A stretch of DNA of 64,000 bases, taken from the NCBI GenBank assembly GCA_028688015.1, contig JAQTZB010000002.1:248001-312000 (forward strand), read 5' to 3'. The notes beneath the pieces were generated by a model, which saw only the letters and a program-made list of their open reading frames with translations, was not told where the DNA came from and made no database searches. This stretch comes from Elusimicrobiales bacterium. Its GTDB lineage: Bacteria > Elusimicrobiota > Elusimicrobia > Elusimicrobiales > UBA9959. A program made the position numbers and the translations under genes. Each line of letters starts with the position of its first letter. The stretch's first letter is position 1. Shown here piece by piece: positions 1 through 64,000 of the stretch.

Positions 1-810
1 CTCCGGGTCGAGTTTAAGCTCTTCCTCCGCGGCGTCTACGGCCCGGCGCGGCAGCCCGCCCAGCAGCAGGTAAAGGGCGCGCTCCAGGCGGAACCGGCGG
101 TTGGATTCGTAGCGGATCGCGGCATCCATGGCTTCTACCGCCTTGAAATACTCGCCTCTGCCGGCGCTGGCGCGCGCTTCGGCGGCCGGCCAGGCGGCGG
201 AGCGGGGCGTTACGGCCCGGCCCCGGACGGCCGCCGCCTCGGCGCCTGCCCAGTCGCGCTTGCGCAGCAGGCAGCGCGCGTATTCCTCCAGCAGGGCCGG
301 GTCCCTGTAGCCCTGCAGTTCCGCGGCCTTGGCGTAAAATTCCGCGGAACGCGCGAGGAAACCGAGGGCAGAGTAAGACCTGGCGAGGCCCAGGTTGGCC
401 TCCAGATCGTCCGCTTTCAGCGCGAGCACCTTCAGAAAGAGCGGCGCGGCGTTCTCGGGAAACCCGGCGCCGTTATAGATCAGCGCCAGCCTGGAGGCGA
501 ACAGCGTGTTCTCAGGGTACAGGCCTTGGGCCAGTTGGTAGAGGCTGATGGCCTTGTCGGTGGAGCCGGAGGCCTCGTAGCAGCGGCCCATGTAGCCGAA
601 GGCCTCCTCCCGCATCTCGGCGGGCGGCTTCGTCCCGAGGAAAGTGTCGGAGGCGGCCAGGACCGCAGCGCAGTCTCCCTTTTCAAAGGTGGCTCGCATC
701 TCGCCAAGGCGGGCGGCGGCATCGGCGTCGGCGTCGGCGGAGCGGCCAAAGAGAAAGGCACGGGCGGGCGCGGCCGCCAGCAGCAGAAGAAGGCAGAGCG
801 CGGTCCTCAT
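1..810 (-). CDS. Exported TPR-repeat protein (partial, runs off left edge)
   Basis: The frame is open from an ATG at 810 to the left edge, so the C-terminus is missing. I translated it directly: it begins MRTALCLLLLLAAAPARA, a clear signal peptide. About 250 residues of helical repeats follow, with typical TPR pairs such as the segment around GYMGRCYEASGSTDKAISLY and later A/G/Y-patterned helices. It is probably periplasmic or outer-membrane associated and mediates protein-protein contacts; no catalytic motif is visible. The ATG overlaps the stop of the upstream patatin-like gene by four bases (ATGA), so the two are translationally coupled and last in a long minus-strand operon. The exact role is unknown. 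Confidence 0.75.
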   Translation of the reverse strand, partial: MRTALCLLLLLAAAPARAFLFGRSADADADAAARLGEMRATFEKGDCAAVLAASDTFLGTKPPAEMREEAFGYMGRCYEASGSTDKAISLYQLAQGLYPENTLFASRLALIYNGAGFPENAAPLFLKVLALKADDLEANLGLARSYSALGFLARSAEFYAKAAELQGYRDPALLEEYARCLLRKRDWAGAEAAAVRGRAVTPRSAAWPAAEARASAGRGEYFKAVEAMDAAIRYESNRRFRLERALYLLLGGLPRRAVDAAEEELKLDPE

Positions 811-1754
811 AGTTTCTCCGCCATCCCGGGCGCGGCGTAAATGAGCAGCGCCTCGCGGGCGGCGTCCATCCTGCGCGTGGCTTCCACCAGGCCGGTCTCG
901 CCGGCCTCCTCGCACCGTTCGAAATCCGCCACGGAGATATCGCCCACTTCGGGTTTGATGACGAAGCCGGCCTCTTTTTCGGCCGCGCCGGCCAGCAGCG
1001 AGCCCCGGATGTCTATGACCTGCAGCAGCGACATCAGCGCGTTCTCTGGCAGCCGCGTGGAGGCCCCGCTGGTGACGCTGGCCAGCACCCAGTCCGCGCC
1101 CAGGCGCTCGGCCGCGGCTATGGGGATGAAGTCCACAACGCCGCCGTCCACCAGGTAGCGGTGCCGGTACTGCACCGGGGCGAAGATACCCGGCAGATTC
1201 ACGCTCGCCCGCACGGCTATCGGCAGCGGGCCCTCCGTGAAAATTATTTTTTCTCCGGTGCGCAGGTCCATCGCGGAACAGGCGAAAGGGATCTTGAGTT
1301 TATCGAAGGTAAGGCCGCCCAGCCTCCCTTCGATGAACTCGTTTATATGCGTGGGTGTTATCAGGCGGTCGGTGATCAGCAGGCTAATGAGCTTGATGCT
1401 CCTGAAGTCACTGCCGATCTTGAGCTCCTTAGCCTCCCGGCCGAACTTCCAGATATCGGAGACCGGGATGCCGGCGGCGTAGAGCGAGCCTATCACGGAA
1501 CCCATAGAGGTGCCGGACACGTAGTCCACGGGGAAGCCGGCGTATTCCAGGGCCTCCAGCACTCCGGTGTGGGCGAAGCCGCGCGCGCCGCCGCCGGACA
1601 GGGCCAGGCCCACGGAGGGGCGCGCCGGCGGCTTCGAAGAGGCCAGCCGCGTCCACAGCGCGTCGCGCAGCACGTCGTCGTCGCTCTCCTGGGCGGAGAG
1701 CGCGGCGGGCTGGAGGAAGGCCGCCAGCAGGGCAAGGGTAAGGATCAACCGCAT
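807..1754 (-). CDS. Patatin-like phospholipase, exported
   Basis: This is a 315-residue protein with an N-terminal signal peptide (MRLILTLALLAAFLQPAALSA). It carries the patatin signatures: a glycine-rich oxyanion loop SGGGARG at about 53-59, the nucleophile serine in GTSMG (Ser83) and the dyad aspartate in LVDGG (Asp203). Family members of the RssA/YlbK type hydrolyse acyl esters of phospholipids; the export signal suggests action in the periplasm or outer membrane. It lies downstream of a TolC-like gene with a 19-base gap and overlaps the following TPR gene by four bases. It lacks the C-terminal barrel seen in PlpD-type autotransporters, so it is a compact family member. Substrate is unknown. 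Confidence 0.9.
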   Translation of the reverse strand: MRLILTLALLAAFLQPAALSAQESDDDVLRDALWTRLASSKPPARPSVGLALSGGGARGFAHTGVLEALEYAGFPVDYVSGTSMGSVIGSLYAAGIPVSDIWKFGREAKELKIGSDFRSIKLISLLITDRLITPTHINEFIEGRLGGLTFDKLKIPFACSAMDLRTGEKIIFTEGPLPIAVRASVNLPGIFAPVQYRHRYLVDGGVVDFIPIAAAERLGADWVLASVTSGASTRLPENALMSLLQVIDIRGSLLAGAAEKEAGFVIKPEVGDISVADFERCEEAGETGLVEATRRMDAAREALLIYAAPGMAEKL

Positions 1755-1773
1755 ATTAAAATCTTGGCGGGGC

Positions 1774-3057
1774 TCACCGGTCGAAATCGCGCCCCTGGGC
1801 CCACTCCAGTTTCACGCGGGCCAGCAGCTGCGAGTACACCGCTGCCAGCTGCCGCTGTTCCAGGTCGGCCAGGGCGCACAGCGCCCGCAGGGCCGACATG
1901 GAAGGGCGCGCCTTCCGCGCGGCCTCGTCGTAGGCCGCCTTCATGGCGGTCAGCTCGGCGCCCAGCTGGGCGGCTTCGCGCTTGCGGGTGTCCGCCTCTT
2001 TGTGGGCGGCGACTATCTCGAAGCGGATGCCGTCCTGCCGCTCGGAGCGCTTCAGCTCGCCCTGGCGCTGCTGTGCCCGGCGCTGCTGCACCTGCGTCCA
2101 GATGTCGTAGGAGAGAGGGAAATGGATGGCGATCGAAGCCAGCCAGCTGCCGGTGCGCTCGGAGGAATCGGTCAGCGAGGAAAATTTGTAGGCGTTCAAG
2201 TCGTAGCTGGCCCCCAGGTAGATGGTGGGGTAACGCTTGACCATGGCCATGTTGACCGCGATGTCGTCCATCTGCGCCTTGTAGAGCTCGCTCTTGAGCT
2301 CGGGCCGGGACTCCATCGCCGTAACAAGGCTGCGGCTGACGTCAGAGTCCACCGGCAGGACTTCGAAGCTGCCCTCCGCCTCGGCGGCGTAGCCGGGCTC
2401 CCGGTTCATGGCTTTCAGCAGCCCGGTGCGAGCGGCTTCCAGTTCCCCCTCCGCGTGCCGCGTCCTGTCCGCCAGGGCGGAGAGGAGCACGGAAGCCTCG
2501 AGCTGCTCGAACGCGTCCCCGGGCAGGGCCGCTGACAGCCCGCGGGCCCGCGCCTGCCAGTAGGCGGCCGCCTCGCGCGCGCGGCCCCGGTAGAGCAGGG
2601 TGTAAAAGGATTTTTTGGCGGCCAGCGCGGCGTCGGCTCGGGCGGCCTCGAAGTTCACCTTGGCCTGATTGTGCGCGGTCTTGGCCAGCTTGAGCGTGTT
2701 GGTGTTCTTACCCCCGGTGTAGAGCGGCTGCAGCGCCTGCGCGCGCAGGCTGTAGAAGGCGTCGCCGGCGGCGGGGTCCACGTAGCGGTCGCCCAGGTCG
2801 GCGCCCAGGACGGCGGGGTATTCCAGGCTGAGGCGGCTGAGCGTGCCGGAGAGGCTGAGCTGCGGCAGGGCCATGAAGCGGGCCTCGTGCACGCGCTGCC
2901 GGGCGATGATGATATCCTGCTCGGCGGCGAGGGCGGCCGGGCTGTTCTTAACGGCCGCAGCTACGGCTTCGGCCAGCGTTACGGTTTCCCCGTTCTTTTG
3001 TGCCGCGGCCGGCCCGGCCAGGAAGGCCAGGGCCAGCGCGGCGGCGGTCAGCTTCAT
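1774..3057 (-). CDS. TolC-family outer-membrane efflux protein
   Basis: This 427-residue exported protein has a signal peptide (MKLTAAALALAFLAGPAAA). It also has the helical, Ala/Leu/Glu-rich pattern of outer-membrane efflux proteins: VTLAEAVAAAVKNSPAALAAE near the mature N-terminus is the usual TolC start (L-EA---A--NNP). Two similar halves follow, with a beta-like region LSGTLSRLS and a second one containing YLGASYDL. TolC trimers form the channel through the outer membrane for RND, ABC or type I systems, but no inner-membrane pump or adaptor is adjacent, so its partner is not known. It is shorter than E. coli TolC. Its ATG overlaps the stop of the upstream HAMP gene by four bases. Confidence 0.88.
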   Translation of the reverse strand: MKLTAAALALAFLAGPAAAQKNGETVTLAEAVAAAVKNSPAALAAEQDIIIARQRVHEARFMALPQLSLSGTLSRLSLEYPAVLGADLGDRYVDPAAGDAFYSLRAQALQPLYTGGKNTNTLKLAKTAHNQAKVNFEAARADAALAAKKSFYTLLYRGRAREAAAYWQARARGLSAALPGDAFEQLEASVLLSALADRTRHAEGELEAARTGLLKAMNREPGYAAEAEGSFEVLPVDSDVSRSLVTAMESRPELKSELYKAQMDDIAVNMAMVKRYPTIYLGASYDLNAYKFSSLTDSSERTGSWLASIAIHFPLSYDIWTQVQQRRAQQRQGELKRSERQDGIRFEIVAAHKEADTRKREAAQLGAELTAMKAAYDEAARKARPSMSALRALCALADLEQRQLAAVYSQLLARVKLEWAQGRDFDR

Positions 3058-3599
3058 ATCTTGAACTTAGGCATTATCTCCGCTATCTTCGCCTTGAGCG
3101 CGGCGGCCTTGTCGGCCGACGGCCCGCTTTCCGCCTCCAGGCGGAACTTCTCGTATTCCTTGACCACCTCGTTGACCGCCCCGGTCATGTTGTTGAAGTG
3201 GTCCTGCAGGTCGGTCAGCTGGTCGCCCTGGCGCAGGTAGACGCGGTGTGTCAGGTCCCCGTCGGCCACCGTGGAGCAGCTCTTCTCGAACTTGAAGATG
3301 GGGCCGGCCATGCGGTGGGAGATGACCACCGAGACCAGCAGCACCAGGATCATATAGATCGTGACCTTGAGGCCGTAGAAGGGCAGCATCGCGAAGATCT
3401 CGTCCAGCATCGGCTGCATCATCGGGTGTTCGTTGACCACCTTGGAGACCGTCCAGAGGATGTCGAGCCCGCCGATGATGAAGCCCACCAGCACGCTGAT
3501 GAAGATCAGCGACATGTAGCGGTACTGCAGGTGCTTCTTGATCAGCAGGGTCTTGCGCTGGAACTGCGCCGGGGCGGCGGCTTGCGTTTTTTCAGTCAT
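3054..3599 (-). CDS. Two-TM membrane protein with a HAMP domain and no output domain
   Basis: This 181-residue protein has a short cytoplasmic N-terminus, a first membrane segment at about 29-50 and a small periplasmic loop. A second membrane segment (about 75-95) runs straight into a HAMP-like linker (SHRMAGPIFKFEK, then GDLTHRVYLRQGDQLTDLQDHFN). The protein ends in a coiled coil. HAMP domains normally couple sensing to kinase, cyclase or chemotaxis domains; none is present here, so it may act through a partner. The neighbouring gene order (PFK upstream, TolC downstream) gives no clear clue. It starts 10 bases after the phosphofructokinase stop and overlaps the TolC start. Confidence 0.75.
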   Translation of the reverse strand: MTEKTQAAAPAQFQRKTLLIKKHLQYRYMSLIFISVLVGFIIGGLDILWTVSKVVNEHPMMQPMLDEIFAMLPFYGLKVTIYMILVLLVSVVISHRMAGPIFKFEKSCSTVADGDLTHRVYLRQGDQLTDLQDHFNNMTGAVNEVVKEYEKFRLEAESGPSADKAAALKAKIAEIMPKFKI

Positions 3600-3608
3600 A
3601 GTTCCCCT

Positions 3609-4643
3609 TTAGAACAGCACTTCCATCAGGCTGAACCAGTCCTTGGAGACGGTCTTCAGCTCTCCGGTGGCTTTCTCGAGCGGCACGCCGATCACGTTGT
3701 TGCCGACCAGGGCCGACATCTGGCCCCACTGGCCGTCGCGCACCAGTTCCGCGGCCTTGATGCCCACGCGGGTGCCGAGGATGCGGTCGAACAGGGTAGG
3801 CGCCCCGCCGCGCTGCATGTGGCCGATCACGGCCGAGCGGGTCTCGAAGCCGGTGTTCTTCTCTATGAAGTCGGCTATGCGCTCGCCGATGCCGCGGTCC
3901 TTCAGGATGTGGTGGCCGAACTGGTCCAGTTCGTGCTTGGTCGCGTCCGCCTTCTCGGCCGGCAGCACCGCCGCCTCGCTGGTGACCACCAGCGCGAAGC
4001 GCTTGCGGGCGTACGAGGCCTTGAGCTTCTCTATCATCTCTATCGTGTTGATCTTGCGCTCGGGCAGGCAGACGTAGTCGGCGGCGGAGGCGATGCCGGT
4101 GAACAGCGCCACCCAGCCGGCGTGGCGGCCCATTACTTCCATCACCATCACGCGGCGGTGGCTGCGGCCGGTGTCCATCAGCGCCTCGGCGGCCTCCATG
4201 GCCTTCGTGACGGAGGTGTCGAAACCGAAGGTGTAGTCGGTGGCGTTCAGGTCGTTGTCCATCGTCTTGGGCACGCCGACCACGTTGAGCTTGTGCTCGC
4301 CGTACAGGCGCGTGGCCACGCCCAGCGTGTCCTCGCCGCCCATCGCCACCAGCGCGTGGAGGCCGAGTTTCTTGAAATTAGCGAGGCATTTTTTCACGTT
4401 GGCCTCGTCTTTAAAAGGGTTGGTGCGGGAGGTGCCGAGCATCGTGCCGCCCTTCATGATGGCGTATTCCACGACCTCCCGGTCCAGCGGCATCGTGACG
4501 CCGTTCACCAGGCCCTTCCAGCCGTCCTGCAGGCCAACGCACTGGTAGCCGAACTTCTCTGCGGCGTAGACGCAGCCGCGGATGGCCGGGTTGAGGCCGG
4601 GGCAGTCGCCGCCGCCGGTTAAAATTCCTATTTTCTTTTTCAT
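3609..4643 (-). CDS. 6-phosphofructokinase, probably pyrophosphate-dependent
   Basis: This is a 344-residue phosphofructokinase of normal family length. The N-terminal nucleotide/phosphate loop is GGGDCPGLN (about 10-18). The donor-specificity site reads GGEDT (102-106), where ATP enzymes have GGDGS, and the catalytic loop reads PKTMDND (125-131, Asp129) where ATP enzymes have PGTIDND. Asp at the first site and Lys at the second are the established markers of PPi-using PFKs, so the enzyme probably performs the reversible PPi-linked conversion of fructose 6-phosphate. MGRHAGW and the substrate-binding histidine/arginine region are intact. It lies in the minus-strand run between a beta-barrel gene and the HAMP gene. 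Confidence 0.92.
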   Translation of the reverse strand: MKKKIGILTGGGDCPGLNPAIRGCVYAAEKFGYQCVGLQDGWKGLVNGVTMPLDREVVEYAIMKGGTMLGTSRTNPFKDEANVKKCLANFKKLGLHALVAMGGEDTLGVATRLYGEHKLNVVGVPKTMDNDLNATDYTFGFDTSVTKAMEAAEALMDTGRSHRRVMVMEVMGRHAGWVALFTGIASAADYVCLPERKINTIEMIEKLKASYARKRFALVVTSEAAVLPAEKADATKHELDQFGHHILKDRGIGERIADFIEKNTGFETRSAVIGHMQRGGAPTLFDRILGTRVGIKAAELVRDGQWGQMSALVGNNVIGVPLEKATGELKTVSKDWFSLMEVLF

Positions 4644-4679
4644 GAGTTGTCTCCTTTTGTATTCAGTGCCAAGTTAAGC

Positions 4680-5426
4680 TTAAAAGCTGGTGGTGTAGCG
4701 CATCTGCACGACGCGCTCGGTCTTGCGCGGCCAGCCGTTGCTGAAGTCCTTGTCCGCGCCTATCTCGCGCGCCGCCACGTCCAGCTGGAAGTACGGCGTC
4801 ACGTAGAAGCGGATGCCGGCGTTGAGGCGCTTAGGGTCGTCCTCGTGGAACATGTTGTCGTATTCCACCATGAAGGCGACCTTGTCTTCCAGGGTGTAGT
4901 TGAGCCCGAGGAAAGAGAAGAGGTAGTTCTTGTCGAAGTCGGACACGCTGAGGCCGCCGTGCAGCGCGAGCCCCGGCACTCCTATCTCCTTGGAGCCCAC
5001 CAGGTAGAGGCCGCGGCCCTTCTCCAGGTACTTCTTGGCGTCGGGATTATAGTAGTAGCCCTGGCCGTCGTAGCCCAACGCCATGGCCGGGATATAATAG
5101 CCGCCGTCGTAAAAGCGGAACTTGACGTGGATCTCGGGGCGGCGCATCTTGACGCCGGGGTCCGAGCCTATGAACTTGTCCACGGCCATGGAGGCGCCCA
5201 GGTTGAGGCGCTCCTGCACACCGAAGTTCAGCGCGCCGATCACGCCGCCGCCGGAATAGGCGCGGGTCTTGACCGTGAAGCCGTAGTAGTCCAGGATGCC
5301 CGCGGTCGGCACGTCTATCATCTCCACGTCGGGGACGACCACGGCTTCCCCGTCGGCCTTGTCCTTGGCGGCGGCCAGGGCCGGGGCCAGCAGCAGCAGC
5401 GCGAGCACAGCGTTAAGTTTTTTCAT
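4680..5426 (-). CDS. Exported beta-barrel outer-membrane protein
   Basis: I choose the ATG at 5426 because it follows an AAGGAAGG-like ribosome site and starts a clean signal peptide (MKKLNAVLALLLLAPALAAA); an in-frame start exists 10 codons upstream. The mature protein of about 228 residues alternates polar and hydrophobic residues with many Gly/Tyr/aromatic girdle positions and ends in a C-terminal aromatic (TTSF), all typical of outer-membrane barrels. The segments GILDYYGFTVKTRAYSGGG and ERLNLGASMAVDKFIG resemble YjbH-like barrels, but that is a weak assignment. Transport or structural role is unknown. It sits between the receiver-domain gene and the PFK gene. Confidence 0.7.
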   Translation of the reverse strand: MKKLNAVLALLLLAPALAAAKDKADGEAVVVPDVEMIDVPTAGILDYYGFTVKTRAYSGGGVIGALNFGVQERLNLGASMAVDKFIGSDPGVKMRRPEIHVKFRFYDGGYYIPAMALGYDGQGYYYNPDAKKYLEKGRGLYLVGSKEIGVPGLALHGGLSVSDFDKNYLFSFLGLNYTLEDKVAFMVEYDNMFHEDDPKRLNAGIRFYVTPYFQLDVAAREIGADKDFSNGWPRKTERVVQMRYTTSF

Positions 5427-5459
5427 CTTTCCTTCCTTAATGTTCGTTGACCGCAAAGT

Positions 5460-5834
5460 TCAGTTTCCCAGGACGGCCTTCACCTTGGCCTCGATGTCCT
5501 CCAGGGAGAACGGCTTCTGCACCACCTCGTTGGCGCCGCTGAGCAGGGCGATCCCCTTCTCGCTGGCGGTGTCGCGCGAGGTCATGATGATGATCTTGGG
5601 GGCCTCCGAGCCGAGGCGCGAGGAGATCTCGCTCGCGACGTGGTAACCGTCGATATAGGGCATCATGACGTCCAGCAGCACCAGGTCGAATTTCTCGGAC
5701 TCCGCAGCCTGCAGCGCGTCCTTGCCGTTGACCTTGGCCGTCACGTCGAAACCCTGCCCCCGGAAAAAGGATTCCAGCAGGTCTATCAGGTCCGGGTCGT
5801 CGTCGGCTATAAGGATACGCTTTCCACTTTCCAT
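5460..5834 (-). CDS. CheY-like single-domain response regulator
   Basis: This 124-residue stand-alone receiver has the acidic pocket ADDD at 10-13, the phospho-acceptor Asp55 in LVLLDVMMP, the switch Thr/Ser in IIMTS (85-86) and the conserved lysine in QKPF (Lys107). No DNA-binding or enzymatic output domain is attached, so it should signal by protein contact or pass phosphate in a relay. The start codon lies inside the 3' end of dnaE (28-base overlap, different frame), making it the second gene of the dnaE transcript. No histidine kinase is present in the window. Confidence 0.9.
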   Translation of the reverse strand: MESGKRILIADDDPDLIDLLESFFRGQGFDVTAKVNGKDALQAAESEKFDLVLLDVMMPYIDGYHVASEISSRLGSEAPKIIIMTSRDTASEKGIALLSGANEVVQKPFSLEDIEAKVKAVLGN

Positions 5835-8800
5835 GTCTTGTCCCCCAGCAGCTTTTCAATATCGCGCAGGAGCTGGTCGGTCAGGCCGACGCGCTCGGTG
5901 GTCTCTATCATGTAGGTGCCGCGCCCCTTGGCGTCCACCTGGAAAAAGACCGGGCACATCCCGTGGCTTTTCCCGAGCGCCGTCTTCAGCTCGTGCAGCT
6001 GCTTTTCGTCGAAAAGTATGCCTTCCGGCAGGTTCACCAGCAGCGCCCTGGCCCATTTGTTCAGCCCGTCGAAAAGCCCGTAGGCTTCCTCGGCGATCAG
6101 CTCGTACTGGTCGTCAAAATCGGATTTCTTCACCTTGCCGGCCACCACCACAACGCGGTTGGGGCCCAGGTTGGAACCGTAACGCTTGTAGTTCTTGGGG
6201 AACAGGCAGACGCCTATGTTGCCGCTCAGGTCTTCCACCTCGAACTTGGCCATCGGCTCGCCCGTCTTCTTGGTGGTGATGTTCTTGAACTGGGACACGA
6301 TACCGGCGACGCGCACCATCGCGCCCTCGGCGAAGCCGCCGGCGAGCACCTTGTCCGCAGAAGCCGTGGAGACCATGTTCAGGTGGCGCCGGAAGCTGTT
6401 GAGCGGGTGGCCGGAGAAGTAGAAGCCCAGCACCTCCCGCTCGTTCTTAAGCAGCACGTGCTCGCTCATCACGGCCGCCTCTTTTTTCTCCTCGGCGAAC
6501 AGCATCGTCTGGTTGCAGTCCTGCTGCTTGCCGCCGCAGAACATCTCCACCGCCTCGGTCGCCTTGGTGCGGGAGATCTCCGGCTTGGCCGCCGGGTAGA
6601 AGACGTCGAAGCAGCCGCCCTTGGCCATCGACTCCACCACGCGCTTGTTGAGCTGCTTGGAATCCACGCGCAGCGTGAACTCCTCGAAGGAGCGGAACGG
6701 CCCGTTCTTGACCCGCTCGGCCACGATGGCGTCCACGACACCCTCGCCCACGTTCTTCACCGCGGTCAGCGCGAAGCGGATGGCCAGCTTGCCGTTAGAG
6801 TCCTCGATGGAAAATTTTTTCTGCGAGCCGTTCACGCTGGGCCCGGCTATCGGGATCTCCATGTCCTGGGCCTCGCCGATATAGGTAGCCAGCTTGTTCT
6901 CCTTATCCTCGGAGTTGACCGCGCTCTTGCCGATCTCGCTCGTGAGCAGGGCGGCCATGAACTCCACGGGGTAGTTGGCCTTCAGCCACGCCGTGTGGTA
7001 GGCCACCAGGGCGTAGGCGACGGAATGGGACTTGTTGAAGCCGTACTCGGCGAACTTCGCCATATCGTCGAAGATCTTATTGGACAGCTTGTTGGAGACG
7101 TCGTTGAACTTCTTGCCCTGCTCTACGAACTTGTCGCGCATCTTCTCCATCACGTCGAGCTTCTTTTTGCCCATGGCCTTGCGGAAATCGTCGGCCTCGC
7201 TCGGAGTGAACTTGGCCAGGCTCTTGGCTATCTCCATGACCTGTTCCTGGTACACCATCGTGCCATAGGTGTCCTTCAGGATGGGCTCCAGCAGCGGGTG
7301 GTCGTAGGTGATGCGCTTGCGGCCGTGCTTGCGCTCCACGAAGGTCTCCAGCATGCCGCTGTTGATGGGGCCCGGGCGGTACAGCGCGACGAGGGCCGCG
7401 ATGTCGCTGAAGACGGTGGGCTTGAGGCCCTTCACCAGCTTCTTCATGCCCTCGCTTTCCAGCTGGAACACTCCGGTGGTCTGGCCCTCGCACAGCAGGT
7501 CAAAGGTCTTCTTATCGTCCATCGGTACGGAGTAGATGTCGAAGTCCTTCCTGTCGGGCAGCCTGCGGATGAACTCGGAGGCGGTCTCTATGATGGTCAG
7601 CGTGCGCAAGCCGAGGAAGTCCACCTTGAGCATGCCGAGGCTGCCCAGCATGTTGCCGTCATACTGGGTGGTGACGACTTCCTTGTTGTTGCGGTTGGCC
7701 AGCGGCACGTAGTCGGTAACGTCGTCCTTGGAGATGACCACGCCGGCGGCGTGCACGCCCACCTGGCGCCGCAGTCCCTCCACCTTCAGCGCGATGTCGA
7801 ACATCTTCTTGATCTTCGGATCGCGGGCGAATTCCTTGAGCTCGCTGACCTCGTTGAGGGCCTTAAAGAGGGTGGCCTTGGGGTCGGCCGGTACCAGCTT
7901 GGCCATCGCGTTCACGTCGGCCAGCGGGATGCCCATCACGCGGCCGACGTCGCGCACGGCGCTCTTGGCCTTGATGGTGCCGTAGGTGATGATGTTGGCC
8001 ACGCGGGAGGCGCCGTACTTTTCGCGCACGTACTGGATCACCTGCTCGCGCCCGTCGTCGGAAAAGTCTATGTCCAGGTCCGGCATGCTCTTGCGGCCGG
8101 GGTTCAAGAAGCGCTCGAACAGCAGGCTGAAGGGCAGCGGGTCCACCCGGGTAATATCGAGCGTGTAGGCCACCAGCGCGCCGGCGCCGGAGCCGCGGCC
8201 CGGCCCCACCGGCACCCCTATGCTGCGCCCGTGCTTTATAAAATCCATCACGATCAGGAAGTAGCTGGAAAAGCCCATCTTCTTGATGGTATCCAGCTCG
8301 AACTCCAGGCGTTTATGGTAGTCGTCCCCGGCGTTGGGGACTTTCTTTTTCAGGCCCTCCTCGCAGAGGTCCCTTAGGTAGTAGAAGTCTCCGTCGCCCT
8401 CTTTATGCTCGTCCTTGTAGCGCTGCGGAATGTCGAAGGCCGGCAGGTGCAGCTTGCTGGTATCCACCGAGACGTTGCACATGTCGGCGATGACGAGGGT
8501 GTTCTTCACGGACTCGGGCGTGTGGGAAAAGAGCTTGATCATCTCGGCCGGGCTCTTGTAATAAAGCTCGTGCGTGGTCATGCGCATGCGCGAGGGGTCG
8601 TCCATCAGCGAGCCGGTGGAGATGCAGATATGGGCGTCGTGCGCTTCCCAGTCCTCTTTCTTCTGGTAATGGCAATCGTTGGTGGCCACTAGCGGCAGGC
8701 CGGTGCGCTTGGCCACCTCCAGGAGCCCCGCCATCGCGGCGGACTCCTCGGGGATATTATGGTCCATCAGCTCCAGGTAAAAATTGCCTTTGCCGAGGAT

Positions 8801-9319
8801 GTCGCTGTACTCCATCGCGATCTTGACGGCGTCGTCTATCTTGCCCTCGGCGCAGTTGCGGGCGATGTGGGACTTGAGGCAGCCGGACAGGCAGATCAGG
8901 CCCTCGGAGTGCCGGGCCAGTGTCTCGGAGTCTATGCGGGGGTCGTGGTAGAAGCCCTCCAGGAAGGAATTGGAGACGAGCTTCATTAAATTGCGGTAGC
9001 CGGCATCGTTCTTCGCAAGGACGGTCATGTGGCCGTTGTCACGCCGGCTGCCGCCCTTTTCCTTGTCCAGGCGTGAGGCCTTAGCCACGTAACACTCGCA
9101 GCCGATGATGGGCTTGAGGCCCACAGCTTTGGCCATGAAGTAGAACTCCATGGCGCCGTACATGTTGCCGTGATCGGTTATGGCCAGCGCATTTCCCTTC
9201 TGCGCGCCCAGCTCTTTCAAGAATTCGGAGGGGTGCCCGTGCCCGTCTGAAAGGCGCAGCATGCCGTCGAGCAGCGAGTACTCGGAATGGTTATGCAGAT
9301 GTATGAATTCAGGCGACAT
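5807..9319 (-). CDS. dnaE: DNA polymerase III subunit alpha
   Basis: This 1170-residue replicative polymerase is of usual DnaE length. The N-terminal PHP domain begins FIHLHNHSEYSLLDG and keeps the histidine/aspartate clusters (TDHGNMYG, NDCHY). The polymerase active-site motif PDLDIDF lies near residue 410, followed by the conserved GPGRGSGAG-type palm loop just upstream and the QEQVMEIA/HSVAYALVAYHTAWLK fingers-thumb motifs. An OB domain lies near residues 1000-1075 (VRVAGIVSQF...), with a short C-terminal tail. It synthesises the chromosome as part of the Pol III holoenzyme. It heads the minus-strand run that continues into the receiver gene. Confidence 0.97.
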   Translation of the reverse strand: MSPEFIHLHNHSEYSLLDGMLRLSDGHGHPSEFLKELGAQKGNALAITDHGNMYGAMEFYFMAKAVGLKPIIGCECYVAKASRLDKEKGGSRRDNGHMTVLAKNDAGYRNLMKLVSNSFLEGFYHDPRIDSETLARHSEGLICLSGCLKSHIARNCAEGKIDDAVKIAMEYSDILGKGNFYLELMDHNIPEESAAMAGLLEVAKRTGLPLVATNDCHYQKKEDWEAHDAHICISTGSLMDDPSRMRMTTHELYYKSPAEMIKLFSHTPESVKNTLVIADMCNVSVDTSKLHLPAFDIPQRYKDEHKEGDGDFYYLRDLCEEGLKKKVPNAGDDYHKRLEFELDTIKKMGFSSYFLIVMDFIKHGRSIGVPVGPGRGSGAGALVAYTLDITRVDPLPFSLLFERFLNPGRKSMPDLDIDFSDDGREQVIQYVREKYGASRVANIITYGTIKAKSAVRDVGRVMGIPLADVNAMAKLVPADPKATLFKALNEVSELKEFARDPKIKKMFDIALKVEGLRRQVGVHAAGVVISKDDVTDYVPLANRNNKEVVTTQYDGNMLGSLGMLKVDFLGLRTLTIIETASEFIRRLPDRKDFDIYSVPMDDKKTFDLLCEGQTTGVFQLESEGMKKLVKGLKPTVFSDIAALVALYRPGPINSGMLETFVERKHGRKRITYDHPLLEPILKDTYGTMVYQEQVMEIAKSLAKFTPSEADDFRKAMGKKKLDVMEKMRDKFVEQGKKFNDVSNKLSNKIFDDMAKFAEYGFNKSHSVAYALVAYHTAWLKANYPVEFMAALLTSEIGKSAVNSEDKENKLATYIGEAQDMEIPIAGPSVNGSQKKFSIEDSNGKLAIRFALTAVKNVGEGVVDAIVAERVKNGPFRSFEEFTLRVDSKQLNKRVVESMAKGGCFDVFYPAAKPEISRTKATEAVEMFCGGKQQDCNQTMLFAEEKKEAAVMSEHVLLKNEREVLGFYFSGHPLNSFRRHLNMVSTASADKVLAGGFAEGAMVRVAGIVSQFKNITTKKTGEPMAKFEVEDLSGNIGVCLFPKNYKRYGSNLGPNRVVVVAGKVKKSDFDDQYELIAEEAYGLFDGLNKWARALLVNLPEGILFDEKQLHELKTALGKSHGMCPVFFQVDAKGRGTYMIETTERVGLTDQLLRDIEKLLGDKTWKVESVSL

Positions 9320-9328
9320 TTAAATACA

Positions 9329-9369
9329 AAGGCTGCGCGGCAGACTGGCCGCAGCCTTAATTATATAAT
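9329..9369 (-). promoter_or_regulatory. Hairpin plus palindromic -10-like box upstream of dnaE
   Basis: A nine-base perfect inverted repeat, AAGGCTGCG (9329-9337) with CGCAGCCTT (9350-9358), lies 10 bases upstream of the dnaE start. Read on the minus strand it is followed by a broken T tract, so it may be a weak terminator for the esterase gene upstream. Next to it ATTATATAAT (9360-9369) gives a TATAAT box on either strand. Which role is real cannot be told from sequence alone. Confidence 0.4.
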
Positions 9370-9433
9370 TTAAATAGCACCTTAAGGAATTCCGCGGCGG
9401 GGAAGGGCGTTAAGGCACACCGGGACCCTGGGC

Positions 9434-10654
9434 TCAGGACCCGCCCCCCAGCAGGAACCTGAGCAGCGCGGGCACCTGACCGGCCCAATATTTTTCGCTG
9501 TGGCGGGCGCCCTGGTCCTCCACATAGATCAGGTCCTTTTTTTCCACGAAGCCTTTGCCAAGCAGGAGCCCGCGCAGCTTGCGCGCGTCCTCCAGCGCCA
9601 CGGCCCTTTCGCTGCCATCGCCCTCTTCTGTGCCCATGCTGAGCCAGATCTTCATTTTACCGGCGTGGGCTTTTTTTTCTGCCAGCCTGGGCAGGGCGCG
9701 GTCAGCCCAGTAGAGCGAAGGGGAAAGGACCCCCGCAGCTGAGAACACCCCTGGATACTCAAGGAGAAGGTAGAGGGAGATAACTCCACCCAGCGAGGAC
9801 CCGGCCACGGAGGTGTGCCGCCTGTCCGGGAGGGTGCGGTAAGAGGCGTCTATGAAGGGCTTGACCTCTTTCACCAGGAACCTGGCATAGTCCCGCCCCT
9901 TCCCGCCGCCGCGCGCGGCGTCGCGGTGGGGCGTATATTCGGCCAGCCGCTCGCCCGTGTTATAGACGCCCACGAGGATGGCCTCCAAAGCCGGATCTTC
10001 AGCCGCGAGGGCCGCCGCGGCTTCGTCGGCCCCCCACTCCTCTCCGATGAACGCCGTAGCCTTGTCGAAGAGATTCTGCCCGTCGTGCAGGTAGATCACG
10101 GGGTAGCGCCTGGCCGCGTCCCGCTCGTAGGACGGGGGCAGCCAGACCGCCAGGGTCCTTTTGTTCCCAAGGGCGCGGGAGCGGAAGTCGCGGTGATATT
10201 TCACCGCGCCGGTCACAGTGGCTTTGCCCGGCAGGTAAGGTTTTTTGTCCGCCCACTTCTGTATCGTATCGGCCACCTCTGCCGGCGCCAGGGGCGTGAA
10301 GCGCCTGTTTTCCAGCTCTGAAAAATCCGCGCCTTTCTCAACCGTATCCCAGCTCCCGCGGGTGTACTTGTACTCCAGCGGCACCCCGGCCTTAACCTCT
10401 ACATCCAGCGCATAGGCGCCATCTTTCTTAACCAGGCTCACCTGGCCCGGGTTCCAGCTCCCCAGCTCCGGGCAGTTGCCGGAAATGAAAAGCACGTCGT
10501 ACTGCGGGGTATCCGCCGGCGCGGCCGCCCGGAAGCTCACCTTCACCTTTTCCTGCGCCCGGGCGGGCGCCCCCGCGGAAAGCAGCAGCCCCGCCGCCAG
10601 GCCCGCCAGCGAGGCCCCGCGCACCATGGAACGTCCGCAAAGAATAGCGATCAT
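9434..10654 (-). CDS. Exported esterase (enterochelin-esterase/EstD-like) with N-terminal CBM20-like domain
   Basis: I choose the ATG at 10654 because GGGGGA lies seven bases upstream; a start 10 codons earlier is possible. After a signal peptide (GLLLSAGAPARAQ) comes a starch-binding-like beta domain of about 90 residues with the CBM20-type ISGNCPELGSWNPG...WDTVEKG signature. An alpha/beta-hydrolase domain follows, of the putative esterase family: RTLAVWLPPSYERD, YPVIYLHDGQNLFD, nucleophile serine in AGSSLGG, and a late histidine (ARHSEKYWA). Family members cleave siderophore, feruloyl or acetyl esters. The pairing suggests action on a polysaccharide-bound or periplasmic ester; the substrate is unknown. 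It is transcribed alone, divergently from the Nudix gene. Confidence 0.8.
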   Translation of the reverse strand: MIAILCGRSMVRGASLAGLAAGLLLSAGAPARAQEKVKVSFRAAAPADTPQYDVLFISGNCPELGSWNPGQVSLVKKDGAYALDVEVKAGVPLEYKYTRGSWDTVEKGADFSELENRRFTPLAPAEVADTIQKWADKKPYLPGKATVTGAVKYHRDFRSRALGNKRTLAVWLPPSYERDAARRYPVIYLHDGQNLFDKATAFIGEEWGADEAAAALAAEDPALEAILVGVYNTGERLAEYTPHRDAARGGGKGRDYARFLVKEVKPFIDASYRTLPDRRHTSVAGSSLGGVISLYLLLEYPGVFSAAGVLSPSLYWADRALPRLAEKKAHAGKMKIWLSMGTEEGDGSERAVALEDARKLRGLLLGKGFVEKKDLIYVEDQGARHSEKYWAGQVPALLRFLLGGGS

Positions 10655-10701
10655 ACAGTTTCCCCCGTAAAGGCGCCAAGCCACGCACGCCGACTAAATT
10701 A

Positions 10702-10707
10702 TATAAT
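10702..10707 (+). promoter_or_regulatory. -10 box (TATAAT) immediately upstream of the Nudix start
   Basis: A perfect TATAAT ends only six bases before the ATG at 10714. Transcription would start at about the start codon, implying a leaderless or near-leaderless mRNA; no Shine-Dalgarno sequence is visible and no convincing -35 box was found. Confidence 0.5.
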
Positions 10708-10713
10708 TTACTT

Positions 10714-11274
10714 ATGGTCAAACGCGGCGCGCATCCGTACACGGAGAAACAGCACAAGCGTCGGCTCGTCTTTTCCGGGACGGTCAAGTTCCGCGCGGAT
10801 ACCATAACCCTGCCCAACGGCAAGCGGGCCGTCAGGGAATTCGTGGATCATCCCGGGGCTGTGGCTATCCTGCCGGTGTTGCCGGACGGGAAGATAGTTT
10901 TCGTGCGGCAATTCCGCTATCCCGTCGGCCGGGCCACGCTGGAGATCCCGGCCGGCAAGCTGCATTCCGCCGCGGACAGCCCGCTGAAGCGCGCACGGGC
11001 GGAGCTGAAGGAAGAGACCGGCTACACGGCGAAAAAGCTGGCCCCGGTGCTTTCCTACTGGCCCACCCCGGCCTTCTCCACGGAAGTTCTGCACATCTAC
11101 ACGGCTACCGGCCTGCGCGGCGGCAGCCCCGAGCCCGACGAGGACGAGTTCCTCACGCTCGAGTTCATCCCTTTTAAAAAAGCCTGGCGCATGGTGGAGA
11201 CCGGAGAGATCAGGGATTCCAAGACGGTCATAGCCCTGCAGGCCTGGAAAATCAAACTGCTGGAGAAAAAATGA
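10714..11274 (+). CDS. Nudix hydrolase, ADP-ribose pyrophosphatase-like
   Basis: This 186-residue protein has the ADPRase layout: a beta-rich N-terminus (GTVKFRADTITLPNGKRAVREF), VAILPVLPDGKIVFVRQFRYPVG, then the Nudix box beginning AGKLHSAADSPLKRARAELKEETGY. The REUXEEXGU core is AELKEETGY, with the catalytic glutamates kept, but the upstream acidic position is shifted by one residue relative to the canonical Gx5E spacing. The downstream SYWPTPAFSTEVLHIYTA is typical of ADP-ribose pyrophosphatases. It probably hydrolyses ADP-ribose or a related nucleoside diphosphate sugar. Its stop overlaps the transketolase ATG (ATGA), so the two genes are coupled. Confidence 0.88.
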   Translation: MVKRGAHPYTEKQHKRRLVFSGTVKFRADTITLPNGKRAVREFVDHPGAVAILPVLPDGKIVFVRQFRYPVGRATLEIPAGKLHSAADSPLKRARAELKEETGYTAKKLAPVLSYWPTPAFSTEVLHIYTATGLRGGSPEPDEDEFLTLEFIPFKKAWRMVETGEIRDSKTVIALQAWKIKLLEKK

Positions 11275-13235
11275 AATTCGACAACACCGACAAGCTGTGC
11301 GTGGACACCCTCAGGGGTCTTTCGATAGACATGGTGGGCAAAGCCGACAGCGGCCACCCCGGCCTGCCGCTGGGCGCGGCGCCCCTGGCCTACGCCGTCT
11401 GGGCCGGGCACCTCAAATTCTCCCCCGCCGACCCGGCGTGGTTCGACCGCGACCGGTTCGTGCTGTCGGCCGGCCACGGCTCCTCGCTGCTCTATTCGAT
11501 ACTGCACATGTACGGCTTCGGCCTCCAGCTGGACGACCTGAAAGCCTTCCGCCAGCTCGACAGCCTCACGCCGGGCCACCCGGAATACGGCCACACGAAA
11601 GGCGTTGAGATGACCACCGGCCCGCTGGGCCAGGGCTTCGCCTCGGCCGTCGGCCTGGCGCTGGCGGAGAAGCTGATGGCGGAGAAGCTCAACACTCCGG
11701 AGTACGGGCTGGTGGACCACCATACCTACGTGCTCTGCGGCGACGGAGACCTGATGGAAGGCGTGTCTTACGAAGCCGCCTCCCTCGCCGGCACCTGGAA
11801 ATTGGGCAAGCTGATCTGTATCTACGATTCCAACGGCATCACCATCGAGGGTTCCACCAGCCTGGCCTTCACAGAGGACGTCAAGAAGCGCTTCCTTGCC
11901 CAGGACTGGCAGGTCATAGAAGTAGCCGACGGCAACGACCTCTCCGAGCTCGACTCGGCGCTCAAGAAGGCCAAGCGCGAAACGGAGAAGCCTTCCCTCA
12001 TCATCGCCAAGACCCACATCGGCTTCGGCAGCCCCAAGCAGGACAAGAACTCCGTGCACGGCGAGCCGCTCAAGCCCGAGGAGATAGCCGCCACCAAGAA
12101 GACCCTTGGCTGCGACCCCGCGGTACCGTTCTGCGTGCCCGAGGAAGCCAAAGCCCGCTTCACCGAGCAGGCCGCGGCCGGCGAGCGCGACCGCAAGCGC
12201 TGGCTGAAGCTCTGGAAGAACTATTCCGAGGCCCTGCCAGAAAAAGCAGAGCTCGCCAAGGCGATGCTGGGCCGCGAGATTCCCGACGGGCTATTTAACC
12301 CCGACGCCGCTTTCTTCGACAAGCCGCTCGCCACCCGCGAGGCCTCCGGCAAAGTCATCAACCTGATGGCGGAAAGGCTGCCCGGCCTCACCGGCGGCTC
12401 GGCCGACCTCGGGCCGTCTACAAAAACTGATTTCACCAAAGAGCCGGCGCGCACACTGCACTTCGGCATCCGCGAGCACGTGATGGGCGCCATCGTCAAC
12501 GGCCTGGCGCTGCACGGCGGGCTGATCCCCTTCGGCGCTACCTTCCTGGTATTCTCCGACTACATGCGCCCGGCCATCCGCCTGGCCGCGCTGATGAACC
12601 TACCGTCCATCTTCGTCTTCACGCACGACAGCATCGGCGTGGGCGAGGACGGCCCCACCCACCAGCCGGTAGAGCACCTGATGAGCCTGCGCCTGATCCC
12701 CGGCCTGCTGACGCTGCGCCCCGCCGACGCCTGGGAAACCCTCTACGCCTGGGAAGTTGCCGTGCGGTCCAAGCGGCCCGCCTGCCTGGCGCTGTCGCGA
12801 CAGAAGCTGCCGCTGATGACAGCCTACCGCGAAAAGATAGCCGCCGGCCTCAAACGCGGCGCCTACCTGCTGCGCGGCCCGTCCATCGTCCCGTCGGTGG
12901 AGCTGGTCGCCTCGGGCTCCGAGGTCTCCCTGCTCTTCGAGGCCGCTGCCCTGCTAGAGAAGGAAAGCATCGGCGCGCGCATCATCTCGGCGCCCTGCTT
13001 CGAACTGTTCCGAGAGCAGGACAAGGCCTACCGCGACTCGGTCTTCATCCCCGAGCTGCCCAAGGTGGCCGTGGAAGCCGGCCGCGGCACCGGCTGGAAG
13101 GAATTCGTAGGCGGCGACGTGGAGGTGATCGCGGTGGACACCTTCGGCAAGTCGGCGCCCGCCGGCCAGGTCTACACCGCGCTCGGCATCACCGCCGCCA
13201 GGATCGCCGAGACGGCTAAGAAGATGATCAAGTGA
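11271..13235 (+). CDS. tkt: Transketolase
   Basis: This is a full-length single-chain transketolase of 654 residues. The N-terminal thiamine-diphosphate domain shows DSGHPGLPLG, the GPLGQGFASAVG motif and the ThDP/Mg motif GDGDLMEGVSYEA..(N)SNGITIEG. The pyrimidine domain contains ADLGPSTKTDF, HFGIREHVMG with its catalytic glutamate, and HDSIGVGEDGPTHQPVEH; a C-terminal regulatory-like domain follows. It transfers two-carbon ketol units between sugar phosphates in the non-oxidative pentose phosphate pathway. It is translationally coupled to the Nudix gene and followed by a strong terminator. Confidence 0.96.
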   Translation: MKFDNTDKLCVDTLRGLSIDMVGKADSGHPGLPLGAAPLAYAVWAGHLKFSPADPAWFDRDRFVLSAGHGSSLLYSILHMYGFGLQLDDLKAFRQLDSLTPGHPEYGHTKGVEMTTGPLGQGFASAVGLALAEKLMAEKLNTPEYGLVDHHTYVLCGDGDLMEGVSYEAASLAGTWKLGKLICIYDSNGITIEGSTSLAFTEDVKKRFLAQDWQVIEVADGNDLSELDSALKKAKRETEKPSLIIAKTHIGFGSPKQDKNSVHGEPLKPEEIAATKKTLGCDPAVPFCVPEEAKARFTEQAAAGERDRKRWLKLWKNYSEALPEKAELAKAMLGREIPDGLFNPDAAFFDKPLATREASGKVINLMAERLPGLTGGSADLGPSTKTDFTKEPARTLHFGIREHVMGAIVNGLALHGGLIPFGATFLVFSDYMRPAIRLAALMNLPSIFVFTHDSIGVGEDGPTHQPVEHLMSLRLIPGLLTLRPADAWETLYAWEVAVRSKRPACLALSRQKLPLMTAYREKIAAGLKRGAYLLRGPSIVPSVELVASGSEVSLLFEAAALLEKESIGARIISAPCFELFREQDKAYRDSVFIPELPKVAVEAGRGTGWKEFVGGDVEVIAVDTFGKSAPAGQVYTALGITAARIAETAKKMIK

Positions 13236-13245
13236 CGCAACGGAG

Positions 13246-13288
13246 CTAAAACAAAAAACCCCGCCGGCCGCGGGGTTTTTTGTTTTAG
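13246..13288. terminator. Bidirectional intrinsic terminator
   Basis: A long perfect inverted repeat has arms CTAAAACAAAAAACCCCGC and GCGGGGTTTTTTGTTTTAG and a short GC loop. The A-tract and T-tract flank a GC core on both sides, so it can stop transkelotase transcription from the left and the lptG-type transcript from the right. Confidence 0.93.
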
Positions 13289-13298
13289 CGGGGAAGGT

Positions 13299-14387
13299 TC
13301 AGACCGCACGCGCGCGGCGCAGGCCCCAGAGGGAGACGGCGGCGAAGAGCAGGGCGGGGGCCAGGCCCGCCGCCGCAGGATGCAGCAGCTCGGCGTTGCC
13401 CGCCTCCTGAGACATGATTATCACCGCCCAGAAGAAGAAGCCGAAGCCCGTAGCCAGCCCGAAACTGAAATACCTGTTGTTCTTTTTAGCCAGCAGCACC
13501 ATCGCGGCGCCTATCAGCGCCATGGCTGGGTTGGCCAGCGGCGCGGCCAGCTTTACCCACAGCAGCGTGCGCTCCGCGGCTGACGGCGCCCCGACGGCTT
13601 CCAGGCGCCGCACCCTGCGCAGCACCTCGGAGAGCGAGATCCCGTCGGGCACCAGCTTCTCCAGCACCAGGTCCTCCGGGCGCACGGAAATAGCCGAGCG
13701 GTACTCAGAGAACTTCGCCAGTTCCGGCCTGGCGTCGCCGTTGTATTTTATCGTCACCCCGTCTTGGAAATCCCAGCGGCTGTCGGCCTGGCGCCAGACC
13801 GCAGAGGCGGCATTTATCTCCAGCGCCAGCCGCCCGTTTTTGTAGACACTGGCTATAACGCCCTGCATGCTCCTGGAGCGCCCGTCGAAGACCTTGGCCG
13901 TGACAAAGGCCTCCCCGCCCGCGGAGAAGGCTACGTCCTTGCGCACCAGGCGCTGCCAGTCGTCGCGCCCGCGCATCTTGCCCTCGAACAGGTACTCGGC
14001 CCGCATATATAGCCCAGGGGCAGCCGTCTCCTGCAGCGCGAACTGCCCCGCCCCCGCGACTACGGCGCAGGCCAGCAGGGGCTTGAGCATGTCTAAGGGC
14101 CGCCAGCCGCCGGCCAGGCCGGCCTTCCACTCGCCCTTGTCCATCATGCCGCCCAGCGTGAACAGCACCGCCAGCAGCGTGGCCATCGGCGTCATCTTGA
14201 CGATGAAGTAAGGTGCCTGGTAAAGGATATATTTCAGGAACAGCCCGGCCCCGGCGCCGCTCTTCATGAAGAAATTCAGTTTGTCGAACAGGCTGCCGAA
14301 GAGCAGCAGCAGGCAGAAGACGCCGAGCCCGAACCCGAAAGGGGCCCAGAAGCCGCGCGCTATATACCTGTAAAAAGTTTTCTTCAT
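13299..14387 (-). CDS. LptF/LptG-family lipopolysaccharide export permease (second of pair)
   Basis: This 362-residue YjgP/YjgQ-family permease has membrane helices near the N-terminus (FWAPFGFGLGVFCLLLLFGSL, KYILYQAPYFIVKMTPMATLLAVLFTLG). A large periplasmic beta-jellyroll region covers about residues 120-260, and further helices follow at the C-terminus (ALIGAAMVLLAKKNNRYFSFGLATGFGFFFW). Together with LptB and LptC such proteins extract lipopolysaccharide from the inner membrane. It starts six bases after the paired permease gene. The order and length suggest an LptG role, but F and G cannot be separated with certainty here. Confidence 0.9.
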   Translation of the reverse strand: MKKTFYRYIARGFWAPFGFGLGVFCLLLLFGSLFDKLNFFMKSGAGAGLFLKYILYQAPYFIVKMTPMATLLAVLFTLGGMMDKGEWKAGLAGGWRPLDMLKPLLACAVVAGAGQFALQETAAPGLYMRAEYLFEGKMRGRDDWQRLVRKDVAFSAGGEAFVTAKVFDGRSRSMQGVIASVYKNGRLALEINAASAVWRQADSRWDFQDGVTIKYNGDARPELAKFSEYRSAISVRPEDLVLEKLVPDGISLSEVLRRVRRLEAVGAPSAAERTLLWVKLAAPLANPAMALIGAAMVLLAKKNNRYFSFGLATGFGFFFWAVIIMSQEAGNAELLHPAAAGLAPALLFAAVSLWGLRRARAV

Positions 14388-14393
14388 CGTTCC

Positions 14394-15506
14394 TTATTTG
14401 GCGTAGAGCTTGCGCCGCCACAGCGCCAGCCCGGCGGCGCCGGTGAGCAGCGCTGGCGCGAAGATGACCCAAGGGAAGAGCCCTGGGTATTTCCGGGACA
14501 GCACCATGCCGCTAATAGTAAGGCCGTAATAGAAAAATATGATCAGCAGGCTCAGGCCGAAGCCGGCCGAGCGCCCGCGCTTATCGAGCGCTACGCCCAG
14601 CGGGGCGCCGACCAGGAAAAAGATCAGGGGGGCCAGCGCCAGCGCGAACCTGGAGGCGGCCTCTATGCGGTATTTCGCCTCCACCTGCGGGTCCGGGATA
14701 CCGGCCCTCAGCCGCGCCAGCAGGCCCGGAGTGGAGATCTCACGCTGGTTCAGCTTGCGCGCCGCCGCGCTCGCGCTGAAGAACGGCAGCAGCGTCTTGT
14801 AGGAGGCGAACCGCCCGTAAAGGATCTTCTCCGGGTCCTTGCAGTCGGTCTGGCTCAACTGCCCGTCGGAAAGCGCGATCTCCAGGCCGCTCTCCCCCAC
14901 CTTGCCGTACCGGCCAGTAGCGGCGTTGATCTTGTTGACGAAGGCCGTGTCTCCGCCCTTGTCTACCCGGCGCAGCAGCTTCACGCCGCGCATCTCTCCG
15001 GAAAGGGCGTTGACCTTGTCGGCGTAAAGCGTCCACTCGGAAATCTGCTGAAAAGTGCGCGGTTTCAGTTCTATCTTCGTCACGCGGTTCAGCATCGAAA
15101 TGGTGTAATCCGTAGAGCGCTTGAAGGCCTCGGGCCCCAGCCAGTTGTTAACCCACACCAGCAGCAGCGACGCCAGCAGAGACGAGTAGAACACGAAGGA
15201 GAAGATCTCGAAGAAGGAGAAACCGCCGGCGCGCAGGGCCAGGATCTCCCCGTCCTGCGACAGCTGCCCCAGCGAGAGCAGGATGGCCAGCAGGAACGCC
15301 AGCGGCAGCGCCATCCCCACGATGTTGGGCAGCAGATACAGCAGGCTCTTGGCCAGGAAGTAGAAGGAGAAACCGGCCAGCACGCCCTGGTTGATGATGC
15401 CGACGAAGTTCAGCATGACCAGCAGCGAGCAGAAGACGAAAAGGGAAAGGCCTAAGAACTTCGCGAAGATCTTCAGGATATAAAGACGGGCTATAGGCAC
15501 GGCCAT
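14394..15506 (-). CDS. LptF/LptG-family lipopolysaccharide export permease (first of pair)
   Basis: This 370-residue permease has the same fold as its downstream neighbour. N-terminal helices are FLGLSLFVFCSLLVMLNFVG and LLYLLPNIVGMALPLAFLLAILLSLGQLS, followed by the family signature SQDGEILALRAGG..FF. A periplasmic domain comes next, then C-terminal helices (FALALAPLIFFLVGAPLGV, GLSLLIIFFYYGLTISG). It is expected to form the inner-membrane LptB2FG transporter with its partner. Finding the pair together supports a lipopolysaccharide-bearing outer membrane. The start ATG follows a -10 box very closely. Confidence 0.9.
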   Translation of the reverse strand: MAVPIARLYILKIFAKFLGLSLFVFCSLLVMLNFVGIINQGVLAGFSFYFLAKSLLYLLPNIVGMALPLAFLLAILLSLGQLSQDGEILALRAGGFSFFEIFSFVFYSSLLASLLLVWVNNWLGPEAFKRSTDYTISMLNRVTKIELKPRTFQQISEWTLYADKVNALSGEMRGVKLLRRVDKGGDTAFVNKINAATGRYGKVGESGLEIALSDGQLSQTDCKDPEKILYGRFASYKTLLPFFSASAAARKLNQREISTPGLLARLRAGIPDPQVEAKYRIEAASRFALALAPLIFFLVGAPLGVALDKRGRSAGFGLSLLIIFFYYGLTISGMVLSRKYPGLFPWVIFAPALLTGAAGLALWRRKLYAK

Positions 15507-15517
15507 TTATTTATTCT

Positions 15518-15523
15518 ATTATA
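15518..15523 (-). promoter_or_regulatory. -10 box (TATAAT on minus strand) just upstream of the lptF-type start
   Basis: The plus-strand ATTATA reads TATAAT on the minus strand, 11 bases upstream of the start codon at 15506. The predicted transcript would have a leader of only a few bases. A TTGTTC-like -35 candidate lies at 15539-15544 with a short 15-base spacer. Confidence 0.4.
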
Positions 15524-15627
15524 TATTGCGGCCCCGCGGAACAAGGACGGGGCGGAGCCCGAATCGCCGGTAGTTTCAGGCGAAGTCGGGCAGTTTTTGC
15601 TCGCCCCGGCGAGGCTTTTTACTATTG

Positions 15628-18600
15628 ATGACCCTAAAGGCGACCCCGCTTAAACTCCTGCTGCTCCTGGCCTGCGCCAGGGGCGCCTTTGCGGCGGATT
15701 TTGCCGCGCCCGCGCCCGCAGGCGGACGTTTCCTGCTGCTGGACCGGCAAGACCCCTCCAAAGTGCTGTCCGCCGCGGAAGTCTCCACGGCGGCCGCGCC
15801 CGGCGGCCCCGAGGGGCTCTCCGGCGACATGCCCTTTCAGTACAGCGGCGACGCCTGGAACGAGGCGCGCGAGGCGGTGGAGACAGGCCGCTTCAAACGG
15901 GAGGAGCTGGCCCCGCTGCCCCGGGTGGACGTCTCCACCGAAGCCCCCGCCGCCCCCGAGCCGCAGGTGGAGTTCCGCGAGTCCGGCACCACCCTCTCCG
16001 TCACCGGCCGCAAGGTCATCGCCCTCAACTACAGCGGCAAGAAGTACATTAACGAGCAGACCTCCGTCACGCGCGCCCGCTCCCTGAGCCTCTTCGAGAT
16101 CACGCAGCAGATGCAGGTGCGCATGCAGGGCAAGGTAGGGCAGAAGATCACCGTCAACGTCGACTACGACGACACCAAGCAGGACAAGCAGGACATCTCG
16201 GTGGTCTACACCGGCGACCCCAACGAGGTGGTGCAGAACGTCTCGTTCGGCGACATCGACCTGAGCCTGCCGGCCACCGAGTTCGTCTCCTACAACAAGC
16301 AGTTGTTCGGCATCAGGGCGGACCTGAAGACGCAGCGCCTCAAATTCACGTTCGTCGGCTCGCGCACCAAGGGCCAGACCAAGACGCGCCAGTTCACCGG
16401 CAACACCCAGTTCCAGGGCGCGGACATCCTCGACATAAACTACCTGCGCCGCAAATACTACGACGTCACCTTCGGCAACCCGGCGCGCCTGCCCATCAAG
16501 TCCGGCACCGAGCGCATCTACATAGACCAGCAGACCCTGGCGCAGGTGGACAACGTCACCGTCTTCGAGCTGGTCGGCAAGGACATGGCGGTGCAGACCT
16601 CCACCTACACGGGCCGTTTCCAGCTGCTGAGCCCCGGCATAGACTACGTGATGGATTACTCCAAGGGCCTCGTGACCTTCAACCGCACGCTGAACCCGCA
16701 GGACGTGGTGGTCATCGACTTCCAGAACTTCGGCGGCACCAGCCTTTCCCAGAACAGTTCCACAGACACGCTGACGGGGCTGAACACCCTCGCGGCCCTG
16801 GTCGCCCCCGCTATCATCAAGACGCCCAGCGACATAGCCCTTTCTTCCGTCGCCGCCACCATAGCGGCGCTGGACTCTCACAGGCACGAGCTTAAGACCT
16901 ATTATTCCATCGGCCAGACCAACCTGGTCCGGGACAACGGCAACGGCAACTTCATACTTAAAGTGCAGGACCTCAACCGCACCGAGGTCGCGGTAGCCGG
17001 CTACAACCCCGCGAACTCCAACCCGACGGTAAAATATCCCGACACCATCGAGGTGGATTTCGAGCAGGGCATCTTCCACCTCAAGAACCCCTTCCTGGAC
17101 CCGGACACCTCCGCCCCCCGGCCCGACGACCAGGTCTATTCGGCCGCGCCGGCGTCGAAGCGCATCCTCCGCGTAGAGTACTCGTTCCGCTTCAAGACCT
17201 TCCTGCTGGAGCCCAACATCGTGCTGCAGTCGGAAGTGGTGCGCGTGGACGGCAAGAAGCTGGGCCGCAACGAAGAGTATTTCATAGACTACGACTCGGG
17301 CTTCATCACGTTCTATTACCCCGAGCGCGTCGGGCAGGATTCCAAGATAGAGATCGTCTACGAGGTTTCGCCTTTCGGCGGAGTGGGTAACCAGTCGCTG
17401 GTCGGCGGCCGCATCTCCTACGACTTCGGCTCCCACTTCTCGCTGGGCTCGACGATGCTCTACCAGGGCGGCATCAAGAGCAACACCGTGCCCAACGTCA
17501 CCGACCTGACCAACAGCATGCTGGTCTACGAGGGCGACGCCCAGTTGAAAGGACTCAACCTCTTCGGCCTGAAGACCAGCCTGGGGGCCGAGGCGGCCCA
17601 GAGCCGCCTGAATCCCAACCTCAACGACTACGCGCTGATAGACAACATGGAGGGCGTCAAGCAGGAAGATTCCCCGTCGATGGATAAGAACTACTGGTTC
17701 ATCGCGGCCAACCCCGTTCAGGCCCCCGCCGACCCGCTGGCGCTGGACTGGTACAACGAGAACATCAAGGCCCGCGACATCAACCCGGCCGCGAGTTCTG
17801 AAGGCACCCAGCAGGTGCTGTCTTTCCATTACGATTTCAGCGTCTCCCCCGAGGTCTCGATCGTTTACCCCCTCTCCCCCACCGGCCTCGATTTCTCGCA
17901 GAAGAACGTGCTGGAGCTGGTGGTTTACGGCGAGAATTCCACGGGCGCGCCCGGCCCGCGCTTCAATATCCACCTGGGCCAGATAACCGAGGATGCGGAC
18001 AATTCCGGCGGGCAGACCTTCTCCTGCGCCTCGGGCCTGGTGATCCCCAACGCGCCCAAGAGCGAGGACCTCAACTGCGACGAGCAGGTGGCGGCGGCCG
18101 AGGACATCGGCTGGCTCTACGACCCCGGCACCGCCAACACCCGGCGCTACGGCGCGGGCAACGGCCGCCTGGACAGCGAGGACCTTAACAAGAACGGGCG
18201 CCTCGACGTGCAGGACTTCACCGGCGGCAGCCTGGGCTACGTCAACGGCGCGCTGTTCACCGACACCTCCGACAACACGTCCAAGAACACCGTGGATTTC
18301 ACAGGCTGGCGCACGCTCTACCTGCCGCTGGGCATCACCTCCACAGATACCTACAAGTGGAACGCCATAAAGCAGGTGCGCATCTCGCTGAAGCAGGCCG
18401 CCGGCGGCGCCCTTTCGGGCACCATTAAGTTCGCGCGCATCTCGGCCGTAGGCAACACCTGGACCGTGCAGTCCTCTACCGCCGGCTCCATGCAGGCCAT
18501 CGGCGTGAACAACCACGACAACCCCGGTTATACCCCGATCTACGACGAAGGAGGAGACCCTTCCGCCGTGTTCAACAACCTCTATGGCTCCGTGTCAGAG

Positions 18601-21012
18601 CAGAAGCAGAAGAACAATTCCGCCTCGGTCACAGAGCAGACCCTGGCGCTGGACTATAACAACATCTACGCCGGCAACGCCTCTACGGGCTCCACGGTCT
18701 ACGTCTACCGTAAATTTTCTACGGCGATAGACATCTCGCAGCACGAGAAGGTGCGCTTCCTCGTCAAGAGCGAGAGCGGCGCAGACCCCGGCGCTTCTTT
18801 CTACCTGAAGGCGGGCGACGCGAATAATTACTTCAAGGCCTCTATCCCCCTCAACTTCACCGGCTGGCGCCTGATCACGGTGCGGCAGGAAGATGTGACC
18901 GGAGACAAGATACCCGACATCTGGGTCCCCGAGACTTCCGGAGTAGAGGTCTCCTCCCGCGGCACGCCCAGCCTGCAGCAGGTGCCGCAGTTCCTCGCTG
19001 GCGTCGAGGCTACCGACGGCAGCGGCCACGGCGGCACGGTCTACTTCAACGAGCTGCACCTCTCCGATCCGCTGATGCGCGTCGGCAACGCCCGCAAGGT
19101 GGAGGGCGCCTTCGAGATCCCCGGCTGGCTGAGCTTCGGCGGCAAACACCGCTTCGTGGACCGCAGTTTCCAGACGCCGGTGACGGCCATCGCCAACCAG
19201 GACAACGAGTCGCAGTCCGGCTACCTCAATATCACGCGCCTGGCGTTCTTCCCGGTCAACGTCACGGCCGCGCGCCAGATCACGGTCACGCCCAACACGC
19301 TTACCACCGGCGCCAATAACCTGGTGAATTCTCTCCAGCAGGGCCGCGTTAAGAAGTTCGACGGCACGGCCTCCGGCACCCTCGGCATCGGCGCGCTGCC
19401 GCGCGTGGGGCTGAACTACACCAAGGGCCTGACGGACTACAGCCTGCTCAGCCGCAAGGACGACCGGGACCTCTACGCGGCCAACATGACCTACTCGCTG
19501 CCGGGCACCCTGCCCGTGCTGCCGCGCTCCCTGAACCTGAACTACTCGCTCGGGAGCAGCAAGGTGGCCTACGATCCTTCACGGCTGACCCCCGCCGGGC
19601 AGATCGGTCTCTTCGATACGAAGGAGCGCACCGACGCCTACGGGGCCAAGCTGACCTTCATCCCGTGGAACGGCGCCTCGTTCAACCCCGGCTACTCTCT
19701 GCAGACCGCCCGCGAAGAGCGCGCGCCGGTGGCGGACCCGCTGCGCTCGGAGCGCTATAACAAGTCGCTGCAGCAGACGGTGGATTTCAATTCCAATCTG
19801 CTCTTCGCCCGCTGGTTCAACCCGTCGTTCAGCTACTCGGTCACCACGCTGGAGAGCAACAACCTCAACACCACCACCGTCACGGTGGCGCAGTCCTCTC
19901 AGGTGTTCACGGCCGGCCAGATCAAGACGGTGAACCGCACCGCGCAGGGCGGCGTCTCGCTGACCATCAACGTAAACGACCTGGCGCCGCGCAACAAACT
20001 GCTGCGCTCCATGGTGCTGTCCTCCAATTACCAGATCCAGGACGGCGACGCCTGGGCCAACGTGGAGAAGGACTACAACACGCGCAACAAGCTCTGGCTC
20101 CGGGACTCCATGGCCCCCTCCAGCCCCTTCGCGCAGCGCAACTCCGTGACGCTGCGCGACACCTTCAGCTCCTCGCAGCGCTGGCAGCCTTTCGAGGGCT
20201 TCGGCTTCAAGGGGAACGCCGCGCCTCTGGGCACGCTCTCGCTGACCAACAATTTCTCCAACTCGGTACAGCGCTCCGAGGTGACCGGCACGATCTCCAA
20301 GAGCGTCAACCGCACCTTCCCCGACATGATCCTGTCGATGTCGCAGTTGGAGGGGCTGCTGCGCGCGCGCCGCTGGGCGCAGGCGGCCACCATCAACCTC
20401 AAATACTCTCGCAATACAAACGAGGCCAAGACCGTTTCCCTCGACACGTCCGGCACCTACGGCATGGACCTGCGCTTCAAGCTGCTGAACCTCGTGGACA
20501 CGGCCCTCAGCTATAACCTGCGCCTGACGGACAAGAAGGACCTGCGCGTCAACCAGGTCACGCAGCGCACGCGGCATGACGACGCCACGCTGCAGGGCAC
20601 ATTCGACGTCCGCAAGTTCCGGCTCACGCCTAAGGCCGACTATTCGGCAGACAAAACGCGCGGCGCGCTGGGCGTAGTGACCGCCAATACCCGAACCATT
20701 ACCCCCAGCCTGCTGATCAAGTCAGACTTCCAGCTGCCCAAGGGACTCAAGCTGCCGTTCATGAAGCAGGCCATAGTCTTCACGAACCGCATCGTCTGGA
20801 CCACTACGCTCAGCTACGCGCTCAAGTCCTCGCCTATCACTATCGCCGACAACAGCCGCCTGTTCTCGCTGAACTCCAGCGCGGACTACGAGGCCGCCAA
20901 GAACCTGCGCCTGACCTTCAACGCCGGGCTGCAGCGCTACTGGCACAAGTACCTCAAGCAGGAGGAGTACCTGTCCTACCAGGCGGGCAGTACGCTGACG
21001 TTCCAGTTCTAG
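15628..21012 (+). CDS. SprA-like giant outer-membrane protein (type IX-like translocon candidate)
   Basis: This protein of about 1794 residues has a signal peptide (LKLLLLLACARGAFA). I prefer the ATG at 15628 to the TTG one codon earlier. The body matches the SprA family of Bacteroidota in character. It has repeated DYSKGLVTFNRTL/ DYDSGFITFYYPERV beta motifs following PGIDYVMDYS and NEEYFIDYDSG, and the transition region MEGVKQEDSPSMDKNYWF. An EF-hand/dockerin-like loop (EDLNKNGRLDVQDFTGG) comes next, followed by a long beta-strand-rich C-terminal half ending in aromatic Phe (TFQF). In Bacteroidota SprA is the very large barrel through which T9SS substrates cross the outer membrane. This protein is shorter than typical SprA (about 2400). 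Partners in this window are the PorV-like protein and a CTD-bearing protein. Confidence 0.8.
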   Translation: MTLKATPLKLLLLLACARGAFAADFAAPAPAGGRFLLLDRQDPSKVLSAAEVSTAAAPGGPEGLSGDMPFQYSGDAWNEAREAVETGRFKREELAPLPRVDVSTEAPAAPEPQVEFRESGTTLSVTGRKVIALNYSGKKYINEQTSVTRARSLSLFEITQQMQVRMQGKVGQKITVNVDYDDTKQDKQDISVVYTGDPNEVVQNVSFGDIDLSLPATEFVSYNKQLFGIRADLKTQRLKFTFVGSRTKGQTKTRQFTGNTQFQGADILDINYLRRKYYDVTFGNPARLPIKSGTERIYIDQQTLAQVDNVTVFELVGKDMAVQTSTYTGRFQLLSPGIDYVMDYSKGLVTFNRTLNPQDVVVIDFQNFGGTSLSQNSSTDTLTGLNTLAALVAPAIIKTPSDIALSSVAATIAALDSHRHELKTYYSIGQTNLVRDNGNGNFILKVQDLNRTEVAVAGYNPANSNPTVKYPDTIEVDFEQGIFHLKNPFLDPDTSAPRPDDQVYSAAPASKRILRVEYSFRFKTFLLEPNIVLQSEVVRVDGKKLGRNEEYFIDYDSGFITFYYPERVGQDSKIEIVYEVSPFGGVGNQSLVGGRISYDFGSHFSLGSTMLYQGGIKSNTVPNVTDLTNSMLVYEGDAQLKGLNLFGLKTSLGAEAAQSRLNPNLNDYALIDNMEGVKQEDSPSMDKNYWFIAANPVQAPADPLALDWYNENIKARDINPAASSEGTQQVLSFHYDFSVSPEVSIVYPLSPTGLDFSQKNVLELVVYGENSTGAPGPRFNIHLGQITEDADNSGGQTFSCASGLVIPNAPKSEDLNCDEQVAAAEDIGWLYDPGTANTRRYGAGNGRLDSEDLNKNGRLDVQDFTGGSLGYVNGALFTDTSDNTSKNTVDFTGWRTLYLPLGITSTDTYKWNAIKQVRISLKQAAGGALSGTIKFARISAVGNTWTVQSSTAGSMQAIGVNNHDNPGYTPIYDEGGDPSAVFNNLYGSVSEQKQKNNSASVTEQTLALDYNNIYAGNASTGSTVYVYRKFSTAIDISQHEKVRFLVKSESGADPGASFYLKAGDANNYFKASIPLNFTGWRLITVRQEDVTGDKIPDIWVPETSGVEVSSRGTPSLQQVPQFLAGVEATDGSGHGGTVYFNELHLSDPLMRVGNARKVEGAFEIPGWLSFGGKHRFVDRSFQTPVTAIANQDNESQSGYLNITRLAFFPVNVTAARQITVTPNTLTTGANNLVNSLQQGRVKKFDGTASGTLGIGALPRVGLNYTKGLTDYSLLSRKDDRDLYAANMTYSLPGTLPVLPRSLNLNYSLGSSKVAYDPSRLTPAGQIGLFDTKERTDAYGAKLTFIPWNGASFNPGYSLQTAREERAPVADPLRSERYNKSLQQTVDFNSNLLFARWFNPSFSYSVTTLESNNLNTTTVTVAQSSQVFTAGQIKTVNRTAQGGVSLTINVNDLAPRNKLLRSMVLSSNYQIQDGDAWANVEKDYNTRNKLWLRDSMAPSSPFAQRNSVTLRDTFSSSQRWQPFEGFGFKGNAAPLGTLSLTNNFSNSVQRSEVTGTISKSVNRTFPDMILSMSQLEGLLRARRWAQAATINLKYSRNTNEAKTVSLDTSGTYGMDLRFKLLNLVDTALSYNLRLTDKKDLRVNQVTQRTRHDDATLQGTFDVRKFRLTPKADYSADKTRGALGVVTANTRTITPSLLIKSDFQLPKGLKLPFMKQAIVFTNRIVWTTTLSYALKSSPITIADNSRLFSLNSSADYEAAKNLRLTFNAGLQRYWHKYLKQEEYLSYQAGSTLTFQF

Positions 21013-21028
21013 TTCTTTCGGGGGGGAG

Positions 21029-21757
21029 ATGAAGCCGGGATTGCTAAAAGCCGGGAAATGGCTGCTCAACGCGCTGCTGCCGCGCACCTGCGCGCATTGC
21101 GGCCTGGACCTGCATTATCTGGACGCTGACCCGCTCTGCCCCGGCTGCCGCGCCCGGCTGGAGCCGCTGCCGGAGCTGCACTGCCGGGCCTGCGGGCTGC
21201 CGCTGCCAGACGGAGGCGCTGCGTGCCGCGACTGCCGCGGTGGCGTTCCCAGCACGCTGGCACTGGCCCGCTCGGCCTTAGTCTTCAACCCGGAGCTGCG
21301 CTCCGTGGTGCACGCGTTCAAATACAAGGGGCGCGACGACCTGGCTGCCCAGCTGGGGGCGCAGATGGCCGCCGCGCTGGACCGCTTCCCGGAGCTCTCG
21401 GGCTACTCTTTCGCAGCCGCGGTGCCGCTGCACCCGGCCAAGCGCCGCGAGCGCGGCTTCAACCAGGCCGAACTGCTGGCGGCGGCGCTCGCCGCGCGGC
21501 GCAACCTGTTCCACCTGTCGGGCGTCTGCGAGCGGGTGCGCAACACCCCCAGCCAGACCGCGCTCTCGAAGGCCGACCGCAAGGCCAATATAGCCGGTGC
21601 CTTCCGCGCCTGCAGGCCCGAGCTTTTGAAGGGCCGCAACATCCTCCTCGTCGACGACGTCGCCACCACCCTCGCCACCCTCGACGAGCTCGCCGCCGAG
21701 CTCAAGCGCGCCGGCGCCGCCTCCGTCGCCGCCTACACCCTCGCCCGAGAACCTTAG
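21029..21757 (+). CDS. comF: ComF/GntX-family phosphoribosyltransferase-like protein
   Basis: This 242-residue protein has the typical two-part ComF design. The N-terminal zinc-ribbon has paired cysteines (CAHCGLD, CPGCRARL, CRACGLP, CRDCRGG), and the type I phosphoribosyltransferase-like domain has AVPLHPAKRRERGFNQAELLA and the PRPP-loop ILLVDDVATTLATLDE. The usual TTGAT of the loop reads TTLAT. ComF proteins take part in DNA uptake or in handling of imported DNA. It begins 16 bases after the sprA-like stop, so the two are probably co-transcribed. The last 120 bases use CTC and GTC almost exclusively, unlike the rest of the gene. Confidence 0.88.
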   Translation: MKPGLLKAGKWLLNALLPRTCAHCGLDLHYLDADPLCPGCRARLEPLPELHCRACGLPLPDGGAACRDCRGGVPSTLALARSALVFNPELRSVVHAFKYKGRDDLAAQLGAQMAAALDRFPELSGYSFAAAVPLHPAKRRERGFNQAELLAAALAARRNLFHLSGVCERVRNTPSQTALSKADRKANIAGAFRACRPELLKGRNILLVDDVATTLATLDELAAELKRAGAASVAAYTLAREP

Positions 21758-21965
21758 CCTCCGCTCCGGGGGCCGCGAGATGCTCAGTCGGGGCCAGCAG
21801 GGGAGGGGCCCCGTGCTCCTGGGCAGAAGGGAACCGTTGCGCGGTTCCCCCCGCCCTTGGGAAATTATGGGCGGGGCCCCCTTCCCCAAAGTCGCACGGA
21901 ACCCCTCCCCTGCCGTCCCCTCCGTATACTTGTCAGTACTACCCCAAGCGAGCCACCAGCGGAGA

Positions 21966-22083
21966 CCGTGAGGGGCAGGGTTAGCAAAACCTTCACGAGC
22001 CCGACGCTTGCGTAGCGCGGAGGGCGAGTGGTGAGTGAGCGCACGGTGTGCGCGAACGCGTTTTGCGTTCCTGCCCCTCGCGG
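21966..22083 (+). repeat. Structured dispersed repeat, copy 1
   Basis: This element of about 118 bases can fold as a three-way junction. The outer stem is CCGTGAGGGGCAGG (21966-21979) with CCTGCCCCTCGCGG (22070-22083). An inner continuation is GCAAAAC (21984-21990) with GTTTTGC (22060-22066). Hairpin two combines TCAC/GTGA, GCCC/GGGC and CGCT/AGCG (21993-22034), and hairpin three is GCGCAC-GGT-GTGCGC (22039-22053). A second copy at 57180-57290 keeps the fold with different paired bases. It lies 208 bases downstream of comF in the same orientation. Confidence 0.8.
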
Positions 22084-22195
22084 TAGGCCGCCAACCACGA
22101 GCGACACTGCGTACCCGGAGAAGGCATACCCTCTCAGGCCCCACCGGATGCTGTTCTCACCCCGCGGTGGGCCGAGAGGCGTTTCTTGAATAAAT

Positions 22196-22227
22196 AAAAA
22201 AGGCCGGCGGGTGAGCGCCGGCCTTTT
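22196..22227. terminator. Intrinsic terminator for the GH13 gene
   Basis: The arms AGGCCGGCG (22201-22209) and CGCCGGCCT (22216-22224) are flanked by an A-run on the left and TTTT on the right. It lies 16 bases beyond the stop of the minus-strand GH13 gene and could also stop rightward transcripts from comF. Confidence 0.88.
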
Positions 22228-22242
22228 GTGTTGCCTTGGGGT

Positions 22243-23739
22243 CTAAAACTGCACGTCGAAGATGTAGGCGGAGTACGGGGCCATCTGCTGCAGGCGCAGG
22301 CCGCCGGCCAGGTCCTCGGACTTGAACGAGAAGAAGCGGTCGGACAGCTCCTCGAAGATGGCCGTCGTCTCGCCTTCGCTCTTTATGGAGGCGTTCACGA
22401 TCCCGCACGAGGGCTCGCCCGAGTAGTTCACCACCACTATCTTCAGCGTACGCCGCTGCGCCCAGGACCAGGCCAGGATATTGTTGTTGGTCCGGTTCTC
22501 CTTGTCGCACTGGCGCACGTCCAGCAGCGCCCACTCGCCGCCGTGGAACGCGGGGTGGTCGGTGATCTTCAGCAGCTTGGCGTAGAACTTCTTGACCTCC
22601 AGGTCCGGCACGCGCTCGTAGAGCTCCTTGAGCTGCAGCGGCGGGCGCACCTTAACGCCGTCCACCTGGTTGTCGTTGTAGAAGCGCAGGCCCTTGATGG
22701 TGGAAACCACCACCCCGGCGGCCAGCGCCTTTTGGCGCCCGAAGGCGGCCAGCGAGGGCTGCTCGTCGTGATTGTCTATGAAGCGGGCAGAGCGCTTCTG
22801 GTAGAGCTTTTCGGCGCGCAGGTGGCCGCGCACCTCCTGCGCCCCCTGGAAGCGCAGGCGGTCGTAGGTGCCCTTGTCGTAGGTATAATCGAAGCCGATC
22901 TGCTGCACGCGCCACTCAAGGCCCCAGTAAACCTCGGCCAGGAAGGTGAACTGCGGGTGCTTTTCCTTGACCGCCTTTATCGCGCTCTCCCAGAATTCCT
23001 CCTGGGGGCGCTTGTAGCCGCCGCGGTTGAGCAGCCAGCCCCAGGTCCCCTCGTGGATCTCATTGAGCGTCAGCATCACCATATCGCAGCGCACGCCGTC
23101 GGCCATGTCCGCGATGCGCAGCAGCACGGACAGCATCCGGTCGCGCGTGGCGGGGTTGAAATAGTTCAGCTGCGCGCTGTCAGACCACGCGGGGAAATTG
23201 GGGTCGCGGCCGTAGGCTATGTAGCGCTTACCCTCGCCGTCGGGCAGCTCGAAGAACCAGTCGGGATGGGCGCGGAAATCTTCCTCGGAGCCGTTGATGA
23301 AGCAGTCGGGGCACTCCTTGATGTAGGGGTTGTCCTTGGCCGTATGGTTGGAGACCAGGTCGACCATCAGCTTCATCCCCATCGAATTGAGCTTTTCTTT
23401 CAGGGCCTTCAGCTCCCACTCGAAACCCAGCTCGGCGTTCAGGCGGTACCAGTGCACCGAGTAGGGCGAAGAGCCGACGGCCTCGGGGCCGAAGCCGGGC
23501 GGGATGGTCTTAAGTTCCTCCGCCAGCGCCTTGTCCTCGCGCGCTATGCGCTCCGACTCGGGGCTGGGCTCCCAGACGCCCACCAGCCAGACTATGTCGA
23601 AGCCGAGGTGGCGCAGCTCCTGCCATTCGTCGTCTGGCACGGAGGAAAGGGTCATCTCGGGCAGGGAATACTTCGCCCGCAGCTGCTTTAGCCACAGCCT
23701 GGTATTGATTTCAATCAAATGCGGATTCGAACGAAGCAC
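22243..23739 (-). CDS. GH13 alpha-amylase-family enzyme
   Basis: This 498-residue protein has no signal peptide, so it is probably cytoplasmic. All four GH13 regions are visible: I, MVDLVSNHT near residue 120; II, GVRCDMVML near 213 with the nucleophile Asp; III, FLAEVYW near 266 with the acid/base Glu; and IV, RFIDNHDEQ near 318. A C-terminal beta domain (about 400-498) follows. Members hydrolyse or transfer alpha-glucosyl units; short single-domain forms like this act on malto-oligosaccharides, trehalose or glucosyl phosphates, and the exact specificity cannot be read. It ends at a strong terminator and is probably a single-gene transcript. Confidence 0.88.
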   Translation of the reverse strand: MLRSNPHLIEINTRLWLKQLRAKYSLPEMTLSSVPDDEWQELRHLGFDIVWLVGVWEPSPESERIAREDKALAEELKTIPPGFGPEAVGSSPYSVHWYRLNAELGFEWELKALKEKLNSMGMKLMVDLVSNHTAKDNPYIKECPDCFINGSEEDFRAHPDWFFELPDGEGKRYIAYGRDPNFPAWSDSAQLNYFNPATRDRMLSVLLRIADMADGVRCDMVMLTLNEIHEGTWGWLLNRGGYKRPQEEFWESAIKAVKEKHPQFTFLAEVYWGLEWRVQQIGFDYTYDKGTYDRLRFQGAQEVRGHLRAEKLYQKRSARFIDNHDEQPSLAAFGRQKALAAGVVVSTIKGLRFYNDNQVDGVKVRPPLQLKELYERVPDLEVKKFYAKLLKITDHPAFHGGEWALLDVRQCDKENRTNNNILAWSWAQRRTLKIVVVNYSGEPSCGIVNASIKSEGETTAIFEELSDRFFSFKSEDLAGGLRLQQMAPYSAYIFDVQF

Positions 23740-23870
23740 TTTCCCTCCCTGCTTTTCCTAAAAACGATTTTAGTGAAGATCCCCCGGAACTGGCTACTAT
23801 TATAGCAAATACGGCCCCGGCTACGGCGCAACCGCCGCGCTGACCGGCCTTATGAGCCGGAGCAACGAAA

Positions 23871-23895
23871 GCGCCCCCCGTCCGCCAGGGGGCGC
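23871..23895 (-). terminator. Possible weak terminator downstream of the Cache protein gene
   Basis: The arms GCGCCCCC (23871-23878) and GGGGGCGC (23888-23895) lie just past the stop at 23909 on the minus strand. They are followed on that strand by a short TTTCGTT tract. The T run is poor, so termination may be incomplete. Confidence 0.4.
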
Positions 23896-23908
23896 AAGGC
23901 GCCTGGCG

Positions 23909-24853
23909 CTACGGCGTTCCGGACTCGCCTTGCGACGGCTTCAGCCAGTAGGCGGCCAGTTTATAGGCCACGATCGAAAAGAGCAGGATCAGCAGCACGC
24001 CGGAGGTCACCACCCGCCAGGCCCAGGAGGACGCCCTGCGCGCCGGAGCGTCGCCGGCGTCCATGACCTCGTAGACCCACCACTTGGTGCCCGCCACGTT
24101 GGAGACGGAGACCAGCAGGGTGCGGCCGCGGAAATAAACGGGGCTGGAGAGGTCGGCGGTTTCGCGCTCGGAAGCCAGGGCCAGCAGCTTCAGCACCTCG
24201 GCCGGGGCCTTGAGGCCGGGCTTCACTATGGACATGCTCATCGAATCCGCGATGACCTGGCCGCCCATGTCCACCAGGCCGAAGCTGCCGTAAGAGTTGC
24301 GGCCCATCATGCGCACCACCTCGCCCAGGTAGGCGAGGCTGAGCCGGCCGGCCAGGTAATACGCCGGAGAGCCGCCCTTCAGCAGCGGCTCGGCCAGCAC
24401 CAGAGCTGGCGGAGTATACTCCCCGTACTCCACCGCGCCGGCGGGGGCCAGCGTAGCTTTAGCCTCGGAAAATACCGGGCTTTTGGCGTATTCCAGGCGC
24501 GGTTTGGACCCGCCGGCCGGGTAGCGCGCGAGCTCCGCGCCGGAGGGCCCGAGCAGGGCCAGCTCGGAGTAGATGAAGGGATTCTCCTGGGCGCGGGCGG
24601 CAAGGTCCTTCTTCAGCGCGGCCTGCCCGCCGGAGAGCCGGGCCCCGGCCACGCGGGCCAGGTTGTAATTCAGGTTCAGCACGTCGGAGATGATGCCGGC
24701 GCCGGTCGAGGTGCGCAGGCCCAGGTAGCGCAGCGTGTCGTTCTTCTGCAGTTCGCCTTCGCCGTAGATGAAGTGCCGGCTCAGCAGCAGGAAGGGCAAG
24801 AGGAACAGACCGGCCACCGCGGCTGTGAATTTGTATTTACTGAGACCGTTCAT
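23909..24853 (-). CDS. Cache-type sensor membrane protein without output domain
   Basis: This 314-residue protein has an N-terminal membrane helix (FTAAVAGLFLLPFLLLS) and a periplasmic region of about 240 residues. That region has dCache-like features: ENPFIYSELALLGPSGAELARYP, YLAGRLSLAYL, GSFGLVDMGGQVIADS and the terminal WWVYEVMD. A second membrane helix (VVTSGVLLILLFSIVAYKLA) is followed by only about 20 cytoplasmic residues. Such double-Cache domains bind small ligands and normally feed kinases, cyclases or chemoreceptors; here no output module follows. It lies 16 bases downstream of the GT39-like gene and is probably in the same transcript. Confidence 0.75.
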   Translation of the reverse strand: MNGLSKYKFTAAVAGLFLLPFLLLSRHFIYGEGELQKNDTLRYLGLRTSTGAGIISDVLNLNYNLARVAGARLSGGQAALKKDLAARAQENPFIYSELALLGPSGAELARYPAGGSKPRLEYAKSPVFSEAKATLAPAGAVEYGEYTPPALVLAEPLLKGGSPAYYLAGRLSLAYLGEVVRMMGRNSYGSFGLVDMGGQVIADSMSMSIVKPGLKAPAEVLKLLALASERETADLSSPVYFRGRTLLVSVSNVAGTKWWVYEVMDAGDAPARRASSWAWRVVTSGVLLILLFSIVAYKLAAYWLKPSQGESGTP

Positions 24854-24869
24854 AAGCGGACCATCCTGT

Positions 24870-26045
24870 TTATTTTTTTCCGGAGCGGGCGCCGGCCTGC
24901 AGGGCTTTCTGCAGCGCCCACCCGACCACGCTTTTCTCGAACCAGCCTATCACTTCCTGCAGGCCGTAACCCGCCAGCGCGCAGAGCGCCCAGAGCGCAG
25001 GCAGGTAGTACCGCAGTTCTATGCCGCCTGTGGCCGGCACCTGCTTCACGGCCGCCAGCGGCAGCAGAGGCAGCAGCGCCGCCGCCAGGAAGACCAGCAG
25101 CCGCTCCTTCCTGAAGACAAATGCCGCATAGGCGCCCAGGAAGACAAAGACCATCAGGAACTTGTGATAGAGGACTCGCGGCAGCTCGTAAGCCAGGGCG
25201 CGGCCCAGCCCGGAGAACGCGCCGGCCAGCGCGCCACCGGGGCCGTCGCGCAGCAGGAAGGCCGCGGGCCCGAGCGGCCCCTGCGGCACCGCCTCCTGCG
25301 GCCGGTAGCCGTAGCGGTCTATATTGGCCCACCGGCGCAGGCTGAGCTCCTGCGCGTAAAAAGCGCCGCCGTAATGCGCCCGCTGCCAGGCCAGGTAAGG
25401 CAGCGCCAACAGCGCGGCAAGGCCCAGCGCCAGGCCGGCTTCCTTCAGCCGGAATCCACCTCGGCGCAGCGCCCACGAAAACCCCGTCATCACCAGCAGC
25501 GCCCAGGCAGCGTCGAGGCGGCTCAGGCAGGCCAGGCCGCCGGCCAGGCCCGCCAGCAGCGCGGCGCGCCTGCCGCCGCCCCCGTCGAAATAATGCCAGA
25601 ACAGCAGCAGGAAAAGCAGCGAGAAGAGGTTGGAGGAACCCTGCATGGCGTAATAGCCCATGTAAGGGTTGGCCGCCAGGAACAGCGCGGCCATGGGGGC
25701 GGCCAGTCTGCCCAGCCCGTTCAGCAGCAGCAGCGTCGCCGCAACCACCAGCACGTAAAGCGCCACGCCCTGGACGCGCACCGCCTTGTCGGGGTCGGCC
25801 CCGGCGGCCATGGCCAGTTTCAGCGCCGCCACGGGGAGCGGCTCCGCCAGGCCGGAGGCGTAGAACCAGGAAGACCCGGCGGCCATCAGGGAGCGGGAAG
25901 CCGCGTCGCGCAGCGGCTCCGCCTTGTAGACCTTCCAGCAGGCGGCTATGTTCATGGCTAGCGCCAGCCCCGCGAAAGCGAAAACCGCCGCCCGGAGATA
26001 TTTCTCCAGGTCGGCCGTCCGCAGGAAGTTTTGAAAGTCTGTCAT
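24870..26045 (-). CDS. Polytopic membrane protein, GT39/ArnT-like glycosyltransferase candidate
   Basis: I place the start at the ATG at 26045, about 10 bases after a GGGGAC site; a TTG 18 bases upstream is less likely. The protein of about 391 residues has eight or more hydrophobic helices, for example VALYVLVVAATLLLLNGLGRL, AALFLAANPYMGYYAMQGSSN and EAGLALGLAALLALPYLAW. The pattern of short loops, with ANPYMGYYAMQG and SRLDAAWALLV, resembles the GT-C mannosyl/arabinosyl transferases that use polyprenyl-phosphate sugars. The usual catalytic Asp-Glu of the first loop was not identified, so the assignment is tentative. Confidence 0.6.
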   Translation of the reverse strand: MTDFQNFLRTADLEKYLRAAVFAFAGLALAMNIAACWKVYKAEPLRDAASRSLMAAGSSWFYASGLAEPLPVAALKLAMAAGADPDKAVRVQGVALYVLVVAATLLLLNGLGRLAAPMAALFLAANPYMGYYAMQGSSNLFSLLFLLLFWHYFDGGGGRRAALLAGLAGGLACLSRLDAAWALLVMTGFSWALRRGGFRLKEAGLALGLAALLALPYLAWQRAHYGGAFYAQELSLRRWANIDRYGYRPQEAVPQGPLGPAAFLLRDGPGGALAGAFSGLGRALAYELPRVLYHKFLMVFVFLGAYAAFVFRKERLLVFLAAALLPLLPLAAVKQVPATGGIELRYYLPALWALCALAGYGLQEVIGWFEKSVVGWALQKALQAGARSGKK

Positions 26046-26067
26046 TGTGAGCCGTCCCCTCAAGATT

Positions 26068-26089
26068 GTAGTATATTAAAAAATACTAC
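26068..26089. promoter_or_regulatory. Inverted repeat between divergent genes (possible operator)
   Basis: GTAGTAT (26068-26074) and ATACTAC (26083-26089) form a perfect seven-base inverted repeat around an A/T-rich centre. It lies between the divergent starts at 26045 and 26110. The geometry fits a dimeric regulator site overlapping the promoter region, but no regulator gene is adjacent. Confidence 0.35.
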
Positions 26090-26109
26090 GCGGGATAAGG
26101 TTATAAATT

Positions 26110-27390
26110 ATGAGAGAGATAACGCTGGAGTTCAAGAAAATAGTCGGCGAAGGCAAGGCGCTGGGGCGCAGCGAGGGCAAGGTGGTGTTCTGCTACGGCG
26201 TCCTGCCCGAAGAGACGGCCCGGGTCAGGATCACTTTCGAGAAAAAGAATTTCGCGGAGGCGGAGCTGCTGGAAATAATCACCCCCTCCCCGAAGCGCGT
26301 GGCCCCCAGGGAGGACCACTACCTCAGCTGCTCGCCGTGGCAGGTCATGGACTACGCCTTCCAGTGTGAGACCAAGAAGGAGCTGATAGAGGACCTGCTC
26401 TACCAGACCACCAAGGAAACCATCCGCCTGGATAAATTTTACGGCGCGAAGGAGATCTTCGGCTACCGCACGAAGATAGAGTACAGCTTCACCGGCGAGC
26501 CGGGCGCGCTGAGCTTCGCCTTCCACAAGCGCGGCAACTACCGCGAGAAGTACCTGCTGCCGCAGGGTTGCGCCCTGATCAGCCCGGCGACCAACGCCGC
26601 CGCGCTGGCGGTGCTGGCCAAGCTCAATGAACTGAAGCTGTCCACGGCCGACCTCAAGACGCTGATCATCCGCGAGGCCAAGACCCCCGGCTCGCGCGTG
26701 GCCGCGCTGTTCCTGAAGCGCCAGGACATCGAGCTGCCAGACATGAAGGTGCCGGGCCTCAACGGCTTCCTGGCGATCTATTCCAACCCCGTCAGCTCGG
26801 TCAGCCAGGTGGACGGGATCCTGAGCTCCTGGGGCGACGACTTCGTCACCGAGGAGATCCTGGGCGGCAAGTTCTCCTACGGCTTCGACTGCTTCTTCCA
26901 GAACAACATAGAACTCTTCTCGGAGGCGCTCAAAGAGATCCGTGGGGCCGCCTTTAAGTGCGGCAAACTGGTGGACCTCTATTCCGGCGTTGGCGTGATA
27001 GGGTTGTCGCTGCGCGACCTGGCGGATAAAGTCTACGCTGTGGAATCTTCGGAGAGCTCGGTGAAATACGCCGCGCTGAACGCCGAGGCCAACGGCGCCA
27101 GGAATTTCCAAATAGCCTGCTCGCTGTCGGAGAAGACCGCCGGGGACCTGTTCGACGGCACGGATATCCTGGTTGTGGACCCGCCCCGCGCGGGCCTGCA
27201 CAACAAGGTCATAAAGCGGATTATGGAGATCCTGCCCAAGCGCGTGATCTACCTGTCCTGCAACCCCATCACGCAGGGCCGCGACGCGGCCTTCTTCCTG
27301 GAGAAGTACAAGATAGTCCGCTCGGCGGGCTTCGACTTCTACCCCAACACCCCCCACGCCGAGACCCTGCTGGTCTTCGAGCGGCCTTAA
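26110..27390 (+). CDS. TrmA/RlmD-family RNA uracil-C5 methyltransferase
   Basis: This 426-residue protein has an N-terminal TRAM-like domain (ITLEFKKIVGEGKALGR...GVLPEETARVRI), a cysteine-containing region (HYLSCSPWQVMDYAFQCETKK) and the class I AdoMet domain with LVDLYSGVGVIGLSL (about 288-302). DPPRAGL (about 356) and the nucleophile Cys384 in YLSCNP follow. Family members methylate C5 of uridine in 23S rRNA (RlmC/RlmD) or tRNA (TrmA); the TRAM domain favours the rRNA type. The FeS cysteine set appears reduced compared with RlmD. It starts after an AAGG site and ends at a terminator shared with the convergent giant gene. Confidence 0.9.
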   Translation: MREITLEFKKIVGEGKALGRSEGKVVFCYGVLPEETARVRITFEKKNFAEAELLEIITPSPKRVAPREDHYLSCSPWQVMDYAFQCETKKELIEDLLYQTTKETIRLDKFYGAKEIFGYRTKIEYSFTGEPGALSFAFHKRGNYREKYLLPQGCALISPATNAAALAVLAKLNELKLSTADLKTLIIREAKTPGSRVAALFLKRQDIELPDMKVPGLNGFLAIYSNPVSSVSQVDGILSSWGDDFVTEEILGGKFSYGFDCFFQNNIELFSEALKEIRGAAFKCGKLVDLYSGVGVIGLSLRDLADKVYAVESSESSVKYAALNAEANGARNFQIACSLSEKTAGDLFDGTDILVVDPPRAGLHNKVIKRIMEILPKRVIYLSCNPITQGRDAAFFLEKYKIVRSAGFDFYPNTPHAETLLVFERP

Positions 27391-27404
27391 GCCGGGCGGG
27401 CATA

Positions 27405-27434
27405 AAAAAGGCCGCGGCTGCCCGCGGCCTTTTT
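27405..27434. terminator. Bidirectional intrinsic terminator
   Basis: AAAAAGGCCGCGG (27405-27417) pairs with CCGCGGCCTTTTT (27422-27434) over a four-base loop. It lies between the convergent methyltransferase and giant repeat-protein genes and has A and T tracts suited to both directions. Confidence 0.93.
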
Positions 27435-27448
27435 CATGCCCGGACGCG

Positions 27449-30400
27449 CTACTTGAAGGTTCCGCCCGCTGCGTCGGCGAAATTACCCGCCGCCGTGCCG
27501 GTGGATACCACTATCTTCTTGGGCGAGCAGTTGGAGCAGTAATATGCCTCTCCCTCTACCACCGGCACCAGCGCCTGGAGCTGGGCCAGGGTCTTCGAAG
27601 GCAGGCGCAGCTTTCCGGCCAGCACCGTCCCTTCGAACTCGTTTATGGAGTTGGCGCCCTTGGAAAGGATATTGCGGGAAGTCCCGGCCCCGGAAACGCT
27701 CTGGTCCGCTATATACAGGCCGGTGTTCGTCTGCATGGTGCCGCCTGTAAAGACTGGCGTATCAACGTACACCCCGTAATTATTCCTGATCACGCCGTCG
27801 CTCTGGTTGTTCTGTACGAACACCCCGTAGGCCGAATTTAAGTTGCCGGCGCCTTGTTTAAGAGCGGTCGCCCTCACGCCCAGCACCTTCGGGAAATCAG
27901 AACCGGAAAAAGTAGTGCCGGCTATAAAATCGCCGCCTATGACCATTTCGGCCCCGGTCTTATTGGAGGTGGGATCCACTATGACAAATACCCCGACGCC
28001 CTCGTTGGGGAAGTCTGTGGCTATGTCCTGGTTCTCTACCTGGTGCATAATCATCGAGACCACCTGCGGCGAAGGTCCGGCCATGCTGCCTGCCGCGATG
28101 CGCGAGCTGACGGACACGGTGTTGACGTTGGTGATCCCGAAGTTGCCCAGGTCGAAATCCGCCGTCGCCGGGCTGGTCACGGTGCCCAGGGCCGCCGAGA
28201 TGCCGGTCAGTTCGGAGCCGTCGCCGAAGAACTTGTTGGCGTGGATCTCGCCGCCGCTGTTCATGGTTATCAGGTTTGCGAAGCCCGTGGAGACGACCAC
28301 CATGTTACCGGCGTAGCCGGGCCCGGACGAGACGTGCAGGACGGCCAGCGGCAGCTCCGTGCCCACTAGCAGCGGGCCTTGCCTGAACAGTCCCCCGCCC
28401 GCCGCCAGCACGCTGCCGCCCACGTAGAGCGTGGTGGAGAAGGCTATGCCCGGCTCGCCGGGCGCCGCGGTTATAGTGGAGGCGTTGATCAGCTTGAAGT
28501 CGGACAGGTTGAAGTCCTGCGTGGCCGTATGCGGGAAGCTCCTGAGCTGGGAGCCGTCGGCGTAGAGTATACCGGCCGTGGTCATGGAAGCCTGGATCAC
28601 TCCGATCTCGTCGCGCCAGATCTGAGCGGCGGCGTCTCCCAGCGAAGCCTGCACGTCCAGCGCCGCCTCGCCGGCTGCCAGCCCGATGGCCGCGCTGCTG
28701 AGGTTGCGTATGTAGCGCCCACCCGCGTCGGGGCCGGCCGCCAGCGTGGCCGCCAGCGTATCCACCACGTTGCCGCCGCCTCCCCCGCGCAGGCCGGAGG
28801 ACTCGGCGTAGAGCACGCCGGCCGCGGTCATGGAGGCCTGGATCACCCCTCCGGAGTTGCGCCAGATCTGCACGTAGGTGTCGCCGGTCACGCCGCGTGC
28901 GTCCAGGGCGGCTTCGGCGTCAGCGTGGCCGAAAGCAGCGCTGCTGAGGTTGTTCACGTAGGTTCCGCCGGCGTCGTGCCCCGCGGCCAGGGTATCGGCC
29001 AGCGTATCTATAACGTTGCTGGAAGGCAGGTTGCGCAGCTGCGAGGCGTCGGCGTAGAGTTCACCCGCCGAGGTCATGGAAGCCTGCACCACCCCGAAAG
29101 CGTCGCGCCAGATCTGCACCACCGGGTCGCCGAACGGGGCCTTGGCGTCCAGGACGGCCTCGCCAGCCGAATGGCCTATGGCCGCGCTGCTGAGGTTGGC
29201 GATATAGTTATTGCCGGCGTCGCGCCCGGCCGCCAGCGTGGCCGCCAGCGTGTCCACCACGTTGCCGGCAGGCAGGTTGCGCAGCTGGGAAGCGTCGGCG
29301 TAGAGCTCGCCGGTCACGCTCATCGACGCCACGATAGTGCCCCCGGAATTGCGCCAGAACTGGGAGTAATTCCCGGCGCCGGCCTGCACGTCCAGCCGCG
29401 TTCCGGCGGTGCCGAGGCCTATGGCCACGTCGCCCAGGTTGACTATGCCGGCGGTCCCGGCGTTGTTTCCGGCGCCGAGGGTCTCGGAAAGGGTGTCCAC
29501 GAGGTTGCCGGTGCCGCTGCCGGTCTGATCGGCGGAGCACAGCAGGTTGCCGCTTACGTCCACCGTAAGTTTTTCGAAGCCCGAGCAGGCGAAGTTGGTG
29601 AACTTCATGCCGCTGGTCAAAGTGCTGGCGTCGCTGTCGTTTATCTCCAGCCTGGCCGTGGCCGGGTTGACCCCGATGCCTACCCCGCCTGTGGCGTTAA
29701 GGGAAATGCCGGAATTGCCGCCGTCGTTGGACAGCCAGTAAGAGCCGACCGTCAGGTTATGTTCCATGATGTGGGTGCCGAGACTGTCGGCGCCGGAGGG
29801 CGGGAGGTTGCGCAACCCGGAAGCGTCGCCGTAAAGCACTCCGGTAGCGCTCATCGAGGCCACGATCGTCCCCCCGGAATTGCGCCAGAACTGCGAGTAG
29901 CTCCCGACGCCAGCCTGCACGTCGAGGCTGGTGCCCGCGGAAGCCCGCCTCACGGCTACGTCGCCCAGGTTCACCATCCCTAGCGCTCCGGCGTTAGTGC
30001 CGGCGCCCAGTGTCTCGGAAAGGCTGTCGATGAGGTTGCCGGTACCGCTGCCCAACTGGTCGGCAGAACAGACCAGGTTGCCGCTCACGTCCACGGTGAG
30101 TTTCTGCGTGCCGGTGCAGGTGAAATTAGTGAACCTCATGCCGCTGGTGTTGACGTCGGCGTCGCTGTCGTTGACCTCCAGGCGCGCCGTGGCTGGGTTG
30201 ACCCCGATGCCCACGCCGCCGGAGGCGTTGACGGAGACGCCCTCGTTGTTGCCGTCACTGGAGAGATAGTAGTTGCCGAGGCGCAGGTTCTGCGAGGCGG
30301 TATGGTTGCCCAGGTTATCAGAGGCGGGCAGGCCGCGGATGCCGGCCGCGTCGGCGTAGAGCTCGCCTGTCACGCTCATGGAGGCCACTATGGCGCCGCC

Positions 30401-33400
30401 CGAGTTGCGCCAGATCTGGGCGTAGCTGCCGGCGCCGGCCTGCACGTCCAGCCTGGCGGCGGCGGCGCCGAGGCCTATAGCCACGTCGCCCAGATTTACC
30501 ATGCCCGCCGCCCCGGCGTTGCTGCCGGCGCTGAGGGTGTCCGAAAGGTTGTCTATAAGGTTGCCGGTGCCGCTGCCGGTCTGGTCGGCGGAGCACAGCA
30601 GGTTGCCGCTAACGTCCACCGTAAGTTTCTCAAAGCCCGTACAGGCGAAGTTGCTGAATTTCATGCCGCTGGTGCCGGTATTTGCGTCTCCATCGTTGAC
30701 TTCGAACCGGGCGGTGGCCGGATTCACCCCGACGCCAACTCCGCCGCCGGAGTTGACCGAGACACCCTCGGCGTCCCCGTCGCCCGACAAATAGAACGAC
30801 CCGAGGCGCAGCTGCTGCGAGGCGGTGTGGTTGCCCAGGTTGTCCGCCGCGGGCAGGCCCCGCATGCCCGCCGCGCTGGCATAAAGTACGCCGGTCGCGC
30901 TCATGGACGCCACCACCGTGCCGCCCGCGTCGCGCCAGAACTGAGAGTAACCGCCCGCGCCGGTCTGCACATCCAGCCGCGTTTCGGCCAGCCCCAGGCC
31001 TATGGCCACGTTGCCGAGGTTCACCATGCCCGCGGCCCCGGCATTATTGCCGGCCCCGAGGGTCTCGGACAGACTGTCTATAATGTTGCCAGTGCCGCTG
31101 CCCGTCTGGTCGGACGAGCAGACCAGGTTGCCGCTCAGGTCGGCCGTCAGTTTTTCGGTCCCGGAACACGCGAAATTGGTGAATTTTATGCCGCTGGTGT
31201 TGACGTCCGCGTCGCTGTCGTCCACCTCCAGCCGCGCCGTGGGCGGGTTGACGCCGATCCCGACGTCGCCGGCCGCGCTGATGGAAACGCCGGCGTTCCC
31301 GCCGTCGCCGGACAGCCAGTATGGGCCTACGGAAAGGTTCTGCTCCAGCGCGTGGCTGCCCAGGTTGTCCGCCGTCGGGAGGCCGCGCAGGCCGGCCGCG
31401 TCGCCGTAAAGAACGCCGGTGACGCTCATCGAAGCCACGATAGTACCCCCTGAGTTGCGCCAGAACTGAGCGTAATTCCCGGCGCCGGCCTGCACGTCCA
31501 GCCGCGTCCCGGCCGTACCCAGGCCCAGGGCCAGGTCGCCCAGGTTCACCATGCCTACGGCCCCGGCGTTATTGCCGGCGCCGAGCGTCTCGGAAAGATC
31601 GTCTATGATATTTCCGGTGCCGCTGCCCGTCTGGTCCGCCGAGCAGAGGATGTTGCCGCTGACGTCGACGGTAAGTTTCTGCGTGCCGGTGCAGGCAAAA
31701 TTAGTGAATTTCATGCCGCTGGTGACGGTATTGGCGTCGCCGTCGTTGACTTCCAGCCGCGCCGTGGCCGGGTAGACCCCCACGCCCACGTCTCCGTTGG
31801 AATTAACGGAAACGCCTTCGCTGCCGCCGTCCCCCGACAGGTAGTAAGTTCCGAGCCGCAGGTTCTCAGAGGCGGTGTGGTTGCCGAAATTATCCGCCGT
31901 GGGCAGGCCGCGCAGGCCGCCCGCGTCGGCGTAAAGCACGCCGGTCGCGCTCATGGACGCCACCACCGTGCCGCCCGAACTGCGCCAAAACTGGGTGTAG
32001 CTGCCCGCGCCCGCCTGCACGTCGAGCCGCGTGCCGGCCGCGCCCAGGCCGATGGCCACGTTGCCCAGGTTCACCATGCCGACCGCCCCGGCGTTGTTGC
32101 CCACGGAGAGGGTTTCGGACAGGCTGTCTATGATATTGCCGGAACCGCTGCCGGTCTGGTCCGCCGAGCAGACCAGGTTGCCGCTGAGGTCTGCGGTCAG
32201 TTTCTGCGTGCCGCTGCAGGCGAAGTTAGTGAACTTGATGCCGCTGGTGTTGACGTCGGCGTCGCTGTCGTTGACCTCCAGGCGCGCGCCGGGCGGATTG
32301 ACGCCTATACCGACCTGGCCCGCGGAGTTCACCGACAGCCCGGAAGGGCCGCCGTCTCCGGAAATCCAATTATTGCCCGCGGCCAGGTTCTGCGTCATCA
32401 CATGGTCGCCCATATTGTCGGAGGCGGGCAGGCCGCGGATGCCGGCCGCGTCGGCGTAAAGCACGCCTGTCGCGCTCATGGAGGCCACCACCGTGCCGCC
32501 CGAGTCGCGCCAGAACTGGGAGTAGCCGCCGGCGTTGGCCTGCACGTCCAACCGCGTTTCGGCCAGCCCAAGACCTATGGCCACATTACCAAGGTTCGCC
32601 ATTCCCGCGCCGCCGGCGTTGCTGCCGGCGCCGAGCGTTTCGGACAGGGTATCGATCAGGTTGCCGGTGCCGCTGCCGGTCTGGTCCGCCGAGCAGACCA
32701 GGTTGCCGCTGACGTCAACCGTGAGTTTGTCGAAACCTCCGCAGGCGAAATCAGTGAACTTCACACCGCTGGTGGCGGTGTCGGCGTCCGCATCGTTAAC
32801 TTCGAACCGGGCGGTGGCGGGATAAACCCCGATGCCCACGCCGCCGGCGGCGTTCACGGAAACACCTTCGCCGTCCCCGTCGCCGGATAAATAGTAGGTC
32901 CCGAGGCGCACGTTCTGCCCTGCCGTATGGTTGCCCAGGTTGTCCGAAGCGGGCAGGCCGCGCAGGCCGGCCGCGTCGGCGTAAAGCACGCCCGTGACGC
33001 TCATGGAGGCGACGAGGGTGCCTCCGGAATTGCGCCAGAACTGCGCATAGTTCCCCGCGCCCGCCTGCACGTCCAGCCGGGTACCGGCCGCGCCCAGGCC
33101 TATGGCCACGTTGCCCAGGTTAACCATCCCCGCGGTCCCCGCGTTGCTGCCCGCGCCCAGCGTGGCGGCGAGCGTGTCCACCACGTTGCTCGTCACCCCG
33201 CTGAGGGCGGAGCCGTCTCCGTAATACCTGGCCCCTGCGGGCAGGAAGACGTTGGAAGAAATATAAACGCCGCCGTAAGAGGACGGGCCCGTGGAGGAGA
33301 TCTCCACGCCGGGCCGCAGTTGCAGGCGCCCGGCGCCCAGGCCGAGGGCGCCGCCCACGGTGGCGCTGGAATAGGTGGTAAGCGCCCCGTTGGCCGTTAT

Positions 33401-34183
33401 GGCCCCGGCGTTAGCTATCGGGAAGCCCGCCATCTGCAGGGTGGTGGTGGCCACGTGGTTGCCCAGGTGGTCGGCCCCGGGAGGGATGTTGCGGATGCCG
33501 GCCGCGTCTGCGTAGAGCACGCCGGAGGCCGTCATCGAGGCGACCACCGTACCGGCCGAGTTGCGCCAGAACTGGGAATAGGTGGCGTCGGCCGCCTGCA
33601 CGTCCAGCCGCGTCTCGGGAGAAAGGATGCCCAGGCCGGCGCTGCCGGCGAAGGCCGTGTAGGCGAGGGTAGGCGACACGGCCCAGCCGGGCGCGTAATA
33701 CTGCGCCGTACCGTCGGGAAAGATCAGGCCGTCGCTGCCGGGAGCGCCTGTCAGGTGCAGGTCGCCGCCGTTGACGGTGAAGGTGCCGGTGGAACTTTCG
33801 GCCGTGACCGCGTGCAGCGAATAGACGGAGGAAAAGAGGGGCTCGGGCGGCAGCCACAGGCCGTCCACGCGCATCTGCACGAAGGGGGAGAGGTCCTTCC
33901 AGTTGAGGGCGGCGAACTGGCCGTCGTTGGGCGTGCCCAGCGGATAGCGGAAGAGGCCGGTGGAAACCACCACCTCGGTAGAGCCGGAGTTCCAGTATTC
34001 CACGGAAGCATCGGCGTTGATCAGGCGGAACTCCATGGAGGCCGTGCCGCTGAAGAGCCGGCCGTCCTTGCGGAGCGTGCCCTGATAGCTGACCCGCCCC
34101 GGAGAAGCCGCGAGGGCGCAGTGCGCCGCCGCCAGCAGGAATGTAAGCGCGGCTAACGCCGCGCGGCCGTATCTTCTGTTCAC
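27449..34183 (-). CDS. Giant exported repeat protein (adhesin/fibre-like)
   Basis: This 2244-residue protein starts at a GTG preceded by GAGGTGA. A signal peptide (LTFLLAAAHCALA) leads into an N-terminal module PGRVSYQGTLRKDGRLFSG, seen in many large exported fibre-like proteins. Seven tandem units of about 175 residues follow. Each contains LDVQAGAG..QFWR, a glycine-rich YYLSGDG segment, a VGIGVNPATARLEV motif like those of tail fibres, and two cysteines (NFAC and VCSAD). Next are three shorter units of about 80 residues, then a non-repeated C-terminus ending with YYCSNCSPKK. I see no T9SS-type sorting domain and no S74 chaperone domain. It is probably surface exposed; being last in the PorV operon suggests dependence on that export route. 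Confidence 0.85.
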   Translation of the reverse strand: MNRRYGRAALAALTFLLAAAHCALAASPGRVSYQGTLRKDGRLFSGTASMEFRLINADASVEYWNSGSTEVVVSTGLFRYPLGTPNDGQFAALNWKDLSPFVQMRVDGLWLPPEPLFSSVYSLHAVTAESSTGTFTVNGGDLHLTGAPGSDGLIFPDGTAQYYAPGWAVSPTLAYTAFAGSAGLGILSPETRLDVQAADATYSQFWRNSAGTVVASMTASGVLYADAAGIRNIPPGADHLGNHVATTTLQMAGFPIANAGAITANGALTTYSSATVGGALGLGAGRLQLRPGVEISSTGPSSYGGVYISSNVFLPAGARYYGDGSALSGVTSNVVDTLAATLGAGSNAGTAGMVNLGNVAIGLGAAGTRLDVQAGAGNYAQFWRNSGGTLVASMSVTGVLYADAAGLRGLPASDNLGNHTAGQNVRLGTYYLSGDGDGEGVSVNAAGGVGIGVYPATARFEVNDADADTATSGVKFTDFACGGFDKLTVDVSGNLVCSADQTGSGTGNLIDTLSETLGAGSNAGGAGMANLGNVAIGLGLAETRLDVQANAGGYSQFWRDSGGTVVASMSATGVLYADAAGIRGLPASDNMGDHVMTQNLAAGNNWISGDGGPSGLSVNSAGQVGIGVNPPGARLEVNDSDADVNTSGIKFTNFACSGTQKLTADLSGNLVCSADQTGSGSGNIIDSLSETLSVGNNAGAVGMVNLGNVAIGLGAAGTRLDVQAGAGSYTQFWRSSGGTVVASMSATGVLYADAGGLRGLPTADNFGNHTASENLRLGTYYLSGDGGSEGVSVNSNGDVGVGVYPATARLEVNDGDANTVTSGMKFTNFACTGTQKLTVDVSGNILCSADQTGSGTGNIIDDLSETLGAGNNAGAVGMVNLGDLALGLGTAGTRLDVQAGAGNYAQFWRNSGGTIVASMSVTGVLYGDAAGLRGLPTADNLGSHALEQNLSVGPYWLSGDGGNAGVSISAAGDVGIGVNPPTARLEVDDSDADVNTSGIKFTNFACSGTEKLTADLSGNLVCSSDQTGSGTGNIIDSLSETLGAGNNAGAAGMVNLGNVAIGLGLAETRLDVQTGAGGYSQFWRDAGGTVVASMSATGVLYASAAGMRGLPAADNLGNHTASQQLRLGSFYLSGDGDAEGVSVNSGGGVGVGVNPATARFEVNDGDANTGTSGMKFSNFACTGFEKLTVDVSGNLLCSADQTGSGTGNLIDNLSDTLSAGSNAGAAGMVNLGDVAIGLGAAAARLDVQAGAGSYAQIWRNSGGAIVASMSVTGELYADAAGIRGLPASDNLGNHTASQNLRLGNYYLSSDGNNEGVSVNASGGVGIGVNPATARLEVNDSDADVNTSGMRFTNFTCTGTQKLTVDVSGNLVCSADQLGSGTGNLIDSLSETLGAGTNAGALGMVNLGDVAVRRASAGTSLDVQAGVGSYSQFWRNSGGTIVASMSATGVLYGDASGLRNLPPSGADSLGTHIMEHNLTVGSYWLSNDGGNSGISLNATGGVGIGVNPATARLEINDSDASTLTSGMKFTNFACSGFEKLTVDVSGNLLCSADQTGSGTGNLVDTLSETLGAGNNAGTAGIVNLGDVAIGLGTAGTRLDVQAGAGNYSQFWRNSGGTIVASMSVTGELYADASQLRNLPAGNVVDTLAATLAAGRDAGNNYIANLSSAAIGHSAGEAVLDAKAPFGDPVVQIWRDAFGVVQASMTSAGELYADASQLRNLPSSNVIDTLADTLAAGHDAGGTYVNNLSSAAFGHADAEAALDARGVTGDTYVQIWRNSGGVIQASMTAAGVLYAESSGLRGGGGGNVVDTLAATLAAGPDAGGRYIRNLSSAAIGLAAGEAALDVQASLGDAAAQIWRDEIGVIQASMTTAGILYADGSQLRSFPHTATQDFNLSDFKLINASTITAAPGEPGIAFSTTLYVGGSVLAAGGGLFRQGPLLVGTELPLAVLHVSSGPGYAGNMVVVSTGFANLITMNSGGEIHANKFFGDGSELTGISAALGTVTSPATADFDLGNFGITNVNTVSVSSRIAAGSMAGPSPQVVSMIMHQVENQDIATDFPNEGVGVFVIVDPTSNKTGAEMVIGGDFIAGTTFSGSDFPKVLGVRATALKQGAGNLNSAYGVFVQNNQSDGVIRNNYGVYVDTPVFTGGTMQTNTGLYIADQSVSGAGTSRNILSKGANSINEFEGTVLAGKLRLPSKTLAQLQALVPVVEGEAYYCSNCSPKKIVVSTGTAAGNFADAAGGTFK
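28520..29270 (-). repeat. Three tandem coding repeats of about 245 bases
   Basis: Within the giant protein gene, three units begin at NVVDTLAATLAAG or a close variant (near 29260, 29010 and 28770). Each continues with NLSSAAIGH..EAALD...QIWRD..GVIQASM...LYADASQLR. They look like shortened derivatives of the longer unit, lacking the VGIGVNP and cysteine segments. Confidence 0.75.
29500..33190 (-). repeat. Seven tandem coding repeats of about 526 bases
   Basis: Units begin near 33185, 32660, 32130, 31600, 31080, 30555 and 30030 with NLIDSLSETLGAG-like starts, an eighth start near 29500 opening the shorter array. Similarity is high at the DNA level, so copy number may change by recombination and assembly errors are possible. 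Confidence 0.82.
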
Positions 34184-34187
34184 AGGG

Positions 34188-35015
34188 TCACCTCTTCTCG
34201 CTCTCCGCGGCCGCCCTGCTGCGGGCCAGGCCTTTGTAATAAAGCGCTTCTTCGTTCGCCTTGTCGAAGGCGAGGACCGCTTCGAAATTCTTGCCGGCTT
34301 CCGCCCAGCGGCGCCTCCGGAAGAGCGCCAGGCCCGCCGCCGAGTTCTCCTGCTGCCTGGCCACCTCTTCCTCGAGCCGCTTAAGCTTGTCCGCCCGCCT
34401 CAGTTCCCGCTCGGCCACGCGGCTCATTGTGCCACCGCCGATTTCCGACTGCTGGGCCGCCGACCTGGCGAACTGCAGCGAGGCCAGCATCCTGGAATCA
34501 GCCGTGGTGCGCCCTTCGGCCAGGTAGGGGTAGGTCTTCTTGATCGTTGCGTAAAAGATGCCCCGTATCTTATCCCCGGATTTGCGCAGCAGCTCTCCGG
34601 TATCGGAGTATACCGGGAAAGCGGCCAGCAGCCGCTCATATTCGTCCACCGCGCGCCGCACGGTGGCGGCCCCGGAGGCCAGGGCGCAGGCCCTGGAAAA
34701 ATTATCTTCCCACTCCCGTAAGCGTTCGGCCTTCGCCGCCCGCAGGGCCGCCAGTTTGCCGTAGTCCTTTTCGGCCCCCGCCAGCAGCTCCGCCCGCTCG
34801 GCCTCGGCTTCGGACTTCTCCGCCGCCGCCGCGCGGCCGACGGAAGACTCCAAAGCCACCTTGGCCGCGTCGCTGCCGGGATTGGCCAGGACCCGGTCTA
34901 TCTGCCGCACCAGCTCGGCCCGCTCGACGGCCGCCCTTGTTCCGGCCTCCGCGGCGTGCGCGGCCGGCGCAAGCAGCAGCGCCGCCAGCGCAGCGGCTGG
35001 AAGCGCCGGGCGCAT
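34188..35015 (-). CDS. Exported coiled-coil/TPR-like protein in the PorV operon
   Basis: This 275-residue protein has a signal peptide (ALPAAALAALLLAPAAHA). It has long Ala/Glu/Arg-rich helices, a central region around FSRACALASGAATVRRAVDEYERLLAAFPVY and a C-terminal TPR-like pair (AAGLALFRRRRWAEAGKNFEAVLAFDKANEEALYYKGLA). It probably acts as a periplasmic or outer-membrane-associated scaffold. The start codon overlaps the PorV-like stop (TAATG) and the stop lies four bases before the giant gene start, so the four genes form one coupled operon. No family name was recognised. Confidence 0.75.
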   Translation of the reverse strand: MRPALPAAALAALLLAPAAHAAEAGTRAAVERAELVRQIDRVLANPGSDAAKVALESSVGRAAAAEKSEAEAERAELLAGAEKDYGKLAALRAAKAERLREWEDNFSRACALASGAATVRRAVDEYERLLAAFPVYSDTGELLRKSGDKIRGIFYATIKKTYPYLAEGRTTADSRMLASLQFARSAAQQSEIGGGTMSRVAERELRRADKLKRLEEEVARQQENSAAGLALFRRRRWAEAGKNFEAVLAFDKANEEALYYKGLARSRAAAESEKR

Positions 35016-36151
35016 TACCTGGAATCCCCCACGAGGGCCCTGGCCTTGCGCAGCAGGTCCAGCGCTTCCCTGCTGCCGGGGTCCAGCAGCAGGGCGCCGT
35101 TAAGTTCGAGCACGGCCTCGTAATAGCGGCTTTCCTTCATCAGCGTGCGGGCGAATTCCGTCTTCTGGCGCGCCTGCTCCTGCTCCAAGGACAAGTGCTG
35201 CGTCACCGCCACCGGCTTGTCGAACTTGTAGGAGAGGCTGAACCGGTGCGCCGGGCCGAACTTGCCGTAGGAAGAAAGCGAGTAGTCGAACTGCAGCAGC
35301 TTCAGCGCCACGCCGCCGCCCAGCCGGAAGCCGCCGCCCAGGTCCTGCCCCGAGAGGTAGCCGGCCCGCAGCGACAGCGTGCGCCAGACCTGGTACTCGG
35401 CGCCGGCGCCCCAAGCGGAGGCCGAATATTCCGGTTTCTTCAGGTCCGCCGTAAGCGTTATCGGGTCTCCGGCCACTACGAAGATGAAGGAGGCGCCCGC
35501 GCGGTAGACCGAAGGAGCCGGGTCCGTCTCGGAATCGAACTTAAAGCCGCCGCCCACCGACTGCGCGGACAGGCCGAACGCCAGTGTGCCGAGAGTGTTG
35601 CGCTGTATCCACATGGCGCCCGCGTCGGCGAGCGCGGCCCCGGCGGTTACCCCGTCGAGCTTTTCCCGGGCGTATTTAAGCGTGCCTCCGGCGAAGAGGC
35701 CCGAGCGCGCGTCCTGCCATGGCCCGGTCACGCGGGCCGCGTAGCTGACGCCCGCCGCCAGGTCCCCGGCGTCCACCTGTCCCGCGGCGACGCCTGAATT
35801 ATTGTAGCCGTCTATGGAGGGCACGCTCAACACCAGCACCGAGGCGGCCACTACGCCGCGCTTCAGCGGATGCGCGTAGGCGGCCTGCTGGGAGGCTATC
35901 CCCTCGAGCCAGGAATTGTAAGTGAAGGCCGCCTCCCTGTAAGGGGTGCGGGCCAGCGCGGCCGGGTTGAGCGAGAGCGCGCCGAGCAGGTCGCCGTAGG
36001 CGCCCGCGCCGGTTTCGCCCATGGCGACCGCCCTCGGGCTCTGCAGGATGCGGAGGAATTCCCCGCCGGCCTTACCGGCGCCGGAGGCCGCGGCGGCCGG
36101 CAGCGGCTGCAGGGCCAGGAGGAGCAGTAGCAGGCCGGGGGTCTTCGTCAT
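35015..36151 (-). CDS. PorV/PorQ-like outer-membrane beta-barrel protein
   Basis: The start at 36151 (MTKTPGLLLLLLALQPLPAAAA) gives a clean signal peptide and overlaps the upstream stop by four bases; a longer frame to 36256 is unlikely. The mature N-terminus shows the PorV/UPF0164 signature: FLRILQSPRAVAMGETGAGAYGDLLGALSLNPAALA. FadL-like barrel strands follow and, near the end, a short helical tail resembling a TPR (RTLMKESRYYEAVLELNGALLL). In T9SS, PorV shuttles CTD-bearing substrates from the SprA channel to the attachment complex. The neighbour upstream carries a CTD, which fits that role, although PorV-like barrels also exist outside T9SS. Confidence 0.82.
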   Translation of the reverse strand: MTKTPGLLLLLLALQPLPAAAASGAGKAGGEFLRILQSPRAVAMGETGAGAYGDLLGALSLNPAALARTPYREAAFTYNSWLEGIASQQAAYAHPLKRGVVAASVLVLSVPSIDGYNNSGVAAGQVDAGDLAAGVSYAARVTGPWQDARSGLFAGGTLKYAREKLDGVTAGAALADAGAMWIQRNTLGTLAFGLSAQSVGGGFKFDSETDPAPSVYRAGASFIFVVAGDPITLTADLKKPEYSASAWGAGAEYQVWRTLSLRAGYLSGQDLGGGFRLGGGVALKLLQFDYSLSSYGKFGPAHRFSLSYKFDKPVAVTQHLSLEQEQARQKTEFARTLMKESRYYEAVLELNGALLLDPGSREALDLLRKARALVGDSR

Positions 36152-37482
36152 TTTATCACCACCAGCTTGCCGGTCTTGCGGGCCTTGTCGGCGGCGATCT
36201 CCCACAGGTAAACGCCGCTGGCCACTGTCTGGCCGTTGGAATTCTTCAGGTCCCATTTAATTTCCGGCGGAGTGACCGCCAGCTCCCGCACCAGGTCCCC
36301 GGACACGGTGTAGATGCGGATACGCCCGTAGGCCGGCAGGTTCGTAAAGGTAATGCCCTGCGCCCAGGTACCGTAGCGGGCCGGGTCCCCGCCGCCGGGC
36401 CTGAACGGCACCGGGTAGGCGTAGACCGGAGTGAGGTCCGCGTCGCTGACGGCCAGCAGCGCGTAGTTGGAAAAATGCGTCACCGTCTGCGAAACGGTCT
36501 GGGCCGCGGCGTTGATCTGCGAGCCCGCCTGCTTAGCCCAGAGGCCGCGCGCCTCGTCGAGGTGCCAGACCGAGAGGCCCGAGACCTTCTGCCTGGAGAG
36601 CGAGCCGTCGACGAGGCCGTCCCCGTCCGCGTCAGGATAGGGCAGCGTCACCACGCAGGCCGAGTTGGGCTGCACCAGGTTCCCGGCCGAGTCGTAGGGC
36701 TTCACGCTGACCGTGTTTATGAATTCCGGCGCGCCGGGCTGCCCCCGCAGCCGGGAGTTCGCGGCCGCCACGGCCGGCAGAGCCGAGTCGGTGGAAAGCT
36801 TGACGTAAAAGTCCTGCGAATAGGCGTTGGCCGGGATGGACACGCGCACGCGCCGGTCGGAGACGGCCATGGCCATATTGTCCGCCGCGTAATCCATGAT
36901 CACGGAGAAATAGACCGTGGCCGCCGGGGAGACCGGGGAGCCGTTTATGTCTACCAGGGAAGAGGAGAACGTGACGGAGAACACGCTGCCTTTGGGCCAG
37001 GAGGAGTCGGGGATCACCACTAGTTTCTGACCGGAATAGCTTACGGTCACGGCCCAAGTGGAGTTGACGGGCGTCCCGGTATTGTCATAGAGCTGCGTCA
37101 CGCCGACAGAAGGATTGGAAAGCGCCTGCGAAAGTTCCTCGCCGAAAACCAGGTTCACGTTCTCCCCGGGGGTCATGCCCACCAGCGTGCCCTCCATGGA
37201 AGCGGCTGCCGTGGAGGTGAAGGCGGCGAGGCCCGGGTTCACCACCTCGGCCGGCACGAGCGAGAGGTAGCCGGACCAGACTCCGGAAGGCGCGTTGGCG
37301 AGCTCGGCCGGGCTGGCGCAGTCGTCTCCGACGGTATAGGAAACCTCGTAGGCGCCGGTGGAGGCGCGCACCACGGCCAGCGGAGCGCCGGAATCCCTGA
37401 TCTTTTCCCAGGCGCCGCTGGCGGGCGGCGGCAGGACCGCGGCCGCGGCCGCGAATAGCAGGGCTTTCTTCAGGCTTTTCAT
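36148..37482 (-). CDS. Exported protein with C-terminal T9SS-type sorting domain
   Basis: I choose the start at 37482 (MKSLKKALLFAAAAAVLPPPASG); two in-frame ATGs upstream (37497 and 37530) are possible. The protein of about 444 residues has two beta-rich Ig/Big_5-like modules in the middle (LVGMTPGENVNLVFGEELSQ and WAVTVSYSGQKLVVIPDSSW..). It ends in a domain of about 90 residues with YAYPVPFRPGGGDPARYG, ITFTNLPAYGRIRIYTVSG and ASGVYLWEIAADKARKTGKL. That pattern (PNPF...G-V-Y-L...GK--V-) is the type A sorting domain of T9SS cargo, related to FlgD-like Ig domains. It heads the operon with the PorV-like gene. Confidence 0.8.
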   Translation of the reverse strand: MKSLKKALLFAAAAAVLPPPASGAWEKIRDSGAPLAVVRASTGAYEVSYTVGDDCASPAELANAPSGVWSGYLSLVPAEVVNPGLAAFTSTAAASMEGTLVGMTPGENVNLVFGEELSQALSNPSVGVTQLYDNTGTPVNSTWAVTVSYSGQKLVVIPDSSWPKGSVFSVTFSSSLVDINGSPVSPAATVYFSVIMDYAADNMAMAVSDRRVRVSIPANAYSQDFYVKLSTDSALPAVAAANSRLRGQPGAPEFINTVSVKPYDSAGNLVQPNSACVVTLPYPDADGDGLVDGSLSRQKVSGLSVWHLDEARGLWAKQAGSQINAAAQTVSQTVTHFSNYALLAVSDADLTPVYAYPVPFRPGGGDPARYGTWAQGITFTNLPAYGRIRIYTVSGDLVRELAVTPPEIKWDLKNSNGQTVASGVYLWEIAADKARKTGKLVVIK

Positions 37483-37533
37483 AATAATAAAAGGCATAGC
37501 TGGGCGGGCGCGAACCCGGCCTGCCACCATTGT

Positions 37534-37539
37534 ATTATA
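37534..37539 (-). promoter_or_regulatory. Candidate -10 box for the PorV operon
   Basis: The plus-strand ATTATA gives TATAAT on the minus strand inside an A/T-rich patch, about 50 bases upstream of the chosen start at 37482. No well-spaced -35 was found. Confidence 0.3.
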
Positions 37540-37596
37540 TTATGCGCAAAGATAAACGGGTATGTTAAATCGGATACACTTACAAACTTATCCGCG

Positions 37597-39081
37597 TCAT
37601 TTCACGGCTGCGGGCAGATTCTCGGCCGCCTGTCTGGAGAAGATCCCGGCCTCGTAGGCCAGCGGCTTGTTCCTTACGCGCTCCACCAGCCCCTTGGCCA
37701 ATTGTCCGGCCAGCCCGCCCAGCAAACTCTTAGGCGCTTTGACCCGAACAACGCTTTCCCCGAAAGAGAGTTCCTGTTCGCCGGGAGCCCAGACCCGGAA
37801 ACCGCCCTTTATCATGCGCCGGTTATACACGCCGGCCATGATCTCGCCGTAATCGGTGATGTCCCCGAAAACCAGCCGCCCGGCTTCCAGCCACGCGGAC
37901 AGGTCCCCGGGCTTGGCCGCGGTGAGCTGCCCGCCGTCGCTGAACCCGCGCCGCCGCAGGCGCTCGTCGGTCTCCTCGAGCGGCAGCAGCGAGTAGCCCG
38001 CCTCCTTCAGCTGTGCGAAAAGCAGCTGCCTGGCGAGGACCGGGCCGTCGATGCTGGTAGTTTCGTCCGAGAAAGGCAGCAGGGCCGTCTTCACCTCGAA
38101 CCAGCTCTGGTCGCATTTGCGCGCCTCCTGCACCGCGCGCGCCCTTTCCAGGTCTCTGTAAATTTCCCCCCAGCGCACGGGCTTGGCCGCCTTATCGCCC
38201 TCGGCCAGCGCCTGCGCGCGCCGGTAGGCCTCCTCGGCGGCGGCGTAATCCTTTCCTACCTCGGCTGCCACCGCAAGACCCAGCTGGTCCCGCCAGCCGC
38301 CCTGCGGCAGGCGGGCCCGCCACACGGCGGAGGCCTCCTCCCAGCGCCCGTCGCCGGCCAGCTCCGCGGCCTTCTCGGACTCTTCGTCCTTTTTAACCGC
38401 GAAAACGGGCCGGAACCGCTCAATTACTCGCCCCGCGTAGCGGTCTGCGATCCGCCCGGCCACCTGCGCAAAAAGTTTTTCCTCGTTATCCGTGTACCAG
38501 TCGGACTCCTCTTTGGCTTTGTCGAAGCGGTCCTCCGAAACGGTGAAGACTTCGGCCCAGGAGTCCAGCACCGCCTCGCCGGGCCACGCCAGCAGGTGGA
38601 CTTCGGCCGGCAGGGTCGCGCTGTACGCCCAGACCTTGCTCTTTACGGTCTGCTTCTTCCTCTTCCTGTCGTACTGCACAGCCGAGCGCTCCTCCTTTTT
38701 ATACGAGACGGAGGGAGCGCCCAGGGTAAGCACCAGCAGGCCGGAAGGGTTGAGCCTGTCCGCGAAATCCGAGGGCTTGCCCCCGCCCTTTTCCACGCGC
38801 CACGCGCAGAGCCTGGAGCCTGGCTGCCTGAGCATTTTGGCGGCGCGGCGCGCCAGCGACTGAAAGTTCATGTCCGGCCCGCTTTTGCCCAGCAGGGCGC
38901 CTGCCAACGACGAGAGTTCCCCCTCCTCCGGGGGCGGCGGCTTGATCACCAAGTACAGCGCCCCCAGCGCCGGCCTCGAAGCGGCCGGCGCTGCCGGCAG
39001 CCGGTGCTTGACTTTTACGGAGAGGTAGCCGGCGCAGCCTGCCAGCGCGGCCAGCGGCAGCAGCAGGAGGAGTTTTTTCAT
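37597..39081 (-). CDS. Lipoprotein with CsgG/GNA1162-like C-terminal domain
   Basis: This 494-residue lipoprotein has the lipobox LAALAGC at the end of the signal peptide (MKKLLLLLPLAALAGCAG), so it is membrane anchored. The N-terminal half is mixed alpha/beta and the middle contains a TPR-like stretch (EKAAELAGDGRWEEASAVW). The C-terminal 150 residues read KTALLPFSDETTSIDGPVLARQL, LLPLEETDERLRRRGFSDGG and RLVFGDITDYGEIMAG, which resembles the CsgG and GNA1162/DUF799 fold. CsgG-like lipoproteins make outer-membrane secretion pores. The function here is inferred only from that resemblance. It overlaps the upstream exported-protein gene by four bases. Confidence 0.65.
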   Translation of the reverse strand: MKKLLLLLPLAALAGCAGYLSVKVKHRLPAAPAASRPALGALYLVIKPPPPEEGELSSLAGALLGKSGPDMNFQSLARRAAKMLRQPGSRLCAWRVEKGGGKPSDFADRLNPSGLLVLTLGAPSVSYKKEERSAVQYDRKRKKQTVKSKVWAYSATLPAEVHLLAWPGEAVLDSWAEVFTVSEDRFDKAKEESDWYTDNEEKLFAQVAGRIADRYAGRVIERFRPVFAVKKDEESEKAAELAGDGRWEEASAVWRARLPQGGWRDQLGLAVAAEVGKDYAAAEEAYRRAQALAEGDKAAKPVRWGEIYRDLERARAVQEARKCDQSWFEVKTALLPFSDETTSIDGPVLARQLLFAQLKEAGYSLLPLEETDERLRRRGFSDGGQLTAAKPGDLSAWLEAGRLVFGDITDYGEIMAGVYNRRMIKGGFRVWAPGEQELSFGESVVRVKAPKSLLGGLAGQLAKGLVERVRNKPLAYEAGIFSRQAAENLPAAVK

Positions 39082-40046
39082 TTTTCCAGCCAGGCGGCCG
39101 CGCGCGTTCCTTTGAACTTGCCGGCCCCGGTCAAGCCTTCGACATGGGCGTTATAGCGGGTCTGCACCGGCTTGTCCTTGCCCAGCCCGCCGGCCGCCGT
39201 GGCGTTCTCCACGAAGGCCTGCGCCACCGGGAAGGCGGTCACCAGGTAGGCCTGGCGGAGCGCGGAATCGTAGACGGAGTAGACCAGCAGGTGAGTGTTG
39301 CCTCCGGCGCTGCGCGAGAAGGGCACGAAGTCGGTGCGCAGCGTCACTTTTCTCCCCCCGGCCAGCGCCACTTCCTCTGTAAGCCGCGTGCGCTTGACGC
39401 CGGAGAAAGAGAATTTCTTGATCGCCGGAGAGCAGCCGCCGGCGGCGCGGCCGAGCAGGGCCCAGGCGGCCGCGTCGTCCTTCAACGCTATCCCGCCAGC
39501 GAGGCAGGTAACGTTGGCAAGCAGCGTGCCCTCCGCCGGGTTAGGCCCGGCCGAACCGCGCGGCAGGCCGAGGCCGTCCTCGATGTCGGGGCGCACCCAG
39601 CGGGCGCGCTTGAAGCCGAACTTGGTGGGCAGCAGGCTGAACAGGTAGCCGTAGGTGTGCTCGGCCCCGGCGTGCATCAGGCGCCCGCGGGGCGCGGCTG
39701 CGCCCAGCCGTCCGGAGAGGAAGGCGAGCAGGCCGGGGTCCACGATCTCGCCGTTGGCTAGTTCGTCGTAATTTATGCTCTCGCCCCACAGTTTGAGCAG
39801 GGCCGGGTTGGCGCGGTCGGCGTCCAGCTGAGGCAGCAGGCCCGGCGCGTAAGCGGCCAGGACGCGCTCGGTCTCCGCCGGGGATTTACCGGACAGCAGG
39901 CGCGCGGCGCCGGCCCACGGGCAATCCTCCGGCCTCTCCTGCGAGCCCTTCTGCGGGCATTCGAAAGCGCCCGCCCCGGCGGGCAGCAGCAGCGCCGCAA
40001 GCGCCAGATTCCGTCCGTAAGCCAGTAACCTCATTATTTTTGTCAT
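39078..40046 (-). CDS. Exported protein of unknown function
   Basis: This 322-residue protein has a signal peptide (LALAALLLPAGAGAF) and then a cysteine-containing start (ECPQKGSQERPEDCPW). No family was recognised. It has four cysteines in the first 220 residues, a region with HTYGYLFSLLPTKFGFKRARW and a C-terminal beta-rich part (KVTLRTDFVPFSRSAGGNTHLLVYSVYDSALRQAYLVTAFPV). It is translationally coupled to the CsgG-like lipoprotein (ATGA overlap), so the two probably work together in the envelope. Confidence 0.7.
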   Translation of the reverse strand: MTKIMRLLAYGRNLALAALLLPAGAGAFECPQKGSQERPEDCPWAGAARLLSGKSPAETERVLAAYAPGLLPQLDADRANPALLKLWGESINYDELANGEIVDPGLLAFLSGRLGAAAPRGRLMHAGAEHTYGYLFSLLPTKFGFKRARWVRPDIEDGLGLPRGSAGPNPAEGTLLANVTCLAGGIALKDDAAAWALLGRAAGGCSPAIKKFSFSGVKRTRLTEEVALAGGRKVTLRTDFVPFSRSAGGNTHLLVYSVYDSALRQAYLVTAFPVAQAFVENATAAGGLGKDKPVQTRYNAHVEGLTGAGKFKGTRAAAWLEK

Positions 40047-40088
40047 AAAATTCTCCCAGTTGCCGATCCCGATATTTCCCCGGCCCGC

Positions 40089-41798
40089 TCAGCGCGTCAG
40101 GACGGTTATCCTGCCCGTGGCCAGGTCCAGCCGCAGGCTGTCGCCGGTGCGCAGCCTGTTCAGATTTTCCGTCTCCACCAGCAGCGGCACACCGAACTCG
40201 GCGCAGATGGCGGCGGCGTGCGAGCCGACGGCGCCGCGGCTGATGGCCACTGCGGCGACGCGCCCTATGCGGCTGAGGAAGCTGGGCTCGAAGTCGTGGG
40301 CGGCGTAGATGAAACGCCCGCGCCCGGCCCGCAGGATATCGCGCCCGACCACGGCCGGGGCCTCCACAACTCTGTCTTCGCGCCTGGCGGGCACGCCCTT
40401 TATTTCCGCCTTCCCGGCACCCCGCTCCGGGACCGCGGCCGCCGCCCGCTGCCTGCCCAGCTGGGCCAACTGCGCCGGCAGCGCCGCGCGCAGCCAGCGG
40501 CCGTAGGCCGACTTGTCCCCGGCGCGCAGCTTCTTGAGCACCGCGCCCAGCAGGTCGAGCTCGCGCTGCAGGCGCTCGCGCATGGCCGAGGCGCCGGCCG
40601 CGGTGAGGCGGCGGCGGATGAAGGCCGCCTCGTTGGCTGACAGGCTGGAAAGCACGAAGGTGAAAGGCAGGCTGCCGCCGCCAGGCAGGCGCAGACGCTT
40701 GACGCGGCTGCCCGCCGGGGCCTCCCGGAAAATAAACAGCAGACCGCGCGCCGCGAGGGCAGAAAGTTTGCGATGCGCGCCCCTGTCGCTCCTGGGCGGG
40801 AACAGCGTGGGCTCCCCCTGGTGGCGCACGATGAGCCACCGCAGGCGGCGCGCCCTGGCCAACCCGGCCGGCCGCAGGGTCACCACGAAATGTTCCAGCG
40901 TCTCGCTGACCGGGCGGCTCAGGCCCAGGTAGTTCTGGGCCAGCAGGGCCGGCGTCTCGCTGAGCGCCCACTCTGCGGTAGCGAAGCCGAGCCCGCGCAT
41001 CAACGCTTCTATCTCGATGTAAATTGCGGTAAAGTCGAGGAGGGCGGCGCCTTCGGCGGCGCCGAAGACCCTGGCCTGCAGGATGACAGGCCGCCCCGCC
41101 GGCAGGGCCATTTCTACTGAAATATTGGAGGAAGGATATAGCGCCCGCTGTATGCGCAGGGCCTCGGCGGCCGCGGCCCGCGCGGCGCGCAGCGGGAAGC
41201 CGGGTCCGGCCTTCTCGCGCAGTTTCCCGTCGGGAGAGAAGACGGCCCGCCAGCGCGCCCCGGCGCCGGAGGTGATCGGGGCCGCGCCGCCGCGCGCCAG
41301 CTCGACCACGAGTTCCTGCCGGTGATAAAGCGTGCAGACCGCGCCGAGCGGCGCCGCCACGAAAGGCTGCACCAGCAGTGCCATGCCGGCGCGACCCGCC
41401 GCGGGCCGGCCGCCGCGCGCCCTGGCGTACTCCCTGGCTGCCGGGCCGGCCGCCGAGGCGGCGCACCTGGCCGCCGCCGCCGCCAGCCCGAGCAGGTCCC
41501 GCGCCAGTTCCGAGCGGTAAACTCCGGGCGCCGCCGCGCCGGGGCGGTCTTCCAGCAGGGAAGAACTCCTCACCATAACGGGGAAACTGCCGCGCAGCGT
41601 CCTGACCGCTTCCGCGAGGAAGGGCTCGCAGGCCCGGGGCGCGGCGTCCCGCCTGAAGAACTTAAAGGCGTCCCCGGGCAGCAGCACCCAGGAGCGCGGC
41701 ACGCGGAACCCGGCGGCGGCGAGGGCCGCCGCCCCGGCCGCCTTGGCCCCGGCTCCCTCGGGCAGAGGCCCGGCGAGTATGTCCCGCAGGTATGGCAT
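40089..41798 (-). CDS. PEP-utilising/dikinase-like enzyme lacking the PEP barrel
   Basis: I start at the ATG at 41798 (MPYLRDILAGPLPEGAGAKA); an upstream in-frame start is weaker. The protein of about 569 residues has an ATP-grasp-like N-terminal domain of the PEP synthase type (VRSSSLLEDRPGAAAPGVYRS, then VEMAL..PVILQARVF). A middle domain has no recognisable motif, and the C-terminal phosphohistidine domain contains ISRGAVGSHAAAICAEFGVP. The order ATP-grasp, middle, His-domain is that of rifampin phosphotransferase and related dikinases, not of PPDK, because the PEP/pyruvate TIM barrel is absent. It may phosphorylate a small molecule with ATP, but the substrate is unknown. It is divergent from the pfa operon. 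Confidence 0.72.
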   Translation of the reverse strand: MPYLRDILAGPLPEGAGAKAAGAAALAAAGFRVPRSWVLLPGDAFKFFRRDAAPRACEPFLAEAVRTLRGSFPVMVRSSSLLEDRPGAAAPGVYRSELARDLLGLAAAAARCAASAAGPAAREYARARGGRPAAGRAGMALLVQPFVAAPLGAVCTLYHRQELVVELARGGAAPITSGAGARWRAVFSPDGKLREKAGPGFPLRAARAAAAEALRIQRALYPSSNISVEMALPAGRPVILQARVFGAAEGAALLDFTAIYIEIEALMRGLGFATAEWALSETPALLAQNYLGLSRPVSETLEHFVVTLRPAGLARARRLRWLIVRHQGEPTLFPPRSDRGAHRKLSALAARGLLFIFREAPAGSRVKRLRLPGGGSLPFTFVLSSLSANEAAFIRRRLTAAGASAMRERLQRELDLLGAVLKKLRAGDKSAYGRWLRAALPAQLAQLGRQRAAAAVPERGAGKAEIKGVPARREDRVVEAPAVVGRDILRAGRGRFIYAAHDFEPSFLSRIGRVAAVAISRGAVGSHAAAICAEFGVPLLVETENLNRLRTGDSLRLDLATGRITVLTR

Positions 41799-41851
41799 AG
41801 GTGATATTCTAGCAAACCCCGCCCCGAAAGACGCCCCCGGCAAGAACTTCC

Positions 41852-41881
41852 TAGACCGCGCTATAAGGAAATCAGTATAAT
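41852..41881 (+). promoter_or_regulatory. Candidate promoter of the pfa-ole cluster
   Basis: A perfect TATAAT lies at 41876-41881, preceded 18 bases upstream by TAGACC (41852-41857), a four-of-six match to TTGACA. This lies 60 bases before the preferred pfaD start and in the divergent gap with the dikinase-like gene. A second AT-rich box, TATACT (41916-41921), is too close to the start to be favoured but cannot be excluded. Confidence 0.5.
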
Positions 41882-41940
41882 TGATACGGGCCTCTTATCC
41901 GAAGACGCCCTTAATTATACTATCTGTAACGGAGAATAGC

Positions 41941-43515
41941 TTGACTTCGACCGCGCAGCGCACGGACAAGATCCTTTTTCTGTCTTATTCCCCCGAGGCG
42001 GTCTCCCGCCTCAGGGACCTCGGGCAGCCGCTCTCGCTCATTGAGCGCGGCGGCGCTTCCGTTTTTACCCCCGGCTTCTCGGCCGGAGCGCCCGCCGTAC
42101 CCCCCTGCCTCCCCGGCAGCCTCGGCGACCCAGCCTTCCTCACCGCGCACGGCCTTAAATACGCCTATGTGGGCGGCTCCATGGCCAACGGCATCAGCTC
42201 GACGCTGCTGGCCGAGGCCTTCGGCAAGGCCGGGATGCTCGGTTTCTACGGCGCCGCCGGCCAGCCCCTCGAGGAAGTAGAAAAGGCGATAGACCGCCTC
42301 CAGGCCGCCGGAGAGTTCCCCCGCGGCTTCAACCTGATACACAGCCCTTCGGATCCGGCCCTCGAGGCTGCCCTCGTGGACCTCTATCTGCGCCGCGGCG
42401 TTCGCCTGCTGGAGGCCTCCGCCTTCATCGGCCTCACGCTGCCGCTGATCCGCTTCCGCACCGCCGGCATCCGGCGCGGCGCGAGCGGTAAGATAGAAAC
42501 CCCCAACCGCGTGATCGGCAAGATCTCCCGCGTGGAAGTGGCCGAGCGCTTCTTCTCCCCGCCCGAAGAGAAATTCCTGAAAGAGCTGGTGGCCCGCGGC
42601 GAGCTCACAACAGAGCAGGCCGAACTGGCCGCGCAGGTCCCCGTGGCGGAGGATGTCACCGCAGAAGGCGATTCCGGCGGCCACACCGACAACCGCCCGC
42701 TCGTGAACCTGCTGCCCACGATCATAGCCCTGAGAGACAGGATCCAGGCGCAGCGCGGCTACGCCGCGGCCCCGCGCGTGGGCGCCGGCGGCGGCATAGC
42801 TACGCCGGAGGCCGCAGCGGCGGCCTTCATGATGGGTGCGGCTTACGTGGTCACCGGCACCGTCAACCAGGCCTGCAGAGAATCCGGCACCACTGACCTG
42901 GTGCGCAACCTGCTCGCCGGCGCCGGCCAGGCCGATGTGGCCATGGCCGCGGCGGCCGACATGTTCGAGATGGGCGTGAAGGTGCAGATCCTCAAGCGCG
43001 GCACCATGTTCGCCATGCGCGCCAACAAGCTTTACGATTACTATCGGGCCTATAACAGCTTCGAAGAGATCCCCGCCGATATCCGCGCCGCGCTGGAGCG
43101 CGACTACTTCCGCAAAACTTTCTCCGAGGTCTGGGCCGGCACCCGCGAATTTTTCCTGCGCCGGGACCCGGCCCAGGCCGAGCGCGCCGAGCGCGACCCC
43201 AAGCACAAGCTGGCCCTGGTGTTCCGCTGGTACCTCAGCCAGAGCTCGCGCTGGCCGCTGGCCGGAGACGAGAGCCGCAAGCTGGACTACCAGGTCTGGT
43301 GCGGCCCGGCGATGGGCGCCTTCAACGAATGGGCCAAGGGCTCGTTCCTCGAGGTCCCTGAAAACCGCGACGCCGTCACGGTAGCCTGCAACCTGCTCGC
43401 CGGCGCCGCCGCGCTGACCCGCCTGCACGCGCTGCGCTGCCAGGGCGTGGCCGCCGACCCGCGGCTGGCCAGGCAGGAGCCCAGGCCCAGAGAAGAACTG
43501 GCCCGCTTTTTTTAA
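41941..43515 (+). CDS. pfaD: PfaD-like enoyl reductase of the PUFA/secondary-lipid synthase
   Basis: I place the start at the TTG at 41941 (MTSTAQRTDKILFLSYSPEA) because GGAG lies 6 bases upstream; a TTG at 41881 overlaps the promoter. The protein of about 524 residues has the NPD/FabK-like FMN barrel of PfaD: GLKYAYVGGSMANGIS near the N-terminus, PRVGAGGGIATPEAAAAAFMMGAAYVVTGTVNQ in the middle and the PfaD-specific C-terminus QILKRGTMFAMRANKLYDYYRAY. That C-terminus continues through KLDYQVWCGPAMGAFNEWAKGS. It reduces the enoyl intermediates on the synthase ACPs. It is the first gene of the cluster, as in the pfa1-pfa2-pfa3 order of myxobacteria. Confidence 0.93.
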   Translation: MTSTAQRTDKILFLSYSPEAVSRLRDLGQPLSLIERGGASVFTPGFSAGAPAVPPCLPGSLGDPAFLTAHGLKYAYVGGSMANGISSTLLAEAFGKAGMLGFYGAAGQPLEEVEKAIDRLQAAGEFPRGFNLIHSPSDPALEAALVDLYLRRGVRLLEASAFIGLTLPLIRFRTAGIRRGASGKIETPNRVIGKISRVEVAERFFSPPEEKFLKELVARGELTTEQAELAAQVPVAEDVTAEGDSGGHTDNRPLVNLLPTIIALRDRIQAQRGYAAAPRVGAGGGIATPEAAAAAFMMGAAYVVTGTVNQACRESGTTDLVRNLLAGAGQADVAMAAAADMFEMGVKVQILKRGTMFAMRANKLYDYYRAYNSFEEIPADIRAALERDYFRKTFSEVWAGTREFFLRRDPAQAERAERDPKHKLALVFRWYLSQSSRWPLAGDESRKLDYQVWCGPAMGAFNEWAKGSFLEVPENRDAVTVACNLLAGAAALTRLHALRCQGVAADPRLARQEPRPREELARFF

Positions 43516-43595
43516 CCGGCCGCAAGGTCCGGCAGCATAAACTCCGTAACGGGCAAAGCCCGGGGCCGCCGAAGGGCGCGCCCGAAGAGGACATA

Positions 43596-46500
43596 ATGAG
43601 CGCCAAGAAAGAAACCGCACAATCCCCCATCGCCATAGTGGGCATAGGCTGCCTTTTTCCCAAGGCCGAAAACGCCCGCCGCTTCTGGGCCAACATCAAG
43701 GGCGGAGTAGACGCCATAGGCGACGTGCCGGCCTCCCACTGGCTGCCCGAGGAACATTTCGACAAGAACCCCAAGCGGCCGGACATGACCTACGCCCGCC
43801 GCGGCGGCTTCATCCTGCCCGTGGATTTCGACCCGTCGGAGTTCGGCCTGGCGCCCAACGCGCTGGAGGCCACCGACAGCGCCCAGCTGCTGGGCCTGCT
43901 GACGGCCAAGATGGCCCTCGAGGACGCGGGCTACGGCCCCGGCCGCGATTTCGACCGCGGCCGCGTCAGCGTGATCCTCGGCGTCACCGGGGCGCTGGAG
44001 CTGGTCATCCCGCTCGGCGCCCGTTTGGGCCACCCGAAGTGGCGCAAGGCCCTCTCCGAGTTCGGCATCAGCGGCGCCGACGCCGAAGCCATAATTTCCC
44101 GCATGCAGGAAGACTATGTCCCGTGGCAGGAGAGTTCCTTCCCCGGCCTGCTGGGCAACGTGGTCAGCGGCCGCATAGCCAACCGCTTCAACCTCGGCGG
44201 CACCAACTGCGTGGTGGACGCGGCCTGCGGCAGTTCGCTGGGCGCCGTACACATGGCCACGCTGGAGCTGGCGGCCGGGCGCTCCTCGATGGTGGTCACC
44301 GGCGGCGTGGACTGCTTCAACGATATTTTCATGTACATGTGCTTCAGCAAGACGCCCGCGCTGTCCCCCTCCGGCGACGCGAAGTCTTTTGACGCCTCCG
44401 CCGACGGCACCGCCCTGGGCGAGGGCCTGGGCATGATGGTGATGAAGCGCCTCGAGGACGCCGTGAAGGACGGCGACAGGATCTACGCCGTGATCAAGGG
44501 CGTGGGCTCTTCCTCCGACGGCAAGGGCAAGGCCATCTACGCCCCGAGCTCCGAAGGCCAGGCCCGCGCGCTGCGCAACGCCTACGCCGCCGCCGGAGTG
44601 GAGCCCGGCACCGTAGAGCTGGCCGAGGCGCACGGCACCGGCACCACCGTCGGTGACGGCGTGGAGCTGGACGCCCTGACCGAGGTTTACCGCGAGAACC
44701 GCGCCGAAGGCGCCTGGTGCGCCCTCGGTTCGGTGAAGTCGATGATCGGTCACACCAAAGCCGCGGCCGGGTCGGCCGGCATGATAAAAGCCGCGCTGGC
44801 GCTGTACAACAAGACGCTTCCCCCGACCATCAAGGTCACCACGCCGCTCAAGAAGCTGGCCGAAGGGACTACCCCCTTCTACCTGAACACGGAGCTGCGG
44901 CCCTGGATAAAAAAGGAGCACCCGCGCCGCGCCGGCGTCTCCGCCCTGGGTTTCGGCGGCTCCAACTTCCACGCCGTCCTGGAGGAGCATTCCCCCGAAA
45001 AGCCGCAACCCGACTGGGACGGCGACGCGCAGTTGGCCGTGCTCTCCGGCAAGGACGCCGGAGAGATCAGGCAGGCTCTCGCCCCCTGGAAAGCGCTGAA
45101 CTGGGACGGCCTGCGCCTGGCCGCCATGCGCGCCCGCGCGGCCTTCCAGCCCGGCGCCCCCGCCCGCCTCGGCTTCGTCCTCGAGCACGGCCAGGATTGG
45201 AAGAAAGTCCTGGAATCCGCCCTGGCGAACCTGGACTCTCAGAAAGCCGCCTCTTGGGCCACGCCCGACGGCGTTTATTTCTCCTCGGCCGCTCCCGAAA
45301 AGCTGGCCGTACTGTTCCCCGGCCAGGGCGCGCAGTACCCTGGCATGCAGCGCGACCTCGCCTGCCGCTTTCCCGAGACCCTCGCCGTGCTGACCGAGGC
45401 CGACAAGGCCTTCGGCGGCGTGAAAGCGCTGTCAGACTATCTCTACCCCCGCGCCGCCTTCACCCCCGAGGCGAAGCAGCGCCAGGCCGATGACCTGAAA
45501 GACACCTCCGTGGCCCAGCCCGCCCTCGGCGCCGCCGAACTGGGCGCGTGGCGCGCGCTGGCCGCCTTCGGCCTGAAGCCCGCGGCCTTCGCCGGCCACA
45601 GCTACGGCGAACTGACAGCTCTCTGCGCCGCCGGGGCTTACGGCGACGCTGATTTATTCTCCCTCTCCAAGCTGCGCGGCGCCCTGATGGCCGCAGGCTC
45701 CGGCGACCGCGGCGGCATGCTGGCCGTGCAGGCCCCGCTGGCCGAAGTAGAAAAAGCCGTGAAAGAAGAAAAGTTGGACCTGATCATCGCCAACAAGAAC
45801 ACGCCGTCGCAGTTCGTGCTGTCCGGAGCCACGCCCGAGATAAAGCGCGCCGCCGAGCGCCTGACCGCGCGCGGCCTCAAGAACACGCCCCTGCAGGTTT
45901 CGGCGGCCTTCCACAGCCCGCTGGTCGCGGGCGCGCAGAAAGAATTCTCCGCCGCCCTGGGCAAGGTGAAGTTCGCCAAGCCGCAGACGACCGTCTACGC
46001 CAACAAGACCGCGGCCGCGTACCCGGACTCCGCCGACAAGGCCCGTGACCTGCTGGCCTCCCAGCTGGCTTCGCCCGTGGAATTCACCGCGATGATAGAG
46101 AAGATGCACGCAGACGGCATAAGAATATTCCTCGAAGTGGGCCCCGGCGCCCGCCTCACCGGCATGGCGTCGGCCATCCTGGCCGGCAAAGAGCACACGG
46201 CCTTCGCCCTCGACGCCTCTGCCGGCAAGAAGAACGGCGTGGCCGACCTGGCCCGCGCCCTGGCGCGCCTCGCCGCCCTCGGCTGCGGCCTCGACCTGGC
46301 CGGCTGGGAAGGCGGAGCTGACGGCGCCAAAGACGCCGACAGGAAGATCTCCAAACTGGCCGTTAAACTGACCGGCGCTAATTATCGCTCCCCGCGGCCG
46401 GCCGCCCCGGCCCCGAAGCGCCAACTCACGCTGGCCCCCGCCGCGCAGCAGGCGCAGTACGCGCCCGCCGCGCCTGCGCCGCAGGGTTACGCCTCTGAGG

Positions 46501-49500
46501 CCCTGCGCATTACGCAGGAGAGCATGGCCGCCCTGCAGAAGCTGCAGGAGCAGACCGCCCTGCTGCACGCCCGCTTTCTCGAAGGACAGGAGGCCGCCCA
46601 GCGGTCCTTCCAGGCCCTGGTAGACCAGCAGCAGCAGCTCTTCACCGGAGCGCCGGCCGCGGCCCCTGTTTTCCAGGCCCCGGCTTTCGCCGCCCCGGCG
46701 CCCCGCCCAGCAGCGGCCCCGCAGCCTGCCCCGGCCCCCGCTCTGCAGCCGGCCGGCGCCGGCGTCGAGAAAGTCCTGCTCGCCATTGTCTCGTCGCAGA
46801 CCGGCTATCCCGCCGAGTCGCTGAACCCTGACATGGACATGGAGTCCGACCTCGGCATAGATTCCATCAAGCGCGTGGCCATTCTCTCCGAACTGCAGGA
46901 AAAGCTCCCCGGCGCGCCGCGCATCACCCCTGAACAGTTGGGCTCTATCCGCACGCTGCGCCAGGTCTCGGCCTATCTCTCCGCCGGTATGCCAGCGGTG
47001 GCCGCCGCACCGGTTCAGCAGACCGCCGGAGACGGCGTTGAGAAAGTCCTGCTTTCCATAGTCTCCTCTCAGACCGGTTACCCGGCCGAATCGCTGAACC
47101 CCGACATGGACATGGAATCGGACCTCGGCATCGATTCCATCAAGCGCGTGGCCATTCTCTCAGAGCTGCAGGAAAAGCTTCCCGGCGCGCCGCGCATCAC
47201 GCCGGAGCAGCTGGGCTCCATCCGCACGCTGCGCCAGGTGACTGCCTACCTGTCCGCCGGTATGCCTGCAACGCCCGCTCTGGCCCCCGCGCCGGCCGCA
47301 GGCCAGGATGTTTCTAAAGTCCTGCTCTCCATTGTCTCCGCCCAGACCGGCTATCCCGCCGAATCCCTGAATCCCGACATGGACATGGAATCGGACCTCG
47401 GTATCGATTCCATCAAGCGCGTGGCCATACTCTCCGAACTGCAGGAGAAGCTCCCGTCAGCGCCGCGCATCACTCCGGAGCAACTCGGCTCCATCCGCAC
47501 GCTGCGCCAGGTCACGGCCTATCTCTCCGCCGGCATGCCGGCAACTGCCGCTCCGGCCGCGGCCGCCGTCGGACAGGATGTTTCCGAAGTCCTGCTCGCC
47601 ATTGTTTCCGTACAGACCGGCTACCCCGCCGAGTCGCTCAACCCCGACATGGACATGGAGTCCGACCTCGGCATAGATTCCATCAAGCGCGTGGCCATAC
47701 TCTCCGAACTGCAGGAAAAGCTCCCCGGCGCCCCGCGCATCACGCCGGAGCAGCTGGGCTCCATCCGCACGCTGCGCCAGGTGACGGCTTACCTTAACGC
47801 CGGCGCTTCCCCGGCCCCCGCCACCCCCGCCCCCGCTTCAGCGCCCGCGGCAAGGGCCGTCGAGACCGAGATCGTCCGCGAAGTGCTCAAGACGGCCGAG
47901 CTGGACCCGGCCGCCGCCAGGAAACATGTGGCGCTCGACAAGAAATTCCCCATCTGGGTAACCGACGACGGCTCGGCGCTGGCCGCGGCCGTGGTCAAGA
48001 ACCTGGAAGAGCGCGGCTACAAGGCGCGCAAAGTCTCCCTGGACGGCTCCGCGCCCGCCGCTGACGGCCTGGCCGCCCTGGTCCTCCTCGCCCCGGCGGC
48101 GAAACTGGGCAAGAAAGACTATTGGAGCGCCTCGTCGGAGCTCTTCCTGAAGCAGGCCTTCCGCCTGGTCCGGGCCGCCGGCCCCGCGCTGAAAGCCGCC
48201 GGCAAAATTTCCGGCGCCTCCCTGATGACGGTCTCGCGCCTCGACGGGGCTTTCGGCATGTCCGGCCTGAAGTCGGAGCAGGACCCCGTTTTCGGCGGCC
48301 TGGCCGGCCTGGCCAAGACCGCGGGCCACGAATGGCCCGAGGTTTCCTGCCGCGCCGTGGACGCGGCCGCCGACTGGAGCCACACCGTCTCAGTAGCGCA
48401 GGCCCTGACCGACGAACTGTTCTTCAGCGGCCCCGCCGAACTCGGCCTCTCCGAGACCGGCGGCAAGGTAGTGCTGTTGAGCCGCTCCGAACAGGCCAAG
48501 GGCGAAAAGTTCCCGCTGGCCAAGGGCGACGTAGTGCTGATCACCGGCGGGGCGCGCGGCGTCACCGCCGAAGCCGCGGCCGCGCTGGCCGCCTCCTGCG
48601 GGGCCACGCTGGCCGTGCTGGGCCGCAGCCCGCTGCCGGCCGCCGAAGAGGCCTGGCTCGCTCCTTGCCGCACTGAGGCAGACATAAAGAAAACACTAAT
48701 CGTCCGCACTCCCGGCCTGGCGCCCAAAGCCGCCGGCGAGCAGTGCCGCAATATCCTGGCCGCCCGCGAGATCCGCGCCCAGCTCAACCGCTTCGAGGCG
48801 GCCGGCTCGCGCGCAGCCTATTATTCCGCCGACATCCGCGACGCCGCGGCCGTAAAGACCGCGCTGGGCAGGATCGTAAGGGACCTGGGCCCGGTGCGCG
48901 GCCTGGTGCACGGCGCCGGCGTGCTGGCCGACAAGTTCATCCTCGACAAGACCGACGCGCAGTTCGACTCGGTCTTCGACACCAAGGTGGGCGGCCTGCG
49001 CAACCTGCTGGAGGCGCTCGACGCCTCCAAACTGAAGGCCGTGGCGCTCTACTCCTCTTCCACCGCGCGCTTCGGCCGCGCCGGCCAGTGCGACTACGCC
49101 ATGGCCAACGAAGTACTGAACAAGACGGCTCGTCTGCTGGCCCGCCGCCTGCCCGACTGCCGCGTGTCCTCGCTCAACTGGGGCCCGTGGGACGGCGGCA
49201 TGGTCAACGACGGGCTCAAGGCCCTGTTCGCCAAGGAAGGCGTCGGCGTGATAGGCCTGGAGGAAGGCGGCAAATTCCTGGTGAACGAGCTCTCCCTCGA
49301 GAACGGCCCCGCCGAAGTGGTGGTGGTGGCCCGCCCGAAGGCCGCGGCGGTGGCGCCGGCCTCCGGCGGCGCGCTCTCCCGCGCCTTCGACTTGCCGGTC
49401 TCCGTGGCCGACTGCCCCTTCCTGCGCTCGCACGTCATCAACGGCAAGGCCGTGGTGCCGACGGCCGTGATGACCGAATGGCTGGCCCACGCCGCGCTGC

Positions 49501-50210
49501 ACGGCAACCCCGGCCTGCTGTTCCACGGCTTCGACAATCTCAAGATCTACAAAGGCATCCTGCTCTCCGGCGGGACCTACAAAGTCTCCGCGCTGGCCGG
49601 CAAGGCGGCCAAGAAGGACGGCCTCTTCCGCGTGGCTGCGGAACTGCGCGGTCCCGGCGGCGAGCTGCACGCCGGCGCCGAGATAGTGCTGGCCGCGGCG
49701 CTGCCCAAGGCCGGCGCGCCCGCGCCCGATTTCGCGCTGAAGCCCTATCCGCGCACCGCGGAGAAGGCTTATACCGAGGTGCTTTTCCACGGCGAGGACA
49801 TGCGCTTCATCCGCTCCGTGGCCGGCGTCTCGGAGCAGGGCATAGTGCTCGACGCCGCCGCCTCGCTGCCGCCGGGTTCGTGGATGCGCAACGCGCCGCG
49901 CGACCGCTGGCTGGCCGACCCGGCCGCCCTCGACGCCGCCTTCCAAGGGCTGATACTCTGGACCTTCGAGAACTCGGGCGCGTGTTCGCTGCCTAACTCG
50001 GCCGCTTCCTACAGGCAGTTCACCGCCTTCCCGAAGAACGGCGTCAGGATCTCGGCCCGCGTGACCCGCTCGGCAGAGCACGCCTGCGCGGCCGACATAG
50101 ATTTTACCGACGACAAGGGCAATCTGGTGGCCCGCCTTGAAGGCTATGATTCCACCGTGGACAAGGCCCTCAACGCCGCTTTCCGCAAAAAGGAGCTCAG
50201 CGCCGTTTGA
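43596..50210 (+). CDS. pfaA: PfaA-like polyunsaturated fatty acid synthase: KS-MAT-4xACP-KR-DH
   Basis: This 2204-residue type I synthase follows a GAGGAC site. Order of domains: ketosynthase (about 10-460, active Cys211 in VDAACGSS); malonyl/acyltransferase (about 560-880, FPGQGAQ and Ser669 in GHSYGE); an Ala/Pro linker; and four ACPs with phosphopantetheine serines 1090, 1181, 1272 and 1362 in DLGIDSIKR. A ketoreductase follows (about 1640-1890, ITGGARGVT and SSSTARFG..CDYAMANE), then a C-terminal hotdog DH (about 1920-2200). This is the classic PfaA layout plus the C-terminal DH now recognised in such synthases. The tandem ACPs raise flux. The stop TGA shares its last base with the next ATG. 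A phosphopantetheinyl transferase must come from outside the window. Confidence 0.95.
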   Translation: MSAKKETAQSPIAIVGIGCLFPKAENARRFWANIKGGVDAIGDVPASHWLPEEHFDKNPKRPDMTYARRGGFILPVDFDPSEFGLAPNALEATDSAQLLGLLTAKMALEDAGYGPGRDFDRGRVSVILGVTGALELVIPLGARLGHPKWRKALSEFGISGADAEAIISRMQEDYVPWQESSFPGLLGNVVSGRIANRFNLGGTNCVVDAACGSSLGAVHMATLELAAGRSSMVVTGGVDCFNDIFMYMCFSKTPALSPSGDAKSFDASADGTALGEGLGMMVMKRLEDAVKDGDRIYAVIKGVGSSSDGKGKAIYAPSSEGQARALRNAYAAAGVEPGTVELAEAHGTGTTVGDGVELDALTEVYRENRAEGAWCALGSVKSMIGHTKAAAGSAGMIKAALALYNKTLPPTIKVTTPLKKLAEGTTPFYLNTELRPWIKKEHPRRAGVSALGFGGSNFHAVLEEHSPEKPQPDWDGDAQLAVLSGKDAGEIRQALAPWKALNWDGLRLAAMRARAAFQPGAPARLGFVLEHGQDWKKVLESALANLDSQKAASWATPDGVYFSSAAPEKLAVLFPGQGAQYPGMQRDLACRFPETLAVLTEADKAFGGVKALSDYLYPRAAFTPEAKQRQADDLKDTSVAQPALGAAELGAWRALAAFGLKPAAFAGHSYGELTALCAAGAYGDADLFSLSKLRGALMAAGSGDRGGMLAVQAPLAEVEKAVKEEKLDLIIANKNTPSQFVLSGATPEIKRAAERLTARGLKNTPLQVSAAFHSPLVAGAQKEFSAALGKVKFAKPQTTVYANKTAAAYPDSADKARDLLASQLASPVEFTAMIEKMHADGIRIFLEVGPGARLTGMASAILAGKEHTAFALDASAGKKNGVADLARALARLAALGCGLDLAGWEGGADGAKDADRKISKLAVKLTGANYRSPRPAAPAPKRQLTLAPAAQQAQYAPAAPAPQGYASEALRITQESMAALQKLQEQTALLHARFLEGQEAAQRSFQALVDQQQQLFTGAPAAAPVFQAPAFAAPAPRPAAAPQPAPAPALQPAGAGVEKVLLAIVSSQTGYPAESLNPDMDMESDLGIDSIKRVAILSELQEKLPGAPRITPEQLGSIRTLRQVSAYLSAGMPAVAAAPVQQTAGDGVEKVLLSIVSSQTGYPAESLNPDMDMESDLGIDSIKRVAILSELQEKLPGAPRITPEQLGSIRTLRQVTAYLSAGMPATPALAPAPAAGQDVSKVLLSIVSAQTGYPAESLNPDMDMESDLGIDSIKRVAILSELQEKLPSAPRITPEQLGSIRTLRQVTAYLSAGMPATAAPAAAAVGQDVSEVLLAIVSVQTGYPAESLNPDMDMESDLGIDSIKRVAILSELQEKLPGAPRITPEQLGSIRTLRQVTAYLNAGASPAPATPAPASAPAARAVETEIVREVLKTAELDPAAARKHVALDKKFPIWVTDDGSALAAAVVKNLEERGYKARKVSLDGSAPAADGLAALVLLAPAAKLGKKDYWSASSELFLKQAFRLVRAAGPALKAAGKISGASLMTVSRLDGAFGMSGLKSEQDPVFGGLAGLAKTAGHEWPEVSCRAVDAAADWSHTVSVAQALTDELFFSGPAELGLSETGGKVVLLSRSEQAKGEKFPLAKGDVVLITGGARGVTAEAAAALAASCGATLAVLGRSPLPAAEEAWLAPCRTEADIKKTLIVRTPGLAPKAAGEQCRNILAAREIRAQLNRFEAAGSRAAYYSADIRDAAAVKTALGRIVRDLGPVRGLVHGAGVLADKFILDKTDAQFDSVFDTKVGGLRNLLEALDASKLKAVALYSSSTARFGRAGQCDYAMANEVLNKTARLLARRLPDCRVSSLNWGPWDGGMVNDGLKALFAKEGVGVIGLEEGGKFLVNELSLENGPAEVVVVARPKAAAVAPASGGALSRAFDLPVSVADCPFLRSHVINGKAVVPTAVMTEWLAHAALHGNPGLLFHGFDNLKIYKGILLSGGTYKVSALAGKAAKKDGLFRVAAELRGPGGELHAGAEIVLAAALPKAGAPAPDFALKPYPRTAEKAYTEVLFHGEDMRFIRSVAGVSEQGIVLDAAASLPPGSWMRNAPRDRWLADPAALDAAFQGLILWTFENSGACSLPNSAASYRQFTAFPKNGVRISARVTRSAEHACAADIDFTDDKGNLVARLEGYDSTVDKALNAAFRKKELSAV
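46750..47800 (+). repeat. Four tandem ACP repeats inside pfaA
   Basis: Each unit is about 273 bases, encoding about 91 residues with the core MDMESDLGIDSIKRVAILS. The units are nearly identical through the ACP core and differ mainly in the Ala/Pro linkers. The copies are spaced 91, 91 and 90 residues apart. Confidence 0.9.
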
Positions 50211-53200
50211 TGAAAGACGAGCCCATAGCCATAGTCGGCGCCGGCGGCATCTTCCCCGGCGCGCCCGACCTGCCTGCCTTCTGGAGCAATATCTCCGGCG
50301 GCATCTGCTCGTCCAAAGAAGTGCCGCCCGGCAGGTGGGCCCTGCCCGGGGCCGAGGCTTTCGACCCGCAGAAAGGCGCGCCCGACAAGGTCTACTCGCT
50401 CAAGGCCTGCTTCGTAGAGAATTTCAAGCTGGACCCGGCCGGGCTGGACCTGCGCCAGAACTTCCTGGAGCGGCTGGACCCGGTCTTCCACCTGGCGCTG
50501 CACGCCGCGCGGCAGGCCTTCCATGACGCCGGCCCCCAAAAGATAGACCGCGCCCGCACCGGGCTGGTGATAGGCAATATAGTACTGCCTACGGACTCCG
50601 TGTCGGCGCTGGCTTTCGAGACCCTGCTGCCCGCTTTTGAGAAGGCCGCGCTGGGCAAGCAGCTCACTCAGTTCAAGACCAAGACCGACCCGCTCAACCG
50701 CTGCCCGGCCGGCCTGCCCGCCGGCGTGCTGGCCAAGGCCCTGGGCCTCGGCGGCGGCGGCTTTACGCTGGACGCGGCCTGCGCCTCCTCCCTTTACGCC
50801 GTCAAGCTCGCCGTGGACGCGCTGCGCTCCGGCCGCGCCGACGCCATGCTGACCGGGGGCGTCTCGCGCCCGGCCAGCCTCTACACGCAGATGGGCTTCT
50901 CGCAGCTGCGCGCCCTTTCCCCCTCGGGCCGCCCCTCTCCTTTCGACGCGGCGGCCGACGGCCTGGTGGTGGGCGAAGGCGCCGGCATGTTCGTACTCAA
51001 GCGCCTCTCCGACGCGGTACGCGCCGGCGACAGGATCTACGGCGTCATCACCGGCATCGGCCTTTCCAACGACATCGGCGGCAGCCTGCTGGCCCCCAAT
51101 ACCGCCGGCCAGCTCTACGCCATGCGCGCCGCCTACAAGCAGTCCGGCCTCTCCCCGTCCCAGGTGGACTATATCGAATGCCACGCCACCGGCACCCCGA
51201 CTGGCGACCCCATAGAGGTAGAAAGCCTGCGCACCCTCTGGGGCGAGCGCGGCTGGAGCGAAGGCCAGTGCGCCCTCGGCTCGGTGAAGTCCAATATCGG
51301 CCATTTGCTGACCGCCGCGGGCTCGGCCGGCCTGATGAAGATGCTGCTGGCCTTCCAGCACAAGACGCTGCCGCCTACCGCCAATTTCACCAAGCCCGGC
51401 CCCAAGGTCAGGCTGGCCGGTTCCCCTTTCCGCGTGCCGGCCGCCGCCGCCGACTGGGCCCAGCGCGACGGCAAGACGCCGCGCCGCGCGGCCCTCAGCG
51501 CTTTCGGCTTCGGCGGCATCAACGCCCACGTCCTCGTCGAGGAATACACTTCTTCCTACGCGCCGGCCGTCAAAATAGCCCCGCCCGCGCCGCCGGCCCC
51601 GGTGGCCATAGTCGGCCTGGAGGCGCGCTTCGGCGCCCTTGCCGGCCTGCGGCAGTTCCAGGAAGCGGCGCTCGGCACCGCCGCGGGCTCAGCCGCCGAT
51701 CTGCCTGGCGAGCGCCTGCGCGGCCTGCCGCCCCCCAAGAAAGGTTTCTACCTCAAAGAGGTCGGCGTGCCCTCCGACGCCTACCGCATCCCGCCCAGGG
51801 AGCTCGAGGAGATGCTGCCGCAGCAGCTGCTGATGCTCGACACGGCGGCCAAAGCGATAGCCGACTCGGGCGGAGCGCTGCAGAACGCCGGCGTCTTCAT
51901 AGGCCTGGAGCTGGACCAGAATACCACCAATTTCCATTTCCGCTGGGCCCTCGCAGCCACCGCTAAAAAGTACGCCGCCGAGAAAGGCTGGAAGCTCTCC
52001 GGAGCCGAAGAAAAGGCGCTGCTCGGCGCGCTGCGCGAGAAAGCGGGCCCGGCCCTGTCGGCCAACCGCACCATGGGCGCGCTCGGCGGCATAGTGGCCA
52101 GCCGCATCGCGCGCGAGTTCCATGTCGGCGGCCCCAGCTACACCATTTCCAGCGGCGAGACCTCCGGCCTGCGTGCTTTGGAGACCGCCGTGCGCGCCCT
52201 GCGCGCGGGCGAACTGGACACCGCCCTCGTGGGCGCGGTCTGCCTCGACGGCGACCCGCGGGCCCTGAGCGCGGCCGGCGAGCTGCGGCCCTACGCCGAT
52301 CAGGCGAAACCTTTCGATGTCTCTGCCGCCGGCACCGCGCAGGGCGAAGGCGCCGCGGCGCTGGTGCTCAAGCGGCTCGACGACGCCGTGCGCGACGGCG
52401 ACCGCGTCTACGCGGTGATCAAAGGCTTGGGCTTCGCCGCCGGCGGCGGCGTAGACGCGCCGGCCCCCTCGCCGCAGGCTTACACCGCCGCGCTGCGCGA
52501 GGCATACGCCGAGGCGCAGGTGGACCCGTCCACTGTCAGCTACCTCGAGACCCACGGCAGCGGCATTCCCGCCGAGGACGAGACCGAAGCGCAGGCCCTC
52601 ACTGATTTCTACGGCGTCTCCGCCGCCCCGCTGCCCTGCGCGCTGGGCTCGGTTAAGCCGGTGATAGGCCATACCGGGCCCGCCTGCGGCCTGGCCGGAG
52701 TGGTCAAGACCGCGCTGGCCCTCTACCAGGAGATCCTGCCGCCCCTGGCTAAGGTAAACCCACTGGCCGCGCTGGCCGGGGCAAAAAAAAGATTCCATAT
52801 CCCGCCGGAGCCGCAGTACTGGCTGCGCAACCGGGCCGAAGGCCCGCGCCGCGCCGGCGTGTCTGCGCTGGGCCCGGACGGCAACTGCGGCCACGTGGTG
52901 CTGGAAGGCCTGGAGGCCCAGGCCGGCGACCGCCAGCTGGCGGAGCGCCGCCAGCCGCTGGGCGCCAGGAACGAAGCCCTTTTCTGCGTCGAAGACGACG
53001 ACGCCCGCGGCCTGATCTCGGGCCTGCAGGACCTGCAGGCCTGGCTGGGCGGCAAAGACCAGGACGAGAATATAGAGAAGCTCGCCCGCGCCTGGTTCGC
53101 CCGCTCGGGCGCCCGCCCGGAGAAGAAGCGCGCCTGCGTACTGCTGGCGCGCGGAGCCGCCGAGCTGGACGCGCTGTGCTCCGAGGCCGCCGCCGCGCTG

Positions 53201-56200
53201 AAGACAGCCCCCGAAAAGCCGCTGTTCCGCGACCGGCTCTATTATTCCCCCGCCGGCCAGGCCCGCCCGGAGAACCTCGCTTTCGTTTTCCCCGGCTCGG
53301 GCAACCAGTACATCGGCATGGGCCGCGGCCTCTGGACCCAGTGGCCCGAGATCGTCCGCCGGCTCGACGCCGAGAACGGCTACCTGCGCGGCCAGATGGT
53401 GCCGGAGCTCTTCGCCCCGTGGCGCCTCACTTGGGAGGACGGCTGGCGAGAGCAGACCGAGCTGCGCATCGTCGACGACTACAAATCCATGATCTTCGGC
53501 TCGGTGGCGCACGGCACCGCCGTCAGCGACCTGGTGCGCGCGCTGGGCGTGCAGCCGGCCTTCGTGATCGGCTACAGCCTGGGCGAGACCGCCGGGCTCT
53601 TCGCCCTGCGCGCCTGGACCGCCCGCGACGAGATGCTGCGCCGCATCAACGAGTCCAGCCTTTTCGTCAGCGATCTGGCCGGCCCCTGCGACGCCGCGCG
53701 CCGCTTCTGGAATCTGCCCAAGGACGAGAAGGCCGACTGGGTGCTGGGCGTGATAGACCGCCCCGCCGAGACGGTGCGGCTGGCTCTCAAAGGCGCCGAG
53801 CGCGCCGCGCTGCTGATAGTGAACGCGCCGCTGGAATGCGTGGTGGGCGGCTACCGCAAGGCGGTGGCTTCGCTGGTGGAAGGCATGGGCTGCGTGTTCC
53901 TGCCGCTGCAGGGCGTGTCCACCGTGCATTTCGCGGCCGCGAAGCTCGTGGAGAAGCAGTACCGCGACCTGCACCTCTTCCCCACCAAGGCGCCGCAGGG
54001 CGTGAAATTTTACAGCGGGGCCTGGAAGCGGGCCTACGAGGTCACCCGCGAGAACGCGGCCGACTCCATAGTGTCGCAGGCCATCCACAGCCTGGACTTC
54101 CCCTCGCTGGTGCGCCGCGCCTACGAGGACGGCGCGCGCGTGTTCGTCGAACTCGGGCCGCAGTCCTCGTGCACGCGCATGATAGACAAGATCCTCGGCG
54201 CGCAGCCTCACGTCGCGCGGCCGGCCTGTGTTAAGAACCAGGACGAGGCCGGCACCGTACTGCGCCTGCTGGCCCGCCTGCTGGCGGAGCGCGCCCCAGT
54301 AGATCTGGCCGCCCTGTACGGCCAGGACTCCCGCGCGGCCGGCCACCAGGACCTGCCGGCGGAAAAGAACAAGGTTTACGCCGCTCTCTCCGCCCCCGCG
54401 CCTACGCTTCTCGACTGGCGCCCCGGCGCGCCGCTGACGCCGGTGGCCCCGGCGCCTGTTATTACCGCTCCTCCCGCCGCCAGGGCGCCGCAGCCCGCGG
54501 CCTTGCCCGCCGCGCCCTTTGCACCGGCAGCTCTGCCGCCGGCCGCCGCTCCGACCGGCCAGGGGCCGGCCTACCTGCGGAATTTCGCCGCAGCCAACGA
54601 CGCCAAGGCCAGGGCGCATGAAGTTTTCCTGCGGCTTTCCTCCAATTTCAACGCGCTGCAGTCCAGGAACATCGCTTTCCAGGGAGCCCTGGTGCAGGCC
54701 CTGGGCGGGGGCGCCGTTCTGCCGGCGCCGGCCGCTCAGCCCCAGCCTCCGGCGGTAAACCCGCCGCCGGCGGCGCCGCAGCTTAAACTCTCCGGCAGCA
54801 CTACTCCGCAAAAAGTCTTCATGAACCGCGAACAGTGCATGGAGTTCGCCGTTGGCTCCATTGCCAAGGTGCTGGGCGCCAAATTCGCCGCCGCCGACAC
54901 CTATCCCACCCGCGTGCGCCTGCCCGACACACCGCTGATGCTGGTGGATCGCATACTCAGCGTGAAGGGCGAACCGGGCTCCATGACCTCGGGTAATGTG
55001 GTGACGGAACACGATATTCATCCGGGCGCCTGGTATTTGGACTGCGGCCGCATCCCCACCTGCATCGCCGTAGAAGCCGGCCAGGCCGACCTCTTCCTGT
55101 GCGGCTACCTCGGCATCGACGACCGCACTAAGGGCAAGGCCATGTACCGCCTGCTCGACGCCGAGGTCACCTTCCACCGCGGCCTGCCGGGACCGGGCCA
55201 GGTCATTCACTACGACATCAATATCGAGCGCTTCGCCCGGAACGGCGACATCTGGCTATTCTTCTTCAATTACGAAAGCACCGTCGACGGGCAGCCCCTG
55301 CTCAGCATGAAAAAAGGCTGCGCAGGGTTCTTCACCCAGGAGGAGCTCTCCAAGGGCAAGGGCGTGGTGCTGACCGCCGAAGAGCAGGCCCCCGCCCCCG
55401 GCAAAGCTCCCGCCGGCTGGAAGCCGCCCGCGCCTTTCACGGCAGAAAAAGAAACCTACTCAGACGCGCAGCTTGAAGCGCTGCGCCGCGGCGACTATCC
55501 CGGCTGCTTCGGGCCCGCTTTCGCCAACCTCCCCCTCTCCAAGCCGGTAGGCCTGCCTTCCGGCAAGATGCGCCTGGTAGACCGCATACTGGAGCTCTCC
55601 CCGCGCGGCGGCCGCTACGGACTGGGCCTGGTGCAGGGCGAGATGGACATCCACCCCGACGACTGGCACCTGGTCTGCCATTTCTCCGACGACCATGTGA
55701 TGCCCGGCACGCTGATGTACGAGTGCTGCCTGCACACCTTCCGCGTCCTGCTGCTGCGCCTCGGCTGGACCGCGGAGGAAAGCGCCTGCTGGTACGAGCC
55801 GGTGCCCGGAGTGACCAGCCGCCTCGAGTGCCGCGGCCAGGTGCTGCCTTCGACCAGGAAGGCCATGTACGAGATCATAGTCAAGGAAATAGGCTACCAG
55901 CCCGACGGCACCCCCTACGCCATAGCCGATGCCTTCATGTACGCCGACGGCAAGCGCATCATCCATATCCACAACATGTCCATCCGCATGGGCGGGGTCA
56001 AGAAAGACGCGATAGAGGCCCTCTGGAGCGCATCCGCCGCCCCGGCTGACTTCGGCCCGCGCGCGGCCCTCTTTGACAATGCCAGCATCACGGCCTTCGC
56101 CGTGGGCAAGCCCTCCGAAGCCTTCGGCGACAAGTACAGGATCTTCGACGAAGGGCGCGTCATTGCCCGCCTGCCCGGCGACCCCTACAAATTTTTGGAC

Positions 56201-57145
56201 CGCGTAGTTAAAATAGAGAATTGCCGCCAGTGGGAACTGAAAGCCGGCGGCTACATAGAGGCTGAATACGACGTGCCGCCCTGCGAGTGGTACTTCAAGT
56301 CCGGCGCCCAGAAGTCCATGCCCTTCGCCGTGCTGCTGGAAGTGGCCCTGCAGCCCTGCGGCTGGCTGGCCGCCTATTTGGGCAGCGCCCTCACCAGCGA
56401 AACAGACCTCTCCTTCCGCAACCTCGGCGGCACAGCCGTCCAGTACGCCGAGGTCATGCCCGACGCCGGCATCCTAGTGACAAAAGTAAAGATCACCAAA
56501 GTGTCCCAGTCCGGCGGCATGATAATCCAGGACTACGACATGGAAGTCCTGTGCAAAGGGCGCACCGTCTACAAAGGCGTCACCCAGTTCGGCTTCTTCT
56601 CCAAGAAGTCCCTGTCCGAACAGCTGGGCGTGCGGAGTGCCGCCCGCTACTCCCCTTCCGCCGCCGAGCTCGCCCAGGCCGAGCCCCTGGAACTTTCAGC
56701 CGCGCCCGGCCTGCCGGACGAAAAGCTCATCATGCTCGACTCCGTGGAAACCTATCTGCCCGCCGGCGGCCCCAAGCAGCTCGGCTTCCTCCGCGGCCTC
56801 AAGGCGGTAGACACCACAGAGTGGTTCTTCAAAGCCCATTTCTACCAGGACCCAGTCTGCCCCGGCTCGCTGGGCCTCGAGTCCTTCATCAACTTGATGA
56901 AAGCCGCAGCCCGCAAGCGCTGGCCCGCCCTCCCCGCGACCGCCCGCTTCGAAGCCCTGGCCCTAAACGCCAAACATACCTGGATCTACCGCGGCCAGAT
57001 CGCCCCCAAAAACAGATCAATAACCGTAGAGGCGTATATAACCTCGGTCGACGATGCGACCAAGACTCTAAAGGCCGACGGCTTCCTGATAGTAGACAAC
57101 TTGGTCATCTACCAAATGAAAGATTTCGCGGTAAGAGTAGTTTAG
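50210..57145 (+). CDS. pfaC: PfaC-like synthase with internal PfaB-like acyltransferase: KS-CLF-AT-DH-DH
   Basis: The start ATG at 50210 shares a base with the pfaA stop (TGATG). The protein of about 2311 residues contains a ketosynthase (about 1-420, Cys191 in LDAACASS); a chain-length-factor-like KS (about 465-830) where the active cysteine is replaced by Glu650 (SSGETSG); and an acyltransferase (about 1025-1400, FPGSGNQY and Ser1123 in GYSLGE). An Ala/Pro linker follows, then FabA-like hotdog domains from about 1540 to the end. Of four hotdog lobes, two carry the active-site histidine (His1824 in CHFSDDHVMPG, His2210 in AHFYQDPVCPG) and two lack it (DIHPGAWYL, EWYFKSGAQ). No C-terminal AGPAT domain is present. 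The fused AT replaces a separate pfaB. Confidence 0.93.
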   Translation: MKDEPIAIVGAGGIFPGAPDLPAFWSNISGGICSSKEVPPGRWALPGAEAFDPQKGAPDKVYSLKACFVENFKLDPAGLDLRQNFLERLDPVFHLALHAARQAFHDAGPQKIDRARTGLVIGNIVLPTDSVSALAFETLLPAFEKAALGKQLTQFKTKTDPLNRCPAGLPAGVLAKALGLGGGGFTLDAACASSLYAVKLAVDALRSGRADAMLTGGVSRPASLYTQMGFSQLRALSPSGRPSPFDAAADGLVVGEGAGMFVLKRLSDAVRAGDRIYGVITGIGLSNDIGGSLLAPNTAGQLYAMRAAYKQSGLSPSQVDYIECHATGTPTGDPIEVESLRTLWGERGWSEGQCALGSVKSNIGHLLTAAGSAGLMKMLLAFQHKTLPPTANFTKPGPKVRLAGSPFRVPAAAADWAQRDGKTPRRAALSAFGFGGINAHVLVEEYTSSYAPAVKIAPPAPPAPVAIVGLEARFGALAGLRQFQEAALGTAAGSAADLPGERLRGLPPPKKGFYLKEVGVPSDAYRIPPRELEEMLPQQLLMLDTAAKAIADSGGALQNAGVFIGLELDQNTTNFHFRWALAATAKKYAAEKGWKLSGAEEKALLGALREKAGPALSANRTMGALGGIVASRIAREFHVGGPSYTISSGETSGLRALETAVRALRAGELDTALVGAVCLDGDPRALSAAGELRPYADQAKPFDVSAAGTAQGEGAAALVLKRLDDAVRDGDRVYAVIKGLGFAAGGGVDAPAPSPQAYTAALREAYAEAQVDPSTVSYLETHGSGIPAEDETEAQALTDFYGVSAAPLPCALGSVKPVIGHTGPACGLAGVVKTALALYQEILPPLAKVNPLAALAGAKKRFHIPPEPQYWLRNRAEGPRRAGVSALGPDGNCGHVVLEGLEAQAGDRQLAERRQPLGARNEALFCVEDDDARGLISGLQDLQAWLGGKDQDENIEKLARAWFARSGARPEKKRACVLLARGAAELDALCSEAAAALKTAPEKPLFRDRLYYSPAGQARPENLAFVFPGSGNQYIGMGRGLWTQWPEIVRRLDAENGYLRGQMVPELFAPWRLTWEDGWREQTELRIVDDYKSMIFGSVAHGTAVSDLVRALGVQPAFVIGYSLGETAGLFALRAWTARDEMLRRINESSLFVSDLAGPCDAARRFWNLPKDEKADWVLGVIDRPAETVRLALKGAERAALLIVNAPLECVVGGYRKAVASLVEGMGCVFLPLQGVSTVHFAAAKLVEKQYRDLHLFPTKAPQGVKFYSGAWKRAYEVTRENAADSIVSQAIHSLDFPSLVRRAYEDGARVFVELGPQSSCTRMIDKILGAQPHVARPACVKNQDEAGTVLRLLARLLAERAPVDLAALYGQDSRAAGHQDLPAEKNKVYAALSAPAPTLLDWRPGAPLTPVAPAPVITAPPAARAPQPAALPAAPFAPAALPPAAAPTGQGPAYLRNFAAANDAKARAHEVFLRLSSNFNALQSRNIAFQGALVQALGGGAVLPAPAAQPQPPAVNPPPAAPQLKLSGSTTPQKVFMNREQCMEFAVGSIAKVLGAKFAAADTYPTRVRLPDTPLMLVDRILSVKGEPGSMTSGNVVTEHDIHPGAWYLDCGRIPTCIAVEAGQADLFLCGYLGIDDRTKGKAMYRLLDAEVTFHRGLPGPGQVIHYDINIERFARNGDIWLFFFNYESTVDGQPLLSMKKGCAGFFTQEELSKGKGVVLTAEEQAPAPGKAPAGWKPPAPFTAEKETYSDAQLEALRRGDYPGCFGPAFANLPLSKPVGLPSGKMRLVDRILELSPRGGRYGLGLVQGEMDIHPDDWHLVCHFSDDHVMPGTLMYECCLHTFRVLLLRLGWTAEESACWYEPVPGVTSRLECRGQVLPSTRKAMYEIIVKEIGYQPDGTPYAIADAFMYADGKRIIHIHNMSIRMGGVKKDAIEALWSASAAPADFGPRAALFDNASITAFAVGKPSEAFGDKYRIFDEGRVIARLPGDPYKFLDRVVKIENCRQWELKAGGYIEAEYDVPPCEWYFKSGAQKSMPFAVLLEVALQPCGWLAAYLGSALTSETDLSFRNLGGTAVQYAEVMPDAGILVTKVKITKVSQSGGMIIQDYDMEVLCKGRTVYKGVTQFGFFSKKSLSEQLGVRSAARYSPSAAELAQAEPLELSAAPGLPDEKLIMLDSVETYLPAGGPKQLGFLRGLKAVDTTEWFFKAHFYQDPVCPGSLGLESFINLMKAAARKRWPALPATARFEALALNAKHTWIYRGQIAPKNRSITVEAYITSVDDATKTLKADGFLIVDNLVIYQMKDFAVRVV

Positions 57146-57179
57146 CGCCGTTTCGTTTTAGCCGGCCCCGGGTTTGACG

Positions 57180-57290
57180 GGCGGCCGGGTTAGCAAAACC
57201 TTCATGAGCCCGACGCTTGCATAGCGCGGAGGGCGAATGATGAGGGAGGCCACGGTGTGGCCGACCGCGTTTTGCGTTCCGGCCGACCGG
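57180..57290 (+). repeat. Structured dispersed repeat, copy 2, between pfaC and oleA
   Basis: This is the second copy of the element at 21966. The core GTTAGCAAAACCTTC...GAGCCCGACGCTTGC and CGCGTTTTGCGTTCC are conserved. Stems are kept with changed pairs: outer CGGGCGGCCGG/CCGGCCGACCG, inner GCAAAAC (57193-57199)/GTTTTGC (57269-57275) and the hairpin GGCCAC-GGT-GTGGCC (57248-57262). It lies about 40 bases after the pfaC stop and about 28 before the oleA start, in the same orientation as copy 1. Confidence 0.8.
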
Positions 57291-57318
57291 CGAACACGGC
57301 AATTGAGCGGACTATTTA

Positions 57319-58329
57319 ATGAAATACACCAAAGTCTTCGTCAACGCCATCGGCTACGAGCTCGGCCCCAATGTCGTCACCTCGTCAGAGCTCGAAAAAC
57401 GCGTAGAGCCCATGCTCACCGCCCTCCACGTCCCCCTCGGCCAGCTTGAGGCCCTCACCGGCATCCGCGAGCGGCGCTGGTGGGACCCCGGCTTCGAACT
57501 CTCCGAAGGCGCCGCCCGCGCCGCCCGCAAAGCCCTCGACCAGGCCGGCCTCAAACCCGCCGACCTCGGCGTCCTCATCTACGCCGGCGTCTGCCGCGAA
57601 CACAGCGAGCCCGCCACCGCCACCGCCATCGCCGATAAAATAGGCGTCTCCCCCTCCGCCGCCGTCTACGACATCTCCAACGCCTGCCTCGGCGTCCTCA
57701 ACGGCATGCTCGACATAGCCAACCGCATAGAGCTCGGCCAGATCAAAGCCGGCCTCGTAGTCTCCTGCGAATCCTCCCGCGAGATAAACGACGCCATGAT
57801 AGCCCACATGCTCGCCAACAGGAATTTCGAGACCTTCCGCCTGTCGCTCGCCACCCTCACCGGCGGCTCCGGCGCCGTGGCCGTGCTGCTAACCGATGGC
57901 TCTTTCGGCGCCGGCCACCGTCTGCTCGGCGGCGTCTACCGTGCCGCCCCGGCCCACCACAAGCTCTGCATCTGGCACCGCGACCACATGTCCACCGACG
58001 CCACCGCCGTCCTCAAGCACGGCGTGGCCCTGGGGAAGGAGACCTGGGCCGACCTCATGGCCGCCCTAGCCCTGACCCCAGCGCAGGTGGATAAAGTAAT
58101 CTGCCACCAGGTGGGCGGCGCTCACAAGAAGACCGTGCTCGAAGCCCTGGGGCTCCCCGAGGAAAAAGATTTTTCCACTTACGAATACCTGGGCAACATG
58201 GGCACCGCCGCCCTGCCGACGGCCGCCGCCATCGCCTCGGAGCGCGATTTCCTCGCCCCCGGCGACACCGTCGGTTTCCTGGGCATCGGCAGCGGCCTCA
58301 ACACGATAATGCTGGCCCTCAAGTGGTGA
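57319..58329 (+). CDS. oleA: OleA: acyl-CoA head-to-head condensing thiolase-like enzyme
   Basis: This 336-residue thiolase-superfamily protein aligns by eye along its length with OleA rather than FabH. It has GIRERRWWD near the N-terminus and CREHSEPATA with the general-base glutamate (Glu97). The nucleophile Cys123 is in DISNACLGVLNGM, His263 in CHQVGG, Asn293 in LGNMG, and the C-terminus is GIGSGLNTIMLALKW. OleA performs Claisen condensation of two fatty acyl-CoAs to a beta-keto acid. A possible GAGCGG site lies 8 bases before the ATG. It lies 173 bases after pfaC with the structured repeat in between. Its first 175 codons use CTC for leucine almost exclusively, unlike pfaA. Confidence 0.93.
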   Translation: MKYTKVFVNAIGYELGPNVVTSSELEKRVEPMLTALHVPLGQLEALTGIRERRWWDPGFELSEGAARAARKALDQAGLKPADLGVLIYAGVCREHSEPATATAIADKIGVSPSAAVYDISNACLGVLNGMLDIANRIELGQIKAGLVVSCESSREINDAMIAHMLANRNFETFRLSLATLTGGSGAVAVLLTDGSFGAGHRLLGGVYRAAPAHHKLCIWHRDHMSTDATAVLKHGVALGKETWADLMAALALTPAQVDKVICHQVGGAHKKTVLEALGLPEEKDFSTYEYLGNMGTAALPTAAAIASERDFLAPGDTVGFLGIGSGLNTIMLALKW

Positions 58330-58340
58330 CAAGGACAACG

Positions 58341-59240
58341 ATGAACGACTATCTCCCCGAAGGCGTGACCAAAGAGCTCTATCCCTTTACCGGCAAGTAC
58401 CACACTACTGCCAGCGGCGCCAAACTGCATTACCTCGACGAAGGCTCCGGCCGCCCCATCGTGATGCTGCACGGCAACCCCACTTGGTCCTTCTACTTCC
58501 GCAACCTGGTGACCGCCCTGCGCGGCACTAACCGCGTGATAGTGCCCGACCATATCGGCTGCGGTCTCTCCGAGAAGCCCGGCGACGACAAGTACGATTA
58601 CACGCTCAAGAGCCGCGCCGACGACATAGAAGGCCTGCTCGAGAGCCTCGGTATCAAAGAAGATGTCACGCTGGTGCTGCACGACTGGGGCGGCATGATA
58701 GGCATGACCTGGGCCGCCCGCCACCCGGAGCGAGTCAAGCGCCTGGTGCTGCTCAACACCGGGGCCTTCTTCCTGCCCCCCGCGAAAGGCTTCCCGCCCG
58801 CCATGTGGCTCGCCCGCACCGCCCTCGGTACCCTGCTGGTGCGCGGCTTCAACGCCTTCGCCGCCATCTCCGCCCATGTCTGCGTCACCCGCCGGGCGCT
58901 CACCCCCGAACTGCGCCGCGCCTACACCGCCCCCTACAACAACTGGGCCAACCGCATAGCCACGCTGCGCTTCGTGCAGGACGTGCCGACGCGCCCCGGA
59001 GACAAGGCCTTCGAGCAGGTGGACATCACCCAGCGCAAGCTGGGCCTGTTCGCGGAGAAGCCCGCGCTGCTCTGCTGGGGCCTGAAGGATTTTATCTTCG
59101 ACCAACACTTCCTCGACACCTGGAAGCGCTACCTGCCGAAGGCCGAGGTCCATACCTTCTCCGACGCCGGCCATTACATCCTGGAAGACGCGGCCGAGGA
59201 CGTCATACCGCTGGTAAAAAAGTTTATCGACAATGCCTGA
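58341..59240 (+). CDS. oleB: OleB: alpha/beta hydrolase, beta-lactone decarboxylase
   Basis: The ATG at 58341 follows AAGGA by five bases; an upstream GTG overlapping oleA is weaker. This 299-residue alpha/beta hydrolase is of the haloalkane-dehalogenase-like type: the oxyanion motif is MLHGNPTWSF, the nucleophile Asp115 is in LHDWGG, and the catalytic His278 is in DAGHYILED. The known OleB (Xanthomonas campestris) has Asp114 and His277 in the same places. OleB converts the cis beta-lactone made by OleC to a cis-olefin and CO2. On its own it could be annotated as a dehalogenase, but its place between oleA and oleC settles the call. It overlaps oleC by eight bases. Confidence 0.92.
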   Translation: MNDYLPEGVTKELYPFTGKYHTTASGAKLHYLDEGSGRPIVMLHGNPTWSFYFRNLVTALRGTNRVIVPDHIGCGLSEKPGDDKYDYTLKSRADDIEGLLESLGIKEDVTLVLHDWGGMIGMTWAARHPERVKRLVLLNTGAFFLPPAKGFPPAMWLARTALGTLLVRGFNAFAAISAHVCVTRRALTPELRRAYTAPYNNWANRIATLRFVQDVPTRPGDKAFEQVDITQRKLGLFAEKPALLCWGLKDFIFDQHFLDTWKRYLPKAEVHTFSDAGHYILEDAAEDVIPLVKKFIDNA

Positions 59241-60837
59241 GAACATCTCCGCGCTTCTGACGCAGCTCGCGGCGGCCCTGCCTGACCGCCCCGCCGTCAT
59301 TGCCGGAGGGAGAACCGCAACCTTTGGGGAACTGGAAGCCGAAATCACGCAACTGGCCTCTGGACTTTCAGCCGCCGGGATAAAGCCCGGCATGCGGGTG
59401 GCGCTGATGGTGCCGCCGTCTGTGGAATTCGCCGCGCTGACCTTCTCCCTGTTCCGCGCCGGCGCGGTGGTGGTGCTGATAGACCCCGGCATAGGCATAC
59501 CGGCCATGAAGACCTGCCTCGCCGAGGCCCGCCCGGAGGTTTTCATCGGCGTGCCCAAAGCCCAGGCGGCCCGCGTGCTGCTGCGCTGGGCGAAAGACTC
59601 GGTAAAAACTGTCATCACCGTCGGCCCGCGCCTGTTCTGGGGCGGCCTGACGCTGGATGAAGTGCGGAGCATGGCCAGAGCCGGAACTCCGCCGCCGGTT
59701 GCCGGCGAGACCGCCGCGATACTCTTTACCTCGGGCAGCACCGGCGTCCCGAAGGGCGCGGTCTACACCCACGCCATGTTCGCCGCCCAGGCGGAGATGC
59801 TGAGGGATTATTTCCATATCGAACCCGGCTTCTATTCCGTCCCCACCTTCCCCCTCTTCGCCCTGTTCGACCTGGCCCTCGGCCTCACCATAGTCCTCCC
59901 CGAAATGGATTTCACCCGCCCGGCCGCCGTAGACCCGGCCATGCTCGCGGGCCTCCTCGACAAGTACGGGGCCGTGCAGCTCTTCGGCTCGCCGGCCCTG
60001 CTGGACACGCTGGGCCGCTACGGCGAGCGCACCGGAGCGCGCCTGGACACGCTACGGCGCGTCCTCTCCTGCGGCGCCCCGGTTTCCGACGCCGTGATAG
60101 CGCGCATCGGAAAAATGATCCCCGCCGGCACTCAGGTCTATACCCCTTACGGCGCCACCGAGGCACTGCCGGTGGCCTGCATCACCGGCGGTGAGCGCGC
60201 CGCCCTGCCGCGCGGCCTCGGCGTCTGCGTGGGCCGGCCCTGGCCCGGCGTAGAGGCCCGGGTAATAAAGATCTCCGACGAACCCATAGCCGCCTGGTCG
60301 GACTCGCTGCTCCTGCCCGACGGCGAGATCGGGGAGTTCGCGGTCAAAGGCCCCACCGTCTCCGCGGAATATTACGGCCGCGGGGGCAGCACGGCGCTGG
60401 CCAAGATCCGCTGCGCCGACGGGGAGATCTATCACCGTATGGGCGACTGCGGCTGGAAGGACGCCGAGGGCCGCATCTGGTTCTGCGGCCGCAAGAGCCA
60501 CCGCGTTACGGCTGCAGAAGACACTCTTTTCACCATCCCCTGCGAGGCAGTCTTCAACGCCCACCCGCAGGTGCGCCGCACGGCCTTGGTCGGCGCCGGC
60601 CCCGCAGGCCGCCAGCTGCCGGTGCTCTTTGTCGAATTGGAGAAAGGCGCCCGCGGCGGCGCCGAGCTGACGGAAGAGCTGCTGCGGCTGGGTGCGGCCC
60701 ACGCGCATACCAAAAGCATAAAGACCATCTTCTACCACCCGGCCTTCCCGGTGGATATCCGGCACAACGCCAAGATCTCGCGCGAAAAACTGGCGGAGCT
60801 GGCGGCGGAGAAGCTCGGCGCGGGGGTGCCCGCGTGA
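59233..60837 (+). CDS. oleC: OleC: beta-lactone synthetase (AMP-ligase fold)
   Basis: This 534-residue protein of the ANL adenylate-forming superfamily has the ATP loop LFTSGSTGVPKGAVYTH (about 164-180). A YTPYGATEALPVA motif follows and, near the C-terminus, MGDCGWKDAEGRIWFCGRKSHRV, the hinge region seen in OleC, plus a final lysine-bearing segment (RHNAKISREKLA). OleC uses ATP to close the beta-hydroxy acid from OleD to a beta-lactone. Start overlaps the oleB stop by eight bases and the end overlaps oleD by four. A general fatty acyl-CoA ligase is the alternative, but the operon context favours OleC. Confidence 0.92.
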   Translation: MPENISALLTQLAAALPDRPAVIAGGRTATFGELEAEITQLASGLSAAGIKPGMRVALMVPPSVEFAALTFSLFRAGAVVVLIDPGIGIPAMKTCLAEARPEVFIGVPKAQAARVLLRWAKDSVKTVITVGPRLFWGGLTLDEVRSMARAGTPPPVAGETAAILFTSGSTGVPKGAVYTHAMFAAQAEMLRDYFHIEPGFYSVPTFPLFALFDLALGLTIVLPEMDFTRPAAVDPAMLAGLLDKYGAVQLFGSPALLDTLGRYGERTGARLDTLRRVLSCGAPVSDAVIARIGKMIPAGTQVYTPYGATEALPVACITGGERAALPRGLGVCVGRPWPGVEARVIKISDEPIAAWSDSLLLPDGEIGEFAVKGPTVSAEYYGRGGSTALAKIRCADGEIYHRMGDCGWKDAEGRIWFCGRKSHRVTAAEDTLFTIPCEAVFNAHPQVRRTALVGAGPAGRQLPVLFVELEKGARGGAELTEELLRLGAAHAHTKSIKTIFYHPAFPVDIRHNAKISREKLAELAAEKLGAGVPA

Positions 60838-61832
60838 AGGCGCTCGTCACCGGCGGCGGCGGCTTCCTCGGCGGGGCCATAGTGAAACTGCTGCTTGCCA
60901 ACGGCGTTTCCGTGCGGAACTTTTCCAGGGGAGAGTACCCGGAGCTGCGCGCCCTCGGGGTGGAATGCCTGCGCGGCGACCTGGCCGACGCTGACGCGGC
61001 CTCCGCGGCCTGCCGCGGCTGCGACACGGTCTTCCACGCCGCCGCCAAGGTAGACATGCTGGGCAGCCGCGAAGATTTCCACCGGACCAACGTGGCGGGG
61101 ACCCAGGCGCTGCTCAAAGGCGCCCGCGCAGCCGGGGTGGCGCGCTTCGTCTTCACCGGCTCGCCCAGCGTGGTCTTCAACGGTGCCGACGTGGAAGGCT
61201 GGGACGAGCGCGCCCCGTACCCCAAGCGCTTCGACTCGCCCTACTCAGAGACCAAGGCCCTGGCCGAGCAGCTGGTCCTTAACGCCAACGGCCCCGCCTT
61301 CTCCACTGTCTCGCTGCGTCCCCATCTGGTCTGGGGTCCCGGCGCCAACCACATAGTCTCCAACATCGTCGACAGCGGCCGCGCCAAAAAGCTTTTCCGC
61401 ATAGGCGAGCACAACAAGCTCGTCGACACCACCTACATAGCCGACGCCGCGCGGGCCCATTGGCTGGCGGCGCAGCGGCTGGCCCCGGGCGCGCCCTGCG
61501 CCGGCAAAGCGTATTTCGTCTCGCAGGGCGACCCGCGCCCCAACTGGGATATAATCAACCTGATCCTGTCGGCCGCAGGCCTGGCGCCGGTGACCAAGGT
61601 CCTGTCCTACCCTGCCGCCTATGCGGCGGCGCTGGCGCTGGAGACCTCGTGGCGGCTGGCCCGCTTCAGCGACGAGCCGCCTATCAACCGCTTCGTCCTC
61701 AAGCAGCTCACCACCGCGCACTGGTTCGACATCTCCGCCGCGCGGCGCGACCTGGGCTACGCCCCCTCCGTCACCATAGAGCAAGGCATTGAGAAATTAA
61801 AAGTTTGGTTCGACAGCAACGGCGGGAACTAG
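60834..61832 (+). CDS. oleD: OleD: NADPH-dependent 2-alkyl-3-oxoalkanoate reductase
   Basis: This 332-residue extended short-chain dehydrogenase starts at a GTG overlapping oleC by four bases. The Rossmann motif is VTGGGGFLGGAIV, followed by the DVVFH-like step FHAAAKVDM. The catalytic tyrosine and lysine are Tyr137 and Lys141 in SPYSETKALAEQ, as in OleD and 3-beta-HSD families, and FTGSPSVVFNG carries the serine. OleD reduces the beta-keto acid produced by OleA. It is the last gene of the ole block; its TAG stop shares the palindrome CTAG with the convergent tlyA stop. Confidence 0.92.
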   Translation: MKALVTGGGGFLGGAIVKLLLANGVSVRNFSRGEYPELRALGVECLRGDLADADAASAACRGCDTVFHAAAKVDMLGSREDFHRTNVAGTQALLKGARAAGVARFVFTGSPSVVFNGADVEGWDERAPYPKRFDSPYSETKALAEQLVLNANGPAFSTVSLRPHLVWGPGANHIVSNIVDSGRAKKLFRIGEHNKLVDTTYIADAARAHWLAAQRLAPGAPCAGKAYFVSQGDPRPNWDIINLILSAAGLAPVTKVLSYPAAYAAALALETSWRLARFSDEPPINRFVLKQLTTAHWFDISAARRDLGYAPSVTIEQGIEKLKVWFDSNGGN

Positions 61833-62563
61833 CGGGACTTCAGCAGCCAGAGGAACTCCAGGTTGCCTTTGGCGCCCTTTATCGGCGAGTCTATCAGCCC
61901 TTCTTCTTTTACCCCGGGCAAATTATCCTTCAGGAAGGCGCGCATGCCGTCCATCACTCCCAGGCGCGTCGCCTCGTCCTTCACTATGCCCTTGCGCAGA
62001 TCGGCGGCCTGCAGTTCGAACTGCGGCTTGACCAGCGCTATCACCCGCCCGCCCGGCGCCATGGCGCCGAAGACCGGGCCGAGGATCAGTTTCAGGGAAA
62101 TAAAGGAAACGTCGATGGCGCAGAGCCGCGGCTTCTCGGGGAACAGCTCCGGCTTCAGGAAGCGCGCGTTGGTCTGCGGCAGGAAGACCACGCGGGGATC
62201 GCTCTTGATCCGCTCGTGGATCTGCCCCTCCCCCACGTCCACGGCATAGACCAGCTTAGCCCCGGCCTGCAGGAAGCAGTCGGTGAAGCCGCCGGTGGCC
62301 ACGCCGACGTCCAGGCAAGCCAGCCCGGCGGGATCCAGCTTGAACGCGTCCAGCGCCCCTTTCAGTTTCAGCCCGCCGCGCGAGACATAAGGGCAGTCGC
62401 TCTTAACCAGTTCGACCAGGTCGTCCTCGCGCACGGCCTGCCCGGCCTTGTCGGCCGGCCGGCCGTTGACCGTCACCAGCCCGGCCATGATGGCGCGCAG
62501 GGCCTTCTCGCGGCTTTCGAACAGCCCGCGCTCCACGCACGCTACGTCGAGGCGCATCTTCAT
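61829..62563 (-). CDS. tlyA: TlyA-family RNA methyltransferase (S4 plus FtsJ-like)
   Basis: This 244-residue protein has the N-terminal S4 RNA-binding domain (RLDVACVERGLFESREKALRAIMAGLVTVNG) and then the linker YVSRGGLKLKGAL typical of TlyA. An FtsJ-like AdoMet domain follows with CLDVGVATGGFTDCFLQAGA and the catalytic K-D-K elements (RLCAIDVSFISL, ALVKPQFE). TlyA methylates rRNA 2'-hydroxyls and is also annotated as hemolysin A. Its gene ends head-on with oleD, the two stop codons sharing CTAG. It is preceded on the minus strand by a terminator at 62583-62613, so it needs its own promoter. Confidence 0.93.
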   Translation of the reverse strand: MKMRLDVACVERGLFESREKALRAIMAGLVTVNGRPADKAGQAVREDDLVELVKSDCPYVSRGGLKLKGALDAFKLDPAGLACLDVGVATGGFTDCFLQAGAKLVYAVDVGEGQIHERIKSDPRVVFLPQTNARFLKPELFPEKPRLCAIDVSFISLKLILGPVFGAMAPGGRVIALVKPQFELQAADLRKGIVKDEATRLGVMDGMRAFLKDNLPGVKEEGLIDSPIKGAKGNLEFLWLLKSR

Positions 62564-62582
62564 GCTGATATGTTACAAAATA

Positions 62583-62613
62583 AAAAAGGGCCCCCCCATA
62601 AAGGGCCCTTTTT
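62583..62613 (-). terminator. Intrinsic terminator downstream of the DUF2267-like gene
   Basis: AAGGGCCC (62586-62593) pairs with GGGCCCTT (62603-62610), flanked by an A-run and TTTTT. It is positioned 16 bases beyond the stop of the gene at 62629 on the minus strand. Confidence 0.88.
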
Positions 62614-62628
62614 CCGCCGCGCAGCGGC

Positions 62629-63273
62629 CTAGCGCTGGCGCGGGGCGGCCGTGCCCCAGAGCTCCCGAAGGCGCTCGGGGAAGTTGCGGCGCACGTCGTT
62701 CATCTCCCCGCGCGAGATATGCCGCTCCAGCACGCGCAGCACGCCGTTGGTGACGCGCAGCGGGTCCTCTCCGGCCGGCAGCTGCGCCGCTACCCGGTCC
62801 AGGAACTCGTCCGCGTTCTTTATCCTCTCCGGCTTATGCGCCGGCGTCCAGCCGGAATAGTACATGCCCATGATCAGCACCGGCATCTGCGCGGCGAACT
62901 CGGCGCACTCTTCCACCGGCAGCCGGTCGCGCATGGCGTGCAGCACGGCGCGCAGCGCCCGGTAGGCCTCGTTGAGGTTGGTGTAGTCCATCTCGGCCTG
63001 CACGTCCTGCAGCCAGGCGCGGGTCTTGGACAGCGCCTTGTCGAACAAGTGCGCGTTAGAGGCCTCGGTGACGGTGTCTGGCCAGGCGGCCGTTATCCTT
63101 TCGGCCTCCTGCCAGTCGCACTGCGCCGTGCCGGGCTTGCCCGAGCGGTGCTCCCAGATAGAGTGCGCCACCTGCCGCGTAGCCTCCTCCAGGTTGCCGC
63201 TCTTGAGGTAGTTGGCGTAAGCCTCGGTATAGGCGTGCCTGGCTACCACCGTAGTCCTGTTATTTTTGTTCAT
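62629..63273 (-). CDS. DUF2934-like plus DUF2267-like protein
   Basis: This 214-residue soluble protein has no signal peptide. The N-terminal third contains a DUF2934-like segment (VAHSIWEHRSGKPGTAQCDWQEAERI). The remainder matches the DUF2267 pattern: TNLNEAYRALRAVLHAMRDRLP, then EFAAQMPVLIMGMYYSGWTP and a second helical pair DPLRVTNGVLRVLERHISRGE..DVRRNFPERLRELW. Both domains occur in stress-related or regulatory proteins without known biochemical function. It has its own terminator and appears monocistronic. Confidence 0.72.
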   Translation of the reverse strand: MNKNNRTTVVARHAYTEAYANYLKSGNLEEATRQVAHSIWEHRSGKPGTAQCDWQEAERITAAWPDTVTEASNAHLFDKALSKTRAWLQDVQAEMDYTNLNEAYRALRAVLHAMRDRLPVEECAEFAAQMPVLIMGMYYSGWTPAHKPERIKNADEFLDRVAAQLPAGEDPLRVTNGVLRVLERHISRGEMNDVRRNFPERLRELWGTAAPRQR

Positions 63274-63413
63274 TTTACCCCCATGATGGCAACGGAGCCG
63301 CCGCGCCCTGGGCGCGGTGCCGGTTGCCTTACGTTAGTTTCGGGATATTGCTATCCCCCCAAGGCCATCTTACAAAATATGGCGGGGAGGGCAATAGACG
63401 TCAATGCGCCGCC

Positions 63414-64000
63414 TCACTTGGCGCAGCGCGCGTGGGACCGGGATTTTTTAGCTGCGCTGATAATATTGGTAACGAACTCCGGCATTGGGTTGCACTGACC
63501 CGTGAAAGCATGCTCGTCGTTCTGCGATTTGTCCATCCAGAACCAGCGGTTGCAGCCCTCCCCGGCCTTGTCGGGGTAGTTAACACCCAGTGAAGGGCAG
63601 GCGCCCAGACAATATAGTTCGAACTCGTCAGAATTCATCAGGCGCGTGCCCTGGCTGCGGCAAAAACTTACGGCTTCGTACCAAGTGCAGCGGCCGGCGG
63701 AACAGGGGCCCGTACCGCCGCCGGCGGCCGGAGCAGCTTCACCGCTCCCGCTTCCCGGTGCCTCACCCTTTGCTTCCGCCCTGGTGCCGGGCCCGCAATA
63801 GACTTGTGTCTTCCGGGTTTTCCTGTAGGCGTTAACGTAGCCGGTGCGGAACGAGACTCCCCAAGCCCGGCCCGCGCTTTCCTCCCTGTCGGCCCAGTAC
63901 CAGCCGGAGCACAGCGCGGAGGTCTTGCCGCCCAGGCACTTATCCTGCCAGGCTTGCAGCAACTGCTTTTCGGTGGGAAGGCTGCCGCCGCGGCCGGCGC
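63414..64000 (-). CDS. Cysteine-rich exported-like protein with DUF1566/FGE-like repeats (partial)
   Basis: The reading frame stays open past the right edge, so the N-terminus is missing; a TTG at 63962 is not a likely start. Visible are two related segments. One, GWYWADREESAGRAWGVSFRTGYVNAYRK, is like DUF1566/Lcl modules (W-S---Y-S--AW-V-F--G-V). The second begins CTWYEAVSFCRSQGTRLMNSDEFELYC and ends WFWMDKSQNDEHAF...HARCAK. A Gly/Ala/Ser-rich linker separates them. Eight or more cysteines suggest a disulfide-stabilised extracellular protein. Function is unknown. Confidence 0.65.
   Translation of the reverse strand, partial: AGRGGSLPTEKQLLQAWQDKCLGGKTSALCSGWYWADREESAGRAWGVSFRTGYVNAYRKTRKTQVYCGPGTRAEAKGEAPGSGSGEAAPAAGGGTGPCSAGRCTWYEAVSFCRSQGTRLMNSDEFELYCLGACPSLGVNYPDKAGEGCNRWFWMDKSQNDEHAFTGQCNPMPEFVTNIISAAKKSRSHARCAK

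Follow-up and report, generated by a model that had tools for sequence, protein, structure and literature searches.

The question raised by this locus is whether a polyunsaturated fatty acid (Pfa) synthase and an OleABCD olefin pathway encoded side by side form a single route to a long polyene hydrocarbon, or are simply neighbours. The window, the whole 64,000-nucleotide stretch that we analysed, is positions 248001-312000 of contig C40 in a MAG of 3.34 Mb and 58 contigs from the little-studied phylum Elusimicrobiota, and the nearest named relatives of its OleA are those of Elusimicrobia bacteria GWD2_63_28 and GWC2_64_44 (94 and 93% identity). Between 41941 and 61832 lie pfaD, pfaA, pfaC (with an inserted AT), oleA, oleB, oleC and oleD, all intact and on the plus strand; open reading frames, family matches and residues all bear out the original prediction of seven such genes joined by overlaps or short gaps, with 80 nt between pfaD and pfaA, 173 nt between pfaC and oleA, and overlaps at the other junctions. 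The genome has a single OleA and a single PfaD (E <= 1e-40), an Rfam scan of the window gave no match at gathering scores, and a plasmid search with OleA (E 1e-20) gave 0 matches.

The pfa half begins with pfaD (41941..43515, plus strand), encoding an enoyl reductase with 615 bits to TIGR02814 (cut-off 449); its start is TTG 41941, preceded by GGAG, within an ORF that itself opens at TTG 41881. The product of pfaA (43596..50210, plus strand) has the order KS-MAT-ACPx4-KR-DH, scores 1670 bits to TIGR02813 (cut-off 1010), and matches the Pfam domains KS, AT, PP-binding (four copies), KR and PS-DH; the predicted KS Cys211 and ACP serines are in place, and each of the four near-identical ACPs carries GIDSI. 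The ACP count ranges from 0 to 4 over 18 relatives' loci by a motif that is too strict, in a region where assemblies break. The third gene, pfaC (50210..57145, plus strand), overlaps pfaA, starts at ATG 50210 or at the ORF opening TTG 50207, and encodes a KS-CLF-AT-DH-DH protein with two KS-type Pfam domains (KS and CLF), an AT and four FabA-type stretches. Its AT region is PfaB-like, with 84 bits to TIGR02816 (PfaB), below the cut-off of 144, and its nearest solved chain is 6riw 'ORF10' (E 6e-129). The predicted KS Cys191 is present when counted from the ATG (Cys192 from the TTG), the CLF has a glutamate close to where the KS cysteine would be, the AT motif reads GYSLGE, and there are two FabA-type dehydratase sites. 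Among 56 aligned PfaC rows, the window included, the KS cysteine is found in 55 (with one gap), the CLF glutamate in 54, and the AT serine and both DH His/Asp pairs in all 56. A dead AT domain as the mark of a hydrocarbon-only synthase was considered and rejected, given the AT serine in every row.

In the ole half, oleA (57319..58329, plus strand) encodes a head-to-head condensing thiolase that scores 471 bits to NF006720 (cut-off 285) and matches the solved chain 3row (E 2e-51). Cys123, Glu97, His263 and Asn293, which we take to be the Cys, Glu, His and Asn of the head-to-head thiolase, are at the predicted positions and are conserved in 90/90 aligned rows, window included. The alpha/beta-hydrolase-type beta-lactone decarboxylase gene oleB (58323..59240, plus strand; Abhydrolase_1) begins at either GTG 58323 or ATG 58341, and the Asp115 and His278 predicted from the ATG become Asp121 and His284 when numbering starts at the GTG; together with Asn52 in GTG numbering these are present in 87/87 aligned rows, window included. 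An AMP-binding beta-lactone synthetase is encoded by oleC (59233..60837, plus strand; AMP-binding E 4e-60) and a 2-alkyl-3-oxoalkanoate reductase by oleD (60834..61832, plus strand; 3Beta_HSD), in which Tyr137 and Lys141 are as predicted and occur in 68/68 aligned rows, window included. Successive ole genes overlap by 7 nt (oleA/B), 8 nt (oleB/C) and 4 nt (oleC/D). The matches of OleC to NF045786, the NCBI olefin beta-lactone synthetase model (605 bits), and of OleD to NF042422 (389 bits) are strong but below the equivalog cut-offs of 900 and 580, which we read as probable divergence and not as failure of function. The names of these two equivalog models point to Xanthomonas and Shewanella types.

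The gap between the halves (57146..57318, plus strand, 173 nt) has no sigma-70-type promoter-like or terminator-like match inside it. A pattern scan of 56900-62700 gave one promoter-like match against 0.5 in shuffles and seven terminator-like matches against 4.6, with the lone plus-strand terminator-like match inside oleD, and is weak evidence on pfaC-oleA co-transcription in either direction. For comparison with relatives we used 78 nearest-OleA loci in named genomes, a set biased to close OleA, together with 20 added stretches (six removed as copies) and the window, which yielded 90 loci with an OleA 5' end. The 3' end of pfaC lies upstream of oleA on the same strand in 76 of these, and the synteny check that the original prediction had called for, run on OleA-PfaC neighbourhoods, recovered the same gene order in many genomes; because the order recurs in this way, the block is beyond chance. 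The remaining 14 loci comprise one that has pfaC after all (L082), three without pfaC despite 10 kb of room (L053, L076 and L077), five with no pfaC in the 3-7 kb available (L037, L040, L042, L043 and L079), and five with no more than 1.3 kb. The pfaC-oleA gap is at most 20 nt in 20 of the 76 loci, 21-250 nt in 36, 251-600 nt in seven and more than 600 nt in 13. At 16 of the 76 (12 Elusimicrobiota, one Acidobacteriota and three Gemmatimonadota) the pfaC stop and oleA start overlap by 4 nt, and about 6 kb separates the two genes in one Elusimicrobiota genome (G234). In 16 relatives the genes preceding oleA, whether or not pfaC lies further upstream, were read as ORFs; one of about 461 aa recurs in five Desulfuromusa-type loci, and the others appear lineage-specific.

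Among 340 Elusimicrobiota genomes, OleA is found in 60 and PfaD in 58, with both in 54, neither in 276 and one only in 10 (Fisher p 8e-51, a value that overstates independence given the kinship of the genomes). There is no clear exception among the ten. Four of the six OleA-only genomes (G181, G183, G186 and G213) carry pfaC upstream on a short contig and the other two (G180 and G232) are cut by contig ends; the four with PfaD only have a completeness of 73-78%, two of them (G145 and G187) stopping within pfaA and two (G118 and G205) having PfaD on the minus strand adjoining the contig start. We could place 51 of the 54 pairs, leaving out G197, G206 and G208, in which PfaD is in pieces. The two genes share a contig in 25 of the 51, always on the same strand and 12.7-16.2 kb apart, and in the other 26 they are on two contigs, at least one of which, in every pair, stops within 12 kb of its gene in the direction of the partner. 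The pfaD contig ends 2.9-4.6 kb past pfaD in 15 of the split genomes, which is likely an assembly break at the near-identical pfaA ACP repeats.

A sample of 244 Desulfuromonadia genomes, drawn from a larger group, has OleA in 148, PfaD in 152 and both in 142, the OleA scores of G405 and G558 being much lower. Of the six OleA-only genomes, four (G517, G541, G560 and G562) have pfaC upstream and one (G584) lacks it over the available 4.6 kb; ten genomes are PfaD-only. Among the matches listed, 137 genomes have both genes, on the same contig in 88 and on two contigs in 49; 85 of the 88 have them within 30 kb on one strand, and in three (G408, G410 and G487) they are more than 100 kb apart, and the 9 kb upstream of oleA contain no pfaC. 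On the co-occurrence and linkage counts of the Elusimicrobiota and Desulfuromonadia, we reject chance linkage of pfa and ole.

The planctomycetes, represented by 120 genomes drawn from the order of L077 (genome G349), separate co-occurrence from linkage. Their OleA profile scores are 572-613 bits in 22 genomes and 284-395 bits in 93, forming two separate sets, and five genomes have no OleA. PfaD is present in 25 genomes: all 22 with high-scoring OleA, two of the 93 with low-scoring OleA (G661 and G710), and G684, which has no OleA. In nine of the 22, pfaC lies directly upstream of oleA; in twelve it is absent from the preceding 9-10 kb or so; and in G672 the contig is too short to judge, so that the genes are unlinked in 12 of the 21 with enough contig. 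In G607, G612, G617 and G643 pfaD is more than 1 Mb from oleA, pfaC adjoining oleA in the first three and not in G643. Because planctomycetes keep both genes where they are unlinked, the tie between OleA and PfaD is more than linkage. Linkage also fails in one Oligoflexales genome (L076/G348) and at L053. For the low-scoring homologues, no oleB, oleC or oleD match lies nearby in the 14 of 93 that were read (the contig of one, L164, starts at the gene), and for that reason they may not be functional OleA. In a quick tree the 16 Pfa-associated OleA cluster together (97% SH-aLRT), to the exclusion of the low-scoring planctomycete homologues and X. campestris OleA, the latter represented by one long-branched Xanthomonas row. 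Signature columns of OleA depend on that single Xanthomonas sequence and on planctomycete homologues with no nearby oleBCD match, and we therefore read no substrate pockets from them.

The histories of the two halves were compared in FastTree trees of PfaC and OleABC from 52 loci. Both trees recover the Desulfuromonadales, Gemmatimonadota, Acidobacteria, planctomycetes and the window's family as one group each. The remaining Elusimicrobiota are not a single group: in both trees two loci, L069 and L098, are placed among long branches away from the main Elusimicrobiota cluster, and because of this placement a transfer of the block between phyla is possible. Within the window's family the two trees conflict. 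The window, L003 and L004 share with L017 82-86% identity in PfaA (over about 910-950 C-terminal residues) and PfaC, and 77% in OleA, 67-68% in OleB, 72% in OleC and 68-69% in OleD; L017 and L019 share 91% in OleA, 74% in PfaA and 81% in PfaC. The ole data reject a grouping of the window trio with L017 (AU p 0.0004) and the pfaC data reject the ole grouping (AU p 0.0007 and 0.0018), p values that are optimistic since the groups were chosen after tree inspection. In a DNA alignment of 54718-61832 the window trio is distinct from oleA onward, whereas all pairs are similarly close over the 3' part of pfaC, and the break between the histories is therefore not exactly placed. The simplest reading is that one half may have been exchanged with gene order kept, and gene order is indeed the same on either side of that inferred event. 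Because the ole half's history differs from that of the pfa half, pfa and ole are not one indivisible unit, and in the window's genus the halves would be like swappable modules.

We propose that PfaA, PfaC and PfaD would assemble a polyunsaturated acyl chain carried by the tandem ACPs, which would probably be armed by a PPTase encoded elsewhere in the genome. OleA would then take two polyene chains, most likely directly from the ACPs, and join them head to head, after which OleD would reduce the product, OleC would close the beta-lactone and OleB would remove CO2 to leave a long polyene olefin, probably C31:9 or a compound closely related to it. Characterised relatives are the model for these proposed reactions, for the ACP hand-over and for the product; in Allemann 2019 (PMC6463001) the predicted OleA precursor from Pfa is 16:4n-3, and OleA with Pfa in E. 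coli gives a 31:8 ketone, in a fadD mutant included. No PPTase lies in the block, and the genome's two PF01648 matches are on contigs C49 and C51. The Type I trait of a PPTase in direct proximity is therefore lacking here; the trait is not strict, a PPTase lying near the synthase 'most often' for Type I and other types (PMC3098273). One of the two genomic PPTases adjoins a second Pfa-like synthase (L101, with KS, AT, second KS, weak ACP match, KR and DH) and could serve both synthases.

Judged from the genes and their comparison across genomes, the block probably provides for Pfa-fed synthesis of a long polyene hydrocarbon. That the hydrocarbon is the main product of the pathway we think fairly probable, and we lean slightly towards C31:9 as its identity. 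Several observations point the other way, namely the 173-nt gap before oleA, the unlinked genomes, the differing histories of the halves, the lack of a PPTase in the block, and the presence of Pfa without the high-scoring OleA type in 3 of the 25 PfaD-bearing planctomycetes. Nor is a Pfa synthase indispensable for C31:9: both C31:8 and C31:9 are products of Desulfotalea psychrophila, a species that according to a reviewer's summary lacks the polyketide route (PMC2649909).

How exclusively the Pfa synthase would serve the hydrocarbon is the point on which the nearest alternative turns. In a dual use the synthase would make phospholipid PUFA and OleABCD would divert part of an intermediate, as in Shewanella pealeana, which is positive for both EPA and PUHC; OleA lowers EPA in E. 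coli, and S. oneidensis MR-1, listed as EPA-negative, shows a fourfold EPA decrease on pfaT deletion and hence makes some EPA (PMC6463001). The transfer step may also still work in the PfaC proteins compared here, since they all keep the AT serine. However, there is no clear case of pfa without ole in the Elusimicrobiota, the four PfaD-only genomes being incomplete or at contig ends, and we give dual use a sizeable but minority chance. The original prediction of a pathway dedicated to a polyene hydrocarbon thus holds for the coupling, through the co-occurrence, the gene order, the pfaC/oleA overlap in relatives and the PfaD-bound OleA type, whereas dedicated use of the synthase is favoured only and a membrane-modifying role for the hydrocarbon is conjectural.

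It is also conceivable that OleABCD uses FAS-II chains, as in Xanthomonas, whose olefins come from such chains (PMC6463001), with the Pfa product going elsewhere and the linkage reflecting shared transfer. The AU tests that separate the halves' histories in the window's genus are in keeping with this, but co-occurrence in all three samples, the unlinked cases among them, the 4-nt pfaC/oleA overlaps and the unchanged gene order across the inferred exchange make it very improbable. Only a little less improbable is a weak late Ole step that would leave a polyene ketone or beta-lactone instead of the olefin: the OleC and OleD scores fall short of the NCBI cut-offs and OleA without OleBCD yields ketone (PMC6463001), but OleB and OleD keep their catalytic residues in all aligned rows, and oleB, oleC and oleD overlap oleA and one another.

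With Pfa-fed synthesis as the preferred reading, predicted long polyene hydrocarbon synthesis now extends to the Elusimicrobiota, and a loose co-occurrence is sharpened into a testable rule, that the Pfa-associated OleA type predicts a Pfa synthase. If this is true, we suggest tentatively that this OleA type might mark polyene-hydrocarbon makers in at least six phyla (Elusimicrobiota, Thermodesulfobacteriota, Acidobacteriota, Planctomycetota, Gemmatimonadota and Bdellovibrionota), including some lineages for which we found no lipid data. Long polyene hydrocarbons serve as lipid markers, and further sources therefore matter for their interpretation.

A hint in the original prediction that the linkage might be new has to be withdrawn, as it was published by Shulse and Allen 2011 (PMC3098273) and Allemann 2019, and we also find it in many genomes; among the open-licence papers listed we saw no report of pfa-ole in Elusimicrobiota. 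The Type I clusters of Shulse and Allen, in which ole genes are "often linked", were described from Deltaproteobacteria and one planctomycete, and the authors suggest such a cluster as the feeder in Geobacter bemidjiensis, which makes C31:9. By description, the window has in common with them the pfaBC fusion, the Pfa homologues and the frequent ole linkage, although Type I was reported outside the Elusimicrobiota and the Elusimicrobium of that study had Type R. The Type R system of Elusimicrobium minutum is Pfa-like too, but consists of one pfaA homologue and a PPTase, without the pfaC-pfaD-ole block (PMC3098273); the synthase at L101 is similar to it. Photobacterium profundum SS9 and Shewanella have both pathways, as here, with OleA drawing on the Pfa synthase and so linking them, and in SS9 pfa and ole are adjacent (PMC6463001). 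In SS9, however, pfaT (orf6) lies between the operons, whereas in the window an AT is fused into pfaC and a scan by protein family turned up no thioesterase in the block's seven genes or in the neighbours that it covered; SS9R is listed as PUHC-negative in the same paper. Xanthomonas campestris has the same four Ole enzymes as the window, but there they are fed by FAS-II chains (PMC6463001). The pfa-ole pairing described here is of a known kind, to which this locus and its relatives add an Elusimicrobiota host and the OleA-PfaD rule.

The trees of the pfa and ole halves conflict within the genus, a comparison that covers the pfaC-oleA junction of the window and four related loci of its family (L003, L004, L017 and L019). 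Inside pfaA (43596-50210), the ACP region at about 46760-47800 holds four nearly identical repeats, and the contigs of relatives often end at about the position where such repeats are expected.

An open reading frame of about 461 residues, putatively oxidoreductase-like judging by a sequence motif, lies upstream of oleA in five Desulfuromusa-type loci (L034, L047, L051, L053 and L058). In planctomycetes, 14 low-scoring OleA-like homologues (L156-L169) share 40-44% identity with the window OleA, and no oleBCD matches were found near them. Two other planctomycete loci, L178 (genome G661) and L179 (G684), contain a pfaD-pfaA stretch without the OleA type that accompanies PfaD elsewhere, and because of this a different product is likely in these genomes.

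Elsewhere in the window, three genes hint at a type IX secretion-like system, one at 15625-21012 on the forward strand and two at 35015-36256 and 36148-37530 on the reverse strand. They encode a 1795-residue protein matching SprA (TIGR04189, E 3e-37, under the cut-off), a PorV/PorQ-family protein over the cut-off of NF033709, and a further protein with a weak FlgD_ig-like match in its C-terminal part. A glycine- and alanine-rich protein of 2244 residues with a signal-like start is encoded at 27449-34183 on the reverse strand; it has no Pfam match over the cut-off and a single weak NCBIfam match, far under the cut-off.

The same genome encodes a second Pfa-like synthase on another contig (L101, C51:222500-242000), with its reading frame in two pieces (4718-10486 and 2383-5022). 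It is accompanied by a PPTase and a carbamoyltransferase-like gene, and resembles Type R, the pfaA-like synthase with a PPTase of Elusimicrobium minutum.
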